Positions 1 to 38,511 of a stretch of DNA of 38,511 nucleotides are shown piece by piece. The stretch is from Bacillota bacterium. GTDB taxonomy: Bacteria; Bacillota; Clostridia; Lachnospirales; Lachnospiraceae. Within the stretch, counting starts at the first letter, position 1. Each line of letters begins with the position of its first letter. Both the position numbers and the translations under genes were made by a program. Under the pieces are notes generated by a model. The model did no database searches. It was not told the DNA's origin and saw only the letters and a program-made list of their open reading frames with translations. Location of the stretch: positions 1 through 38,511 of the forward strand of contig JAMPHT010000031.1 in the NCBI GenBank assembly GCA_023663285.1, read 5' to 3'.

Positions 1-2
1 AT

Positions 3-185
3 CCATCCTATACCGGGAAGAAAACGACGCTGGCGGCAGCGTTATCAAGCCTTGGGATAACCAGCACATACAGTTTCCGGAAGCAGATAGCCGCGGCAAA
101 CGGCATCACCGGATACCTGGGAACGGCATCCCAGAATACGGCACTGTATAATTTGCTGACGGCAGGGCTGCTGAAGAGGGTATAA
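3..185 (+). CDS. Endolysin C-terminal cell-wall-binding end (5' truncated by window edge)
   Basis: Only the last 60 codons lie in the window, reading from base 3 to a TAA at 183-185. The translation (YTGKKTTLAAAL then SSLGITSTYSFRKQIAAANG) closely matches the C-terminal 60 residues of the complete amidase-LysM endolysin at 14189..15241, including the shared endings ITGY-GTASQN and YNLL-AGLLKR. By that match it is the C-terminal domain, probably wall-binding, of a second phage lysin. With the tRNA-derived site at 737-761 it probably belongs to a different prophage that enters the window from the left. The catalytic domain lies outside the window, so enzyme type cannot be stated. Confidence 0.75.
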   Translation, partial: PSYTGKKTTLAAALSSLGITSTYSFRKQIAAANGITGYLGTASQNTALYNLLTAGLLKRV

Positions 186-427
186 GGAGAAGTTCAAATT
201 GGCCACACGATTTAACGAAATCAGGATTGATGTGGTAAAATAATGTTGCAAAAAAGGAGCAGGGCATATATTCCCTACATACTCTGCTCCTTGTGGTTAC
301 TTTATTTAAATGACATTGGCATGGCGGCTCTCTCTTTTCTTCCTTAAATCAAAAAAGTTTTAAAACATAATCGACAAAGACCATTATTTGTGATAATATA
401 AAGAAAAGTACAAAGGAGGAATTTTAT

Positions 428-595
428 ATGCCGAGCACTTATATAAATGGAGATTTTTTGTTTATATTGCAGGGCAACGAAGGAGAAGTATATTATTACA
501 ATATAACAAACATGAGGCATGGAAAACAATGGTCATATAGAGAGCCGTTTCGTTCTGTTAAGGAGATGGACGAATATGTGAAAAGACATAGCTAA
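428..595 (+). CDS. Small hypothetical protein, 55 aa, at the end of the left prophage
   Basis: ATG at 428 follows AAAGGAGGAA with good spacing, and the 55-codon frame ends at TAA 593-595, where a terminator begins. The product (MPSTYINGDF... ending DEYVKRHS) is rich in Tyr, Lys and Arg, with no membrane segment, signal peptide or family I recognise. Its base composition is AT-rich compared with the host genes downstream. It lies between a lysin end and a probable attachment site, a place where prophages often keep small independently transcribed accessory genes. Function unknown. Confidence 0.6.
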   Translation: MPSTYINGDFLFILQGNEGEVYYYNITNMRHGKQWSYREPFRSVKEMDEYVKRHS

Positions 596-621
596 GAGGG
601 CGTTTTTGCCCTCTATTTTTT
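595..621 (+). terminator. Rho-independent terminator after the 55-aa gene
   Basis: AGAGGGC (595-601) pairs with GCCCTCT (608-614) around a short T-rich loop and is followed by ATTTTTTG. The stem overlaps the stop codon of the preceding gene, giving a compact intrinsic terminator. Confidence 0.8.
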
Positions 622-667
622 GAGATACAATAGAAAGAAACAAATTCAAATAGGGTAGAGCCGCAAA

Positions 668-688
668 AATTTGTCACAGAATTTGTCA
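668..688. repeat. Direct repeat AATTTGTCA x2, candidate integrase arm sites
   Basis: AATTTGTCA occurs at 668-676 and 680-688, a 12-bp period, about 50 bp before the tRNA-like 3' fragment. Short direct repeats at this distance from an att core are typical arm-type binding sites for tyrosine recombinases. The assignment rests on position only; the integrase gene is not in the window. Confidence 0.35.
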
Positions 689-736
689 TGAAATTAAAAA
701 GCTTTTTAATATAGGCATATATTAGTCTTGTGTGTC

Positions 737-761
737 AGGGGTTCGAGTCCCCCTATCTCCA
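737..761 (+). other. 3' fragment of a tRNA (or tmRNA) gene, probable att site
   Basis: The segment has the look of a T-arm (GGGG, TTCGAGT loop, CCCCC) followed by an acceptor strand TATCTCC and discriminator A. No D-arm or anticodon arm can be folded upstream, where the sequence is AT-rich, so this is not a complete tRNA. The CTCCA ending also fits tmRNA. A rho-independent terminator sits 20 bp downstream as behind a real RNA gene. The simplest reading is that an integrated element to the left has used the 3' end of a tRNA or tmRNA gene as its attachment core, leaving this copy at its right junction. Confidence 0.6.
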
Positions 762-783
762 CTTTACAGGAAATATGAAAAAT

Positions 784-826
784 GGCGGGAACCGTTGTAC
801 GATCAGCGGGGTTCCGCCGTTTTTTT
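784..826 (+). terminator. Terminator behind the tRNA-like fragment
   Basis: GGCGGGAACC (784-793, one bulged G) pairs with GGTTCCGCC (810-818), followed by a run of seven T (820-826). It probably belonged to the RNA gene whose 3' end is at 737-761. Confidence 0.75.
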
Positions 827-936
827 ATGCTCTGCTCATATTCTGTTTAGTTGAAAATCATTTAAATATTTGAGGGTCTTGCAATCGAATAAGATTGATT
901 AAAACGAGGCATTCATAATATGATACTCTGATTTTT

Positions 937-1113
937 TCATTTATCTCTATCACATCCTAAATGCTCCATCGCAAATATGATGCACTGGTTGATAAATTCG
1001 TTACGGCTGATCTGGGCGCTTTCTGCAGCAGCGTCTATTTTTTTTAACAGCTCGGTATTTAAGCGTATAGAGATAACTTCCTTTTCAGGCTTGAACGGAA
1101 TGAATTGCTGCAT
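937..1113 (-). CDS. Ribbon-helix-helix (CopG/Arc-type) small DNA-binding protein, 58 aa
   Basis: On the minus strand an ATG at 1113-1111 preceded by TGAGGAGATG opens a 58-codon frame. The product reads MQQFIPFKPEKEVISIRL, then NTELLKKIDAAAE, then a second helix ISRNEFINQCIIFAMEHL. The order (a short beta strand of alternating residues, helix A, a turn with S-R-N-E, helix B) is the hallmark of ribbon-helix-helix repressors. It is a monocistronic gene with no visible toxin partner, so either a transcriptional regulator or an orphan antitoxin is possible. The fold is a confident call from pattern; the target is unknown. Confidence 0.75.
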   Translation of the reverse strand: MQQFIPFKPEKEVISIRLNTELLKKIDAAAESAQISRNEFINQCIIFAMEHLGCDRDK

Positions 1114-1455
1114 AATATCATCTCCTCAATATGTTCACTTATCAGCTGGATTCTATTATTATAAGCTTTTTTGACAGATATATATATTTGAATTTGTATT
1201 TAAAAAGTGAATATTTGATGGGAAAAGCTGAATGGTGAAGGCATCCTTAATTTGCTTTTTCATATTAAAAACCGCATAAAGTAATGCCCAGACCGGTCAT
1301 CAATCAATCTATTTAGAGGACCCAGTGGTCCCGTGTAGGAAAGATTCTGATGATACAAAAATAAATACAATAATAATATTGAGAAATGAATACAAATATG
1401 ATATGAGAAAGCAGCTGACCATTTAAATGAAAATAAAATACGGGGAGTGGAAATC
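1114..1455. other. Intergenic region upstream of the Hsp70-like gene
   Basis: This 342-bp AT-rich stretch separates the divergent RHH gene and the chaperone gene. I see no credible coding frame. A short dyad GGACC-CAGT-GGTCC lies at 1318-1331 without a T tract. The downstream promoter is presumably here, but no convincing -35/-10 pair is visible. Confidence 0.4.
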
Positions 1456-2946
1456 ATGGTATTAGGAATCGATCTGGGCACGACTTTTTCGGCGGGAGCG
1501 TACATAGATGATAACGGGGAACCGCAGATAGCCGGCAATAGCGAAGGGGGAAAGCTGACGCCCTCCGTTGTTTTGTTTGACCCTGACAATGACAATGAGA
1601 TCATTGTTGGAAAAGCGGCGAAGGACAATGCCATCCTGTATCCGGAAAATGTGGTCGTTGACGTCAAGAACTATATGGGCAAGAACAAGACCATGAAGGA
1701 GTATGGCGGCAAGAAATACACGCCGGAAATGATATCCAGCTTTATCATACGAAAGGTTGTGCAGGATGCAGAAGAATCTCTGGGAGAGAAGGTCGAGGGC
1801 GTTGTCATCACGGTGCCGGCGTATTTTTCCGACACCCGGAGAAAGGCGACGGAGGACGCGGCGACGATTGCGGGCTACCCGCTGCTCGGCATGATCAATG
1901 AGCCCACAGCGGCGGCCTTGTGTTACCAGAAAAGGCAGAAGATCAAAAACGAAAATATCATGATATACGATTTGGGCGGGGGGACTTTTGATGTGACGAT
2001 CCTTCATATCAATGATGAAGAACATATAGAAGTGTTGAGCACCGACGGATTGTCAAATGCAGGCGGGAGGTTTTTTGACCAGTGTATCATCGATCATGTC
2101 AGGGACCACATAGAGGAAAAATATGATGTGGATATTGAGGACGAAGAATATATAGATGTGCTGCAGGATCTGTTCAAGGATTCGGAGGAGGCGAAGATCG
2201 AGCTCAGCAGCCGGAAAACCACAAATATCATTGTAAAGGCGGGAAAGATAAGGGAAAAGGTAGAAATCAACAGGGAGCTTTTTGAGACAATGATCGGCAA
2301 GATATACCGCCGTACAGAGCTGAAAATGGAGGAAGCCCTGAAATCTGCGAACCTTCGGAAGGAGGATATCGATAAAGTCCTTCTGGTCGGCGGTTCCAGC
2401 AGGATTCCGTATATTGCGGAAAACGTAGAGAAATTTATCGGGAAAGAGCCCTCCAAGGACATCAATCCGAACGAAGCCGTGGCCCTGGGCGCTGCCATCT
2501 ATTCGGAACTGTGCGGAAAAGAGGATTCGCAATTTGTAGATGTATGTTCGCACAGTATCGGGGTCGTGGTAGTGAAAGGAAGCGGGGAGGAAAACAATAT
2601 CGTCATCCCCCAAAACTCCAAAGTGCCAATAGAGATGGAACAGCGTTTCCGGACCATCGCGGATAACCAGAAGCAGATCGAGCTGACTGTGACGGAAGGC
2701 GAATATCTGGAGGTGACGGATGTAACGATAATAGGCACATTTGAGATCTTTCTGCCGGAGAATACGCCCGCCAGGACGCTTGTGCTGATAAAGATCGGGC
2801 TGGATAAGCGCCAGCTGATCCATATCCATGTCGCTCTGCCGGATATGGAGTTTGAAGAAGAATACCATATGAAACGGATCGCTAACATGGACGAAGCCGC
2901 AATAAAAGAAGTCACGGGGATCCTCAGAGACTACATGGTCAGCTGA
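1456..2946 (+). CDS. Hsp70/DnaK-like chaperone with short substrate-binding part, 496 aa
   Basis: An ATP-dependent Hsp70-family protein. The nucleotide-binding domain shows phosphate-1 motif GIDLGTT (residues 4-10), connect-type segment ITVPAYFSDTRRKAT, INEPTAAAL, phosphate-2 motif YDLGGGTFDVT, and adenosine motif LLVGGSSRIP. About 120 residues of beta-rich sequence follow, and the protein stops at 496 aa, against about 610-640 for housekeeping DnaK, so the helical lid is absent. The ATG at 1456 is chosen because GGGGAG ends 8 bases before it; an in-frame GTG at 1447 overlaps the ribosome site. A triple-AAA protein and a Sel1-repeat protein follow closely on the same strand, which suggests one dedicated protein-handling cluster rather than general heat-shock DnaK. 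No grpE or dnaJ is adjacent. Confidence 0.92.
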   Translation: MVLGIDLGTTFSAGAYIDDNGEPQIAGNSEGGKLTPSVVLFDPDNDNEIIVGKAAKDNAILYPENVVVDVKNYMGKNKTMKEYGGKKYTPEMISSFIIRKVVQDAEESLGEKVEGVVITVPAYFSDTRRKATEDAATIAGYPLLGMINEPTAAALCYQKRQKIKNENIMIYDLGGGTFDVTILHINDEEHIEVLSTDGLSNAGGRFFDQCIIDHVRDHIEEKYDVDIEDEEYIDVLQDLFKDSEEAKIELSSRKTTNIIVKAGKIREKVEINRELFETMIGKIYRRTELKMEEALKSANLRKEDIDKVLLVGGSSRIPYIAENVEKFIGKEPSKDINPNEAVALGAAIYSELCGKEDSQFVDVCSHSIGVVVVKGSGEENNIVIPQNSKVPIEMEQRFRTIADNQKQIELTVTEGEYLEVTDVTIIGTFEIFLPENTPARTLVLIKIGLDKRQLIHIHVALPDMEFEEEYHMKRIANMDEAAIKEVTGILRDYMVS

Positions 2947-2964
2947 AGCGGCATGGAGGTAAGC

Positions 2965-4845
2965 ATGAAACAGACACAGTATGATGCGCTGATGGAGCAA
3001 AAACAATATGAGGAGGTCATAGAACAGCTGGAAGATGAGCTTCAGGATGAATATGAGGAGCTGCTGATGCTGCATCTGAGCAGGGCATATCTTGCCGCCG
3101 GAGAGGCGAAGAAAGCGCGGAAGGTCGCTAAAAAGTGCCATAACCTGTTTCCTGCCGGAGAACACATCATGGAGATCGAGGAGCTGTTGGAGTGTATAGA
3201 ACAGGGCAGAATCGACGAATATCTGCAGAGCCTTGCCGGACAGGCGAAACCGGCGGCGGACCCGTCAAAGGAGCAGGCGAAGCCGTCGGAAAAATATGTC
3301 GAACCGGCAAAGAAACCCGTGGCGGACCCGCCAAAGGAGCAGGCGGATGCGGCGGAACAACCCCGGCACCGCAGCAGCTCGGTCTCGCTCTCCGAAATGC
3401 TTCAGCAGAACAGGAAAAAGGAAAAGAAACCGGTGCAGATACCCGGAAACATCAGGGAATGCTTTGAGGGCGTCGTGGGCATGGAAAACGTCCAGATCGA
3501 ACTGGACAAATTTTACAAGCTGCTCCGCTTTCAAAACGAGCGGAAAGCCAGCCGGTTCAACGCGGAGCTGTTAAAATCCACCCATTTTGCCATTGCAGGT
3601 CCCAGGGGGAGCGGAAAGACGCTTATCGGCGAGATCATAAGCGGTTTGTTGTACGATTTTGGCATACGGGCGGACCGCAGCGCCGTCAGGCTTGAGGCAA
3701 GAGAATTGCTTACGGCTTACGAAAGCGACCGTGTGGAAGGTATCAGGAAATTGTTTGCCAGGGTGAGCGACGCTGCCATTATCATAGAGAACATACAGGA
3801 CATTCTGGAAGATAATATCGAAGCCCATCATTTGAAGAACATAGCCGTCTGTCTGAGGCGGGTGATGGGTGAGAAGAAGGATAAGCTTTCCGTTGTGATG
3901 ACAGGAACGGGCGAGGCTGTAACAAAGCTGCAGCTATTGGATGACGAATTGCAGGATATTCTATACTCCGTCATTGAGATCCAGCCATATTCACCGGACG
4001 AACTGCTGGAGATCGCCAAAAAGCTGGCAGCGGGGAAGGCCCTTCGGATCCATCCCAGCGCGGAAAAAGTCCTTCTTCGGAAGATTAGGATGGAATGCAG
4101 AAGCTCGGAATTCATGAATGCCACTACATTGAAGCGATATCTGGATCAGGCGTCGGTGAAAATGGCCCAGCGGTATTATGAAGGGGAGGATGAATCCGAC
4201 ACCGCCAAAGCTTATCTCATGCCGGAGGACTTTGAGGCGGAAATGGAGGACGAGAGTCTGGAGGAGCTGTTGGCTAAGCTGGACGATCTGACCGGCCTCA
4301 ACAATGTGAAAGCGCAGATAAAAAAGAGGATAGAGACGATTGCCGTCGAGCAGCAGTCCGAGGCGAAAGGAGCCCACAGAGAGGCGGGACACGGCACGCT
4401 GCATATGCTGTTTACGGGGAATCCCGGTACCGGCAAGACGACGGTGGCGTCTCTTGTGGGAAAGATGTATCAGCAGCTTGGCATCCTCCCCAACGGCGAT
4501 CATATGGTGTCATGTACAAGGAGCGATTTGGTAGGCCAATATCAGGGGCACACGGCTCCGCTGGTAAGGGCAAAGGTGAAGGAAGCCATGGGAGGCGTCT
4601 TATTCATTGATGAAGCTTATGCTCTCTGCCGGGGAGACGATGATACCTTTGGACATGAAGCCGTGGACGAGCTCATAGAGGCAATCGAAAATAATAAAGA
4701 CTATATGATGGTGATCATGGCGGGCTATAAGGAGGAAATGCAGGAATTTCTGAAATCCAATCCGGGATTCAAGAGCCGTATCCGCAATTCAAGAGCCGTA
4801 TCCGCAATGAGATCGAGTTTGAGGATTACACCGTGGAAGAGATGA
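2965..4845 (+). CDS. CbxX/SpoVK-like AAA ATPase, N-terminal part of a frameshifted gene
   Basis: The first ~90 residues are helical and TPR-like, followed by a Pro/Lys/Glu-rich linker containing an imperfect direct repeat (ADPSKEQAKP / ADPPKEQADA). AAA domain 1 has Walker A GPRGSGKT (about residues 211-218) but a degenerate Walker B, IIIEN instead of hhhDE. AAA domain 2 has GNPGTGKTT (about 485) and LFIDEAYAL (about 546), typical of the CbbX/SpoVK family. The frame then leaves the family sequence after NPGFKSRIRN because of a 20-bp tandem duplication and ends with 18 unrelated residues. Removing one copy restores continuity into the 4833 frame, giving a single protein of about 990 aa. ATG 2965 is used because GGAGGT lies 5 bases upstream; ATG 2953 overlaps that site. 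It follows the Hsp70-like gene by 18 bp, so the two are probably co-transcribed. Confidence 0.85.
   Translation: MKQTQYDALMEQKQYEEVIEQLEDELQDEYEELLMLHLSRAYLAAGEAKKARKVAKKCHNLFPAGEHIMEIEELLECIEQGRIDEYLQSLAGQAKPAADPSKEQAKPSEKYVEPAKKPVADPPKEQADAAEQPRHRSSSVSLSEMLQQNRKKEKKPVQIPGNIRECFEGVVGMENVQIELDKFYKLLRFQNERKASRFNAELLKSTHFAIAGPRGSGKTLIGEIISGLLYDFGIRADRSAVRLEARELLTAYESDRVEGIRKLFARVSDAAIIIENIQDILEDNIEAHHLKNIAVCLRRVMGEKKDKLSVVMTGTGEAVTKLQLLDDELQDILYSVIEIQPYSPDELLEIAKKLAAGKALRIHPSAEKVLLRKIRMECRSSEFMNATTLKRYLDQASVKMAQRYYEGEDESDTAKAYLMPEDFEAEMEDESLEELLAKLDDLTGLNNVKAQIKKRIETIAVEQQSEAKGAHREAGHGTLHMLFTGNPGTGKTTVASLVGKMYQQLGILPNGDHMVSCTRSDLVGQYQGHTAPLVRAKVKEAMGGVLFIDEAYALCRGDDDTFGHEAVDELIEAIENNKDYMMVIMAGYKEEMQEFLKSNPGFKSRIRNSRAVSAMRSSLRITPWKR
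4767..4808 (+). repeat. 20-bp tandem duplication causing a frameshift
   Basis: The 20-mer beginning TTCAAGAGCC occurs at 4768-4787 and again at 4788-4807; period-20 identity covers 4767-4808. Twenty is not a multiple of three, so the reading frame changes. Deleting one copy gives the sense NPGFKSRIRN-EIEFEDYT, which matches the equivalent site of the next AAA domain (GLASRLSNEICFEDYT at about 5630-5670). Confidence 0.95.
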
Positions 4846-5936
4846 CAAGCATCTTTAAGAAGATGGCGGCGGAGCGCTCCATGCAGCTGGAGCCCGGTAT
4901 AGACGGGGACCTTCATCATATGATCGAGCAGAAATCCAAAATGCCGGATTTCGGCAACGCCAGAGGCGTCAGGAATCTGTTCGACGAGGTGATCGAAGCG
5001 CTGAATGCCCGTCTGGTCAGGATGAACAGTTCCGGAGTCCATGTCAGCGCCGCCATGTATGACCTTATTACAAAGGAGGATATCCGGACCATTGCGGGAC
5101 GGAAAACCGATGCTGATAAGTCTCTGGAAGAGTTGATGGAAGAGCTGAACGGACTGACGGGGCTGGCGTCCGTCAAAGCCAAGGTCCAGGAGATGGTGGA
5201 CGATATCCGTGTGAAAGAATACATGAAGCAAACGGGGATCGACCATGAGCAGGGGCATGGCACACTGCATCTGGTCTTTAAGGGAAACGCCGGAACCGGA
5301 AAAACCACGGTGGCCCGCCTGCTGGGCAAGATCTATAAGAAGCTGGGGCTTCTCCAGAAGAATGTATTCGTAGAGACCGGGCGCAAAGACCTGGTCGGCC
5401 AGTATCAGGGGCACACGGCCAAAAAGGTGCTGGATAAGATCAAGGAGGCCCAGGGCGGGATACTGTTTATCGACGAGGCTTATACGTTGATGGGCGGCGA
5501 ACATGACGAGTTTGGCCTGGAGGCGATCAATACCCTGGTAGCGGAGTTGGAGAACAGAAGAGAGAATCTGATGGTGATCGTAGCGGGGTATGCACAGGAT
5601 ATGGAGAAGTTTCTGGACGCCAACCAGGGACTTGCAAGCCGCCTTTCTAACGAGATTTGTTTTGAGGATTATACGGAGGAGGAGCTGCTTCTAATCTTTA
5701 AGAACATGGTCAGTCAGAAGGGAATGAAGCTGGCGGCGGGTCTGGATCAGACCATTTTAAGGCGGATACGGGAGGAGAAAGCGGGGATGAAAGACTTCGG
5801 AAATGCAAGGGGGGTGCGCAATATGGTGGAGCAGGCGGAGAAGAAGAAAAACTCCAGGATCGCGAGGAAGATGAGTACGGGCGGTGGGATAGAACGCGAC
5901 GAGGTGATCACGATCATCGAGGCGGACATAGCGTAA
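4833..5936 (+). CDS. CbxX/SpoVK-like AAA ATPase, C-terminal part of the frameshifted gene
   Basis: This frame carries the lid of AAA domain 2 (MTSIFKKMAAERSMQLEPG), then a complete third AAA domain: Walker A GNAGTGKTT at about 5284, VGQYQGHTA, Walker B GILFIDEAYTL at about 5458, sensor region MVIVAGY, arginine region FGNARGVRN, and a basic C-terminus. The possible starts (GTG 4833, ATG 4842) have no convincing ribosome site, and homology extends upstream through the duplicated 20-mer, so this is a fragment and not a separate gene. Whether it is made at all depends on re-initiation or on reversion of the duplication. In the CbbX/SpoVK family such domains form hexameric rings that remodel protein partners; here the partner could be the adjacent Hsp70-like or Sel1 protein (inference). 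Confidence 0.85.
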   Translation: MEEMTSIFKKMAAERSMQLEPGIDGDLHHMIEQKSKMPDFGNARGVRNLFDEVIEALNARLVRMNSSGVHVSAAMYDLITKEDIRTIAGRKTDADKSLEELMEELNGLTGLASVKAKVQEMVDDIRVKEYMKQTGIDHEQGHGTLHLVFKGNAGTGKTTVARLLGKIYKKLGLLQKNVFVETGRKDLVGQYQGHTAKKVLDKIKEAQGGILFIDEAYTLMGGEHDEFGLEAINTLVAELENRRENLMVIVAGYAQDMEKFLDANQGLASRLSNEICFEDYTEEELLLIFKNMVSQKGMKLAAGLDQTILRRIREEKAGMKDFGNARGVRNMVEQAEKKKNSRIARKMSTGGGIERDEVITIIEADIA

Positions 5937-5945
5937 AAACTAACT

Positions 5946-6011
5946 GTTCAGCCATACCATTCATAAGTTGCCGAAATGTACATTTGCACAATCATTTCTG
6001 CATGGCTGAAC
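5946..6011. promoter_or_regulatory. 10-bp inverted repeat before the Sel1-repeat gene
   Basis: GTTCAGCCAT (5946-5955) and ATGGCTGAAC (6002-6011) are perfect inverted copies separated by 46 bases, between the AAA gene and the Sel1 gene. There is no T tract, so it is more likely an operator or a long-loop mRNA hairpin than a terminator. Confidence 0.4.
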
Positions 6012-6568
6012 TGTTACAAATAAAAACAAAAAGGAGAAATTAGGTATGGAAAAGCTGTTAAAAGATCTGGGAATCAATGAGAAGGCAGGCGCAGAAGAAA
6101 TCGTTGGAAAGAGGCAGACCGGTATTGCCAGGGAAGAGGATGAAGGAGCGGAGGATTTCTCTGATATAAAGGGGCAGAGTGCGGAAACGGCTCCGGCGAA
6201 GGGACAGGACGGCAAAACGGAGGCGGAATTATATTATGAGGTATGTGATCTGATAGAAGCATCCGATTATGCGAGGGGTGTGGAAATGATGCAAAGGCTT
6301 GCCGAGAGCGGATATGCGGATGCACAAAACCGGCTGGGAGTTATGTATGCTGATGGCGAAGGAGTGGCCAGGGATCCTTTAAAAGCGGTGGAGTGGTATG
6401 GGAAAGCAGCGGAGCAGGGAGATGCGTGGGCGCAATTTAATCTGGGAGATAAGTATCGTTTGGGCGAAGGAGTGGCCCAAGATTACCTTAAGGCGGCAAT
6501 GTGGTACCAAAGGGCGGCGGAGCAGGGATATGCAGAAGCACAATGTAATCTGGGAAATATGTATTATG

Positions 6569-6573
6569 CTGGT
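6569..6573. repeat. Target-site duplication CTGGT, left copy
   Basis: CTGGT directly precedes the TGTAA left terminus of the prophage and is repeated directly after the right terminus (37160-37164). A 5-bp duplication is the Mu signature. Joining the flanks through one copy restores the Sel1 reading frame. Confidence 0.95.
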
Positions 6574-6587
6574 TGTAAAAACCCATT

Positions 6588-6600
6588 AAGAATGTCAAAA
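6588..6600 (+). promoter_or_regulatory. Left-end transposase site L1
   Basis: AAGAATGTCAAAA lies 15-27 bases from the left terminus; its core AATGTCAAA is at exactly the same distance as in the right end. Read inward, both ends share TGTAA plus this core. Binding by the MuA-like protein is inferred. Confidence 0.7.
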
Positions 6601-6623
6601 AAGACAAAAAGTGAGAAAAGGTG

Positions 6624-6668
6624 AAAAAAGCCGAGAAATCCCGCAAAATCAAAGGACTCGGCTTTTTT
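6624..6668. terminator. Bidirectional terminator at the prophage left end
   Basis: AAAAAAGCCGAG (6624-6635) pairs with CTCGGCTTTTTT (6657-6668). Because A-run and T-run flank both sides it can terminate transcription in either direction. It would stop read-through from the broken Sel1 gene and end the leftward repressor transcript. Confidence 0.8.
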
Positions 6669-6679
6669 TGTGTGCAAAA

Positions 6680-6695
6680 TTTGACATTCTTGGTG
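6680..6695 (-). promoter_or_regulatory. Left-end transposase site L2 (inverted)
   Basis: TTTGACATTCTTGGTG is an exact 16-base match to the site at 37112-37127. It lies 107-122 bases from the left terminus, in the opposite orientation to L1. Mu also has internal left-end sites of differing orientation. Confidence 0.65.
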
Positions 6696-6849
6696 TCTGA
6701 AAAATCAGGCTGTTAAAAAGGGGTTAAAACGAGGTTCTGCCGGGATATTTAAAAGGCTTCAACTGATTTCAACTCTAAAATGCTGTATTTTAGGCGGTTT
6801 TGAAAGATAGTTAAACTTTTGAAAAAAGTTGTTAAAATGAGAACGTGAA

Positions 6850-7015
6850 ATATTGCGGAACAAAAGAACGATCAAAGCACAAACAGTTCCGCAATACAAA
6901 TGCCCGTAAATCAAGGGCTCTATACATTTTGCAAAATATTGCGGAACTAAAAAGTATAAATAAGATAATTGCAAAACTTCCTTTATTAATGTGCGCTGAA
7001 ATAGTTCCGCAATAT
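6850..7015. repeat. Four-copy alternating repeat ATATTGCGGAAC
   Basis: Copies lie at 6850-6861 (+), 6886-6896 (-, one base shorter), 6936-6947 (+) and 7004-7015 (-). Copies 3 and 4 share a 17-base block including AAAA before and TA after the core. The start-to-start distances are 36, 50 and 68. The array lies downstream of the repressor gene and inside the left end. It could be a protein-binding array or could form RNA hairpins in the repressor 3' UTR. It does not match the AATGTCAAA end sites. Confidence 0.8.
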
Positions 7016-7117
7016 TTTCTGATTACAGATAAATCTGTACTAGCATTAAAAAACAAAGCCTTTTATGGCTTATTCTGGTACAGTTAAAAAAAGTTGAAGA
7101 GAATTTGAACACATTTG

Positions 7118-7447
7118 TTATTTGGCAGATATACGATCTAGTTCTTCATAAATAATAGTATGTACTCGATGTTGTCCACGACTATCTAATGAACTATATG
7201 TTCGCAGTAATTCAAGCTGTCCAGCAGTGAGATTGCTTTCATAGCCAAATAGGAGATAATCTGCGCTAATTGCGAAAATTTCGCACATCCTGATGAGCTG
7301 TTCTAAAGTGGGGTTTGATTTGTGATTCTTCCAATCAGTCATGGGACTTTTCTTTAATCCGAGCATATCACCCAGCTGTGTACCATTTATTCCTAGTTTT
7401 TCAGTTTGTTCAACAATTCTGTTGTAAATGTCATTCAAAATTTTCAC
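7118..7447 (-). CDS. cI-like phage repressor, XRE-family HTH protein, 106-109 aa
   Basis: This is the only leftward gene of the prophage. Residues about 10-70 form an XRE helix-turn-helix (GINGTQLGDMLGLKKSPMTD with the recognition helix SPMTDWKNHK), followed by a typical ISADYLLFG segment and a short helical tail. There is no C-terminal peptidase domain, so it is a minimal repressor. The GTG at 7447 sits immediately after AAGGA; the in-frame TTG at 7438 has better spacing, so the true start may be TTG and the length 106 aa. It diverges from the early operon across overlapping promoters and palindromic operators, and should maintain lysogeny and autoregulate (inference from layout). Confidence 0.88.
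   Translation of the reverse strand: MKILNDIYNRIVEQTEKLGINGTQLGDMLGLKKSPMTDWKNHKSNPTLEQLIRMCEIFAISADYLLFGYESNLTAGQLELLRTYSSLDSRGQHRVHTIIYEELDRISAK
7271..7285. promoter_or_regulatory. Operator-like palindrome inside the repressor gene
   Basis: TGCGAAAATTTCGCA is a 15-base palindrome identical to the one in the early promoter (7490-7504), 219 bp away, and lies within repressor codons for CEIFAI. It may be an intragenic auxiliary operator. Confidence 0.6.
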
Positions 7448-7459
7448 TTCCTTTCAAAA

Positions 7460-7474
7460 TGCGAAAAATACGCA
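7460..7474. promoter_or_regulatory. Second operator, imperfect palindrome
   Basis: TGCGAAAAATACGCA matches the early operator at the outer TGCG/CGCA and the A-rich centre. Its centre is 30 bp from that of the operator at 7490-7504 and it falls at the expected start point of repressor transcription. Confidence 0.6.
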
Positions 7475-7476
7475 AA

Positions 7477-7505
7477 GATATATTGACAATGCGAAAATTT
7501 CGCAA
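7477..7505 (-). promoter_or_regulatory. Leftward repressor promoter (candidate)
   Basis: On the minus strand TTGCGA (7505-7500) and TATATC (7482-7477) are 17 bases apart, each 4 of 6 to consensus. The promoter overlaps the rightward early promoter, so both cannot be occupied at once. Confidence 0.45.
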
Positions 7506-7511
7506 TATAAT
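7483..7511 (+). promoter_or_regulatory. Rightward early promoter, perfect consensus
   Basis: TTGACA (7483-7488) and TATAAT (7506-7511) are both perfect sigma-A hexamers with a 17-base spacer. The spacer contains the palindrome TGCGAAAATTTCGCA (7490-7504), so bound repressor would block polymerase. Confidence 0.9.
7490..7504. promoter_or_regulatory. Primary operator in the early promoter spacer
   Basis: TGCGAAA-A-TTTCGCA is a perfect dyad about a central A, placed exactly between the -35 and -10 boxes of the early promoter. It is the best candidate binding site for the XRE repressor at 7118-7447. Confidence 0.8.
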
Positions 7512-7703
7512 AATTTACAGATAAATCCGTGAGCAGTTTTATTTTACATTTAATCAAGGGAAAAGAACAGTACAAGATGTAGTGGCAAAAAATAATGATT
7601 GTACTATCTGCCTAAAGGAGGGAGGTGGTTGACTGGCGTGAGATGCGCTGGAGAATCGTGGCTTGTGGTCACATGGAGATTAAGTAGAGAGGAGAAATTT
7701 ATC

Positions 7704-7928
7704 ATGAGCAAAAAGAAGATGAAAAAGAGAATTAAGAAGCTGGAAAAGCAGGTATGCACCTTAAAGAGGGACCTTGCACTTTTCAGTACAAGGTCCGAGA
7801 CAACAGCAAGCAGAACTGCTTTTTACGAGTTAGAACTGGAGAAAGTCATGGAGCTTCTGGTAGAAGCAAAGGAAGATCCCAAGCATCCATGTAACAAAAG
7901 GCAGGAGCGGGAATCAAAAATGAGGTAA
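7704..7928 (+). CDS. Small basic coiled-coil protein, 74 aa, first early gene
   Basis: ATG 7704 follows GAGGAGAAATTTATC. The product starts with a strongly basic heptad-like stretch (MSKKKMKKRIKKLEKQ) and continues as a predicted coiled coil through residue ~60, ending in a charged tail. An in-frame TTG at 7629 preceded by AAAGGAGGGAGG would add 25 residues, so the start is not certain. It is the first gene after the early promoter, about 190 bp downstream. No family recognised; a DNA-binding or structural accessory role is possible but not shown. Confidence 0.6.
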   Translation: MSKKKMKKRIKKLEKQVCTLKRDLALFSTRSETTASRTAFYELELEKVMELLVEAKEDPKHPCNKRQERESKMR

Positions 7929-7933
7929 GAAAG

Positions 7934-8725
7934 ATGGCACGTACAAAGATGATACCACCGGAGGGCCTGTTAAGCGATTTAGAGTATACAAGCGTAATCG
8001 TAAGCTATTCAAACGGGATAGATAGTACAGGGGCGCTTTACTGGGCGGTAAAAAACTTTCCTAAGGAAAAGATATACCTTCTCTACTGCGATACAGGGTG
8101 TGAGTACCCGGAAAATGTGCGGTTATTTTACAAGGTGGCAGGATTTATGGGAGTCAAGCCGGTTTTCTTATCAGATGCAAGGGGCTTTTTAGGGTTGTTA
8201 CTGAATGAACGGCTTAAATTCCCGGATATGAAAAACCGCTGGTGTACTGCATACCTGAAAACGGCGGTAACTGATAAATGGATCCGGCAGCACAGGCAGC
8301 AGTTAGGCGCAAAGTGCTTATTTCTGTCTGGAGAACGCAGAGACGAAAGCGCAGGAAGAGCAAAGCTGCCGGAACTGGAATATCACAGCACAACGCTTAA
8401 GACAAAGCGGGTAGCAGACTTTACGTGCCACTGGTACAGACCTTGCTTGGACTATGAAAAGGGAAAGATGTTCGAGCAGGGCAAAGAACTTAAGTTAGAG
8501 CCGCATCCATGTTATGAGTATGTAGGCAGATGTAGCTGTATGTTCTGTATGTTCATGCCGGAGCGCCACGCCATAGAAAATATGAAAAGGTATCCGAAAA
8601 TGGCAGCAGAGTATGTGCAGGCAGAAATGAAGATACAGCATACATGGAAAAACGGGAAGAGCCTGCAAAGCATTTTCAATGAGTGTATGGACATAGACGA
8701 CGTGGATGAAGCGGTACAGAAGTAA
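7934..8725 (+). CDS. PAPS-reductase/DndC-like PP-loop protein, 263 aa
   Basis: An ATP pyrophosphatase-type fold: PP-loop SNGIDST at residues 26-32, YCDTGCEYPE after strand 2, RWCTAYLK (102-109), GERRDESAGR (133-142), and a C-terminal cysteine group with C193, C200, C202 and C205, spaced like an Fe-S or zinc site. The RWCT...LK and GxRRxES motifs are shared by phage phosphoadenosine-phosphosulfate reductase-like proteins and DndC-type sulfur-transfer enzymes. True sulfate reduction is unlikely in a prophage early operon; a role in nucleic-acid modification is more plausible but unproven. It starts 5 bp after the preceding stop with GGTAAGAAAG upstream. It is cargo-like: Mu itself has no counterpart in this position. 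Confidence 0.82.
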   Translation: MARTKMIPPEGLLSDLEYTSVIVSYSNGIDSTGALYWAVKNFPKEKIYLLYCDTGCEYPENVRLFYKVAGFMGVKPVFLSDARGFLGLLLNERLKFPDMKNRWCTAYLKTAVTDKWIRQHRQQLGAKCLFLSGERRDESAGRAKLPELEYHSTTLKTKRVADFTCHWYRPCLDYEKGKMFEQGKELKLEPHPCYEYVGRCSCMFCMFMPERHAIENMKRYPKMAAEYVQAEMKIQHTWKNGKSLQSIFNECMDIDDVDEAVQK

Positions 8726-8752
8726 TCTTGTTAAGTGGGAAAGGAGAACGGT

Positions 8753-8962
8753 GTGGATTTAGAGAGAATTGATAGGGCTATTGATAAGATATCAAGTCAA
8801 ATTGATTACCTTCCAAACATTGGTAATTATACTGCATTAGCAGAATTAGGGAAGGCTCTGGCAGCTCTGTTGATTGCCAAAGTATTGTATGAATCAAAAG
8901 ACAAAAACAGAATATTTGAAGTTGAGAGTCAGAAAGGAGGAGCGGATGAGGCGGAAGAATAG
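8753..8962 (+). CDS. Hypothetical small helical protein, 69 aa
   Basis: GTG 8753 lies 6 bases after AAGGAG; an in-frame GTG at 8735 overlaps that site. The product is helical (ERIDRAIDKISSQIDYLP, then an Ala/Leu-rich helix ELGKALAALLIAKVLYESK) with an acidic end. The hydrophobic stretch is amphipathic rather than a clear membrane segment. It overlaps the start of the following HTH gene, indicating co-translation. Not recognised. Confidence 0.6.
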   Translation: MDLERIDRAIDKISSQIDYLPNIGNYTALAELGKALAALLIAKVLYESKDKNRIFEVESQKGGADEAEE

Positions 8963-9146
8963 TTACACCGAGTTCGGGCAGTGGCTTAGGATCGAACTGA
9001 TCAAGCGCAACATCACGGCCAAGGAACTGGCAGAACTGGCGGGGATCGACCATAGGGTGGTGTCAGACGTGATGATCGGGAGGAACAAGAGCCACCAGCA
9101 GGAACTGAAGCAGGCCCTGCAGCAGTACGATGAGAGGCCGGCCTGA
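8946..9146 (+). CDS. Ner-like XRE HTH regulator, 66 aa
   Basis: ATG 8946 follows AAAGGAGGAGCGG. The protein is essentially one helix-turn-helix: FGQWLRIELIKRNITAKELA, then ELAGIDHRVVSDVMIGRNKS. It lies directly upstream of the transposase, the position of ner in Mu, where Ner shuts down early transcription. By size (Mu Ner is 75 aa) and position a Ner-like role is likely, but the assignment is by context; simple XRE proteins are common in phages. Confidence 0.72.
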   Translation: MRRKNSYTEFGQWLRIELIKRNITAKELAELAGIDHRVVSDVMIGRNKSHQQELKQALQQYDERPA

Positions 9147-9156
9147 TAAATGGAAG

Positions 9157-9189
9157 CCGGCTCTCCCTTGGGAATAAGGAAAGAGCCGG
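9157..9189 (+). promoter_or_regulatory. Hairpin between Ner-like gene and transposase gene
   Basis: CCGGCTCT (9157-9164) pairs with AGAGCCGG (9182-9189), with CCTT/AAGG pairing extending the stem inward. No T tract follows, so it may stabilise mRNA or modulate expression of the transposase rather than terminate. Confidence 0.45.
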
Positions 9190-9256
9190 ATAACGGTAAT
9201 CACATAATTATAATATCAGGATGTTTTAGAAAAAGCAAGAAAAAGGTGGTGGGACT

Positions 9257-11203
9257 TTGGAACAAATCACAGTGGAGGAGTATTCCAGCCTGAAAGGCTG
9301 TACGGAACGATATGTCAGAATGCAGATTGCTGATGGAAAGTTAAGGGCAACCGAGCGCTTCGGAGCCGGAGGCAAAAAGGGGATCAGTTACCTCATAGAC
9401 CTGGCAGACTGTGATCCGGCGATCATTAAGAAGTATAACCGGATACATAAGATAAAGCTGGAGAAGCCGGGACCGGTGAAGCCGCATCCGGTCCCAGATA
9501 ATTCGGAGGAACTGACGGATGAAGAGCGTCAGGAGATCGCCTTCTGGAAGCGGACGATAGCGGAATGGGATGACTACCGTGGATCCGCTTCCGGGAATAA
9601 AGCGGAGAGCGATGAGCGGTTTGTCCGGTACCTGGAGACAACTTATCCGGACAGGAGATTTTCGGTGCGGATGCTCTACAGGAAGAAAAAGGCCCTGAAG
9701 GAGCTTGGCGAGTGCGCCTTGGCAGACGGCAGAGGCAAGCATGAGAGCCACAATAAGGCGGTACCGGGGCCGGTCTTTGACATCTTTGAGTATTATTACC
9801 TGGATGAGAGCAAGCTGTCCGTGTGCGAATGTATCCGGCTGACGCAGCTGCAGCTGGAAAAGGAGGGGCAGATAGAACATCTTCCGCTTGCCGGAGAGAG
9901 CGCCTTTATCAGAGAGATAAGGCGGAGCATCCCGATCCCTGTATTGAAATACTTCCGACTGGGTGAAAAGGCGTTCAAGGATGAATGTGCGCCTTATATC
10001 AAGCGTACATACGGAGATCTGCATTCCAATGATATCTGGGTCTGCGACAACCATACCTTCGACATTTTTGTCAATGATGGGGAACACCGGAGGCCCATCC
10101 GGGTATACCTTACCGCATTTCTGGATGTCAGGAGCCGGAAGATGATGGGCTGGTATGTGACAGACGCGCCCTGCTCTGACGCGACGCTCCAGGCGCTGCG
10201 GCGGGGCATCGAGAAGTACGGGATCCCGAAGCGGATACTTTCGGACAATGGCCGGGAGTTCCTGACACATGACATTGGCGGCCGCGGCTTCCGCAAGGAC
10301 GGCAGGAAGGAGGATGAGCACCGGATCCCGACGATCCTTGACAATCTGCAGATCGAGTTCAGAACGGCGCTGGTAAGGAATGCCAGGGCAAAGATCATTG
10401 AGAGGGCGTTCAGGGACGTGAAGGACTGCTTCTCCAAGCTGTTTGACGGTTATACCGGCGGGACCATAGCGGAGAGGCCGGAACGGCTGAAGAAACTGGC
10501 AAAGTCGGCCTCAAACTTTACGCCTTACGCCGATTTCCTCAGCTATGTGGACACATACATAGAGGGCTGGTTCAATCATCAGGAGCATTCCGGCGTCGGC
10601 ATGGGGCATAAGACCAGGAACCAGGTCTATGCAGAGCAGCTGATAGAGGTGAGGCGGGCATCACAGGAGGATCTGAACCTGATGATGCTGCGGAACACCC
10701 GGATGCAGACGGTAAGGCGGGATGGTGTGGTGCTGAGGCTTTATGGGACGGAGATCACATTCTGGAGCAATGAGCTGCTGTATGACCACATTGGCGAGAA
10801 GGTCTACTTCCGCTATGATCCTGATGATTTGTCGGAGGTCAGGGTCTATGACGAAAGGGACCGGTTCCTGTGTACGGCACAGCAGCACGCTGCATTGAGT
10901 TATTATGCGGACAAGGAAGCTGTGGCGGAGCAGATGAAGGAGCAGCGGCAGTTTGAGAAGTTTGTGGCTGCTTATAAGAAGAACAAGGACATCCAGGCGG
11001 AGGACAAGCTGGCGCTGGTCCTGGCTGAAGCGGAGCGGAACATTGCCGCAGGCGAGAAGCTTGACCCGAAGGTCATCACCCTGATCCGGATTGCAGATGG
11101 AGAGACCGGGGAGCAGGAATATCTGGAAATGGCAGCCGGTGATGCCGGGCCGATCGACTGGACCCTGGCGCTGGAACGGCTGGAAGCAATGAAACGATCA
11201 TGA
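9257..11203 (+). CDS. Mu-type DDE transposase (MuA family), 648 aa
   Basis: Catalyses end cleavage and strand transfer for integration and replicative transposition. The N-terminus (TVEEYSSLKGCTERYVRMQI) is a winged-helix DNA-binding region as in Mu transposases. The RNase H-like core has D264 (WVCDNHTFDIFV), D330 (ILSDNGREFL) and E382 (AKIIERAFRDVKD), at spacing close to MuA (D269, D336, E392). The C-terminal beta-barrel domain reads LRLYGTEITFWSNE to KVYFRYDPDDLSEVRVY. The tail (about 560-648) is the region that in MuA contacts MuB. The start is TTG 9257 after AAAAAGGTGGTGGGAC; no better in-frame ATG exists upstream. Its substrates are the TGTAA ends of this element. Confidence 0.95.
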   Translation: MEQITVEEYSSLKGCTERYVRMQIADGKLRATERFGAGGKKGISYLIDLADCDPAIIKKYNRIHKIKLEKPGPVKPHPVPDNSEELTDEERQEIAFWKRTIAEWDDYRGSASGNKAESDERFVRYLETTYPDRRFSVRMLYRKKKALKELGECALADGRGKHESHNKAVPGPVFDIFEYYYLDESKLSVCECIRLTQLQLEKEGQIEHLPLAGESAFIREIRRSIPIPVLKYFRLGEKAFKDECAPYIKRTYGDLHSNDIWVCDNHTFDIFVNDGEHRRPIRVYLTAFLDVRSRKMMGWYVTDAPCSDATLQALRRGIEKYGIPKRILSDNGREFLTHDIGGRGFRKDGRKEDEHRIPTILDNLQIEFRTALVRNARAKIIERAFRDVKDCFSKLFDGYTGGTIAERPERLKKLAKSASNFTPYADFLSYVDTYIEGWFNHQEHSGVGMGHKTRNQVYAEQLIEVRRASQEDLNLMMLRNTRMQTVRRDGVVLRLYGTEITFWSNELLYDHIGEKVYFRYDPDDLSEVRVYDERDRFLCTAQQHAALSYYADKEAVAEQMKEQRQFEKFVAAYKKNKDIQAEDKLALVLAEAERNIAAGEKLDPKVITLIRIADGETGEQEYLEMAAGDAGPIDWTLALERLEAMKRS

Positions 11204-11219
11204 TAAGGAGGAAAACGAG

Positions 11220-12155
11220 ATGGAAGCAACGGTAATGACGCAGGACATGATGCAGAGTATGACGATGGAAGAGGCCATCACCTGGATCAAGGAATATATC
11301 CAGTCCACAGGAAAGAAGCAGGCTGTGGTGGCACAGGAGCTGGGGATATCTGGCGGGGGGCTGTCCAGTTTCCTGTCTGGCAGCTATAAGACGCCCCACA
11401 CCATCATCCCGAAGGTACAAAACCTGAAAGAGATCAATCAGGGCAAGAAGGTGGTCCTGACGGATCCGCCCTTTGTGGAGACCACAGTCTCCCGGATGGT
11501 AGAGAACGCTATTAAGTACAGCCACTTAAGGGGAAAGATATCTGTTGTATACGGGGATGCCGGGATCGGTAAGACCCAGGCGTTCCTGCATTACTTGTCA
11601 GTCAATGAGCTGGCTATTGGCATCACGATCTCGCCCACATATGCATCCATTACCGGAGTGAACGAGCTGCTGGCGGAGCAGTTGGGGGTCAGGGAGAGGG
11701 TGGCAAGGAAGATCACACGGGAGATCGTGGCGAAGCTGAAGGGATCCGGCAGAGTCATCATCATCGACGAGGCCCAGCATCTCACGGTCAGGGCGCTGAA
11801 CCATATCAGGTGCCTCGCAGATGAGGCGGAGATCGGCATCTGCCTCATCGGGAATGAGGAGGTCTATAGCAAGCTGAAGGGTTCCGGCAAAGCGGATTTC
11901 GCACAGTTGTTTTCCAGGATCGGGATGCGGGAGCCGGTGGGGGTTAATACCATCACCAGGGAGGATGTGCAGCGTGTGTTCCAGGCAGCGGAGCTTCAGA
12001 AGGATGCGGTCGATATCCTTTACCAGATATGCCACACCAACTACGGACTGCGGGGCGCGGTGAATGTGTTCACGAACACGGCAGCAGTATTCCCGGATGA
12101 CATCAGCGCCGGGACCATAGCCCGGATGATGCGGGAGATGAACATAGGGAGGTAG
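11220..12155 (+). CDS. MuB-like transposition target-selection ATPase, 311 aa
   Basis: AAA+ ATPase that in Mu binds target DNA, activates the transposase and gives target immunity. Residues ~20-70 form an HTH (KKQAVVAQELGISGGGLSSF), as in MuB. The ATPase has Walker A GDAGIGKT (112-119) and Walker B IIIDEAQ (180-186), with the conserved HLTVRALN stretch after it. ATG 11220 follows AAGGAGGAAAACGAG and comes 17 bp after the transposase stop. Length matches MuB (312 aa). Confidence 0.93.
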   Translation: MEATVMTQDMMQSMTMEEAITWIKEYIQSTGKKQAVVAQELGISGGGLSSFLSGSYKTPHTIIPKVQNLKEINQGKKVVLTDPPFVETTVSRMVENAIKYSHLRGKISVVYGDAGIGKTQAFLHYLSVNELAIGITISPTYASITGVNELLAEQLGVRERVARKITREIVAKLKGSGRVIIIDEAQHLTVRALNHIRCLADEAEIGICLIGNEEVYSKLKGSGKADFAQLFSRIGMREPVGVNTITREDVQRVFQAAELQKDAVDILYQICHTNYGLRGAVNVFTNTAAVFPDDISAGTIARMMREMNIGR

Positions 12156-12160
12156 CGGTC

Positions 12161-12475
12161 ATGGTATCAGAAGAGATCAGGGAAAGATATTGGGCGGTCA
12201 TCCGCCGCACAAGGCAGTCTGGCAGGATCAGCCCGTCTGTAGTCGCAAAGGTGGAGGAAAGCTGGAAAAGGTTTGATGAGGACGTGGTGGAGGAGGCGCT
12301 GAAGATACATACATCCCGCTACCCGTCATGCCGGGAGCAGTACACGGTGGGCATCATGCGGAACCTGCAGAGGCAAAAGCAGACTGGGCAGCCGGTGAAA
12401 AGGGGACCCGCCAGCGGGATGATGTGTCAGGACTATGATTTTGAGCAGATAGAGCGGGAGCTTTTGGTAAATTGA
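12161..12475 (+). CDS. Hypothetical early phage protein, 104 aa
   Basis: ATG 12161 is 5 bp after the MuB stop, with GGGAGGTAGC upstream. The product is helical and basic (EEIRERYWAVIRRTRQSGRI, then VEESWKRFDEDVVEEALKIH and YTVGIMRNLQRQ), ending in an acidic helix. The central segment resembles small early proteins of Lachnospiraceae phages that follow replication ATPases, but I cannot name a family. Tight coupling to MuB suggests a replication-related role. Confidence 0.65.
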   Translation: MVSEEIRERYWAVIRRTRQSGRISPSVVAKVEESWKRFDEDVVEEALKIHTSRYPSCREQYTVGIMRNLQRQKQTGQPVKRGPASGMMCQDYDFEQIERELLVN

Positions 12476-12495
12476 GCAGCGGGAGGTGATGGGCA

Positions 12496-12693
12496 GTGAT
12501 AAAGATGGGTGAGGAGGAAAAACAGGAATTTGAACAGAAATGGAACGAAGCCAGGGAATGTTTTTTCCTAATCAAGCTGAAAAAGGCAAAGATCGTGGAG
12601 GTGCGGGAAAAAGGCGGCAGGGAATACCGCTATACAAAGCCCCTGCTGAAAGAGAAAGCAAAAAAGAAGGAGGATCCAGGATGCAAAAGGTAG
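12496..12693 (+). CDS. Hypothetical small protein, 65 aa
   Basis: GTG 12496 is preceded by GGAGGTGAT at suitable spacing; an in-frame ATG at 12505 is an alternative. The protein is very rich in Lys and Glu, with a helical first half (EEEKQEFEQKWNEAREC) and a basic end. Its 3' end overlaps the start of the next gene. No recognised domain. Confidence 0.55.
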   Translation: MIKMGEEEKQEFEQKWNEARECFFLIKLKKAKIVEVREKGGREYRYTKPLLKEKAKKKEDPGCKR

Positions 12694-12926
12694 AGATCGT
12701 GTTGAACGGGTTGGAAGAGGAGCAGTGCGCGGAGCTTATAAGCTGCCTTATCAGTGAGACGATAAAGCATTTTGATGTGAGCCAGGTGAGAGGGTATTGC
12801 GGCCCGGCTCCCGTCAAAAAAGGGAATGGCGATCTGCTGGTGCCGGACTTCATGCGCTGTAAGCAGCTGAAGCAGGAGAGCAAGGCCCGCCTGGAGATGG
12901 AGAGGAGGATACCACATGAAGGATGA
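12681..12926 (+). CDS. Hypothetical small protein, 81 aa
   Basis: ATG 12681 follows AAGGAGGATCCAGG and overlaps the previous gene by 13 bp. The sequence (QKVEIVLNGLEEEQCAELIS, then CGPAPVKKGNGDLLVPDF) suggests a short alpha/beta fold and a basic helical tail. No family recognised. Its end overlaps the next start by 11 bp, so these small genes form one translationally coupled string. Confidence 0.55.
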   Translation: MQKVEIVLNGLEEEQCAELISCLISETIKHFDVSQVRGYCGPAPVKKGNGDLLVPDFMRCKQLKQESKARLEMERRIPHEG

Positions 12927-13188
12927 AAATATCGGGAATGACTTGATTAGCAGGAGCGCGTTGTTAAATGAGATAGCAAGCGCAGGCTTAGATAATGAGG
13001 ATGATGTTTTTGCCTGGATCAGGGCGGCACCTGCAGTTCCAGGCAGGGCAAAAAGCTTTGTCCGCTGTGCTGAGTGTGATGACTGTCACTGGTCAGAGGA
13101 CTGCGGTTTGTATCTATGCGGCAGTGTGATGGGGATGGGCGGCGCGCTGGATCCGAAAAACGACGGCTGCACCCATGGAAGGAGCTGA
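12916..13188 (+). CDS. Cysteine-rich phage hypothetical protein, 90 aa
   Basis: The N-terminus (NDLISRSALLNEIASAG...AWIRAAPAV) is a pattern common in small Lachnospiraceae phage proteins. The C-terminal half carries a metal-site-like cysteine array CAECDDCHW...C...C and ends DGCTHGRS. The cysteines suggest a small zinc-binding module. ATG 12916 overlaps the upstream gene and has GGAGAGGAGG before it. Function unknown. Confidence 0.6.
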   Translation: MKDENIGNDLISRSALLNEIASAGLDNEDDVFAWIRAAPAVPGRAKSFVRCAECDDCHWSEDCGLYLCGSVMGMGGALDPKNDGCTHGRS

Positions 13189-13189
13189 G

Positions 13190-13573
13190 ATGAGCGGTAA
13201 TCATAAGAAACTGACAAGCAAAGAGAAGGCCCTGAATGCCAGTTTTAAAAAGGAGATGCAGGAAAAAGGCATTATCCCGCCGGACAAGCCTAGGCTCAAC
13301 CGCAAGAGATATATAGAAGAGGCAAGGCAGGAATGGAACGGACGGGATAAGGACTGCTACCTGTGGGATCATTACCTCTGTAAAGCTATCGCTATTATGA
13401 TGGGACATATCGAAAGCAATCTGCAGGCATCAAAAGAGGCTGTCGGCGCAGCAAAGTGTCTTAAGCTTGCAATCAGGCTCAAAGAGTTTTCCGACAAGCT
13501 TAAAGCGGAAGAGAGGGAGCAGTATACGCTGGGGGAGCAGATGGAATTTATCCGGGATATCCTGGATGCGTGA
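13190..13573 (+). CDS. Hypothetical early protein, 127 aa
   Basis: ATG 13190 is used because GGAAGGAG lies 5 bases upstream; it directly follows the previous stop. An in-frame ATG at 13175 would overlap that ribosome site. The first 40 residues are basic (KKLTSKEKALNASFKKEMQE); the rest is helical (CKAIAIMMGHIESNLQASKE, then LKLAIRLKEFSDKLK). No domain recognised. Confidence 0.6.
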   Translation: MSGNHKKLTSKEKALNASFKKEMQEKGIIPPDKPRLNRKRYIEEARQEWNGRDKDCYLWDHYLCKAIAIMMGHIESNLQASKEAVGAAKCLKLAIRLKEFSDKLKAEEREQYTLGEQMEFIRDILDA

Positions 13574-13683
13574 CAATGTAGATCTATTGTGGGGCGGCCT
13601 GCCCCACCTTAATGCAGCCAGAGCCGGTCCGAAGCCCGGAAGATGCAGACGGAGGAAACCAAAAAGGCGAAAGGAGAGCGTAT

Positions 13684-14175
13684 ATGAGGAAAAGAGTAAC
13701 AGACCAGGTACTGCAGTCATGGGATGACGTGAACGAGGCATTGAAGAGCATCGGCAGGGCGGACAGTGCCATTGCAGCCATTGAGGCGGGGATGAATGAG
13801 GAGATCGTGAGGATCAAGACGGAGGCAAAGACCCAGACCAAAGCCCACGAGGAGACCAAGAAGCTGCAGGAGATGATGATACAGCAGTATGTGTCAGCCC
13901 ATAAGTCGGAGCTGAAGGGGAAGAGCCACAAGTTGGCCCATGGGACCGTGGGGTTCCGCCTTTCCACGAAGCTGGTCCTGCCCAAGGAGATCAAGCCCAT
14001 CATCGAGGCACTGAAAAGAAACGGCATGATGGACTGCCTGAACCAGTCGGTGACGGTAAATAAGGATGTCCTTAAGACCTACGCCGAGGAGCAGATCATA
14101 GAGGTGGGCGGCTCCCTGAAGAAAGAGGATACGTTCTGGTACGAAGTGGACAGGGACTCTGTCCAGGATAAATGA
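13684..14175 (+). CDS. gam: Gam-like host-nuclease inhibitor, 163 aa
   Basis: Mu Gam coats linear DNA ends and protects them from host exonuclease during transposition. This protein has the Gam layout: a long N-terminal helical stretch (SAIAAIEAGMNEEIVRIKTE, TKAHEETKKLQEMMI), then the short beta/helix part KLAHGTVGFRLSTKLVLPK, then NQSVTVNKDVLKTYAEEQI, and an FWYEVD ending. Length is close to Mu Gam (174 aa). ATG 13684 follows GGCGAAAGGAGAGCGTAT. Placed downstream of the A and B genes as in Mu. Confidence 0.85.
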   Translation: MRKRVTDQVLQSWDDVNEALKSIGRADSAIAAIEAGMNEEIVRIKTEAKTQTKAHEETKKLQEMMIQQYVSAHKSELKGKSHKLAHGTVGFRLSTKLVLPKEIKPIIEALKRNGMMDCLNQSVTVNKDVLKTYAEEQIIEVGGSLKKEDTFWYEVDRDSVQDK

Positions 14176-14188
14176 GAGGAGGCAGCAT

Positions 14189-15241
14189 ATGGCACAGACG
14201 ATCATAGCCCTGGATGCAGGGCACGGCATGGGAACGGCAGGCAAGCGGTGCTTAAAAAGTCTGGATCCAAGCGAAACGAGGGAATGGTGGCTGAATGACC
14301 GCATAGCGGACCGTGTACAGGAGCTGCTGTCAACTTATGACTGCACGGTGCTCAGGGTGGATGACACAACAGGGGCGAAAGACATCAGCCTGTCCGCCCG
14401 CGTAAAGGCGGCAAACAGTGCGGGGGCAGCTATTTACATATCTATCCATCACAATGCCGGACTGAATGGCAAGAGAGGCGGCGGGACGACAGTGTTCTAC
14501 TGCTCCGGCATAGTTGCGCGCCTGGCTCAGGCGAAGCGGCTGTATAATGCGGTAGTAGGGCAGACCGGGCTGCAGGGCAACAGGAGCCAGCTGGTAGTAA
14601 ACCGCGGGTTCTATGTGATAAAGAACACCCGGATGCCTGCTTTTCTCATCGAAAACGGCTTTATGGACTCCCCTGATGACGTCCCGGTGATCCTGTCTGC
14701 AGTACACGCTGAAAAAACAGCCCAAGGCATACTGACGTTCCTGAAAACGGAGCTGTTCCTTCAGGAGAAGAGGGTCAGCGTGGATCCGCCGCAGACGGGA
14801 CAGGCGCAGCTGCCACAGTCGGCAGCTGTGCAGGAGGCAGTCCCGACAGCCGGGTCTTGCGCTGCAAAGCCGCAGGAGACCCAGACCATGCCCTATATTG
14901 TTGTAAGCAAGGGTGACACTCTCTCCGGTATTGCAAAGAGGTTCGGCCTGACTTGGCAGGAACTGGCGGCGGCAAACGAGATCAAGGATCCTGACAACAT
15001 CATTACAGGACAGAAGATATATATCCCGACTATCAAAAAGGAAGAGATCCTTTGTTATCCGGCTTACGTCGGTAAGCAGACTACCCTTTCAGCTGCCCTG
15101 ACATCTCTTGGCATCAACAGCAGCTATGTTTTTCGGAAAGAGATCGCGGCAGCCAATGACATCACCGGATATGTCGGCACAGCAAGCCAGAACACAATGA
15201 TGTATAACCTGCTCGCAGCAGGGCTGCTCAAGCGGGCATAA
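14189..15241 (+). CDS. Endolysin: N-acetylmuramoyl-L-alanine amidase with LysM, 350 aa
   Basis: An Ami_3-type zinc amidase (about 1-190): H12 in LDAGHGMG, H87/H88 in ISIHHN, and E155 in LIENGFMD as expected zinc and catalytic residues. A linker (190-232) rich in Gln, Pro and Ala follows, then a LysM domain (about 234-280: YIVVSKGDTLSGIAKRFGL to GQKIYIP), and a C-terminal 60-residue domain matching the lysin fragment at 3..185. No signal peptide, so export needs a holin. ATG 14189 follows GAGAGGAGGCAGCAT. Its place in the early operon, between gam and gemA and before the middle-region activator, is unusual for a lysis gene. Confidence 0.92.
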   Translation: MAQTIIALDAGHGMGTAGKRCLKSLDPSETREWWLNDRIADRVQELLSTYDCTVLRVDDTTGAKDISLSARVKAANSAGAAIYISIHHNAGLNGKRGGGTTVFYCSGIVARLAQAKRLYNAVVGQTGLQGNRSQLVVNRGFYVIKNTRMPAFLIENGFMDSPDDVPVILSAVHAEKTAQGILTFLKTELFLQEKRVSVDPPQTGQAQLPQSAAVQEAVPTAGSCAAKPQETQTMPYIVVSKGDTLSGIAKRFGLTWQELAAANEIKDPDNIITGQKIYIPTIKKEEILCYPAYVGKQTTLSAALTSLGINSSYVFRKEIAAANDITGYVGTASQNTMMYNLLAAGLLKRA

Positions 15242-15283
15242 ACAGTTCCGGCGGATGGAGGGCCGGATAAAGGAGGTGTCGGT

Positions 15284-15754
15284 ATGGCGAAAAAAGGCGG
15301 GACGCCGATCACAGCATCACAGATGCGAAAGATCCATGTACTGGCAAGGGATCATGGGCTGGATGATGACCTGCTGCATATCCATGTCCAGACAGTCACC
15401 GGCAAGGACAGCTTGAAAAAGCTGTCCCTGCGGGAAGCAGTCAGGGTCATTGACAGTCTGGAAAAGGGATCCTCAGACCATATGACCTGGAGACAGAAGT
15501 ATCTCATAGATAAGCTGATGCAGGAACTGAGCTGGACAGACGGGAAAGGGGATCCGGACTATAAGAGACTGGACGGGTTCTGCAGCAGACGCTACGGAGT
15601 GGACAGCCACAAGTGGCTCACCAGGACGGCTGCATCCAAGGTCATAGAGGGCCTCAAGGGTATGCTGCAGCATGGAGCGCCAGCTGGGGACACCGGCCGC
15701 AGCGCCAGCGACACAGAAAAAAATGTTTGTGAAAATCCGGGAGGCGGTTTATAA
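15284..15754 (+). CDS. gemA: GemA / Mu gp16-like regulatory protein, 156 aa
   Basis: The GemA (Mu gp16) family is an early protein affecting host gene expression and DNA topology. This one shows family traits: TASQMRKIHVLARDHGLDDD, TGKDSLKKLSLREAVRVID, and MTWRQKYLIDKLMQELSW followed by a second conserved half ending in a charged tail. ATG 15284 follows AAAGGAGGTGTCGGT. Stop and next start overlap (TAATG), so it is translationally coupled to mor, the same pair order as in Mu. Confidence 0.85.
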   Translation: MAKKGGTPITASQMRKIHVLARDHGLDDDLLHIHVQTVTGKDSLKKLSLREAVRVIDSLEKGSSDHMTWRQKYLIDKLMQELSWTDGKGDPDYKRLDGFCSRRYGVDSHKWLTRTAASKVIEGLKGMLQHGAPAGDTGRSASDTEKNVCENPGGGL

Positions 15755-16089
15755 TGGCAAAGGAAGAGTTGATCAGAGAGCTTGATCTGGAGGATTTGCA
15801 GGAGCAGCACAGGGAGATCGCGGAGATCGTGGGGCTGGACGGCTTCCTGGAGCTGGTCAAGACCTTTGGCGGCAGTGCGATATATATACCACAGATGCGG
15901 GAAGTGACCAAGATGCGGGTCTACCGGAAGATCTCGGAAGAATTTGACGGTACAAATATCAAGGCATTGGCGGGCAAATATGAGGTCTCCGAGTCCACAG
16001 TCTATAACGTGGTCCGGGAGCAGATAAAGAGCGGTGAGCATAAGCACCCGCAGGTTCCGGGGCAGCTTTCACTGGCGGATTGGATGTAA
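15754..16089 (+). CDS. mor: Mor/C-family middle or late transcription activator, 111 aa
   Basis: Mor activates transcription by binding a dyad upstream of weak promoters. The protein has the family's helical dimerisation part (EIAEIVGLDGFLELVKTFGG), the conserved SAIYIPQM turn, and a C-terminal HTH (IKALAGKYEVSESTVYNVVR). Length is close to Mu Mor (129 aa). It is the last gene before a strong terminator and probably switches on the late block starting at 16214. Confidence 0.88.
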   Translation: MAKEELIRELDLEDLQEQHREIAEIVGLDGFLELVKTFGGSAIYIPQMREVTKMRVYRKISEEFDGTNIKALAGKYEVSESTVYNVVREQIKSGEHKHPQVPGQLSLADWM

Positions 16090-16090
16090 T

Positions 16091-16113
16091 GTACACAGTA
16101 AGATAAAATGTAC
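16091..16113. promoter_or_regulatory. GTACA dyad after mor, candidate activator site
   Basis: GTACA (16091-16095) and TGTAC (16109-16113) are inverted repeats 13 bases apart, directly after the mor gene. An AT-rich tract follows. Dyads of this sort are bound by Mor-family activators, but the assignment is by position only. Confidence 0.35.
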
Positions 16114-16146
16114 GAAAAAATTTTAATTAAATGAGCCAGCCATTAC

Positions 16147-16186
16147 AATGGACAGTGCAGGGACAGATTGCATTGTCCATTTTTTT
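16147..16186 (+). terminator. Strong terminator closing the early operon
   Basis: AATGGACAGTGCA (16147-16159) pairs with TGCATTGTCCATT (16169-16181), with one G-T wobble, followed by a seven-T run ending at 16186. It separates the early/middle block from the late genes and is followed by AGTACACA. Confidence 0.88.
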
Positions 16187-16194
16187 AGTACACA
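16180..16194 (+). repeat. TTTTTTTAGTACACA element, copy 1
   Basis: The 15-mer TTTTTTTAGTACACA follows the terminator stem here and recurs at 23719-23733 behind another terminator. Both copies directly precede the ribosome site of a late gene. Confidence 0.6.
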
Positions 16195-16213
16195 CAACAG
16201 GGAGGGAATGTTT

Positions 16214-16705
16214 ATGTTGAAAGAAATGATCATCACTGTTTTTGTAGCAGTGGCTTTGACGCTGGTCATCATGGTGTTGAATCGGGCAGCGGAGGTGCTG
16301 CGGGAAAGTCTTAAGAAGAATAAGTCCGAGGCGGAGGCAGCCGGCAATAAGGCGGCGGCAACAGCCTATGAGATGGCGATCACAGTCTTGGACAGTATCG
16401 CGGAGATCACCGTCAGCCGTATCGAGGCTACCCAGGCAGCAGCCGTCAGGAAAGCGGTAAAAAGTGGAGAGAAGGCATATACCGAGCTTACCAGATTCTC
16501 GGAGGATGCCTATCAGGATATCCTGGAGCAGCTGACGCCGTCTGTCATGGCCGCGCTGGAGACCTGTGTAGATGATACGGAACAGCTGATCCGAAATAAG
16601 ATCGAAGAGGTGCTGCCGAGGGTCAAGCAGGAGTACAGATCCCTGGAGGATACGGGAGAGCAGCTTCCCTGGGAGACCATTGACACAGCGGGGGCGGGAC
16701 AATGA
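16214..16705 (+). CDS. Membrane-anchored helical protein, candidate lysis protein, 163 aa
   Basis: An N-terminal membrane segment (IITVFVAVALTLVIMVL, residues 5-21) is followed by a long Ala/Glu/Lys-rich helical body facing one side of the membrane. The layout resembles class III-type and LLH-type phage holins (one N-terminal span and a charged coiled-coil). ATG 16214 is 8 bases from GGAGGG; an in-frame ATG at 16208 is too close to it. It is the first gene of the late block and overlaps the next, also membrane, gene by 4 bp (ATGA). Confidence 0.65.
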   Translation: MLKEMIITVFVAVALTLVIMVLNRAAEVLRESLKKNKSEAEAAGNKAAATAYEMAITVLDSIAEITVSRIEATQAAAVRKAVKSGEKAYTELTRFSEDAYQDILEQLTPSVMAALETCVDDTEQLIRNKIEEVLPRVKQEYRSLEDTGEQLPWETIDTAGAGQ

Positions 16706-17238
16706 CGGCGTATTGGCTGGGTAGTGTCCTGGCTACCGTTGGAGACATTGAGGACCTGGCCTTTTCAGAATCGGGGAAATGGGTGGCGGAGCTGGGAGTA
16801 TCTATCGTGCTGCTGCTGATCTTTGTTTTCTACTTCATCCGTAAATCTATCAGCGATGATAAAAGGGTCAACAAGGCATATGATGACGCCCAGGAGAAGA
16901 TCGCAGCCTGTGACCGGCAAATCCGGGAAAGGGAGAATTACCTGCTCTCCGAAAGTGCCAAGCGGGAAGAGATCATCCGGCAGGAGTCGGAAAAGCGGGA
17001 AAACCTGATCCGGAAAGAAGCGGAAAAGCGTGAAAGCATCCTGATGGCAAACCAGGAGCGGATGTTGGATTCCATGAGGGAGATCACAGCCTCCCTCTCA
17101 AAGATAGAGACATCTCTGAATAAGATGGAGTCACGGCATGAAACGGATATCCGGCAGCTCAAGGATCAGATGGAGACCATGGAAGGAAAGATCGACCGAA
17201 TGACGGAATCGGCCAGAAGGGAGACAGGTGATGGATAA
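16702..17238 (+). CDS. Membrane protein with long coiled coil, candidate holin partner, 178 aa
   Basis: One membrane span (VSIVLLLIFVFYFI, about residues 33-46) is followed by about 120 residues of strongly charged coiled coil with Glu/Lys/Arg heptads (RENYLLSESAKREEIIRQ, EKRENLIRKEAEKRES). It overlaps the upstream membrane gene in an ATGA start-stop. Proteins of this type occur near lysis genes (BhlA-like) and in Mu-like phages before the small terminase. A role in holin function or spanning the envelope is inferred. Confidence 0.6.
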   Translation: MTAYWLGSVLATVGDIEDLAFSESGKWVAELGVSIVLLLIFVFYFIRKSISDDKRVNKAYDDAQEKIAACDRQIRERENYLLSESAKREEIIRQESEKRENLIRKEAEKRESILMANQERMLDSMREITASLSKIETSLNKMESRHETDIRQLKDQMETMEGKIDRMTESARRETGDG

Positions 17239-17533
17239 GCTGGAAGTCAATGAGCTGAAGCTGCTTCGAGGGGATATCATCAGCACATTATACCGGACCT
17301 ACGGGACGGACATCCGGATTGCAGCACTCAGGAATGCCCTGCGGTCAAAGGGGTTGCTCCCAGAGGAAAAGCTGAGAAAGTGTATCTATTACCTGGGTGG
17401 CGACGGCAAGAGATATATCCATGTGGAAGTGGACCAGGAGAACTGGCTGGATTCCATGATCTGGCTGACGCCTGCCGGTGTGAACCTTGCGGAGGGAGAC
17501 CTGGAGGATATGGGGGTGATCATGAATGAGTGA
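17231..17533 (+). CDS. Small winged-helix-like phage protein A, 100 aa
   Basis: The pattern RGDIISTLYRTYGTDIRIAA (helix-turn-helix), RKCIYYLGGDGKRYIHVEV (strand-wing) and IWLTPAGVNLAEGDLED resembles winged-helix proteins. The next gene has a similar layout with the ending ITSAGIDYLDGTGPD, suggesting the two are diverged duplicates. ATG 17231 (or GTG 17228) overlaps the stop of the previous gene. In Mu this position holds small proteins (gp25/gp26 area) of unknown function. Confidence 0.6.
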   Translation: MDKLEVNELKLLRGDIISTLYRTYGTDIRIAALRNALRSKGLLPEEKLRKCIYYLGGDGKRYIHVEVDQENWLDSMIWLTPAGVNLAEGDLEDMGVIMNE

Positions 17534-17828
17534 CATACTGGAACTTACGAAGAAAGAGATCATACGGAAAGAGATACTGGTGCTCTGCCAGTCAGCCGGT
17601 GAGGTGGGCTGCAGCCGTCAGGTTATCCAGGCCGCGGTGGGAAAGATGTATCCGGATGCGGCGGATATAGGGACAGAATTATATTATCTGAAGGAGAAGC
17701 AGCTGCTGCGCCTGGAGAGGACGGGCAACAGCAGGCTGGGGATCCAACGGGATATCTATTTCATCACTTCCGCAGGCATCGACTATCTGGACGGCACAGG
17801 GCCGGACATTCCGGGAATAGGGGTATAA
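17526..17828 (+). CDS. Small winged-helix-like phage protein B, 100 aa
   Basis: Sequence LTKKEIIRKEILVLCQSAGE, CSRQVIQAAVGKMYPDA, DIGTELYYLKEKQLLRLE and a RDIYFITSAGIDYLDG ending give a helix-turn-helix plus wing pattern. It is similar in order and length to the gene before it. It overlaps that gene by 8 bp and is followed after 1 bp by the gp27-like gene, so it is part of the head-packaging transcript. It might regulate late genes or assist packaging; not established. Confidence 0.6.
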   Translation: MSDILELTKKEIIRKEILVLCQSAGEVGCSRQVIQAAVGKMYPDAADIGTELYYLKEKQLLRLERTGNSRLGIQRDIYFITSAGIDYLDGTGPDIPGIGV

Positions 17829-17829
17829 C

Positions 17830-18384
17830 ATGGAGAAAAACAGGAGCCACGGGAAGATAGACAATCTGCCTGCTCCGCTGCGGGCGGAGGTGGAGAACCG
17901 GCTGCTGAATGGCGATACCTATGAGCAGGTATCCCGGTACCTGGCGGAACAGGGCGAGGAGGTGCATCTTTCCTCTGTGGGCAGATACGGGAAAGCATTT
18001 CTGCGGCGGTTTGAATCCGTGCGGGTGGCAAAGGAATTTGCCAAGCTGCTGGCGGAGGACAACGCGGACCGTCCCTCCACGGAGCTGCATGAGGCAAACA
18101 ACCTGCTTGCCAGTCAGCTGATCATGGAAGCCATGGTCAGTGACGACATGGCAGCGGAGGAGAGGGCCAAGATAGCGTCCTCCATTGCATCCCTGCAGCG
18201 GGCCCAGGTCAGCAATGAAAAGCTGAAGCTGCAGGCCAGGAAGGAGAAGGGCGCCGTCCATGTGGCGCTGGAGCTGCTGAAAGATAAGGTCTATGCAGAG
18301 ATCGGTGAGAATTATCCGGAGATCGCAGCCACCTTATTGTCTCTGGCGGAGGAAACGGAATCTGAAATGAACAAAGTACAGTGA
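17830..18384 (+). CDS. Mu gp27-like small terminase (DUF3486), 184 aa
   Basis: The N-terminus has the family pattern: GKIDNLPAPLRAEVENRLLN, TYEQVSRYLAEQGEEVHLSS, VGRYGKAFLRR, i.e. an HTH used for packaging-site recognition. A long helical body (AEERAKIASSIASLQRAQVS) follows. Length agrees with Mu gp27 (about 190 aa). ATG 17830 follows AATAGGGGTATAAC. It is the only packaging protein here of clear Mu type; the large terminase downstream is not obviously gp28-like. Confidence 0.82.
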   Translation: MEKNRSHGKIDNLPAPLRAEVENRLLNGDTYEQVSRYLAEQGEEVHLSSVGRYGKAFLRRFESVRVAKEFAKLLAEDNADRPSTELHEANNLLASQLIMEAMVSDDMAAEERAKIASSIASLQRAQVSNEKLKLQARKEKGAVHVALELLKDKVYAEIGENYPEIAATLLSLAEETESEMNKVQ

Positions 18385-18562
18385 CGCGCTGTAAGGCTCA
18401 AATTTGCCATTTCAGATCCTGACGCAGATTTCAGTGGGCGGATTCGGTTGAACGCAAATTGAAGCCGGTTAAACAACTTTTGAACGGGGTCTGTGGTGAG
18501 ACATAGCCTTACCATGTCCAAAGATAAGAGGACAAAAATGTAAAGCAGAGGGAGAGGGGAAG

Positions 18563-18862
18563 ATGGACTGGAAAGAAGATTCTCTTAAAATGTTCTTTCA
18601 GGGTGGGCGTTCGATCAATGAGATAACAGAAGCCACCGGGGTGTCAAGACAGAGCATATCCGCCTTTCTTGGCCGGCAGCCGGGCTATGTGGAGGAAAGG
18701 CAGCGGCGCAAGGCTGCCAATGCCGTCCGGCGCCGGGAATATAAACGGGAGAAGAACAGGGAATACCGCAGCAGCCAGATGGGCGGGGTGACCGCGGAAA
18801 CAATGAAGAGGGAGCATGATGTGGCGGCAGCGATCTTGAGCCGGGAAAGATATTATGGGTAA
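18563..18862 (+). CDS. HTH protein, possible second small terminase component, 99 aa
   Basis: ATG 18563 follows GGGAGAGGGGAAG. Residues 15-40 form an HTH (SINEITEATGVSRQSISAFL), followed by a very basic helix (RRKAANAVRRREYKREKNRE). HTH plus basic helix is the architecture of phage DNA-recognition subunits. The gene lies between the gp27-like gene and the large terminase, so it may help recognise packaging DNA; it could also be a regulator. The 178 bp before it contain no supported gene. Confidence 0.62.
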   Translation: MDWKEDSLKMFFQGGRSINEITEATGVSRQSISAFLGRQPGYVEERQRRKAANAVRRREYKREKNREYRSSQMGGVTAETMKREHDVAAAILSRERYYG

Positions 18863-19001
18863 GAAAAAGAAGGCGGGCGGCAGCCTGATGAGCGAATTTC
18901 TGCAAAAAGCCAGGGAGCAGGGAAAGAGCTATGCACAGGCCCAGGTGGAAGAGACCCTGGAGCTGATAAGGAGAGGGAAGATAGGACAGAAGAGGCATTG
19001 A
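18855..19001 (+). CDS. Small basic protein, 48 aa
   Basis: ATG 18855 overlaps the end of the HTH gene by 8 bp, in another frame, with GGGAAAGA upstream. The product (MGKKKKAGGSLMSEFLQKAR ... GKIGQKRH) is basic and helical. Its stop codon lies in the terminator hairpin that follows. No family recognised; supported by tight overlap and composition only. Confidence 0.5.
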   Translation: MGKKKKAGGSLMSEFLQKAREQGKSYAQAQVEETLELIRRGKIGQKRH

Positions 19002-19012
19002 GCCTCTTTTTG
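18991..19012 (+). terminator. Short terminator before the large terminase gene
   Basis: AGAGGC (18991-18996) pairs with GCCTCT (19002-19007) across the TGA stop, followed by TTTTG. It is short and may be only partly efficient, since late genes continue downstream. Confidence 0.6.
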
Positions 19013-19044
19013 TGTGCTTAAAAAGATGTTCAAGGAGCGTTCAC

Positions 19045-20565
19045 ATGGGAAGCCTTGCAGCGGAATATAAAGCAAAACTGAATAAAAGCGGCAGGCGGCC
19101 TGAATATCTCAAGGCGGAGGAGAGCCTGTGGGAATATAACAAGCTGATCGATCCCAAGTTCTTCAAAGAGAGCCGCCCCCATTTGAAGGTGCTGGCGGAG
19201 ACGCTGCAGGCGATCTATGAGCACCGAATCATCAAGCAGTCCGGAGACAATGAGTGGCGGATTATCACGGAGACGGAAAAAAACCGATTGGATGCAGCCA
19301 GTGTCGAGTATAGCTCCTGCCGCTGCCTGGCAATAGACATCCCGCCAAGACATGGGAAAAGTTATAGTCTTTCCCAGTTCTGCGATTGGGTCTATGGAAA
19401 GAACCGGGAAGAGGCGATCATAGCGGTGACCTACAATGAGGATCTGGCGGGCCGTTTTTCGGTCAATGTCAGGGACGGCATCGAAGCCACCAAGGTGGAC
19501 CAAAAGTTTACTGTATTCAATGACATCTTTCCGGACGTCCATATCAAATATGGTGACAGCGCCAAAAAGATGTGGTCCTTGGAAGGGCGTTTTTTCTCTT
19601 ATCTGGGCACAGGCTTTGGCGGGACCATTACCGGCGTCGGCTGTTCCATCGGCATCATTGACGATCCGGTGAAGAACCATCTGGAGGCCTTCAATGACGA
19701 CACATTGGACGGTCAGTATCAGTGGTACGCAGATACCTTTATCTCCAGGCTGGAGGAGGATGCCATACAGATCATCAACATGACGCGCTGGAACAGCAGG
19801 GACCTGGTGGGCAGGGTGCTGGCTGACGAGGACGGCGGAGACTGGTATGTGCTGAAGATGAAGGCGTGTCTCAATGAGGAGACTCATGAGATGCTTTGTC
19901 CAGAGCTGTTCAGCTGGAGATCTTACCTGAAGAAAAAGGCGAAGATGTCCCTGGCTATCTTCATGGCCAATTACCAGCAGGAGCCTGTCGATCTGGTCAA
20001 TGCCCTGTACAAGGATTTCAAGGAATACGATCAGCTTCCTATGGATGACGAGGGAAACAGCCTGCTGGAGGAAATCAAGAGCTACTGCGATACGGCTGAT
20101 GAGGGCAGTGATTTTCTTTGTAATATCGTCTACGGTGTATACAACATGGAGGCATATGTCTTGGATATCATCTACACGGACAAGGATATGAGCGTCACGG
20201 AAGAGGCGGTGGCGGCTGCTTATTACAGGTGGCACGTATCCTGGGCGGATATCGAGAGCAACAATGGAGGCCGCGGCTTCGCCCGGTCTGTTGAGAGGAT
20301 CCTGCGGGATAAGTACTATTCCAACTTCACCCATATCGAAAAGTTCTTTCAGGGCGCGAACAAGACCGCGCGGATCAAGAGCAATGCGACCTGGGTGCAG
20401 GAGCATATTTATTATCCGCGGGGCTGGAAAAACAGGTGGCCGGAATATCACCTGGCCATGAAGTCTTTCCAGGCAAACGGGAACAAGGGTCATGACGACG
20501 CGCCTGATGCCACGACCGGGATCGCGGAAAAGATGGGGATTGAGACAGACGACTGGATGTATTGA
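19045..20565 (+). CDS. Terminase large subunit, 506 aa
   Basis: ATP-driven DNA packaging motor and nuclease. Walker A is PPRHGKS (residues 100-106) and Walker B IGIIDDP (202-208); the C-terminal RNase H-like nuclease begins at YCDTADEGSD (D349) and includes DIESNNGG. ATG 19045 is preceded by AAGGAG at 8 bases; a GTG at 19012 would place the start in the terminator tail. It resembles the terminases of Firmicutes siphophages. It is followed by an SPP1-type portal, so the packaging machine is a hybrid of Mu-type small subunit and siphovirus-type motor. Confidence 0.92.
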   Translation: MGSLAAEYKAKLNKSGRRPEYLKAEESLWEYNKLIDPKFFKESRPHLKVLAETLQAIYEHRIIKQSGDNEWRIITETEKNRLDAASVEYSSCRCLAIDIPPRHGKSYSLSQFCDWVYGKNREEAIIAVTYNEDLAGRFSVNVRDGIEATKVDQKFTVFNDIFPDVHIKYGDSAKKMWSLEGRFFSYLGTGFGGTITGVGCSIGIIDDPVKNHLEAFNDDTLDGQYQWYADTFISRLEEDAIQIINMTRWNSRDLVGRVLADEDGGDWYVLKMKACLNEETHEMLCPELFSWRSYLKKKAKMSLAIFMANYQQEPVDLVNALYKDFKEYDQLPMDDEGNSLLEEIKSYCDTADEGSDFLCNIVYGVYNMEAYVLDIIYTDKDMSVTEEAVAAAYYRWHVSWADIESNNGGRGFARSVERILRDKYYSNFTHIEKFFQGANKTARIKSNATWVQEHIYYPRGWKNRWPEYHLAMKSFQANGNKGHDDAPDATTGIAEKMGIETDDWMY

Positions 20566-20582
20566 GCAGCGGGAGGAGAAAA

Positions 20583-22022
20583 ATGCTGGAACCGGGAAGG
20601 ATCGCATCTATCATTGCGGCGGACAAATACAGCCGGAAAAAGAAGCAGGCAAGGCTGGGGCAGAGATATTATGACGGGGAGCATGATATCCTGGACTACC
20701 GGATCTACTATATCAATAAAGAGGGAGAACTGAGGGAGGACCTGACCAAGAGCAACGTCAGGATCCCCCATCCGTTCTTCCATGAGATCTCAGAGCAGGA
20801 GGTGGCTTATATCCTGTCAGGCGGGATCGACTTTAGGACGGATGACGCGGAACTGAAAAAGCAGCTGGGATCCTACTTTGGGGATGATTTTGTAGGGGAG
20901 TTGAAGGAAGTCCTGATCGACGCGGTGGTAAGGGGATTCGGCTACATCTACTGGTACAGGGACATGGAAGGGCATACCAGGTTCCAGTACGCCGACAGTC
21001 TTGGGATCATAGAGGTGAAGGACGGAGCAGCGGACGACACGGTCAATGATCATATCATCCGTTACTATCCGGTAGAGGTTAAGGATGGGAAGACAGCCCT
21101 CCGGATTGAGGTGTGGGACAAGGATATGACCTGGTATTATCTCCAGACTGACTGTGCGGTGGAGTTGGACAGGAACATAGCACTCAACCCCTGTCCCCAT
21201 ATGCTCTACCGGGCAGCTGACGGCTACTATTACGAGGAGTGCAGCCGGATCCCATTCCTAAAGCTGCCCTATAACCGGACGGAATGCTCCCGGCTGAAGC
21301 AGATCAAGCCCATCATTGATGATTATGACAGCATGAACTGCGGGCTGTCCAATAATTTAAGGGACATCACGGAAGGTATCTATGTAGTCAAGGGCTTCAA
21401 GGGTCAGGATTATGACGAGCTGCTGCAGAACGTGAAGTCAAGGAAAGTGGTGGGCGTGGGAGAGAAGGGAGGCTTGGATATCAAGACCATCAACATCCCT
21501 TATGAGGCAAGGCAGGCTAAGATGCAGGAGGATGAAAAAAACATCTACCGGACGGCCCTGGCCTTTAATTCCTCCCAGACCGGAGACGGCAATATCACTA
21601 ACATCATCTTAAAGAGCCGGTACACGCTGCTGGATATGAAGGCGAAAAAGCTGATCTGGAGCCTCAAGAAGTTCCTGGGGACGCTGCTGGATATCGTACT
21701 GGATGAGATAAACACATCCTGCGGGACGGCCTATGAGCGGGCGGAGGTGAAGATCGTGATCTCTCCGGTGGTCCCTACGGATGAAAAGGAGGATGCGGAG
21801 ATCCGGAAGCTGGAGGCGGAAACGGTCAGGGAGAGGGCAGGGACGCTGTTAGACGCGGCAGCCATCCTGGGAGATGAGATCCTGCTGCAGGAGCTTGCCG
21901 GACTGCTTGGCCTGGATGAGGAAACAGTCAGGAAGAGGACGGAGCAGCCGAAGGAGGCAGAGCTGGTGAAGGAGATATTGAATGGAGAAGCGGCAGAGGG
22001 AAGTGCAGCTGGAACTATTTAA
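20583..22022 (+). CDS. Portal protein, SPP1 gp6 family, 479 aa
   Basis: Forms the dodecameric portal at one capsid vertex. Family features are ARLGQRYYDGEHDILDYRIY near the N-terminus, the RIPHPFFHEI and YILSGGIDF segments, the central LPYNRTECSRLKQIKPIIDD, and NNLRDITEGIYVVKGF. ATG 20583 follows GGGAGGAGAAA. Length agrees with SPP1 gp6 (503 aa). It overlaps the minor head gene by 41 bp. Confidence 0.92.
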   Translation: MLEPGRIASIIAADKYSRKKKQARLGQRYYDGEHDILDYRIYYINKEGELREDLTKSNVRIPHPFFHEISEQEVAYILSGGIDFRTDDAELKKQLGSYFGDDFVGELKEVLIDAVVRGFGYIYWYRDMEGHTRFQYADSLGIIEVKDGAADDTVNDHIIRYYPVEVKDGKTALRIEVWDKDMTWYYLQTDCAVELDRNIALNPCPHMLYRAADGYYYEECSRIPFLKLPYNRTECSRLKQIKPIIDDYDSMNCGLSNNLRDITEGIYVVKGFKGQDYDELLQNVKSRKVVGVGEKGGLDIKTINIPYEARQAKMQEDEKNIYRTALAFNSSQTGDGNITNIILKSRYTLLDMKAKKLIWSLKKFLGTLLDIVLDEINTSCGTAYERAEVKIVISPVVPTDEKEDAEIRKLEAETVRERAGTLLDAAAILGDEILLQELAGLLGLDEETVRKRTEQPKEAELVKEILNGEAAEGSAAGTI

Positions 22023-23463
22023 TGAAGAAGAGATGGTAAAAGACCGGCTGAAGGAGAATTATGAGGCCGCTTTAAAGGAAGTCAAAAACAGGATCCGGCA
22101 GATGTCAAAGGATCCTGAGTTCAGGGCGAAGGATATACGTCATCCCAAGTATCTGAAGATGCTGGAGGCCCAGCTGGAGACCATCCTGCACAGGCTGGGA
22201 TCCGACAATGTCAGGGATATGACAGGATATCTTACCGATGTCTATCAGGAAGCCTTCTTAGGATGCCTGTATAAGATGCATGGCGACGGCGTGGATCTGA
22301 TCCTGATGGTGGATGAGGACAAGGTGATCCGCTGCATCAACAAGGAAACAAAGGAATTTCGATTCGACAACCGGCTGTATGAAAATGTGAAACAGCTGAA
22401 GGATACAGTGAAGTCAGAGCTGGCAAGGGGATTCTCCAGCGGGAAGGGCTATGAGTGGATGGCCCGGCAGATAGCTTTAAAGACCAGCGCCAGCTTTTCA
22501 AGGGCATACACCATTGCCCGGACAGAGGGCCATCGGGTCACCAGTGAATCGGAGATGGACTGTATGACGGCGGCAAAGGAGAAGGGAGCCGACGTGATCA
22601 AGGAGTGGACCTCCACCCTGGACAGTGTCACCAGGCAGACCCACGCGGAACTGGACGGCCAGCAGAGGGAGCTGGAAGAGGAATTTGAGATCCCGTCCTC
22701 CGGGGCAAGGGCAATGTATCCCGGCGGCTTTGGTATCGCCGGAGAGGATGTCAACTGCCGCTGCTGCATGAACCAGCGTGCCCGCTGGAACCTGGCGAGT
22801 GAGGAATACCGCTACAGCAGGGCAGCCGGAGAAGTGGTAAGCATCAAATCGGATGTTTACAGGGAGTGGAAGGAACGTTATAATAAGATAGCAGATTTTC
22901 TGGTAGAGAATGCAGAGAACAGCTCCGCAGAAGAAAACGTTCATACCTTTAAAGGCATCCTGCAGGCGATCAGTGAACTGCCGCCCAAGGCGCAGCTGAA
23001 GATGCTGGATGTGAAATATGTAATCGGTGGGAATGAGAATGCTGCAGATATAAGGAACAGGACGATATGGCTTTCATCAAATGCCGGAACAACAGAGATA
23101 TTTCACGAGATGGGGCACCTCCTGGAATATGACCTCTTTACAGAGGAGGAAATAAGAAATCTAAAGTGGAAATATTTCGTAAATGTAACGGTTAATGACA
23201 TATCGCCTGAGATTTTTTATCTGGCAGATGGGATCACGCCAAGAAAGGTATGGCTGGTACATAATAACCACCTCATCGATAAGTATCAGGGTAGAATCTA
23301 TGTAAAAAGCGACAGGGAGGCATTTGACGCAGACGGGAACCTGAAGGTGGATGATATGTTGGAGTTCATGTCTGTGCCTATCTCCCTTTACTGCACGGAT
23401 CCGGAAGAATTAAAACGGAAGGATCCGGAAATGTTTGAATTCATAAGGAGGCATCTGAAATGA
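21982..23463 (+). CDS. Minor head protein (SPP1 gp7 / Mu F) fused to a zinc-metallopeptidase domain, 493 aa
   Basis: Residues 1-280 are the phage Mu protein F/SPP1 gp7 domain, a minor capsid protein that enters the head and may be ejected with DNA: FSRAYTIARTEGHRV, DSVTRQTHAELDGQ, GEDVNCRCC. Residues ~300-493 are an extra domain with a gluzincin active site HEMGH (375-379) and a probable third zinc ligand E461 in DDMLEFMSVPISLY, then CTDPEELKRKDPEMFEFIRR. SPP1 gp7 is about 308 aa, so the whole C-terminal half is added. Such C-terminal additions in this family often carry toxin-like enzymes. ATG 21982 follows AAGGAGATATTGA. Whether the peptidase acts on host or phage proteins is unknown. Confidence 0.88.
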   Translation: MEKRQREVQLELFNEEEMVKDRLKENYEAALKEVKNRIRQMSKDPEFRAKDIRHPKYLKMLEAQLETILHRLGSDNVRDMTGYLTDVYQEAFLGCLYKMHGDGVDLILMVDEDKVIRCINKETKEFRFDNRLYENVKQLKDTVKSELARGFSSGKGYEWMARQIALKTSASFSRAYTIARTEGHRVTSESEMDCMTAAKEKGADVIKEWTSTLDSVTRQTHAELDGQQRELEEEFEIPSSGARAMYPGGFGIAGEDVNCRCCMNQRARWNLASEEYRYSRAAGEVVSIKSDVYREWKERYNKIADFLVENAENSSAEENVHTFKGILQAISELPPKAQLKMLDVKYVIGGNENAADIRNRTIWLSSNAGTTEIFHEMGHLLEYDLFTEEEIRNLKWKYFVNVTVNDISPEIFYLADGITPRKVWLVHNNHLIDKYQGRIYVKSDREAFDADGNLKVDDMLEFMSVPISLYCTDPEELKRKDPEMFEFIRRHLK

Positions 23464-23663
23464 GCGAAGTATCTGAGAGGTTTTTAAAGGTCAAGACTTA
23501 TGAAGAGTATAATCAAAGGCGGCATGAATTTAAAGGATTGAAGATCACGGATCCGGGGGTAAGAGAACATCTGGAGGAGTTAAATCCACCGGAAGCGGAT
23601 CCGGGCGTGGTGGATGGACGTATCATTGATGCGTTTATAAGAAAGAAAAAGACAGACGATTAA
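23460..23663 (+). CDS. Small acidic/basic protein paired with the minor head-peptidase fusion, 67 aa
   Basis: ATG 23460 overlaps the stop of the fusion gene (ATGA) and has ATAAGGAGGC upstream. The product (ERFLKVKTYEEYNQRRHEFK, then DPGVREHLEELNPPEADPG) is a small helical protein of a type found beside minor head genes in Firmicutes phages. Because it is translationally coupled to a peptidase-bearing protein it may be an inhibitor or immunity partner, or simply a structural small protein; the sequence does not decide. Confidence 0.6.
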   Translation: MSEVSERFLKVKTYEEYNQRRHEFKGLKITDPGVREHLEELNPPEADPGVVDGRIIDAFIRKKKTDD

Positions 23664-23700
23664 GGTAATTTCCTGCACAGCAGGATTTTATAAAACACGA

Positions 23701-23725
23701 AAAGAGACCGCAAGGTCTTTTTTTA
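23701..23725 (+). terminator. Terminator after the minor head genes
   Basis: AGACC (23706-23710), loop GCAA, GGTCT (23715-23719), then T run to 23725; flanking A/T pairs lengthen the stem. It separates the portal/minor head genes from scaffold and capsid. Confidence 0.8.
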
Positions 23726-23733
23726 GTACACAA
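23719..23733 (+). repeat. TTTTTTTAGTACACA element, copy 2
   Basis: Identical to 16180-16194, again directly after a terminator stem and before the ribosome site of a late gene (scaffold). Confidence 0.6.
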
Positions 23734-23751
23734 AAATAGGAGGACAAAGGT

Positions 23752-24333
23752 ATGGATTTGGAACAGATCCTGAAAGAGCAGGGCTACACAGAAGAGCAGA
23801 TCAAGGCGATCCTTGACGCAATGTCGGCAAGTAAGCTGTATGTCTCCTCTGTGGAGAAGCCGGAGGAGGTGATCAAGCAGCTCCAGACAGACAAGCAGGC
23901 GCTGGAAAAGCAGGCAGCTGCCGCTCAGGCATCAGCGACGCAGGAAAAGTCGCAGGAGAAGTCGGAGGAAACGGCAGCCGAGATCAGGCGGCTGCAGGAG
24001 ACTGTGCAGAAAGCGCAGATCGATCTTAGACTGGTGCAGGCCCTCACCAAGGCTCATGCAGCTGACGTTGAATATATGCTTTACCAGGCGGAAAGGTCTG
24101 GCGGGCTGAAGAACGTCAAGCTTGGGGAGGATGGCAGCGTGTCCGGAGTGGACGAGCTGGTGGAGGAACTCAAAAAGAATTTCTCTGCACAGTTTGACCA
24201 GCCCCGGCAGACAGTTCCCCAGGAAATGGTGCGGACAGGTATCAAGAAGCTGCATGAACAGGAAAAAGGAGACGACGTTCCCCGGACGCTGGAAGAGGCC
24301 ATTGCCCAGAAGCTGTCTGAAGAGGAGTCATAA
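23752..24333 (+). CDS. Scaffolding protein, 193 aa
   Basis: Guides capsid assembly and leaves before maturation. The protein is helical and Gln/Glu/Lys-rich (ILKEQGYTEEQIKAILDAM, then long coiled coil QTDKQALEKQ to EIRRLQETVQKAQID), with a C-terminal segment as in phage GP20-type scaffolds. It directly precedes the major capsid gene, the usual order. ATG 23752 follows AGGAGGACAAAGGT. No serine protease motif is visible. Confidence 0.8.
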   Translation: MDLEQILKEQGYTEEQIKAILDAMSASKLYVSSVEKPEEVIKQLQTDKQALEKQAAAAQASATQEKSQEKSEETAAEIRRLQETVQKAQIDLRLVQALTKAHAADVEYMLYQAERSGGLKNVKLGEDGSVSGVDELVEELKKNFSAQFDQPRQTVPQEMVRTGIKKLHEQEKGDDVPRTLEEAIAQKLSEEES

Positions 24334-24357
24334 GAAGAGGAGAAGGAGGATTTTGAG

Positions 24358-25356
24358 ATGGCAATTACATTAGCGCAGTTTAGAGAGGGCAGGGAAGATC
24401 ATGTTGACAGGCAGGTCATTGATACCTTCAGGCGGAATTCCCTGTTGATGGATCAGCTGATATGGGATGACGCGGTATCGCCTAATGGCGGCGGATCCAC
24501 GATGACATACGGCTACCTGAGAGAGAAAACACCCTCTATTGCAGGGACCAGGGAACTGAACAAGGAATACACGCCCCAGGAGGCTACAAGGGAAAAGTGC
24601 AGTGTCGAGGTGAAGATCTTTGGCGGCTCTTATCAGGTAGACAGAGTGCTTGAAAATATTTCGGGGAACGCCTCGGAGATCGCGCTGCAGACAGAAGCGA
24701 AGGTCAAGGCTACCTGCACCGCGTTCCAGCGGGTGGTGATCGCCGGGGATGCTGCAGCGGACACGACCACCTTTGACGGTCTGGACAAGGCCCTCAGGGA
24801 GACCAGTACGGAGATCAACGCGGGCGGCTATATCGATATCTCCACGTCGGCAGCGCTGGATGCCAATTATAAGCAGCTGCTGGATCTTCTGGATGAATTC
24901 CTGGCCAGCCTGAATGGAAGAGCCAGCTGTATCATGGCGAACACGTCCATGATCACAAAGCTGAAGGCTGCTGCAAGGCGGGCCGGGTACCTGACCCACA
25001 GCGAGGATGCTTTTGGGCGGAAGGTACAGTGCTATGATGATATCCCCTTCATGGATATGGGATATTATCCGGAGGCGATCGGGGACGGCAGCTTTGCGGA
25101 GAAGCCCATCATACCCGTGGAAAAGCGCACTGTGGGCGGCGAAGAGATCACAGGGCTGACGGACATCTATGCGCCAGTGATCGGACTTGACAGCTTCCAC
25201 GGCGTCACGGTCAAGGGCAGTAAATTCATTTCTCAGTATCTGCCGAACCTGACTACTCCGGGAGCAGTCAAAACGGGTGAAGTCGAGCTGCTGGCGGCTA
25301 TCGCGCTGAAGAATACCAGAGGCGCTGCAGTGCTCCGCAACATCAAGATCAAATAA
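24358..25356 (+). CDS. Major capsid protein, 332 aa
   Basis: HK97-fold capsid candidate of the SPP1 gp13-like group. Features: N-terminal helix (LAQFREGREDHVDRQVIDTF), the YGYLREKTPSIAGTRELNKE E-loop-like region, GGSYQVDRVLENIS, spine helix area FLASLNGRASCIMANTSMIT, and C-terminal YLPNLTTPGAVKTGEVELL. Length matches the family (about 324-340). ATG 24358 follows AGGAGGATTTTGAG. Position after scaffold and before connectors supports the call. Confidence 0.88.
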   Translation: MAITLAQFREGREDHVDRQVIDTFRRNSLLMDQLIWDDAVSPNGGGSTMTYGYLREKTPSIAGTRELNKEYTPQEATREKCSVEVKIFGGSYQVDRVLENISGNASEIALQTEAKVKATCTAFQRVVIAGDAAADTTTFDGLDKALRETSTEINAGGYIDISTSAALDANYKQLLDLLDEFLASLNGRASCIMANTSMITKLKAAARRAGYLTHSEDAFGRKVQCYDDIPFMDMGYYPEAIGDGSFAEKPIIPVEKRTVGGEEITGLTDIYAPVIGLDSFHGVTVKGSKFISQYLPNLTTPGAVKTGEVELLAAIALKNTRGAAVLRNIKIK

Positions 25357-25370
25357 CAGGAGGGTTTTAC

Positions 25371-25826
25371 ATGGCAGCAAAGAAGAAAATTGAGAGCGGG
25401 AACCTGGAGAAGGTTCCTGCGCAGGAAGAAAAGATGGAGGCTGCAATGATCACGGCGGAAGCCGGGACAGGGCAGCAGGCCGAGGACACACCTTCCGGAG
25501 AAGCAGAAAAGGCCATTGTTGAGCAGGATGTTACTACAGAAAAAGGAGAGCCGCAGGCCTGGGAATCAGCTTACAGGGAGCCGATAGAAGTTCCGGAAAA
25601 GTCTCCTGAAGCAGCAGAAGCCGGAACAGAGAAGCAGCCTGAACCGGAACAGGAGCAGGCTGAAGTATCGAAGCCTGAGCAGCCGCTCTTCCAGATCACC
25701 TGCAGGAACGACGTTTCAGGAAAGATCGGTGGCGTGATGTTCATGGGCGGCGTCGGGTACACAAGGGATGCCTATGCCGCCTCCTGGTTTGCCAATAAGG
25801 ACGGTTACAGGGTCATTTCAGACTGA
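25371..25826 (+). CDS. Acidic Pro/Glu-rich head-associated protein, 151 aa
   Basis: The first 105 residues are a low-complexity acidic region rich in Glu, Ala, Pro and Gln (TEKQPEPEQEQAEVSKPEQP). The last 45 residues are a compact domain (FQITCRNDVSGKIGGVMFMG, DAYAASWFANKDGYRV). ATG 25371 follows CAGGAGGGTTTTAC, 14 bp after the capsid stop. Position suggests a head decoration or fibre protein; I do not recognise the family with confidence. Confidence 0.65.
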   Translation: MAAKKKIESGNLEKVPAQEEKMEAAMITAEAGTGQQAEDTPSGEAEKAIVEQDVTTEKGEPQAWESAYREPIEVPEKSPEAAEAGTEKQPEPEQEQAEVSKPEQPLFQITCRNDVSGKIGGVMFMGGVGYTRDAYAASWFANKDGYRVISD

Positions 25827-25842
25827 GAAAGGAGCCGGAAAC

Positions 25843-26370
25843 ATGATCGTAAGTGTACAGGATGCCCTGGACTACATCCAAAGGGATGATGTTCCGGAGA
25901 ATGTCATCAAAAGAAAGATCACAGCCATCGAGAACCTGATCCGGTCAGAGACAAACAATAACTTCCAGCGGAAGGAGCTGCGGTTCTATGCAGCCTCTTC
26001 CGACGGGAGCCTTCTCTATACAAGGCCATTCTTTCTTAAGCCGGGAGATACGGTTGAGATCAATGGTTCTGTAAATGAGGGGCTGTATGCGGTAGTTGAT
26101 GGGGGATACGGGAAGATCGTTCTGGACAGGCAGCTGTATGATGCCCCTCGGAACATGGTCACCAAGGTGGTGTATCCGGAGGATGTCCAGGAAGGGGTGT
26201 TGAACCTGCTTCAATGGGAGTTCAATATGCGTTCAAAGACGGGTATCAAGTCGGAATCCCTTTCCCGGCATTCGGTCACTTACTACGATATGGACAATGA
26301 GAACAGTGCGGACGGCTACCCGGTGTCCCTGATTGGGTTCCTGGAGCCTTACAGGCAGATGCGTTGGTAA
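25843..26370 (+). CDS. Head-tail connector (adaptor, SPP1 gp15-like), 175 aa
   Basis: An adaptor that docks below the portal. Start ATG 25843 is chosen for GAAAGGAGCCGGAAAC upstream; longer in-frame starts overlap the previous gene. Features: VQDALDYIQRDDVPENVIKR helix, IENLIRSETNNNFQRKE, RQLYDAPRNMVTKVVYPEDV, and GVLNLLQWEFNMRSKTGIKS, matching connector proteins of the gp6/gp15 type. Neighbour order agrees. Confidence 0.82.
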   Translation: MIVSVQDALDYIQRDDVPENVIKRKITAIENLIRSETNNNFQRKELRFYAASSDGSLLYTRPFFLKPGDTVEINGSVNEGLYAVVDGGYGKIVLDRQLYDAPRNMVTKVVYPEDVQEGVLNLLQWEFNMRSKTGIKSESLSRHSVTYYDMDNENSADGYPVSLIGFLEPYRQMRW

Positions 26371-26371
26371 G

Positions 26372-26428
26372 TGCGAGAAGAATTTCTAAGTGGCCGAGGA
26401 CATCCGCTAAGAAATTCTAAATCTCGCA
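26372..26428 (+). promoter_or_regulatory. Large hairpin between connector genes
   Basis: TGCGAGA (26372-26378) pairs with TCTCGCA (26422-26428), and AGAATTTCTAAGTGG (26379-26393) pairs with CCGCTAAGAAATTCT (26404-26418) with one mismatch and one wobble; the loop is 10 bases. No T tract follows and the late transcript must cross it, so an mRNA processing or stability element is more likely than a terminator. Confidence 0.75.
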
Positions 26429-26456
26429 TGGGCGGCCTGATGTGAAAGGAGGAGGC

Positions 26457-26819
26457 ATGGCACACATTGGTGGGAATACAAAAGGCTGGGTGCAGGTGAA
26501 GTCGGTGGAGTCGGACGAATATGCCCTGGACAGGACGGTCTGGAGGAATGCCTTTCCAAAGCCGCTTACCGGGGTGCTGGATCTGACCGGGGCGGATGTC
26601 AGTCACAAGCTGATGAAGCGGGTGGAGGATGCGGAATATATATTCCTCTGTGATCACACCGACCTGACAGTGGATGGAAAGAAGCTGAACACGGAGAACA
26701 GCCGGATGCTGATCGACGGACAGATCTATGAAGTCCTTCTGTATGACGACCCCATGCAGCTGCATGAACACCTGGAGATCTATCTGAAATATGTGGGAGG
26801 CCAGGAAGATGGGGGTTGA
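26457..26819 (+). CDS. Head closure protein (SPP1 gp16-like), 120 aa
   Basis: Probably the stopper that closes the connector until the tail binds. ATG 26457 follows GTGAAAGGAGGAGGC. Sequence features: NTKGWVQVKSVESDEYALDR, GVLDLTGADVSHKLMKRVED, and LIDGQIYEVLLYDDPMQLHE, a small beta-barrel pattern as in head-closure proteins. Position between adaptor and tail-completion gene supports it. It overlaps the next gene by 11 bp. Confidence 0.7.
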   Translation: MAHIGGNTKGWVQVKSVESDEYALDRTVWRNAFPKPLTGVLDLTGADVSHKLMKRVEDAEYIFLCDHTDLTVDGKKLNTENSRMLIDGQIYEVLLYDDPMQLHEHLEIYLKYVGGQEDGG

Positions 26820-27222
26820 TATACGTATGGAAGATAACAGCGGTGAAGCAAAGGACACATTCCGGCGGACTGCGGTTGCCTGGCTGCACGAAGCCTGCGG
26901 GGAGTTGGCAAGTGCTGTCCGGAACAACCAAAGGGTCAGGACAGGCCGGACCAGGCAGTCCTGGCGCTATGTGGTGGATGAGGACAGGCTGGAGGGACTT
27001 GTGGCGTCGGATGCGGAGAACGCGGTCTATGAGGAATTCGGCACCGGTGAATATGCCCTGAATGGCAACGGCAGGAAAGGCGGCTGGTTCTATAAGGACG
27101 AAAAGGGCGTCGGCCACTTTACCCGCGGTAAGAGGCCTCAGCGTCCGCTGTATAAAGCTTACATGGCACTGAAGAATGTGATCATTGCATCTGCACAGGA
27201 AAGATTTAAGGGGATGTCATGA
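26809..27222 (+). CDS. HK97 gp10-like tail-completion protein, 137 aa
   Basis: The family signature is a helical N-terminus (AKDTFRRTAVAWLHEACGE), VRTGRTRQSWRYVV, then AVYEEFGTGEYALNGNGRKG, and a C-terminal RPQRPLYKAYMALKNVI helix. ATG 26809 has GGGAGG 8 bases upstream. It lies between head closure and the next neck gene, joined by ATGA overlap. Confidence 0.82.
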   Translation: MGVDIRMEDNSGEAKDTFRRTAVAWLHEACGELASAVRNNQRVRTGRTRQSWRYVVDEDRLEGLVASDAENAVYEEFGTGEYALNGNGRKGGWFYKDEKGVGHFTRGKRPQRPLYKAYMALKNVIIASAQERFKGMS

Positions 27223-27617
27223 GAGAGATCATAAAAAATGTCGGTTCTGTACTGAAAAATATCGTCAATTACAGGTTCCTGCGCTGGAAAGGAAAAGTAA
27301 AATATCCTTATTTTGTGGGGGAATTGTATGGAAATGGCAGTAGCGATGAGTCCGGGGAAGAGGAATACAGCTTCCTGCTCACTGGGTTCTACCGTGGGGA
27401 GGATGAGATAGCCCTGTATGAAGCGGCGGAACAGATACAGGAAGTGTTCCCGGCAACAGGGCGGCTGATGACCTGCAGAGACGGCGGGATGCTGGTCTGT
27501 ACACAGTCCATGACCGGAGAGCTGTCTGATGATACGGATGCGGAACTGACCAGGCTACAGATAACGCTGCAGATAAAGCGTTGGAAAGGAAGAGGACATG
27601 AAAGGAAAATTGATTGA
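27219..27617 (+). CDS. Tail terminator / neck protein, 132 aa
   Basis: Starts in an ATGA overlap with the gp10-like gene. The sequence (YRFLRWKGKVKYPYFVGELY, EYSFLLTGFYRGEDEIALYE, RLQITLQIKRWK) is an alpha/beta pattern as in tail-terminator (SPP1 gp17-like) proteins that cap the tail tube. It overlaps the major tail gene by 20 bp. Assigned mainly by order. Confidence 0.7.
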   Translation: MREIIKNVGSVLKNIVNYRFLRWKGKVKYPYFVGELYGNGSSDESGEEEYSFLLTGFYRGEDEIALYEAAEQIQEVFPATGRLMTCRDGGMLVCTQSMTGELSDDTDAELTRLQITLQIKRWKGRGHERKID

Positions 27618-28338
27618 AAAGTTCAGAAAATCAGGAATCACGTCATCCACACCCAAAAATATGCTGATCAATGCAGCAGTGTTGTACGCGAACCTGAAAT
27701 ATGAGGATGGACAGTGGAGCGGCAATCTGCTGGGGGCAACCTCCGGAGGGGCCAAAATATCTGTTGTCCCGGATTACCAGAATATCGAGGTAGACGGGGC
27801 GGTGGTCAATGTCAGGGGCATGACCCTCAAGCAGGGCGAGAGCGCTTATATCGAAGCAAACCTGATCGAAATGACGCCGGAGATCCTGCAGATGACGATG
27901 GCAGCCGACAGAACAGAATCCCCTGTGGAAGGCTATGATCTGTACAGGACAAAGTCCTTGCTGGAGGATTCTGATTATATCGACAATATCGCAGCCATCG
28001 GGACGCTGTCTGACGGCAGGGAGATTATCGTCATCATGGAAAATATGCTCTGCACGTCAGGCTTTGAGGCGGATACCAAGAATAAGGACAAATCGATCCT
28101 GAAGTGTAAATTTGAGTGCTTTGCAGGCTTCGAGGATGACCATGACAGGCTGCCTGTTTTTATCTATTATCCGCGTCAGAAAGAGACAGTAGTCAATTAT
28201 ACGGCTGAAATGCTGGGTGATATGACTGTTGCAAACATTGAAGCGTTGGCGGCAGGCAGGGGCTATATCCTGACCGGATCCACAAAGGATGAGAAGATCA
28301 CATCCTTCCTGGCACAGCAGAATGGAGGGGCTGAATAA
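27598..28338 (+). CDS. Major tail tube protein, 246 aa
   Basis: ATG 27598 follows GGAAGAGGAC. The N-terminal part (STPKNMLINAAVLYANLKYE, NLLGATSGGAKISVVPDYQN) is the classic start of siphovirus major tail proteins, with EVDGAVVNVRGMTL and later beta strands (KSILKCKFECFAGFEDD). Placement before the tail chaperones and tape measure supports the call. Ends in TAATG overlap with the chaperone. Confidence 0.85.
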   Translation: MKGKLIEKFRKSGITSSTPKNMLINAAVLYANLKYEDGQWSGNLLGATSGGAKISVVPDYQNIEVDGAVVNVRGMTLKQGESAYIEANLIEMTPEILQMTMAADRTESPVEGYDLYRTKSLLEDSDYIDNIAAIGTLSDGREIIVIMENMLCTSGFEADTKNKDKSILKCKFECFAGFEDDHDRLPVFIYYPRQKETVVNYTAEMLGDMTVANIEALAAGRGYILTGSTKDEKITSFLAQQNGGAE

Positions 28339-28913
28339 TGGATGGTAAGATGATGCAACAGCAGGAACACACCAGCGAGGAAAGGATGCAGGGTCTGGTG
28401 GCCACAGGGGCAGCAGCTGCACAGGGTACACCCGTACAGGAGAAGCCGCTGAAGCCTTACAAGCTGCGCAGGCTGCAGGCAAAGGACATTTCCCCTATGG
28501 CCAAGATCATTGGGAAAATAGGCATCGATGAGCTTATATCATGCTGGGGGGATGATGATCTCACGGAACTGATGGTCAAGCTGAAGAAACGAAAGAGCAT
28601 AGTCCGCCAGGCGGCAGAGGCAGCAGCACAGGAAGATGGAAATGTTATACAGTCAGCTGATGCGGGATCCGGAGGAAAGGACAACAGCGAGTTCATTGTG
28701 GGCGTGGCGGTAGCAACCAGGATCGCAAACCAGGTGCTGCAGCGGCTGGACAGATGTGAGAAAGAGGTATATGGATTGCTGGGCAGCTTGTCCGGGATGT
28801 CTGCAGCGGAGGTCGCAGAGCTGGAGCTGGAGGTCTTTATCCAGATGCTTGTGGACATTGTCAGGGAGAACAATGTCGTAAATTTTATCAGGGCTGCTAT
28901 AAAGCTGCTGTGA
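28338..28913 (+). CDS. Tail assembly chaperone G-like, 191 aa
   Basis: Coats the tape measure during tail assembly. The first ~40 residues are Gln/Ala-rich and variable; the core (YKLRRLQAKDISPMAKIIGK, IDELISCWGDDDLTELMVKL) and the helical end (EVFIQMLVDIVRENNVVNF) resemble gpG-like chaperones. Near the 3' end the slippery heptamer A AAT TTT (28880-28886) lies in the correct zero frame, and the -1 frame stays open into the next gene, so a G-GT-type fusion protein is expected as well. Confidence 0.8.
   Translation: MDGKMMQQQEHTSEERMQGLVATGAAAAQGTPVQEKPLKPYKLRRLQAKDISPMAKIIGKIGIDELISCWGDDDLTELMVKLKKRKSIVRQAAEAAAQEDGNVIQSADAGSGGKDNSEFIVGVAVATRIANQVLQRLDRCEKEVYGLLGSLSGMSAAEVAELELEVFIQMLVDIVRENNVVNFIRAAIKLL
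28880..28886 (+). promoter_or_regulatory. Probable programmed -1 frameshift site A AAT TTT
   Basis: AAATTTT is read gtA AAT TTT in the frame of the upstream chaperone. Slipping back one base gives TAT CAG GGC TGC and continues without stops into the frame that begins with GTG 28910. The stop of the upstream gene is 25 bases further on. Confidence 0.7.
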
Positions 28914-29221
28914 TCGGGATCGTCAGGTTTTGGGATTTGCTATCGACAAGGTATGCAGATCCCTTCTCACTTTTGGATGAAATGATCCAGAATGACCTGC
29001 TGCCGGAATTTATTGACCACATGATCCGGCAGACTGATGAGGACAGGCTTTGGGAAATGTATCTGGCTACGGCAGTCATGCAGGACAAGTCCTTTGAGGA
29101 CTGGAAAGCGGGAATCACAACTAATCGTAATCGGGAAGAACAGGAACCAGTAACGGAATACACACCGGAAGAGGCTGTGAAGCGTGCCGAGGGTATATTG
29201 GCAGGATTCAAGCCGTTTTAG
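28910..29221 (+). CDS. Tail assembly chaperone T-like extension, 103 aa
   Basis: Lies in the -1 frame relative to the G-like gene and is open back through the slippery site. Taken alone it would start at GTG 28910 within a GTGA overlap, but no ribosome site is visible, so expression as the frameshift extension is more likely. The product (FWDLLSTRYADPFSLLDEMI, DRLWEMYLATAVMQDKSFED, TEYTPEEAVKRAEGILAGF) is the usual small helical T part that contacts the tape measure. Followed after 8 bp by the tape measure gene. Confidence 0.75.
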   Translation: MIGIVRFWDLLSTRYADPFSLLDEMIQNDLLPEFIDHMIRQTDEDRLWEMYLATAVMQDKSFEDWKAGITTNRNREEQEPVTEYTPEEAVKRAEGILAGFKPF

Positions 29222-29229
29222 AGGTATTT

Positions 29230-31971
29230 ATGGATCTGTTTACATTAGTTGGAAAGATCGTCTTAGAGTCGGATGAATTTAATAATAAGGTAGATTCCGC
29301 TATGTCCAAGGTAGACTCCCTGGCAAACGGATTCCAGAAAGCAGGGGATAAGATCGCCCAGATAGGCAGCGGCATGACAAAGACAGTCACCTTGCCTCTT
29401 GCTGCCGTAGGTGCAGCATCCGTCAGTACAGCGGCTACCTTTGAGGACGCAATGTTAAAGGTGCAGTCCCTGTCAGGCGCCACAAGGGAAGAGTATGGTC
29501 AGCTGACAGCAGCGGCGAAGGAATACGGTTCTACTACTGCCTGGACAGCTAAGGACGTGGCGGATGCAATGGGCTATATGGCCCTTGCGGGTTTTGATAC
29601 AAAGGAGATCCTTGCCTCCGTCGAAGGTATGCTGTCATTGGCATCTGCGTCGGGAGAAGATCTTGCCACGGTAACGGACATACTGACGGATTCCATGACA
29701 GCCTTTGGGGACGGGGCGGAGGATGCGGCCCGGTATGCGGATGTGCTGGCAACTACCCAGGCAAAGTCCAATACTACGGTTGGTCAGCTGGGAGAAGCTT
29801 TTAAGTATGTAGCACCACTGGCCGGTTCATACCGTTATCAGCTTGAGGATGTGGCGGCAGCTCTGGGGATGATGGCAAACGCAGGAGTCAAGGGCTCTAT
29901 GGCGGGCACAGCCCTTTCCAGTATCATCACAAGGCTGGGAACCAATACCAGCGGGGCGCGGGATGCCATTGAGGAGCTGGGCGTTGAATTCTATAACTCG
30001 GACGGCACGGCACGGAGCCTGAGTGATGTATTAAAGGATCTGTGTGATGCAACGGCAACGATGGACACAGAACAGAAGGCGGCGCTGGCAAGTACGGTGG
30101 CAGGGCAGGAAGCCCAGAAGGGTCTGCTTGCTGTCTTGAATCAGGGATCCGGCGCTTATGAGGATCTGGAAGGCAAGATCAAAAGCTGCAGCGGGACGGC
30201 ATCTGATATGGCGCAGAACATGGAATCCGGACTGGGTGGTTCTCTGCGAAGCTTAAAGTCAGCCCTGGAAGGTGTGTCCATCACCATAGGTGAAAAGCTT
30301 GCGCCGTATATTGAAAAAGCTGCCCAGAAGATCAAAGAGTTTACACAGTGGTTCCAGAACCTAGATGCTGGTACCCAGGAAACGATCGTCAAGATGGGCT
30401 TGCTGTTGGCTTCTATAGGGCCGGTACTCACGATCCTGGGGAAAGGTGCGTCAGCGATTGGAAATATCATATCAGTGGGTTCTAAACTGGTGGGCGGTAT
30501 CAAGACAGTGGTCTCGGTGGGCTCCAAGCTGACGGGCGGTATCAAGACAGTGGTCTCGGTAGGCTCTAAGTTGGTCAGCGGGGCAAAGCTGGTGATAGGC
30601 GCTTTCACAAGCATCAATCCAGTGGTGCTGGCGGTAGTGGGAGCGATCGGGGCAGTTGTGGGCATTGGGGTGGCCCTTTATAAGAATTGGGATACCATCA
30701 AGGAGAAAGCCCATGAGCTGGGAGAAAAGATCTCCCAGAAATGGGAGGACATCAAGCAGTGGACCGGCGACCTGAAGGACAGCGTAGTCGAGAAATGGAA
30801 CAACATCAAGGAAGGCATGAGCAATGCGGTGGAATCAGCCAAAGAAGCTGTTTCCGGAAAGTTCAAGGAACTGAAGGAGAATGCTTCCAGCCGGATCCAG
30901 GAGCTGAAAGAGAATGTTTCGTCTAAGTTCAAGGAACTGAAAGAGAATGCCTCTAACCGGATCCAGGAGTTGAAAGAGAATGCAGCGTCCAAGTTCCGGG
31001 AGCTGAAGGAGAATGCCTCCAGTCGGATCCAGGAACTGAAAGAGAATGCCGTGTCCAAGTTCCGGGAGATGAAAGAGAATACTTCCGCCAGGGTCACGGA
31101 GATGCGGGAGAATATAGTCACAAATTTCAAAAACCTGAAGGAGCAGGCCAGTGAGAAGATAGCCGACCTGAAAGAGCGCTGGGGGCAGCATTTTGAGGAG
31201 GCGCGCGGAAAGATCGTGTCAGAGGTCACGGAACTGAAAGAAAAGGCCACAGGCAAGATAACCGAATTCAAAGGCAATGCAGTTCAGAAGTTCAAGGAGT
31301 TAAAGGATTCAGCCGTCTCCAGTCTGGCGAATGTTGCGAAAAATGGTGTGGAAGGCTTCCAGAACATCAGGGACAAGGGGAGCGCAGCCATTGAAAAGCT
31401 GAAAGATGTGGCGGCAAATAAGTTTGCCGAGATGGGCAATACGGTCAGGGAGAAGTTCAGCTCAGTCGGAGAAAAGATCACAGGAACTTTCTCAAAGTGT
31501 CAGGAGAAGGTCAAGGGCATTGTAGACAGTATCAAAAGCTTCTTTAAATTTGAATGGAAGCTGCCGAAGATCAAGCTGCCTCACTTTAAGATAACAGGAG
31601 AATTCTCACTTAATCCGCCTTCTATCCCGCATTTTGGAGTAGAGTGGTATGCAAAGGGCGGCGTCATGACTTCGCCCACAGCCTTTGGCATAAATCCGTT
31701 CACCGGGAATATGATGGTAGGCGGTGAAGCCGGAGCTGAGGCGATAGCACCGATCACAGTACTGCAGGATTATATCCGCCAGGCGGTGGGAGCACAAAAT
31801 CAGGAGATCGTCAGTGTTTTGACATCTGTTTTAGCAGTGTTGAACAGATATTTACCACAGTGTACGGAGAAACAGCTGGTACTTGACACCGGAGCTACGG
31901 TAGGGGCGCTGGCCTCAGGCATGAACACAAGGCTGGGGGAAATCTCCCGGCAGGATGAGAGGATCAGATGA
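29230..31971 (+). CDS. Tail tape measure protein, 913 aa
   Basis: Sets tail length. The N-terminal ~350 residues are the TP901-type domain (MTKTVTLPLAAVGAASVSTA, SLSGATREEYGQL, YVAPLAGSYRYQLEDVAAAL, NAGVKGSMAGTALSSIITRL). A hydrophobic section includes three copies of a 14-residue unit (VSVGSKLVGGIKTV-like, about 30474-30600) and a membrane-type stretch PVVLAVVGAIGAVVGIGVAL. From about 30859 to 31320 runs an 11-residue repeat (KFKELKENASS / RIQELKENVSS). The end contains KGGVMTSPTAFGINP. ATG 29230 follows TAGAGGTATTT. At about 1.5 angstrom per residue the tail would be near 135 nm (inference). Confidence 0.93.
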   Translation: MDLFTLVGKIVLESDEFNNKVDSAMSKVDSLANGFQKAGDKIAQIGSGMTKTVTLPLAAVGAASVSTAATFEDAMLKVQSLSGATREEYGQLTAAAKEYGSTTAWTAKDVADAMGYMALAGFDTKEILASVEGMLSLASASGEDLATVTDILTDSMTAFGDGAEDAARYADVLATTQAKSNTTVGQLGEAFKYVAPLAGSYRYQLEDVAAALGMMANAGVKGSMAGTALSSIITRLGTNTSGARDAIEELGVEFYNSDGTARSLSDVLKDLCDATATMDTEQKAALASTVAGQEAQKGLLAVLNQGSGAYEDLEGKIKSCSGTASDMAQNMESGLGGSLRSLKSALEGVSITIGEKLAPYIEKAAQKIKEFTQWFQNLDAGTQETIVKMGLLLASIGPVLTILGKGASAIGNIISVGSKLVGGIKTVVSVGSKLTGGIKTVVSVGSKLVSGAKLVIGAFTSINPVVLAVVGAIGAVVGIGVALYKNWDTIKEKAHELGEKISQKWEDIKQWTGDLKDSVVEKWNNIKEGMSNAVESAKEAVSGKFKELKENASSRIQELKENVSSKFKELKENASNRIQELKENAASKFRELKENASSRIQELKENAVSKFREMKENTSARVTEMRENIVTNFKNLKEQASEKIADLKERWGQHFEEARGKIVSEVTELKEKATGKITEFKGNAVQKFKELKDSAVSSLANVAKNGVEGFQNIRDKGSAAIEKLKDVAANKFAEMGNTVREKFSSVGEKITGTFSKCQEKVKGIVDSIKSFFKFEWKLPKIKLPHFKITGEFSLNPPSIPHFGVEWYAKGGVMTSPTAFGINPFTGNMMVGGEAGAEAIAPITVLQDYIRQAVGAQNQEIVSVLTSVLAVLNRYLPQCTEKQLVLDTGATVGALASGMNTRLGEISRQDERIR
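30859..31320 (+). repeat. Tandem 33-bp (11-residue) repeats in the tape measure gene
   Basis: Units such as AAGTTCAAGGAACTGAAG and CGGATCCAGGAGCTGAAAG alternate, encoding hendecad repeats of the form K-F-K-E-L-K-E-N-A-S-S. The first eight or so units are nearly identical at DNA level; later ones diverge. Copy number here could change tail length in steps of 11 residues. Confidence 0.75.
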
Positions 31972-32594
31972 TGTATGGAGTATGGTTTGATAATGAGCAT
32001 ATGGGCGGTTCAACGGACCTGATCATGAATTATGCGCGTGTGGGCACACCCGCTGCCAAGGTCAAGGAGATAGAGGTACCCGGTATGGATGGGATCCTGG
32101 ACATAACGGAAAGCCTTGGCGAAGTCAAATATGATTCCAGACAGATCAGCTTTAAGTTCACGTCCACCAGCGGTGCCCGAATAAACGAACTGATCAATAC
32201 CCTGCACGGCCAACGGAAAAAGATCATCCTGGACAGAGACGAAGCTTTTTACTACATGGGACGCATTGAGGCCAGGGATCCGGTCATCAACGGAAATCTT
32301 ATCAGCCTGGAACTGGATGCCAGGTGTGAACCTTATAAGTATAAGATCCACATGACAAGGCATAAGGAGGATGTGGCCGCCGCCAGCAATATAGTGCTGC
32401 TGAACGAGAGGATGCAGACGATCCCGCGGATCACACTGACGGCACAGATGAAAATATCCTTTGAGGGCAGGGCCTATGTCCTGCCTGCAGGGGAATATAC
32501 CATTGCGGAGATCGTTTTAAAGCAGGGATATAACAGGTTCCGGGTGGAAGGCACCGGCACGATCCTATTCCAGTATCAGGAAGGAGCACTATGA
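31968..32594 (+). CDS. Distal tail protein (Dit), 208 aa
   Basis: Forms the hub ring at the tail tip. ATG 31968 overlaps the tape measure stop (ATGA). The N-terminus MMYGVWFDNEHMGGSTDL, then KEIEVPGMDGILDITESLGE, and RQISFKFTSTSGARINELIN are typical Dit features (EVPGRDG-like motif). The C-terminal beta-rich half ends in YNRFRVEGTGTILFQYQEGA. It overlaps the Tal gene by 4 bp. Confidence 0.87.
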   Translation: MMYGVWFDNEHMGGSTDLIMNYARVGTPAAKVKEIEVPGMDGILDITESLGEVKYDSRQISFKFTSTSGARINELINTLHGQRKKIILDRDEAFYYMGRIEARDPVINGNLISLELDARCEPYKYKIHMTRHKEDVAAASNIVLLNERMQTIPRITLTAQMKISFEGRAYVLPAGEYTIAEIVLKQGYNRFRVEGTGTILFQYQEGAL

Positions 32595-34288
32595 TGTACA
32601 GCATTTATGCAGATGACACGCTGATATACAGTCCTTCGGTCAAAGAGTTTTGCTTATATGACATTGTCCTGAATGTGGAGGATAACAGTGCCGGCACACT
32701 GCAGTTCAATATGCTGTCAGAACACCCGTCTTTCCTGATGCTGAAAAAGCTGGCGACGCTCATCACCGTGAAAAATGGTGATGTTGTTCTTTGGAAAGGC
32801 AGGATCATTTCGGATGACAGGGACATCAACAATGTAAAAAAGATCCAGTGTGAAGGACAGCTGGCATTCCTGAACGACTCCATTTTTCCGGCGTTTGATT
32901 TTTCGGGATCCCCGGAGCAGCTGTTCAGGGATATCATACAGAATCATAACAGCCAGGTCAGCCCCAGGCAGCGCTTCCGGATTGGAAACGTGACGGTCAA
33001 GGATAATAACGACTATATTGTAAGAAGCAGCATCAATGATGCCAGGACATGGGCGGCGCTGAAGGATAAGTGTTTTCAGAGTACCCTTGGGGGTCACCTA
33101 CGGATCCGGTATGAAGCGGATGGGGACTATATCGACTGGCTGGAGGATTACACGGAGGTGTCCGGCCAGTCCATCACCTTCGGAAGAAATATCATCGACC
33201 TGCTGGTGAACACCTCTGCCACGGAAACGTTTACAGCGATCCGACCGAAAGGAGCATTAGCTGACGAAGCCGGCACGGAAAGGATCGACATAAAGAGTGT
33301 GAATGACGGAAAGGACTATATCATTGACGAAGAGAAGGCAGCAGAGTACGGTATCATCTTTGCAAGTCCGGAGGAGAGCATCTGGGAGGATGTCACGCTG
33401 CCGCAGAACCTGCTGCAGAAAGCTAGGGTGAAGCTGACAGCCGGGACCACCCTCAAAAAAACAATAGAGGTGAGAGCGGTGGATCTCAACCTTACGGATG
33501 CGCAGATCGAGGCACTAAAGGTCTGCACCTATGTCCAGGTAGTATCGCCCCTTCACGGGATCGCGGAATATTACCTGTTGAGCAAGGCCGAGCTGCATCT
33601 GGATGCGCCGGAGCATACACGGTATACGCTGGGGGCTGTCAAGGCGACGTTTACGGACGCAAACAAGACCCAACTTGTAAGCGTGATGCAGACAGTAGGT
33701 GCATCGATCCCTTCTGCAGTCAGCCAGCTGAAGAATGATGAAGGGTTTGTGACGGAGCAGACAGTCATAGAAGTTGTTGGAAAGACAACTGTTTCACCGA
33801 CTATAGAAGTATCGGAGGAGGCGGAGGACTTCTATAAGCTTAAGATCACGTCCGTATCGGGGGAAATAGAGACGCCAAATTTGATGGGCCCGCCTGGGGA
33901 TCCCGGAGCGGATGGTAAAGATGGCGCTGACGGCAGGGATGGGATCGATGGGCAGAATGGCGCGCCAGGGGAATCTGCTTATGCTGTTGCTGTAAAAAAC
34001 GGCTTTGCAGGAAGCGAGGAGGAATGGCTTGCGTCTTTGAAGGGCGAGGCTCCCGTCATCGGAGCAAATGGTAACTGGTTCATTGGCGGGGAGGACACAG
34101 GGTTCCCCAGCAGGGGGGAACGAGGTGAAAAGGGAGATCCCGGAGCAGCGGGAGGGACCGGTGGAGGTTTTTCCGGAATGTATGCCTTTGAAATAAGGGA
34201 CGGGTGCCTGTGGATCGTGTCCGATTCCGAGACTGTACCTGACAATTTCTATATCAACAGTGATTGCTGTCTATGCTACGTGTTTTAG
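32591..34288 (+). CDS. Tail-tip protein (Tal) with collagen-like repeats, 565 aa
   Basis: The first ~380 residues match the siphovirus endopeptidase-tail/Tal baseplate hub: MMYSIYADDTLIYSPSVKEF, SGSPEQLFRDIIQNHNSQVS, GGHLRIRYEADGDYIDWLED, NIIDLLVNTSATETFTAIRP. A C-terminal extension then carries Gly-X-Y collagen-like tracts (GPPGDPGADGKDGADGRDG, GERGEKGDPGAAGGTGGG) around a phage-tail segment SAYAVAVKNGFAGSEEEWLA. The collagen part probably forms a trimeric stalk. No catalytic wall-hydrolase motif is visible, so it is called structural. Confidence 0.87.
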   Translation: MMYSIYADDTLIYSPSVKEFCLYDIVLNVEDNSAGTLQFNMLSEHPSFLMLKKLATLITVKNGDVVLWKGRIISDDRDINNVKKIQCEGQLAFLNDSIFPAFDFSGSPEQLFRDIIQNHNSQVSPRQRFRIGNVTVKDNNDYIVRSSINDARTWAALKDKCFQSTLGGHLRIRYEADGDYIDWLEDYTEVSGQSITFGRNIIDLLVNTSATETFTAIRPKGALADEAGTERIDIKSVNDGKDYIIDEEKAAEYGIIFASPEESIWEDVTLPQNLLQKARVKLTAGTTLKKTIEVRAVDLNLTDAQIEALKVCTYVQVVSPLHGIAEYYLLSKAELHLDAPEHTRYTLGAVKATFTDANKTQLVSVMQTVGASIPSAVSQLKNDEGFVTEQTVIEVVGKTTVSPTIEVSEEAEDFYKLKITSVSGEIETPNLMGPPGDPGADGKDGADGRDGIDGQNGAPGESAYAVAVKNGFAGSEEEWLASLKGEAPVIGANGNWFIGGEDTGFPSRGERGEKGDPGAAGGTGGGFSGMYAFEIRDGCLWIVSDSETVPDNFYINSDCCLCYVF

Positions 34289-34334
34289 CCGGATACGGTA
34301 GAAGGGAAATCAAAAAAAGGCGGGTGAAAATGCA

Positions 34335-34916
34335 ATGGGGAGATCAGAAGTCAATTTGGGGAAGGTTGGATTGAGCGAGGCAGAGATAGAAGAGATGAAG
34401 CAGGACATCACAAAGCAGCTGGGTGGCGTCCGCCTGGGTTATAATGAGGAAGGAAAGCCGGGCTATTATACGACGGATGAGACAGGTGCAGATACAGTGA
34501 TCCCTTTTAGCTCCAACATGGGAGGCGGTAAGCTGTATTTTGATACATTAATTATGACGGCGCTTTCGTTCAATGGCAGTACGATGTATAGCCACAGTAC
34601 ATCTATAAAGCTGGATTCCACGCAATATAAAAAGATGACTATGTCAGGCGGAAGTCTAATAGCACGGGCATTCAACGCTACCTACAAAGTCAAAACAAAA
34701 GTTGAGATCTCAGGCTATAAAGAAGGACAGACAACGCCAGAAAGTCTGTTCAGCAAGGAAACGGGACAGACAAACTCTACTACTACGGGGGTCAGCGTAT
34801 ATATTGAAGAGGCGGTGATAAATATCGAGGATTACTCAGAAGTACTAATAGAGTTTAAAGTATCTGCAAGCTTTGGAAATGGGTATGCAACGTTGAATGA
34901 TCTTACATTGGAATAG
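34335..34916 (+). CDS. Baseplate / receptor-binding-region protein, 193 aa
   Basis: ATG 34335 is chosen as the start of the open frame; the ribosome site (AAAGGCGGGTGAAA) is weak. The first 60 residues (GLSEAEIEEMKQDITKQLGG, then GYNEEGKPGYYTTDETG) resemble linkers in Firmicutes phage tail proteins; the rest is beta-rich (YKVKTKVEISGYKEGQT, VYIEEAVINIEDYSEVLIEF), possibly a carbohydrate-binding jelly-roll. Position after Tal supports a host-contact role. Family not recognised. Confidence 0.65.
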   Translation: MGRSEVNLGKVGLSEAEIEEMKQDITKQLGGVRLGYNEEGKPGYYTTDETGADTVIPFSSNMGGGKLYFDTLIMTALSFNGSTMYSHSTSIKLDSTQYKKMTMSGGSLIARAFNATYKVKTKVEISGYKEGQTTPESLFSKETGQTNSTTTGVSVYIEEAVINIEDYSEVLIEFKVSASFGNGYATLNDLTLE

Positions 34917-34948
34917 CGCTACAATATGATGGAAAGGAACATGAGTAT

Positions 34949-35749
34949 ATGGCACAGATCAATATTTTATTGGAGAAACAGCTGTTGACGATCCAGAACC
35001 GGGAAGTGATCTCTTCCGGAGATATGAATTATGATTCCTGCAAATTTACATTTGATGAGGAATGGACGGACTTCATAAAGACGGCAGTATTTTATCAGGA
35101 TAAGACAAATGTACAGTATGCTGTGCTTGATAGCAAGGATATGTGTATGATACCGGCTGCTGCTATGGCGCGGGCAGGCAGGATGTATCTGGGGGTGTTT
35201 GGCATCAAGGATACGGCAGTGGTCACGTCTACAGTAGAAACCGTAGATATTCGAGAAGGAGCCATATCCGGAGGAAATGTCTCCACAGAGCCAACGGATG
35301 ATGTATTTCTTGCCATCATAGCACAGTACCAGCGGATCGCAAGCGCGATCACACAGTATGAGAGCACTGCGCATCAGTTTAATGCCCTGATGGCTGAGCA
35401 GAACGGAATACTGGAAAAATTGAATGCTTTTGACGTAACAGAACTCATGGGACGGCTAAATCTGATCGAAGATAGGATAGCAAACTATACCAATCTTGCA
35501 AAAGAGATCCAGAACCGTGAAATCGTGATAAGGAATGTGCCAGTAAAATTTGTTAATAAGGTGTGCAGGGTGGAACATGAAGCTTTTACGGAAGCTTCTC
35601 TATGTGATGTGTACTTTGATGAGTATTCTTATGAGATAGCGGCAAAGGCGCTCATCCTGCCGATGTCTTATCAGGGCTACATGGAATTGACAAGTTCCAT
35701 TGACATAAAAGAGGAGCTGACGGCGAATATTCTTGTAAGGAGGAATTGA
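34949..35749 (+). CDS. Upper baseplate-like (BppU-type) protein, 266 aa
   Basis: The N-terminus (NILLEKQLLTIQNREVISSG, SCKFTFDEEWTDFIKTAVFY) matches the baseplate N-terminal domain common in Firmicutes phage tails. A helical coiled-coil section (IIAQYQRIASAITQYESTAH, LMGRLNLIEDRIANYTNLAK) and a C-terminal beta part follow. It overlaps nothing and ends 2 bp before the next gene. ATG 34949 follows GGAAAGGAACATGAGTAT. Confidence 0.72.
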   Translation: MAQINILLEKQLLTIQNREVISSGDMNYDSCKFTFDEEWTDFIKTAVFYQDKTNVQYAVLDSKDMCMIPAAAMARAGRMYLGVFGIKDTAVVTSTVETVDIREGAISGGNVSTEPTDDVFLAIIAQYQRIASAITQYESTAHQFNALMAEQNGILEKLNAFDVTELMGRLNLIEDRIANYTNLAKEIQNREIVIRNVPVKFVNKVCRVEHEAFTEASLCDVYFDEYSYEIAAKALILPMSYQGYMELTSSIDIKEELTANILVRRN

Positions 35750-35751
35750 TA

Positions 35752-36960
35752 ATGCTGGGGAAAACAAATATTACTACACTTACAGAGGGCGCGGTGGTAA
35801 CGGAGATTGAAGATTTCAAGTGGGTCCGGATGCAGCCGGGGGTTTATGGAAATTTTGTAAAAGCTATATATGAAAACGGTTATTTGGCGGCAATCACAGC
35901 AGATGGTAAAGTGGTATATACCACGGACGGAGAAGCTTGGCAGGTTTCGGAATTGGAGTATGCGGACTGCAAACTGGAGGATATTGCATGGGATGGAAGC
36001 CGATTCCTTCTTGTGGGAAGTTATAAGGACACTATAGAAATGACTGATGGGACAAGCGGCGAATTTGAAATCGGGCTTCTTTTGACGACGGACAATTTTA
36101 CCTTGTATGACTATTTTAAAGCGGATACTAAAAAAATAATCTCGCAATATAATTATGAGTATTGCTCAAAATATTTAGCTGTTTATCCGTCGAATGGGAA
36201 ATGGGTAGTGCTTGCTCACGAAAAATATGCGGGGAATTCAACATCAATCCCCTCAAAAAGTATTGCAATGCTTGTGGGTGGGTCAGACAGCCAATTAGAA
36301 AGACAATCTTCCTATATAATTAGGTCAGACATTGGAACTATATGTATTGGAAAGAACTCACAAGGGATTTTGATTACAAATGCGTATGAATCTAAAGGAC
36401 GCATTTATCTGGTTGATGGAAATACCTTTAAAATACAGAATAAGAGTCTTTCTGGAACAGGGACGATACATCGATTGCCTGTTTTTGACTGTAAGGACGA
36501 GTTATATTATATGGGAATAGAAAGCACAGCTGGTTACAAACTCGCCAAGGTACTATTCTCTGGTGAAGAGATAATATTGAGTACGGGAATCGATTATAGA
36601 TTTATAGGTGGTGTATACTTTAACAAATGCCAGCTTTTTATTAATGAACGTGAGATGATGATTCTAAAAAAGGGTGAAAGCATTACGGATAAGACGCAGG
36701 AAGATCTAATTGAGATTGCCCCGGAGAACACCCTGACCTGTATCACAAAAGCATTTGGCCAGCTTTTTGTTTTTGGAAATCAGGGATTAATTTTAAAATC
36801 CAGTACAGAGGGTAGCAGCGAGGAGGCAATATTGATTCAGACTATATCTGCGAAAAAAGCGTTGCTGGAGGCAAACGCATATACAGAGCAGCGTTGTAAA
36901 TTGCTGGAATCCAAGATAGCAGCATTAGAGGCAGAGATAGCAGGAACTGAGGTAAAATGA
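35752..36960 (+). CDS. Tail fibre / receptor-binding candidate, 402 aa
   Basis: ATG 35752 follows AAGGAGGAATTGATA. The protein is beta-rich, with repeats reminiscent of a propeller (AAITADGKVVYTTDGEAWQV, DIAWDGSRFLLVGSYKD, FGQLFVFGNQGLILKSS), a pattern of WDG/TDG-type blades, and a C-terminal coiled coil (KALLEANAYTEQRCKLLESK). The DNA from about 36100 to 36950 is distinctly AT-rich compared with the other structural genes, which points to recent acquisition. It is the last gene of the phage, where host-range proteins usually lie; the receptor is unknown. Confidence 0.7.
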   Translation: MLGKTNITTLTEGAVVTEIEDFKWVRMQPGVYGNFVKAIYENGYLAAITADGKVVYTTDGEAWQVSELEYADCKLEDIAWDGSRFLLVGSYKDTIEMTDGTSGEFEIGLLLTTDNFTLYDYFKADTKKIISQYNYEYCSKYLAVYPSNGKWVVLAHEKYAGNSTSIPSKSIAMLVGGSDSQLERQSSYIIRSDIGTICIGKNSQGILITNAYESKGRIYLVDGNTFKIQNKSLSGTGTIHRLPVFDCKDELYYMGIESTAGYKLAKVLFSGEEIILSTGIDYRFIGGVYFNKCQLFINEREMMILKKGESITDKTQEDLIEIAPENTLTCITKAFGQLFVFGNQGLILKSSTEGSSEEAILIQTISAKKALLEANAYTEQRCKLLESKIAALEAEIAGTEVK

Positions 36961-36977
36961 AAAGGTGAAGAGGGAAA

Positions 36978-37028
36978 ATGTTATTCAAAGCTAAAAATTT
37001 TCATATAGATGGTTCAACTACGATTTAA
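36978..37028 (+). CDS. Possible 16-codon remnant at the right end
   Basis: ATG 36978 preceded by AGAGGGAAA opens a 16-codon frame (MLFKAKNFHIDGSTTI) ending at TAA 37026-37028. It follows the tail-fibre gene by 17 bp. It may be the start of a lost accessory gene, or chance. Confidence 0.25.
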   Translation: MLFKAKNFHIDGSTTI

Positions 37029-37111
37029 AATTTGTTAAAATAGTGCTTAAAGAGACTTTTCTGGAAATTTAAAGTGGGCGATTTCAAGCAAAATTGTAAC
37101 GTACAAAGAGT

Positions 37112-37127
37112 TTTGACATTCTTGGTG
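37112..37127 (-). promoter_or_regulatory. Right-end transposase site R2
   Basis: TTTGACATTCTTGGTG, read inward from the right end as CACCAAGAATGTCAAA, lies 33-48 bases from the terminus, exactly 22 bp (two helical turns) inside R1. It is a 16-base match to the left internal site at 6680-6695. Confidence 0.7.
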
Positions 37128-37132
37128 ATGAA

Positions 37133-37146
37133 ATTTGACATTTTTG
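37133..37146 (-). promoter_or_regulatory. Right-end transposase site R1
   Basis: Read inward, AAAAATGTCAAA occupies positions 15-26 from the right terminus, aligned base for base with AAGAATGTCAAA of L1. This symmetry fixes the element ends. Confidence 0.75.
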
Positions 37147-37159
37147 CTGCCTGCTTACA

Positions 37160-37164
37160 CTGGT
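37160..37164. repeat. Target-site duplication CTGGT, right copy
   Basis: CTGGT follows the TTACA right terminus and equals the left copy at 6569-6573. The Sel1 coding sequence continues from base 37165. Confidence 0.95.
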
Positions 37165-37815
37165 AACGGAGTAACCCAGAATAAGCTGAAGGCGGCAGAA
37201 TGGTTTGGGAAGGCGGCGGAGCAGGGAAATGTGCGTGCACAATTTAATCTGGGGATCATGTATGGTAATGGCGACGGAGTAGCCCAGAATAAGCTGAAGG
37301 CGGCGGAGTGGTATGGGAAGGCAGCCGAACAGGGGGATGCGGGAGCACAATGTAATCTGGGGCTTCTATATGAACTTGGCGAGGGAGTAGCCCAGGATAA
37401 GCTGAAGGCGGTGGAGTGGTATCAGAAGTCTGCCGAGCAGGGAAACGCAGATGCGCAATGCAATCTGGGAGTGATGTATGCTAATGGCAGCGGAGTGGCC
37501 CAGGATAAGCTGAAGGCGGTGGAGTGGTACCGAAAGCCTGCAGAGCAGGGATTTGCGCGAGCGCAATTCTGTTTGGGAAATATGTATTATGGCGGCGAAG
37601 GCGTAGCCGAGGATAAGCTGAAGGCGGTGGAGTGGTTCCGAAAGGCAGCGGAGCAGGGAATGGCGGATGCGCAAAACATACTGGGAAATATGTATGAGTA
37701 TGGTGAGGGAGTAGCCCAGGATAAGCCTAAGGCGGTGGAGTGGTACCGAAAGGCGGCAGCGCAGGGAAATGCACAGGCACAGTCAAAGCTTAGGGAGCTT
37801 GGAGAAAGCCGCTAG
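37165..37815 (+). pseudogene. Sel1-repeat protein, 3' part after the prophage
   Basis: Continues repeat 3 of the interrupted gene (NGVTQNKLKAAEWFGKAAEQ) and runs through five further complete 36-residue Sel1 repeats to a short final unit ending LRELGESR. The frame is open upstream into phage DNA to a TTG at 37135, so a short right-end fusion (MTFLLPAY plus the repeats) could be translated, though no strong ribosome site is seen. The repeats are nearly identical at DNA level (108-bp units), a substrate for copy-number change. Together with 6046..6573 it is one disrupted host gene. Confidence 0.92.
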
Positions 37816-37873
37816 TCCGACGCCAACGCGGCAGATGGGAATTTAGCCAAGTGAAACACAGGGGATAATTAAG

Positions 37874-38455
37874 GTGAGCCATACCAGGCATTTGGGGAAG
37901 GCGTATGCGGAGGAAAGAGCGGCAATGGCAAATTCAGCGCAGGTGTCGGAACGGACACAGCAGCAATTGACTGGCGGACGTAAGGAACTCCAGGTGAAAG
38001 ATCCGGTGCAGGAATCAGAGCAGGCCCCGGTGCGGAAATCAGAGCAGGCTCCGGCGCGGGAGCCTGTGCGGGAGCCGATACCGGAGCGGAGCCTTGAACT
38101 GAAGAAAATGCGGGCTCCGCGCAGCAGGAAATACATAAAAGCCATAGAGCAGTCAGCGCCGCTCACCGAAACCGGAGAAGAAATGAAGTCCGCGGTAGAA
38201 TCCCTGCCGGCGCCTAAAAAATTGCTGGGAATTCTGTCGGAATGCGGAATTCCCGGCTGTGTCATTCATGCAATAGATAAGTGGGGCAATATTCTCCGGC
38301 ATTACAAAACATTGGAAGAAATACCGCCGGAGCTCAGGGAGGGATATGAGGTCTGGGAAAAGCACTCCGGATGTATTTGCGTTGAAGTGTACACCTTTAC
38401 GATCTGCATCATTTATGATGACGGGACTGTAAAAATTGCGGAGAGGGAGTTGTGA
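37874..38455 (+). CDS. Hypothetical host protein with P/E/K-rich N-terminal segment, 193 aa
   Basis: GTG 37874 is 58 bp after the Sel1 stop, with AGGGG further upstream than usual, so the start is uncertain. Residues ~35-80 are low-complexity, with short repeats of E-Q-A-P-V/A-R-K/E-S/P. The C-terminal ~85 residues form a compact domain (KKLLGILSECGIPGCVIHAI, YKTLEEIPPELREGYEVWEK, SGCICVEVYTFTICIIYDDG) with several cysteines. Not recognised. Same strand and close spacing suggest it is the fourth gene of the Hsp70/AAA/Sel1 set. Confidence 0.65.
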   Translation: MSHTRHLGKAYAEERAAMANSAQVSERTQQQLTGGRKELQVKDPVQESEQAPVRKSEQAPAREPVREPIPERSLELKKMRAPRSRKYIKAIEQSAPLTETGEEMKSAVESLPAPKKLLGILSECGIPGCVIHAIDKWGNILRHYKTLEEIPPELREGYEVWEKHSGCICVEVYTFTICIIYDDGTVKIAEREL

Positions 38456-38470
38456 GGTTACTTTTCACAC

Positions 38471-38511
38471 AGTAGCCACCGAAGCGGCATCTTTGATGCC
38501 GCTTCGCTACT
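38471..38511 (+). terminator. Long hairpin at the window end, probable terminator
   Basis: GAAGCGGCATC (38481-38491) pairs perfectly with GATGCCGCTTC (38495-38505) around TTT; AGTAGC (38471-38476) also pairs with GCTACT (38506-38511) after a 4-base bulge. The sequence after it is outside the window, so a T tract cannot be checked. Confidence 0.6.

Follow-up and report, generated by a model that had tools for sequence, protein, structure and literature searches.

The locus raises two questions: whether the phage-like genes lying inside a host Sel1-repeat gene form a Mu-like transposable prophage whose ends can be placed to the base, and whether such a phage is complete. The window, by which we mean the whole stretch of 38,511 nucleotides analysed, almost certainly holds a complete and probably functional temperate phage of the Mu-like kind, its host being of Lachnospiraceae type.

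Ends and insertion site

The prophage covers 30,586 bp on the + strand, its early-to-late genes running from left to right. It carries TG...CA ends (TGTAA from 6574 and TTACA up to 37159) bordered by a 5-bp target duplication, as do Mu-like phages, and it is inserted inside the host Sel1-repeat gene.

6574-37159, + strand: whole Mu-like prophage, from its own ends and those of relatives
6569-6573, unstranded: CTGGT, left copy of the 5-bp target duplication (sequence)
37160-37164, unstranded: CTGGT, right copy of the 5-bp target duplication (sequence)
6046-6573, + strand: interrupted host Sel1 gene, 5' part (PF08238)
37165-37815, + strand: interrupted host Sel1 gene, 3' part (PF08238)

When the prophage is removed in silico, the joined flanks encode one Sel1 protein of 392 aa with AEQG-type motifs at 86, 122, 158, 194, 230 and so on, the 36-residue spacing being kept exactly across the joint at residue 176. 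A sequence-only reading had proposed these termini, the CTGGT duplication, the length, the restored host frame and matched sites at positions 18-26 from both termini; all are present in the sequence, with AATGTCAAA at each of the two matched positions. It had also proposed looking for an empty Sel1 gene in related genomes, and in a congener (G004), whose locus was found by a DNA search with the Sel1 left flank plus the AAA gene as query, the gene at the equivalent locus is indeed uninterrupted; because its Sel1 repeat number differs from that of the window, a single CTGGT is not readable there. With the Sel1 left flank alone as DNA query, 13 of 61 genomes gave matches, those outside the own genome being short or in repeat regions.

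The end positions in relatives with other flanks fix the ends of the window phage independently. Where the earlier reading had allowed for relatives with different inner boundaries, the left terminus in three other prophages (L038, L039 and L041) is instead identical to that of the window phage, next to different flanks. One further relative (G567) holds five right ends, each on a separate contig and beside a different flank, and such differing flanks among relatives show insertion at many unrelated sites, as in Mu-like phages. Strain 1XD21-13 harbours a relative as well. Both ends could be located in ten prophages, the window phage included; a matching 5-bp duplication, different each time, borders eight of them, one of these pairs (L058/L221) having had its right end chosen out of five possible ones. 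The two remaining pairs are mismatched: AAAAT versus GCATC in the Acetatifactor muris (A. muris) pair (L038/L192), whose ends lie on two contigs, and CGAAT versus GGTGT in L042/L213, where both ends share one contig of 31,746 bp and the left flank has just 24 bp. A search of 50 further genomes or records (15 of them virus records, perhaps fragments) with a strict right-end pattern gave matches in 10, against 1 for the backward control. On inspection by eye, those in G565, G574, G575, G588 and G595, together with the C2 match of G567, were chance-like and were set aside, leaving 5 of the 50 with matches that look genuine.

Gene content and proposed cycle

The genes for regulation, transposition and lysis are as follows.

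7118-7447, - strand: HTH repressor-like regulator (phrog_8, phrog_4)
7483-7511, + strand: early promoter-like TTGACA-17-TATAAT (12 of 12), operator-like palindrome in the spacer (sequence)
7934-8725, + strand: PAPS-reductase-like protein, DndC/SspD-like (phrog_424, PF01507, PADLOC)
8874-9146, + strand: Ner-like HTH regulator (position, phrog_1468)
9257-11203, + strand: transposase A, DDE, Mu-type (phrog_310, PF09299, PF00665, PF02914, BalMu-1 42%)
11220-12155, + strand: transposition protein B, AAA+ ATPase (phrog_296, AAA_22, TniB)
13612-14175, + strand: Gam-like end-protection protein (phrog_491)
14189-15241, + strand: endolysin, amidase_3 + LysM (profile matches)
15284-15754, + strand: GemA (PF06252)
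15754-16089, + strand: Mor/C-like late activator (PF08765, phrog_836)
16148-16705, + strand: holin-like (phrog_36209)

A DDE transposase with the Mu-type C-terminal domain, an AAA+ B protein, Gam, GemA and a Mor/C regulator, all hallmarks of Mu-like phages, are thus found. Similar copies of the operator-like palindrome lie at 7457-7474 and at 7268-7285, the latter inside the repressor gene. The PAPS-like protein has no match in the loci of 19 relatives.

The packaging, head and tail genes complete the right part of the prophage.

17830-18384, + strand: terminase small subunit (phrog_426)
19012-20565, + strand: terminase large subunit (phrog_30251)
20562-22022, + strand: portal (phrog_64)
21982-23463, + strand: minor head/head morphogenesis protein (phrog_595, phrog_115)
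23752-24333, + strand: scaffold (phrog_194)
24358-25356, + strand: major capsid protein (phrog_212)
25768-27617, + strand: head and head-tail connector genes (family matches)
27598-28338, + strand: major tail protein (phrog_885)
29230-31971, + strand: tape measure protein, 913 aa (phrog_1533)
31968-34288, + strand: distal tail protein and tail endopeptidase-like protein (phrog_33, phrog_3558, PF06605)
34335-36960, + strand: three distal genes, by their place probably receptor binding (63-91% identical to the A. muris phage)

The best-ranked phage records for the large terminase infect Firmicutes (Clostridioides CD1801, 46.5%; Geobacillus GBK2, 44.4%). A tail sheath is the best PHROG family of none of the 40 scanned proteins, Dit and tape measure being present instead, and a weak match to a sheath family (phrog_15433) covers 50 residues of one tail protein; the same PHROG scan found no reverse transcriptase. 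By its predicted genes, the prophage is a mosaic of Mu-type transposition and regulation genes with a siphovirus-type head and tail. Its head and tail proteins belong to families found in ordinary tailed phages, which would suit an ordinary integrase-type prophage with Mu-like ends by coincidence; yet no integrase family occurs among the scanned prophage proteins, Mu-type A and B are both present, and the relatives share an identical inner end at different sites and carry 5-bp duplications, so that we give this explanation practically no credence.

A prophage in an A. muris MAG is co-linear with the window phage, with 34 of the 40 proteins found, and together with the Mu-type genes it supports the earlier identification of a Mu-like prophage with base-exact ends. 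The accompanying claim that all modules expected for a working phage are present holds in part: the core modules are there as open frames, while "working" goes beyond the genes themselves, 10 of the 40 proteins having no PHROG or Pfam family (E 0.001). The element could also be a defective remnant with intact ends that has lost mobility or particle formation, in keeping with the single copy each of the left 300 bp and of the transposase in the own draft genome (90 contigs, 86% complete). However, 40 open frames fill 93% of the prophage with the core modules present, and most proteins align almost end to end with their counterparts in the A. muris phage (for the head morphogenesis protein, the alignment spans 303 of 493 residues), which makes a remnant rather improbable.

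For a complete Mu-like phage, a cycle may be drawn by analogy with Mu, from which binding, replication route, regulation, packaging and activity are all borrowed. In the lysogen, the HTH repressor would shut the strong early promoter. Once repression is lifted, transposase A would bind four 22-bp sites (L1, inverted L2, R1 and R2), pair the ends and nick at TG/CA, and the AAA+ protein B would select targets, the phage being copied to new positions where 5 bp of target are duplicated. Mor would then switch on the late genes, and phage DNA with flanking host sequence would be packed by headful into a siphovirus-type particle.

Putative transposase sites and the left-end spacer

The motif AATGTCAAA occurs four times in the window, never more than 115 bp from a phage end: direct at 18-26 and inverted at 107-115 of the left end, direct at 18-26 and 40-48 of the right end. 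The count alone is modest (0.42 expected, at least four copies in 1 of 100 shuffles); it is the placement, rather than the number, that is striking. As in Mu-like phages, putative transposase sites are repeated at both ends.

6578-6599, + strand: L1, putative 22-bp transposase site (core AATGTCAAA at 6591-6599)
6624-6668, unstranded: 12-bp perfect stem AAAAAAGCCGAG/CTCGGCTTTTTT between L1 and L2, possibly a two-way terminator
6680-6701, - strand: L2, putative 22-bp transposase site, inverted relative to L1 (core 6680-6688)
37112-37133, - strand: R2, putative 22-bp transposase site, directly adjoining R1 (sequence pattern)
37134-37155, - strand: R1, putative 22-bp transposase site (sequence pattern)

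R2 and the inverted L2 did not figure in the sequence-only reading, and literature titles and abstracts, themselves weak evidence of absence, gave no mention of L2 being inverted in Mu-like phages of Firmicutes.

The inverted L1/L2 pair is present in 20 distinct prophages, the window phage included. Across eight phages, CA stands at positions 7-8 of the 22-bp site in 31 of 32 sites (the exception is L1 of L058), and this dinucleotide was part of no search pattern used. A consensus terminator scan leaves out the stem at 6624-6668 because its loop is longer than 8 nt. The L1-L2 stem-loop is not clade-wide, a strong spacer fold (z of -2.6 or lower) being seen in 6 of 20 loci. Helical phasing of the spacer at 10.5 bp was considered and dropped, p<0.05 being reached in 0 of 20 loci. 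A period scan (5-20 bp) of the same 20 spacers shows AA steps peaking at about 9.6 bp, with a mean power of 1.62 versus 0.91 for the largest of 200 shuffle sets, and within 9.3-10.7 bp 11 of the 20 loci reach p<0.05. By comparison with shuffles the AA periodicity is real; it does not establish classical helical phasing.

Perhaps, and we put this forward tentatively, Mu-like phages of the Clostridia branch assemble a left-end complex unlike that of Mu, in which transposase would sit on L1 and the oppositely facing L2, the AA-stepped spacer (about 9.6 bp) would shape the DNA and the self-folded left arm would enter reversed. Alternatively, the inverted L2 may be a regulatory site or one arm of a terminator hairpin, the real second left site lying elsewhere, as the stem-loop flanked by L1 and L2 in the window subclade and the direct left sites of Mu and BalMu-1 would allow. 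Yet the inverted pair persists in relatives without a strong stem-loop, in 8 of 8 phages L2 shows the CA typical of a 22-bp site, and the outer half of L2 is more like R2 of the same phage than chance pairing would give (an equally good fit in 106 of 40320 permutations, a figure that overstates the evidence because the eight phages are related); we therefore consider a regulatory or hairpin role unlikely. The end signature (TGTNA, AATGNCAA at 18-26 and an inverted copy about 105 in, with right copies at 18 and 40) offers a means of excising Mu-like prophages of gut Clostridia to the base.

Comparison with known Mu-like phages

Mu-type transposition in Firmicutes phages is already known from BalMu-1, Mushu and C. 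clostridioforme phi13delta/Villandry. With these and transposase relatives encoded in 133 genome and 83 viral stretches, the group is better described than the sequence-only reading, which had called it much less described than that of Proteobacteria, would have it.

Escherichia phage Mu has a contractile tail and an invertible segment. Like the window phage, it carries repressor, Ner-like gene and A at the left, R cores at 18 and 40, and a CA in the corresponding position of L1, R1 and R2; unlike the window phage, its L sites are direct at 18, 123 and 163, and its transposase is about 24% identical over part of the length. The direct left sites throughout and the contractile tail of Mu proper (genus Muvirus) are not found in the window phage, the tail being judged indirectly from family matches. 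Bacillus phage BalMu-1 (NC_030945) has the nearest annotated transposase among phage records (42%), a B protein at 45%, Gam, GemA and late activator in the same order and R sites at 18 and 40, and it matches 6 of the 40 window proteins. It differs in its direct L sites at 18, 125 and 145 and in its annotated tail sheath, PBSX-like tail proteins, reverse transcriptase and Avd, neither a sheath gene nor a reverse transcriptase of a diversity-generating retroelement having turned up in the PHROG scan of the 40 proteins of the window phage. The right-end layout shared by Mu, BalMu-1 and the window clade, with R1/R2 cores at 18 and 40, suggests a kept right end and a rebuilt left end, which may serve as a natural test of the essential parts of the Mu complex.

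Faecalibacterium phage Mushu, from a gut Firmicute, is described as Mu-like with sequenced virion junctions, a 5-bp repeat and varied host flanks, and, unlike the window phage by that description, as a myovirus with a DGR (PMC5883640). For C. clostridioforme prophage phi13delta / Clostridium phage Villandry, the phrog_310 transposase, phrog_296 and the phrog_424 PAPS reductase are reported together in a single prophage, with Mor and ner-like genes (PMC11318856); all of these are also in the window phage, a likeness drawn from the description. The Pseudomonas Mu-like phages of the PaMx73/H70 group are described as joining Mu-type transposition to long flexible tails, a combination predicted in the window phage from its genes. 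They are also reported to have one end site reversed, R1 being inverted relative to R2 and R3 with L1-L3 direct (PMC4378225), whereas in the window phage it is L2. In the genes, ends, sites and insertion pattern tested, the window phage agrees with the Mu-like transposable phages for which the name "Saltoviridae" has been proposed.

Prophage ends and the interrupted host gene

The prophage occupies 6574-37159 (30,586 bp) with CTGGT on either side, and AATGTCAAA lies at positions 18-26 from both termini; the base-exact ends, the duplication and these sites, as proposed by the sequence-only reading, were confirmed at both junctions in the window. By motif count, AATGTCAAA occurs four times in the 38,511 bases, every copy near the phage ends (left 18-26 direct and 107-115 inverted; right 18-26 and 40-48), and as many copies are found in 1 of 100 shuffles of the window. 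It is therefore the placement that is remarkable, the copy number alone being unremarkable. Removal of the prophage joins the host flanks into 392 residues of Sel1 repeats with the 36-residue period exact across the joint, restoring the host frame as had been claimed. In the host flank (1447-5936), an Hsp70-like gene, two AAA ATPase genes and the Sel1 gene stand in a row.

Looking for an empty Sel1 gene in related genomes had been suggested as a check. The upstream host gene and left flank were searched against 138 genomes of the genus and matched three, its own included. In the congener G004, an AAA gene match (88%) is followed by a single uninterrupted Sel1 gene of 283 codons, which agrees with the interrupted gene at both termini, its start (MEKLLK.LGI) with the left part and its end (KLRELGE) with the right. 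The uninterrupted gene was thus found, but a single CTGGT is unreadable at base level because the Sel1 repeat number differs.

Transposase relatives were collected from the genus (7 of 138 genomes) and the family (2 of 397), own genome included in both, from a genome collection (best 80 of 133 stretches) and from a viral collection (83 stretches, 78 loci). In three of them (L038, L039 and L041) the left end begins at the identical base with different flanks, so that the inner left boundary holds at other sites. The right-end pattern matched 5 of 6 genomes versus 2 of 6 for the backward control, and 5-bp flanks matched in 8 of 10 end pairs, window included. It was the duplication that first pointed to the left ends in L040 and L056; the inverted-pair search described below, which does not use it, gives the same bases.

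Five-base duplications at phage ends
Window: CTGGT
L039: ACGGT
L041: ACTAT (two contigs)
L040: AAAAG
L056: ATTGG
L058: GAAGG (two contigs; one of five right ends)
L067: ACAAC
L083: ACAGG

Two pairs were unmatched. The close relative in an Acetatifactor muris MAG (A. muris phage) has AAAAT / GCATC, its ends lying on two contigs with about 9.5 and 21 kb of phage, together about one phage length. The L042 / L213 pair has CGAAT / GGTGT; its two ends share a single contig of 31,746 bp, on which the left flank is 24 bp long and which was possibly assembled from two or more insertions. For both pairs, our guess is that the population sampled contains two or more insertions. Left ends sought for the right ends L211 (L100) and L217 (L057) were not found. 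In the Clostridia genome A99_91_CP_DSS, a related phage has five right ends (L217-L221), on five contigs and with five different flanks; four of these ends are alike over the stretch compared.

Layout of the transposase sites

Mu, BalMu-1 and the window phage all have their right-end cores at 18 and 40. When a strict right-end pattern was applied to 50 more genomes or records, 10 matched, only five real by eye; this layout is therefore not demonstrated family-wide. At the left end, cores are direct at 18, 123 and 163 in Mu and at 18, 125 and 145 in BalMu-1, whereas in the window phage the second site is inverted.

The region upstream of the transposase was searched for such an inverted pair in 111 sequences, namely the window, BalMu-1 and 109 of the 158 transposase loci fetched. 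Matches were obtained in 23, of which 21 were judged left ends by eye; L081, L107 and a second L124 match look like chance. TGT, absent from the search pattern, stands exactly 17 bases ahead of the first core in 20 of the 21, the exception being L060 with AGT. L060 belongs to another Mu-like prophage of the A. muris MAG (L060 / L030 near 3280), with AGTAA in place of the expected TGTAA at its left terminus. As L129 and L130 represent one phage, the number of distinct phages with the inverted pair is 20, window included. Controls gave 1 (reversed sequence), 3 (downstream sequence) and 5 (direct second site) matches. In the 88 sequences without a match, the left end is either absent or of another layout. 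A scan requiring TG and a second site with at most one mismatch matched 21 entries, and in 12 the second site is inverted at 102-107; its controls gave 0 of 111 reversed sequences and about one per shuffle set. A transposase tree was built from 45 chosen rows (20 inverted, two direct, namely BalMu-1 and L067, and 23 unlabelled); in it, one branch (support 100/99) parts all inverted rows from both direct ones.

Within the putative 22-bp sites, the core AATGNCAA at 14-21 was in part built into the searches. CA stands at 7-8 in 31 of 32 such sites from eight phages, as in L1, R1 and R2 of Mu and in L1 of BalMu-1, whose R1 and R2 have CT instead. L2 resembles the same phage's R2 above expectation (106 of 40320 permutations were as good); because the phages are related, this figure makes the likeness look stronger than it is.

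In the 80-bp L1-L2 spacer of 20 related loci, AA steps recur about every 9.6 bp, with a mean power reached by none of 200 shuffle sets; 10.5-bp phasing scored no higher than shuffles. In Mu, HU bends the L1-L2 spacer. That the spacer of the window phage helps to shape the left end is a proposal.

Gene content, early regulation and relatives

The 40 open frames, scanned against PHROGs and Pfam, cover 93% of the prophage, and 10 of the 40 proteins have no family in either at E 0.001. The expected phage modules were recovered in order:

First gene, reverse strand: repressor-like regulator
Early, forward: PAPS-reductase-like (7934-8725; DndC/SspD-like PADLOC matches), Ner-like, transposase A, AAA+ protein B, small early genes
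Next, forward: Gam, amidase endolysin, GemA, Mor, holin-like
Head, forward: terminase, portal, head morphogenesis protein, scaffold, capsid, connectors
Tail, forward: major tail protein, tape measure, Dit, tail endopeptidase-like, distal genes
7483-7511: sigma-A-like promoter (12/12 consensus), TGCGAAAATTTCGCA palindrome in its spacer
7457 and 7268 (within the repressor gene): similar TGCGAAAATTTCGCA copies
6933-6949 / 7002-7018: TATTGCGGAAC, 17-nt perfect arms

Read from its genes, the particle would be of siphovirus type, because Dit and a tape measure are present and a sheath is absent; the terminase records, the best-ranked of which infect Firmicutes (Clostridioides phage CD1801, 46.5%), give no morphology. 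The promoter scan returned four sites versus 6.0 expected from shuffles, so the argument for 7483-7511 comes from its complete consensus match and from the palindromes, which together look like an immunity switch. TATTGCGGAAC occurs four times in inverted pairs at 6848-7018, between left end and repressor; neither L038 nor L039 has an exact copy.

Of the 40 proteins, 34 have a match in the A. muris phage (63-98%). The six without one are the repressor, the gene after it, the PAPS-like gene, 12916-13188, 23460-23663 and Mor, which the gap between the two contigs may hide; immunity seems to differ between the two phages. In the relative from bacterium 1XD21-13 (L230, L231), 15 of 40 proteins match, all from the Ner-like gene to the large terminase. 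Nine further large frames scanned there included a phrog_10 capsid, versus phrog_212 in the window, and no sheath match among the tail genes. A similar transposition module beside another capsid and tail set suggests virion-module exchange. The PAPS-reductase-like gene was not found in either relative, nor in 19 relatives' loci. Its family, phrog_424, is listed together with the transposase in one prophage, C. clostridioforme phi13delta (PMC11318856). The best transposase match is BalMu-1 (42%), with 6 of 40 proteins matched.

Comparison with known Mu-like phages

Mu-like phages in Firmicutes were reportedly treated by Toussaint in 2013. BalMu-1 (GenBank record), the Faecalibacterium phage Mushu (PMC5883640) and phi13delta (PMC11318856) are such phages; the kind is already established, and the window phage belongs to it. 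R1 is reported to be inverted in PaMx73-type Pseudomonas phages (PMC4378225), and a reversed end site therefore has precedent. For the inverted left-end variant, no description was found in searches of open-access papers, and it is this variant that goes beyond the sequence-only reading.
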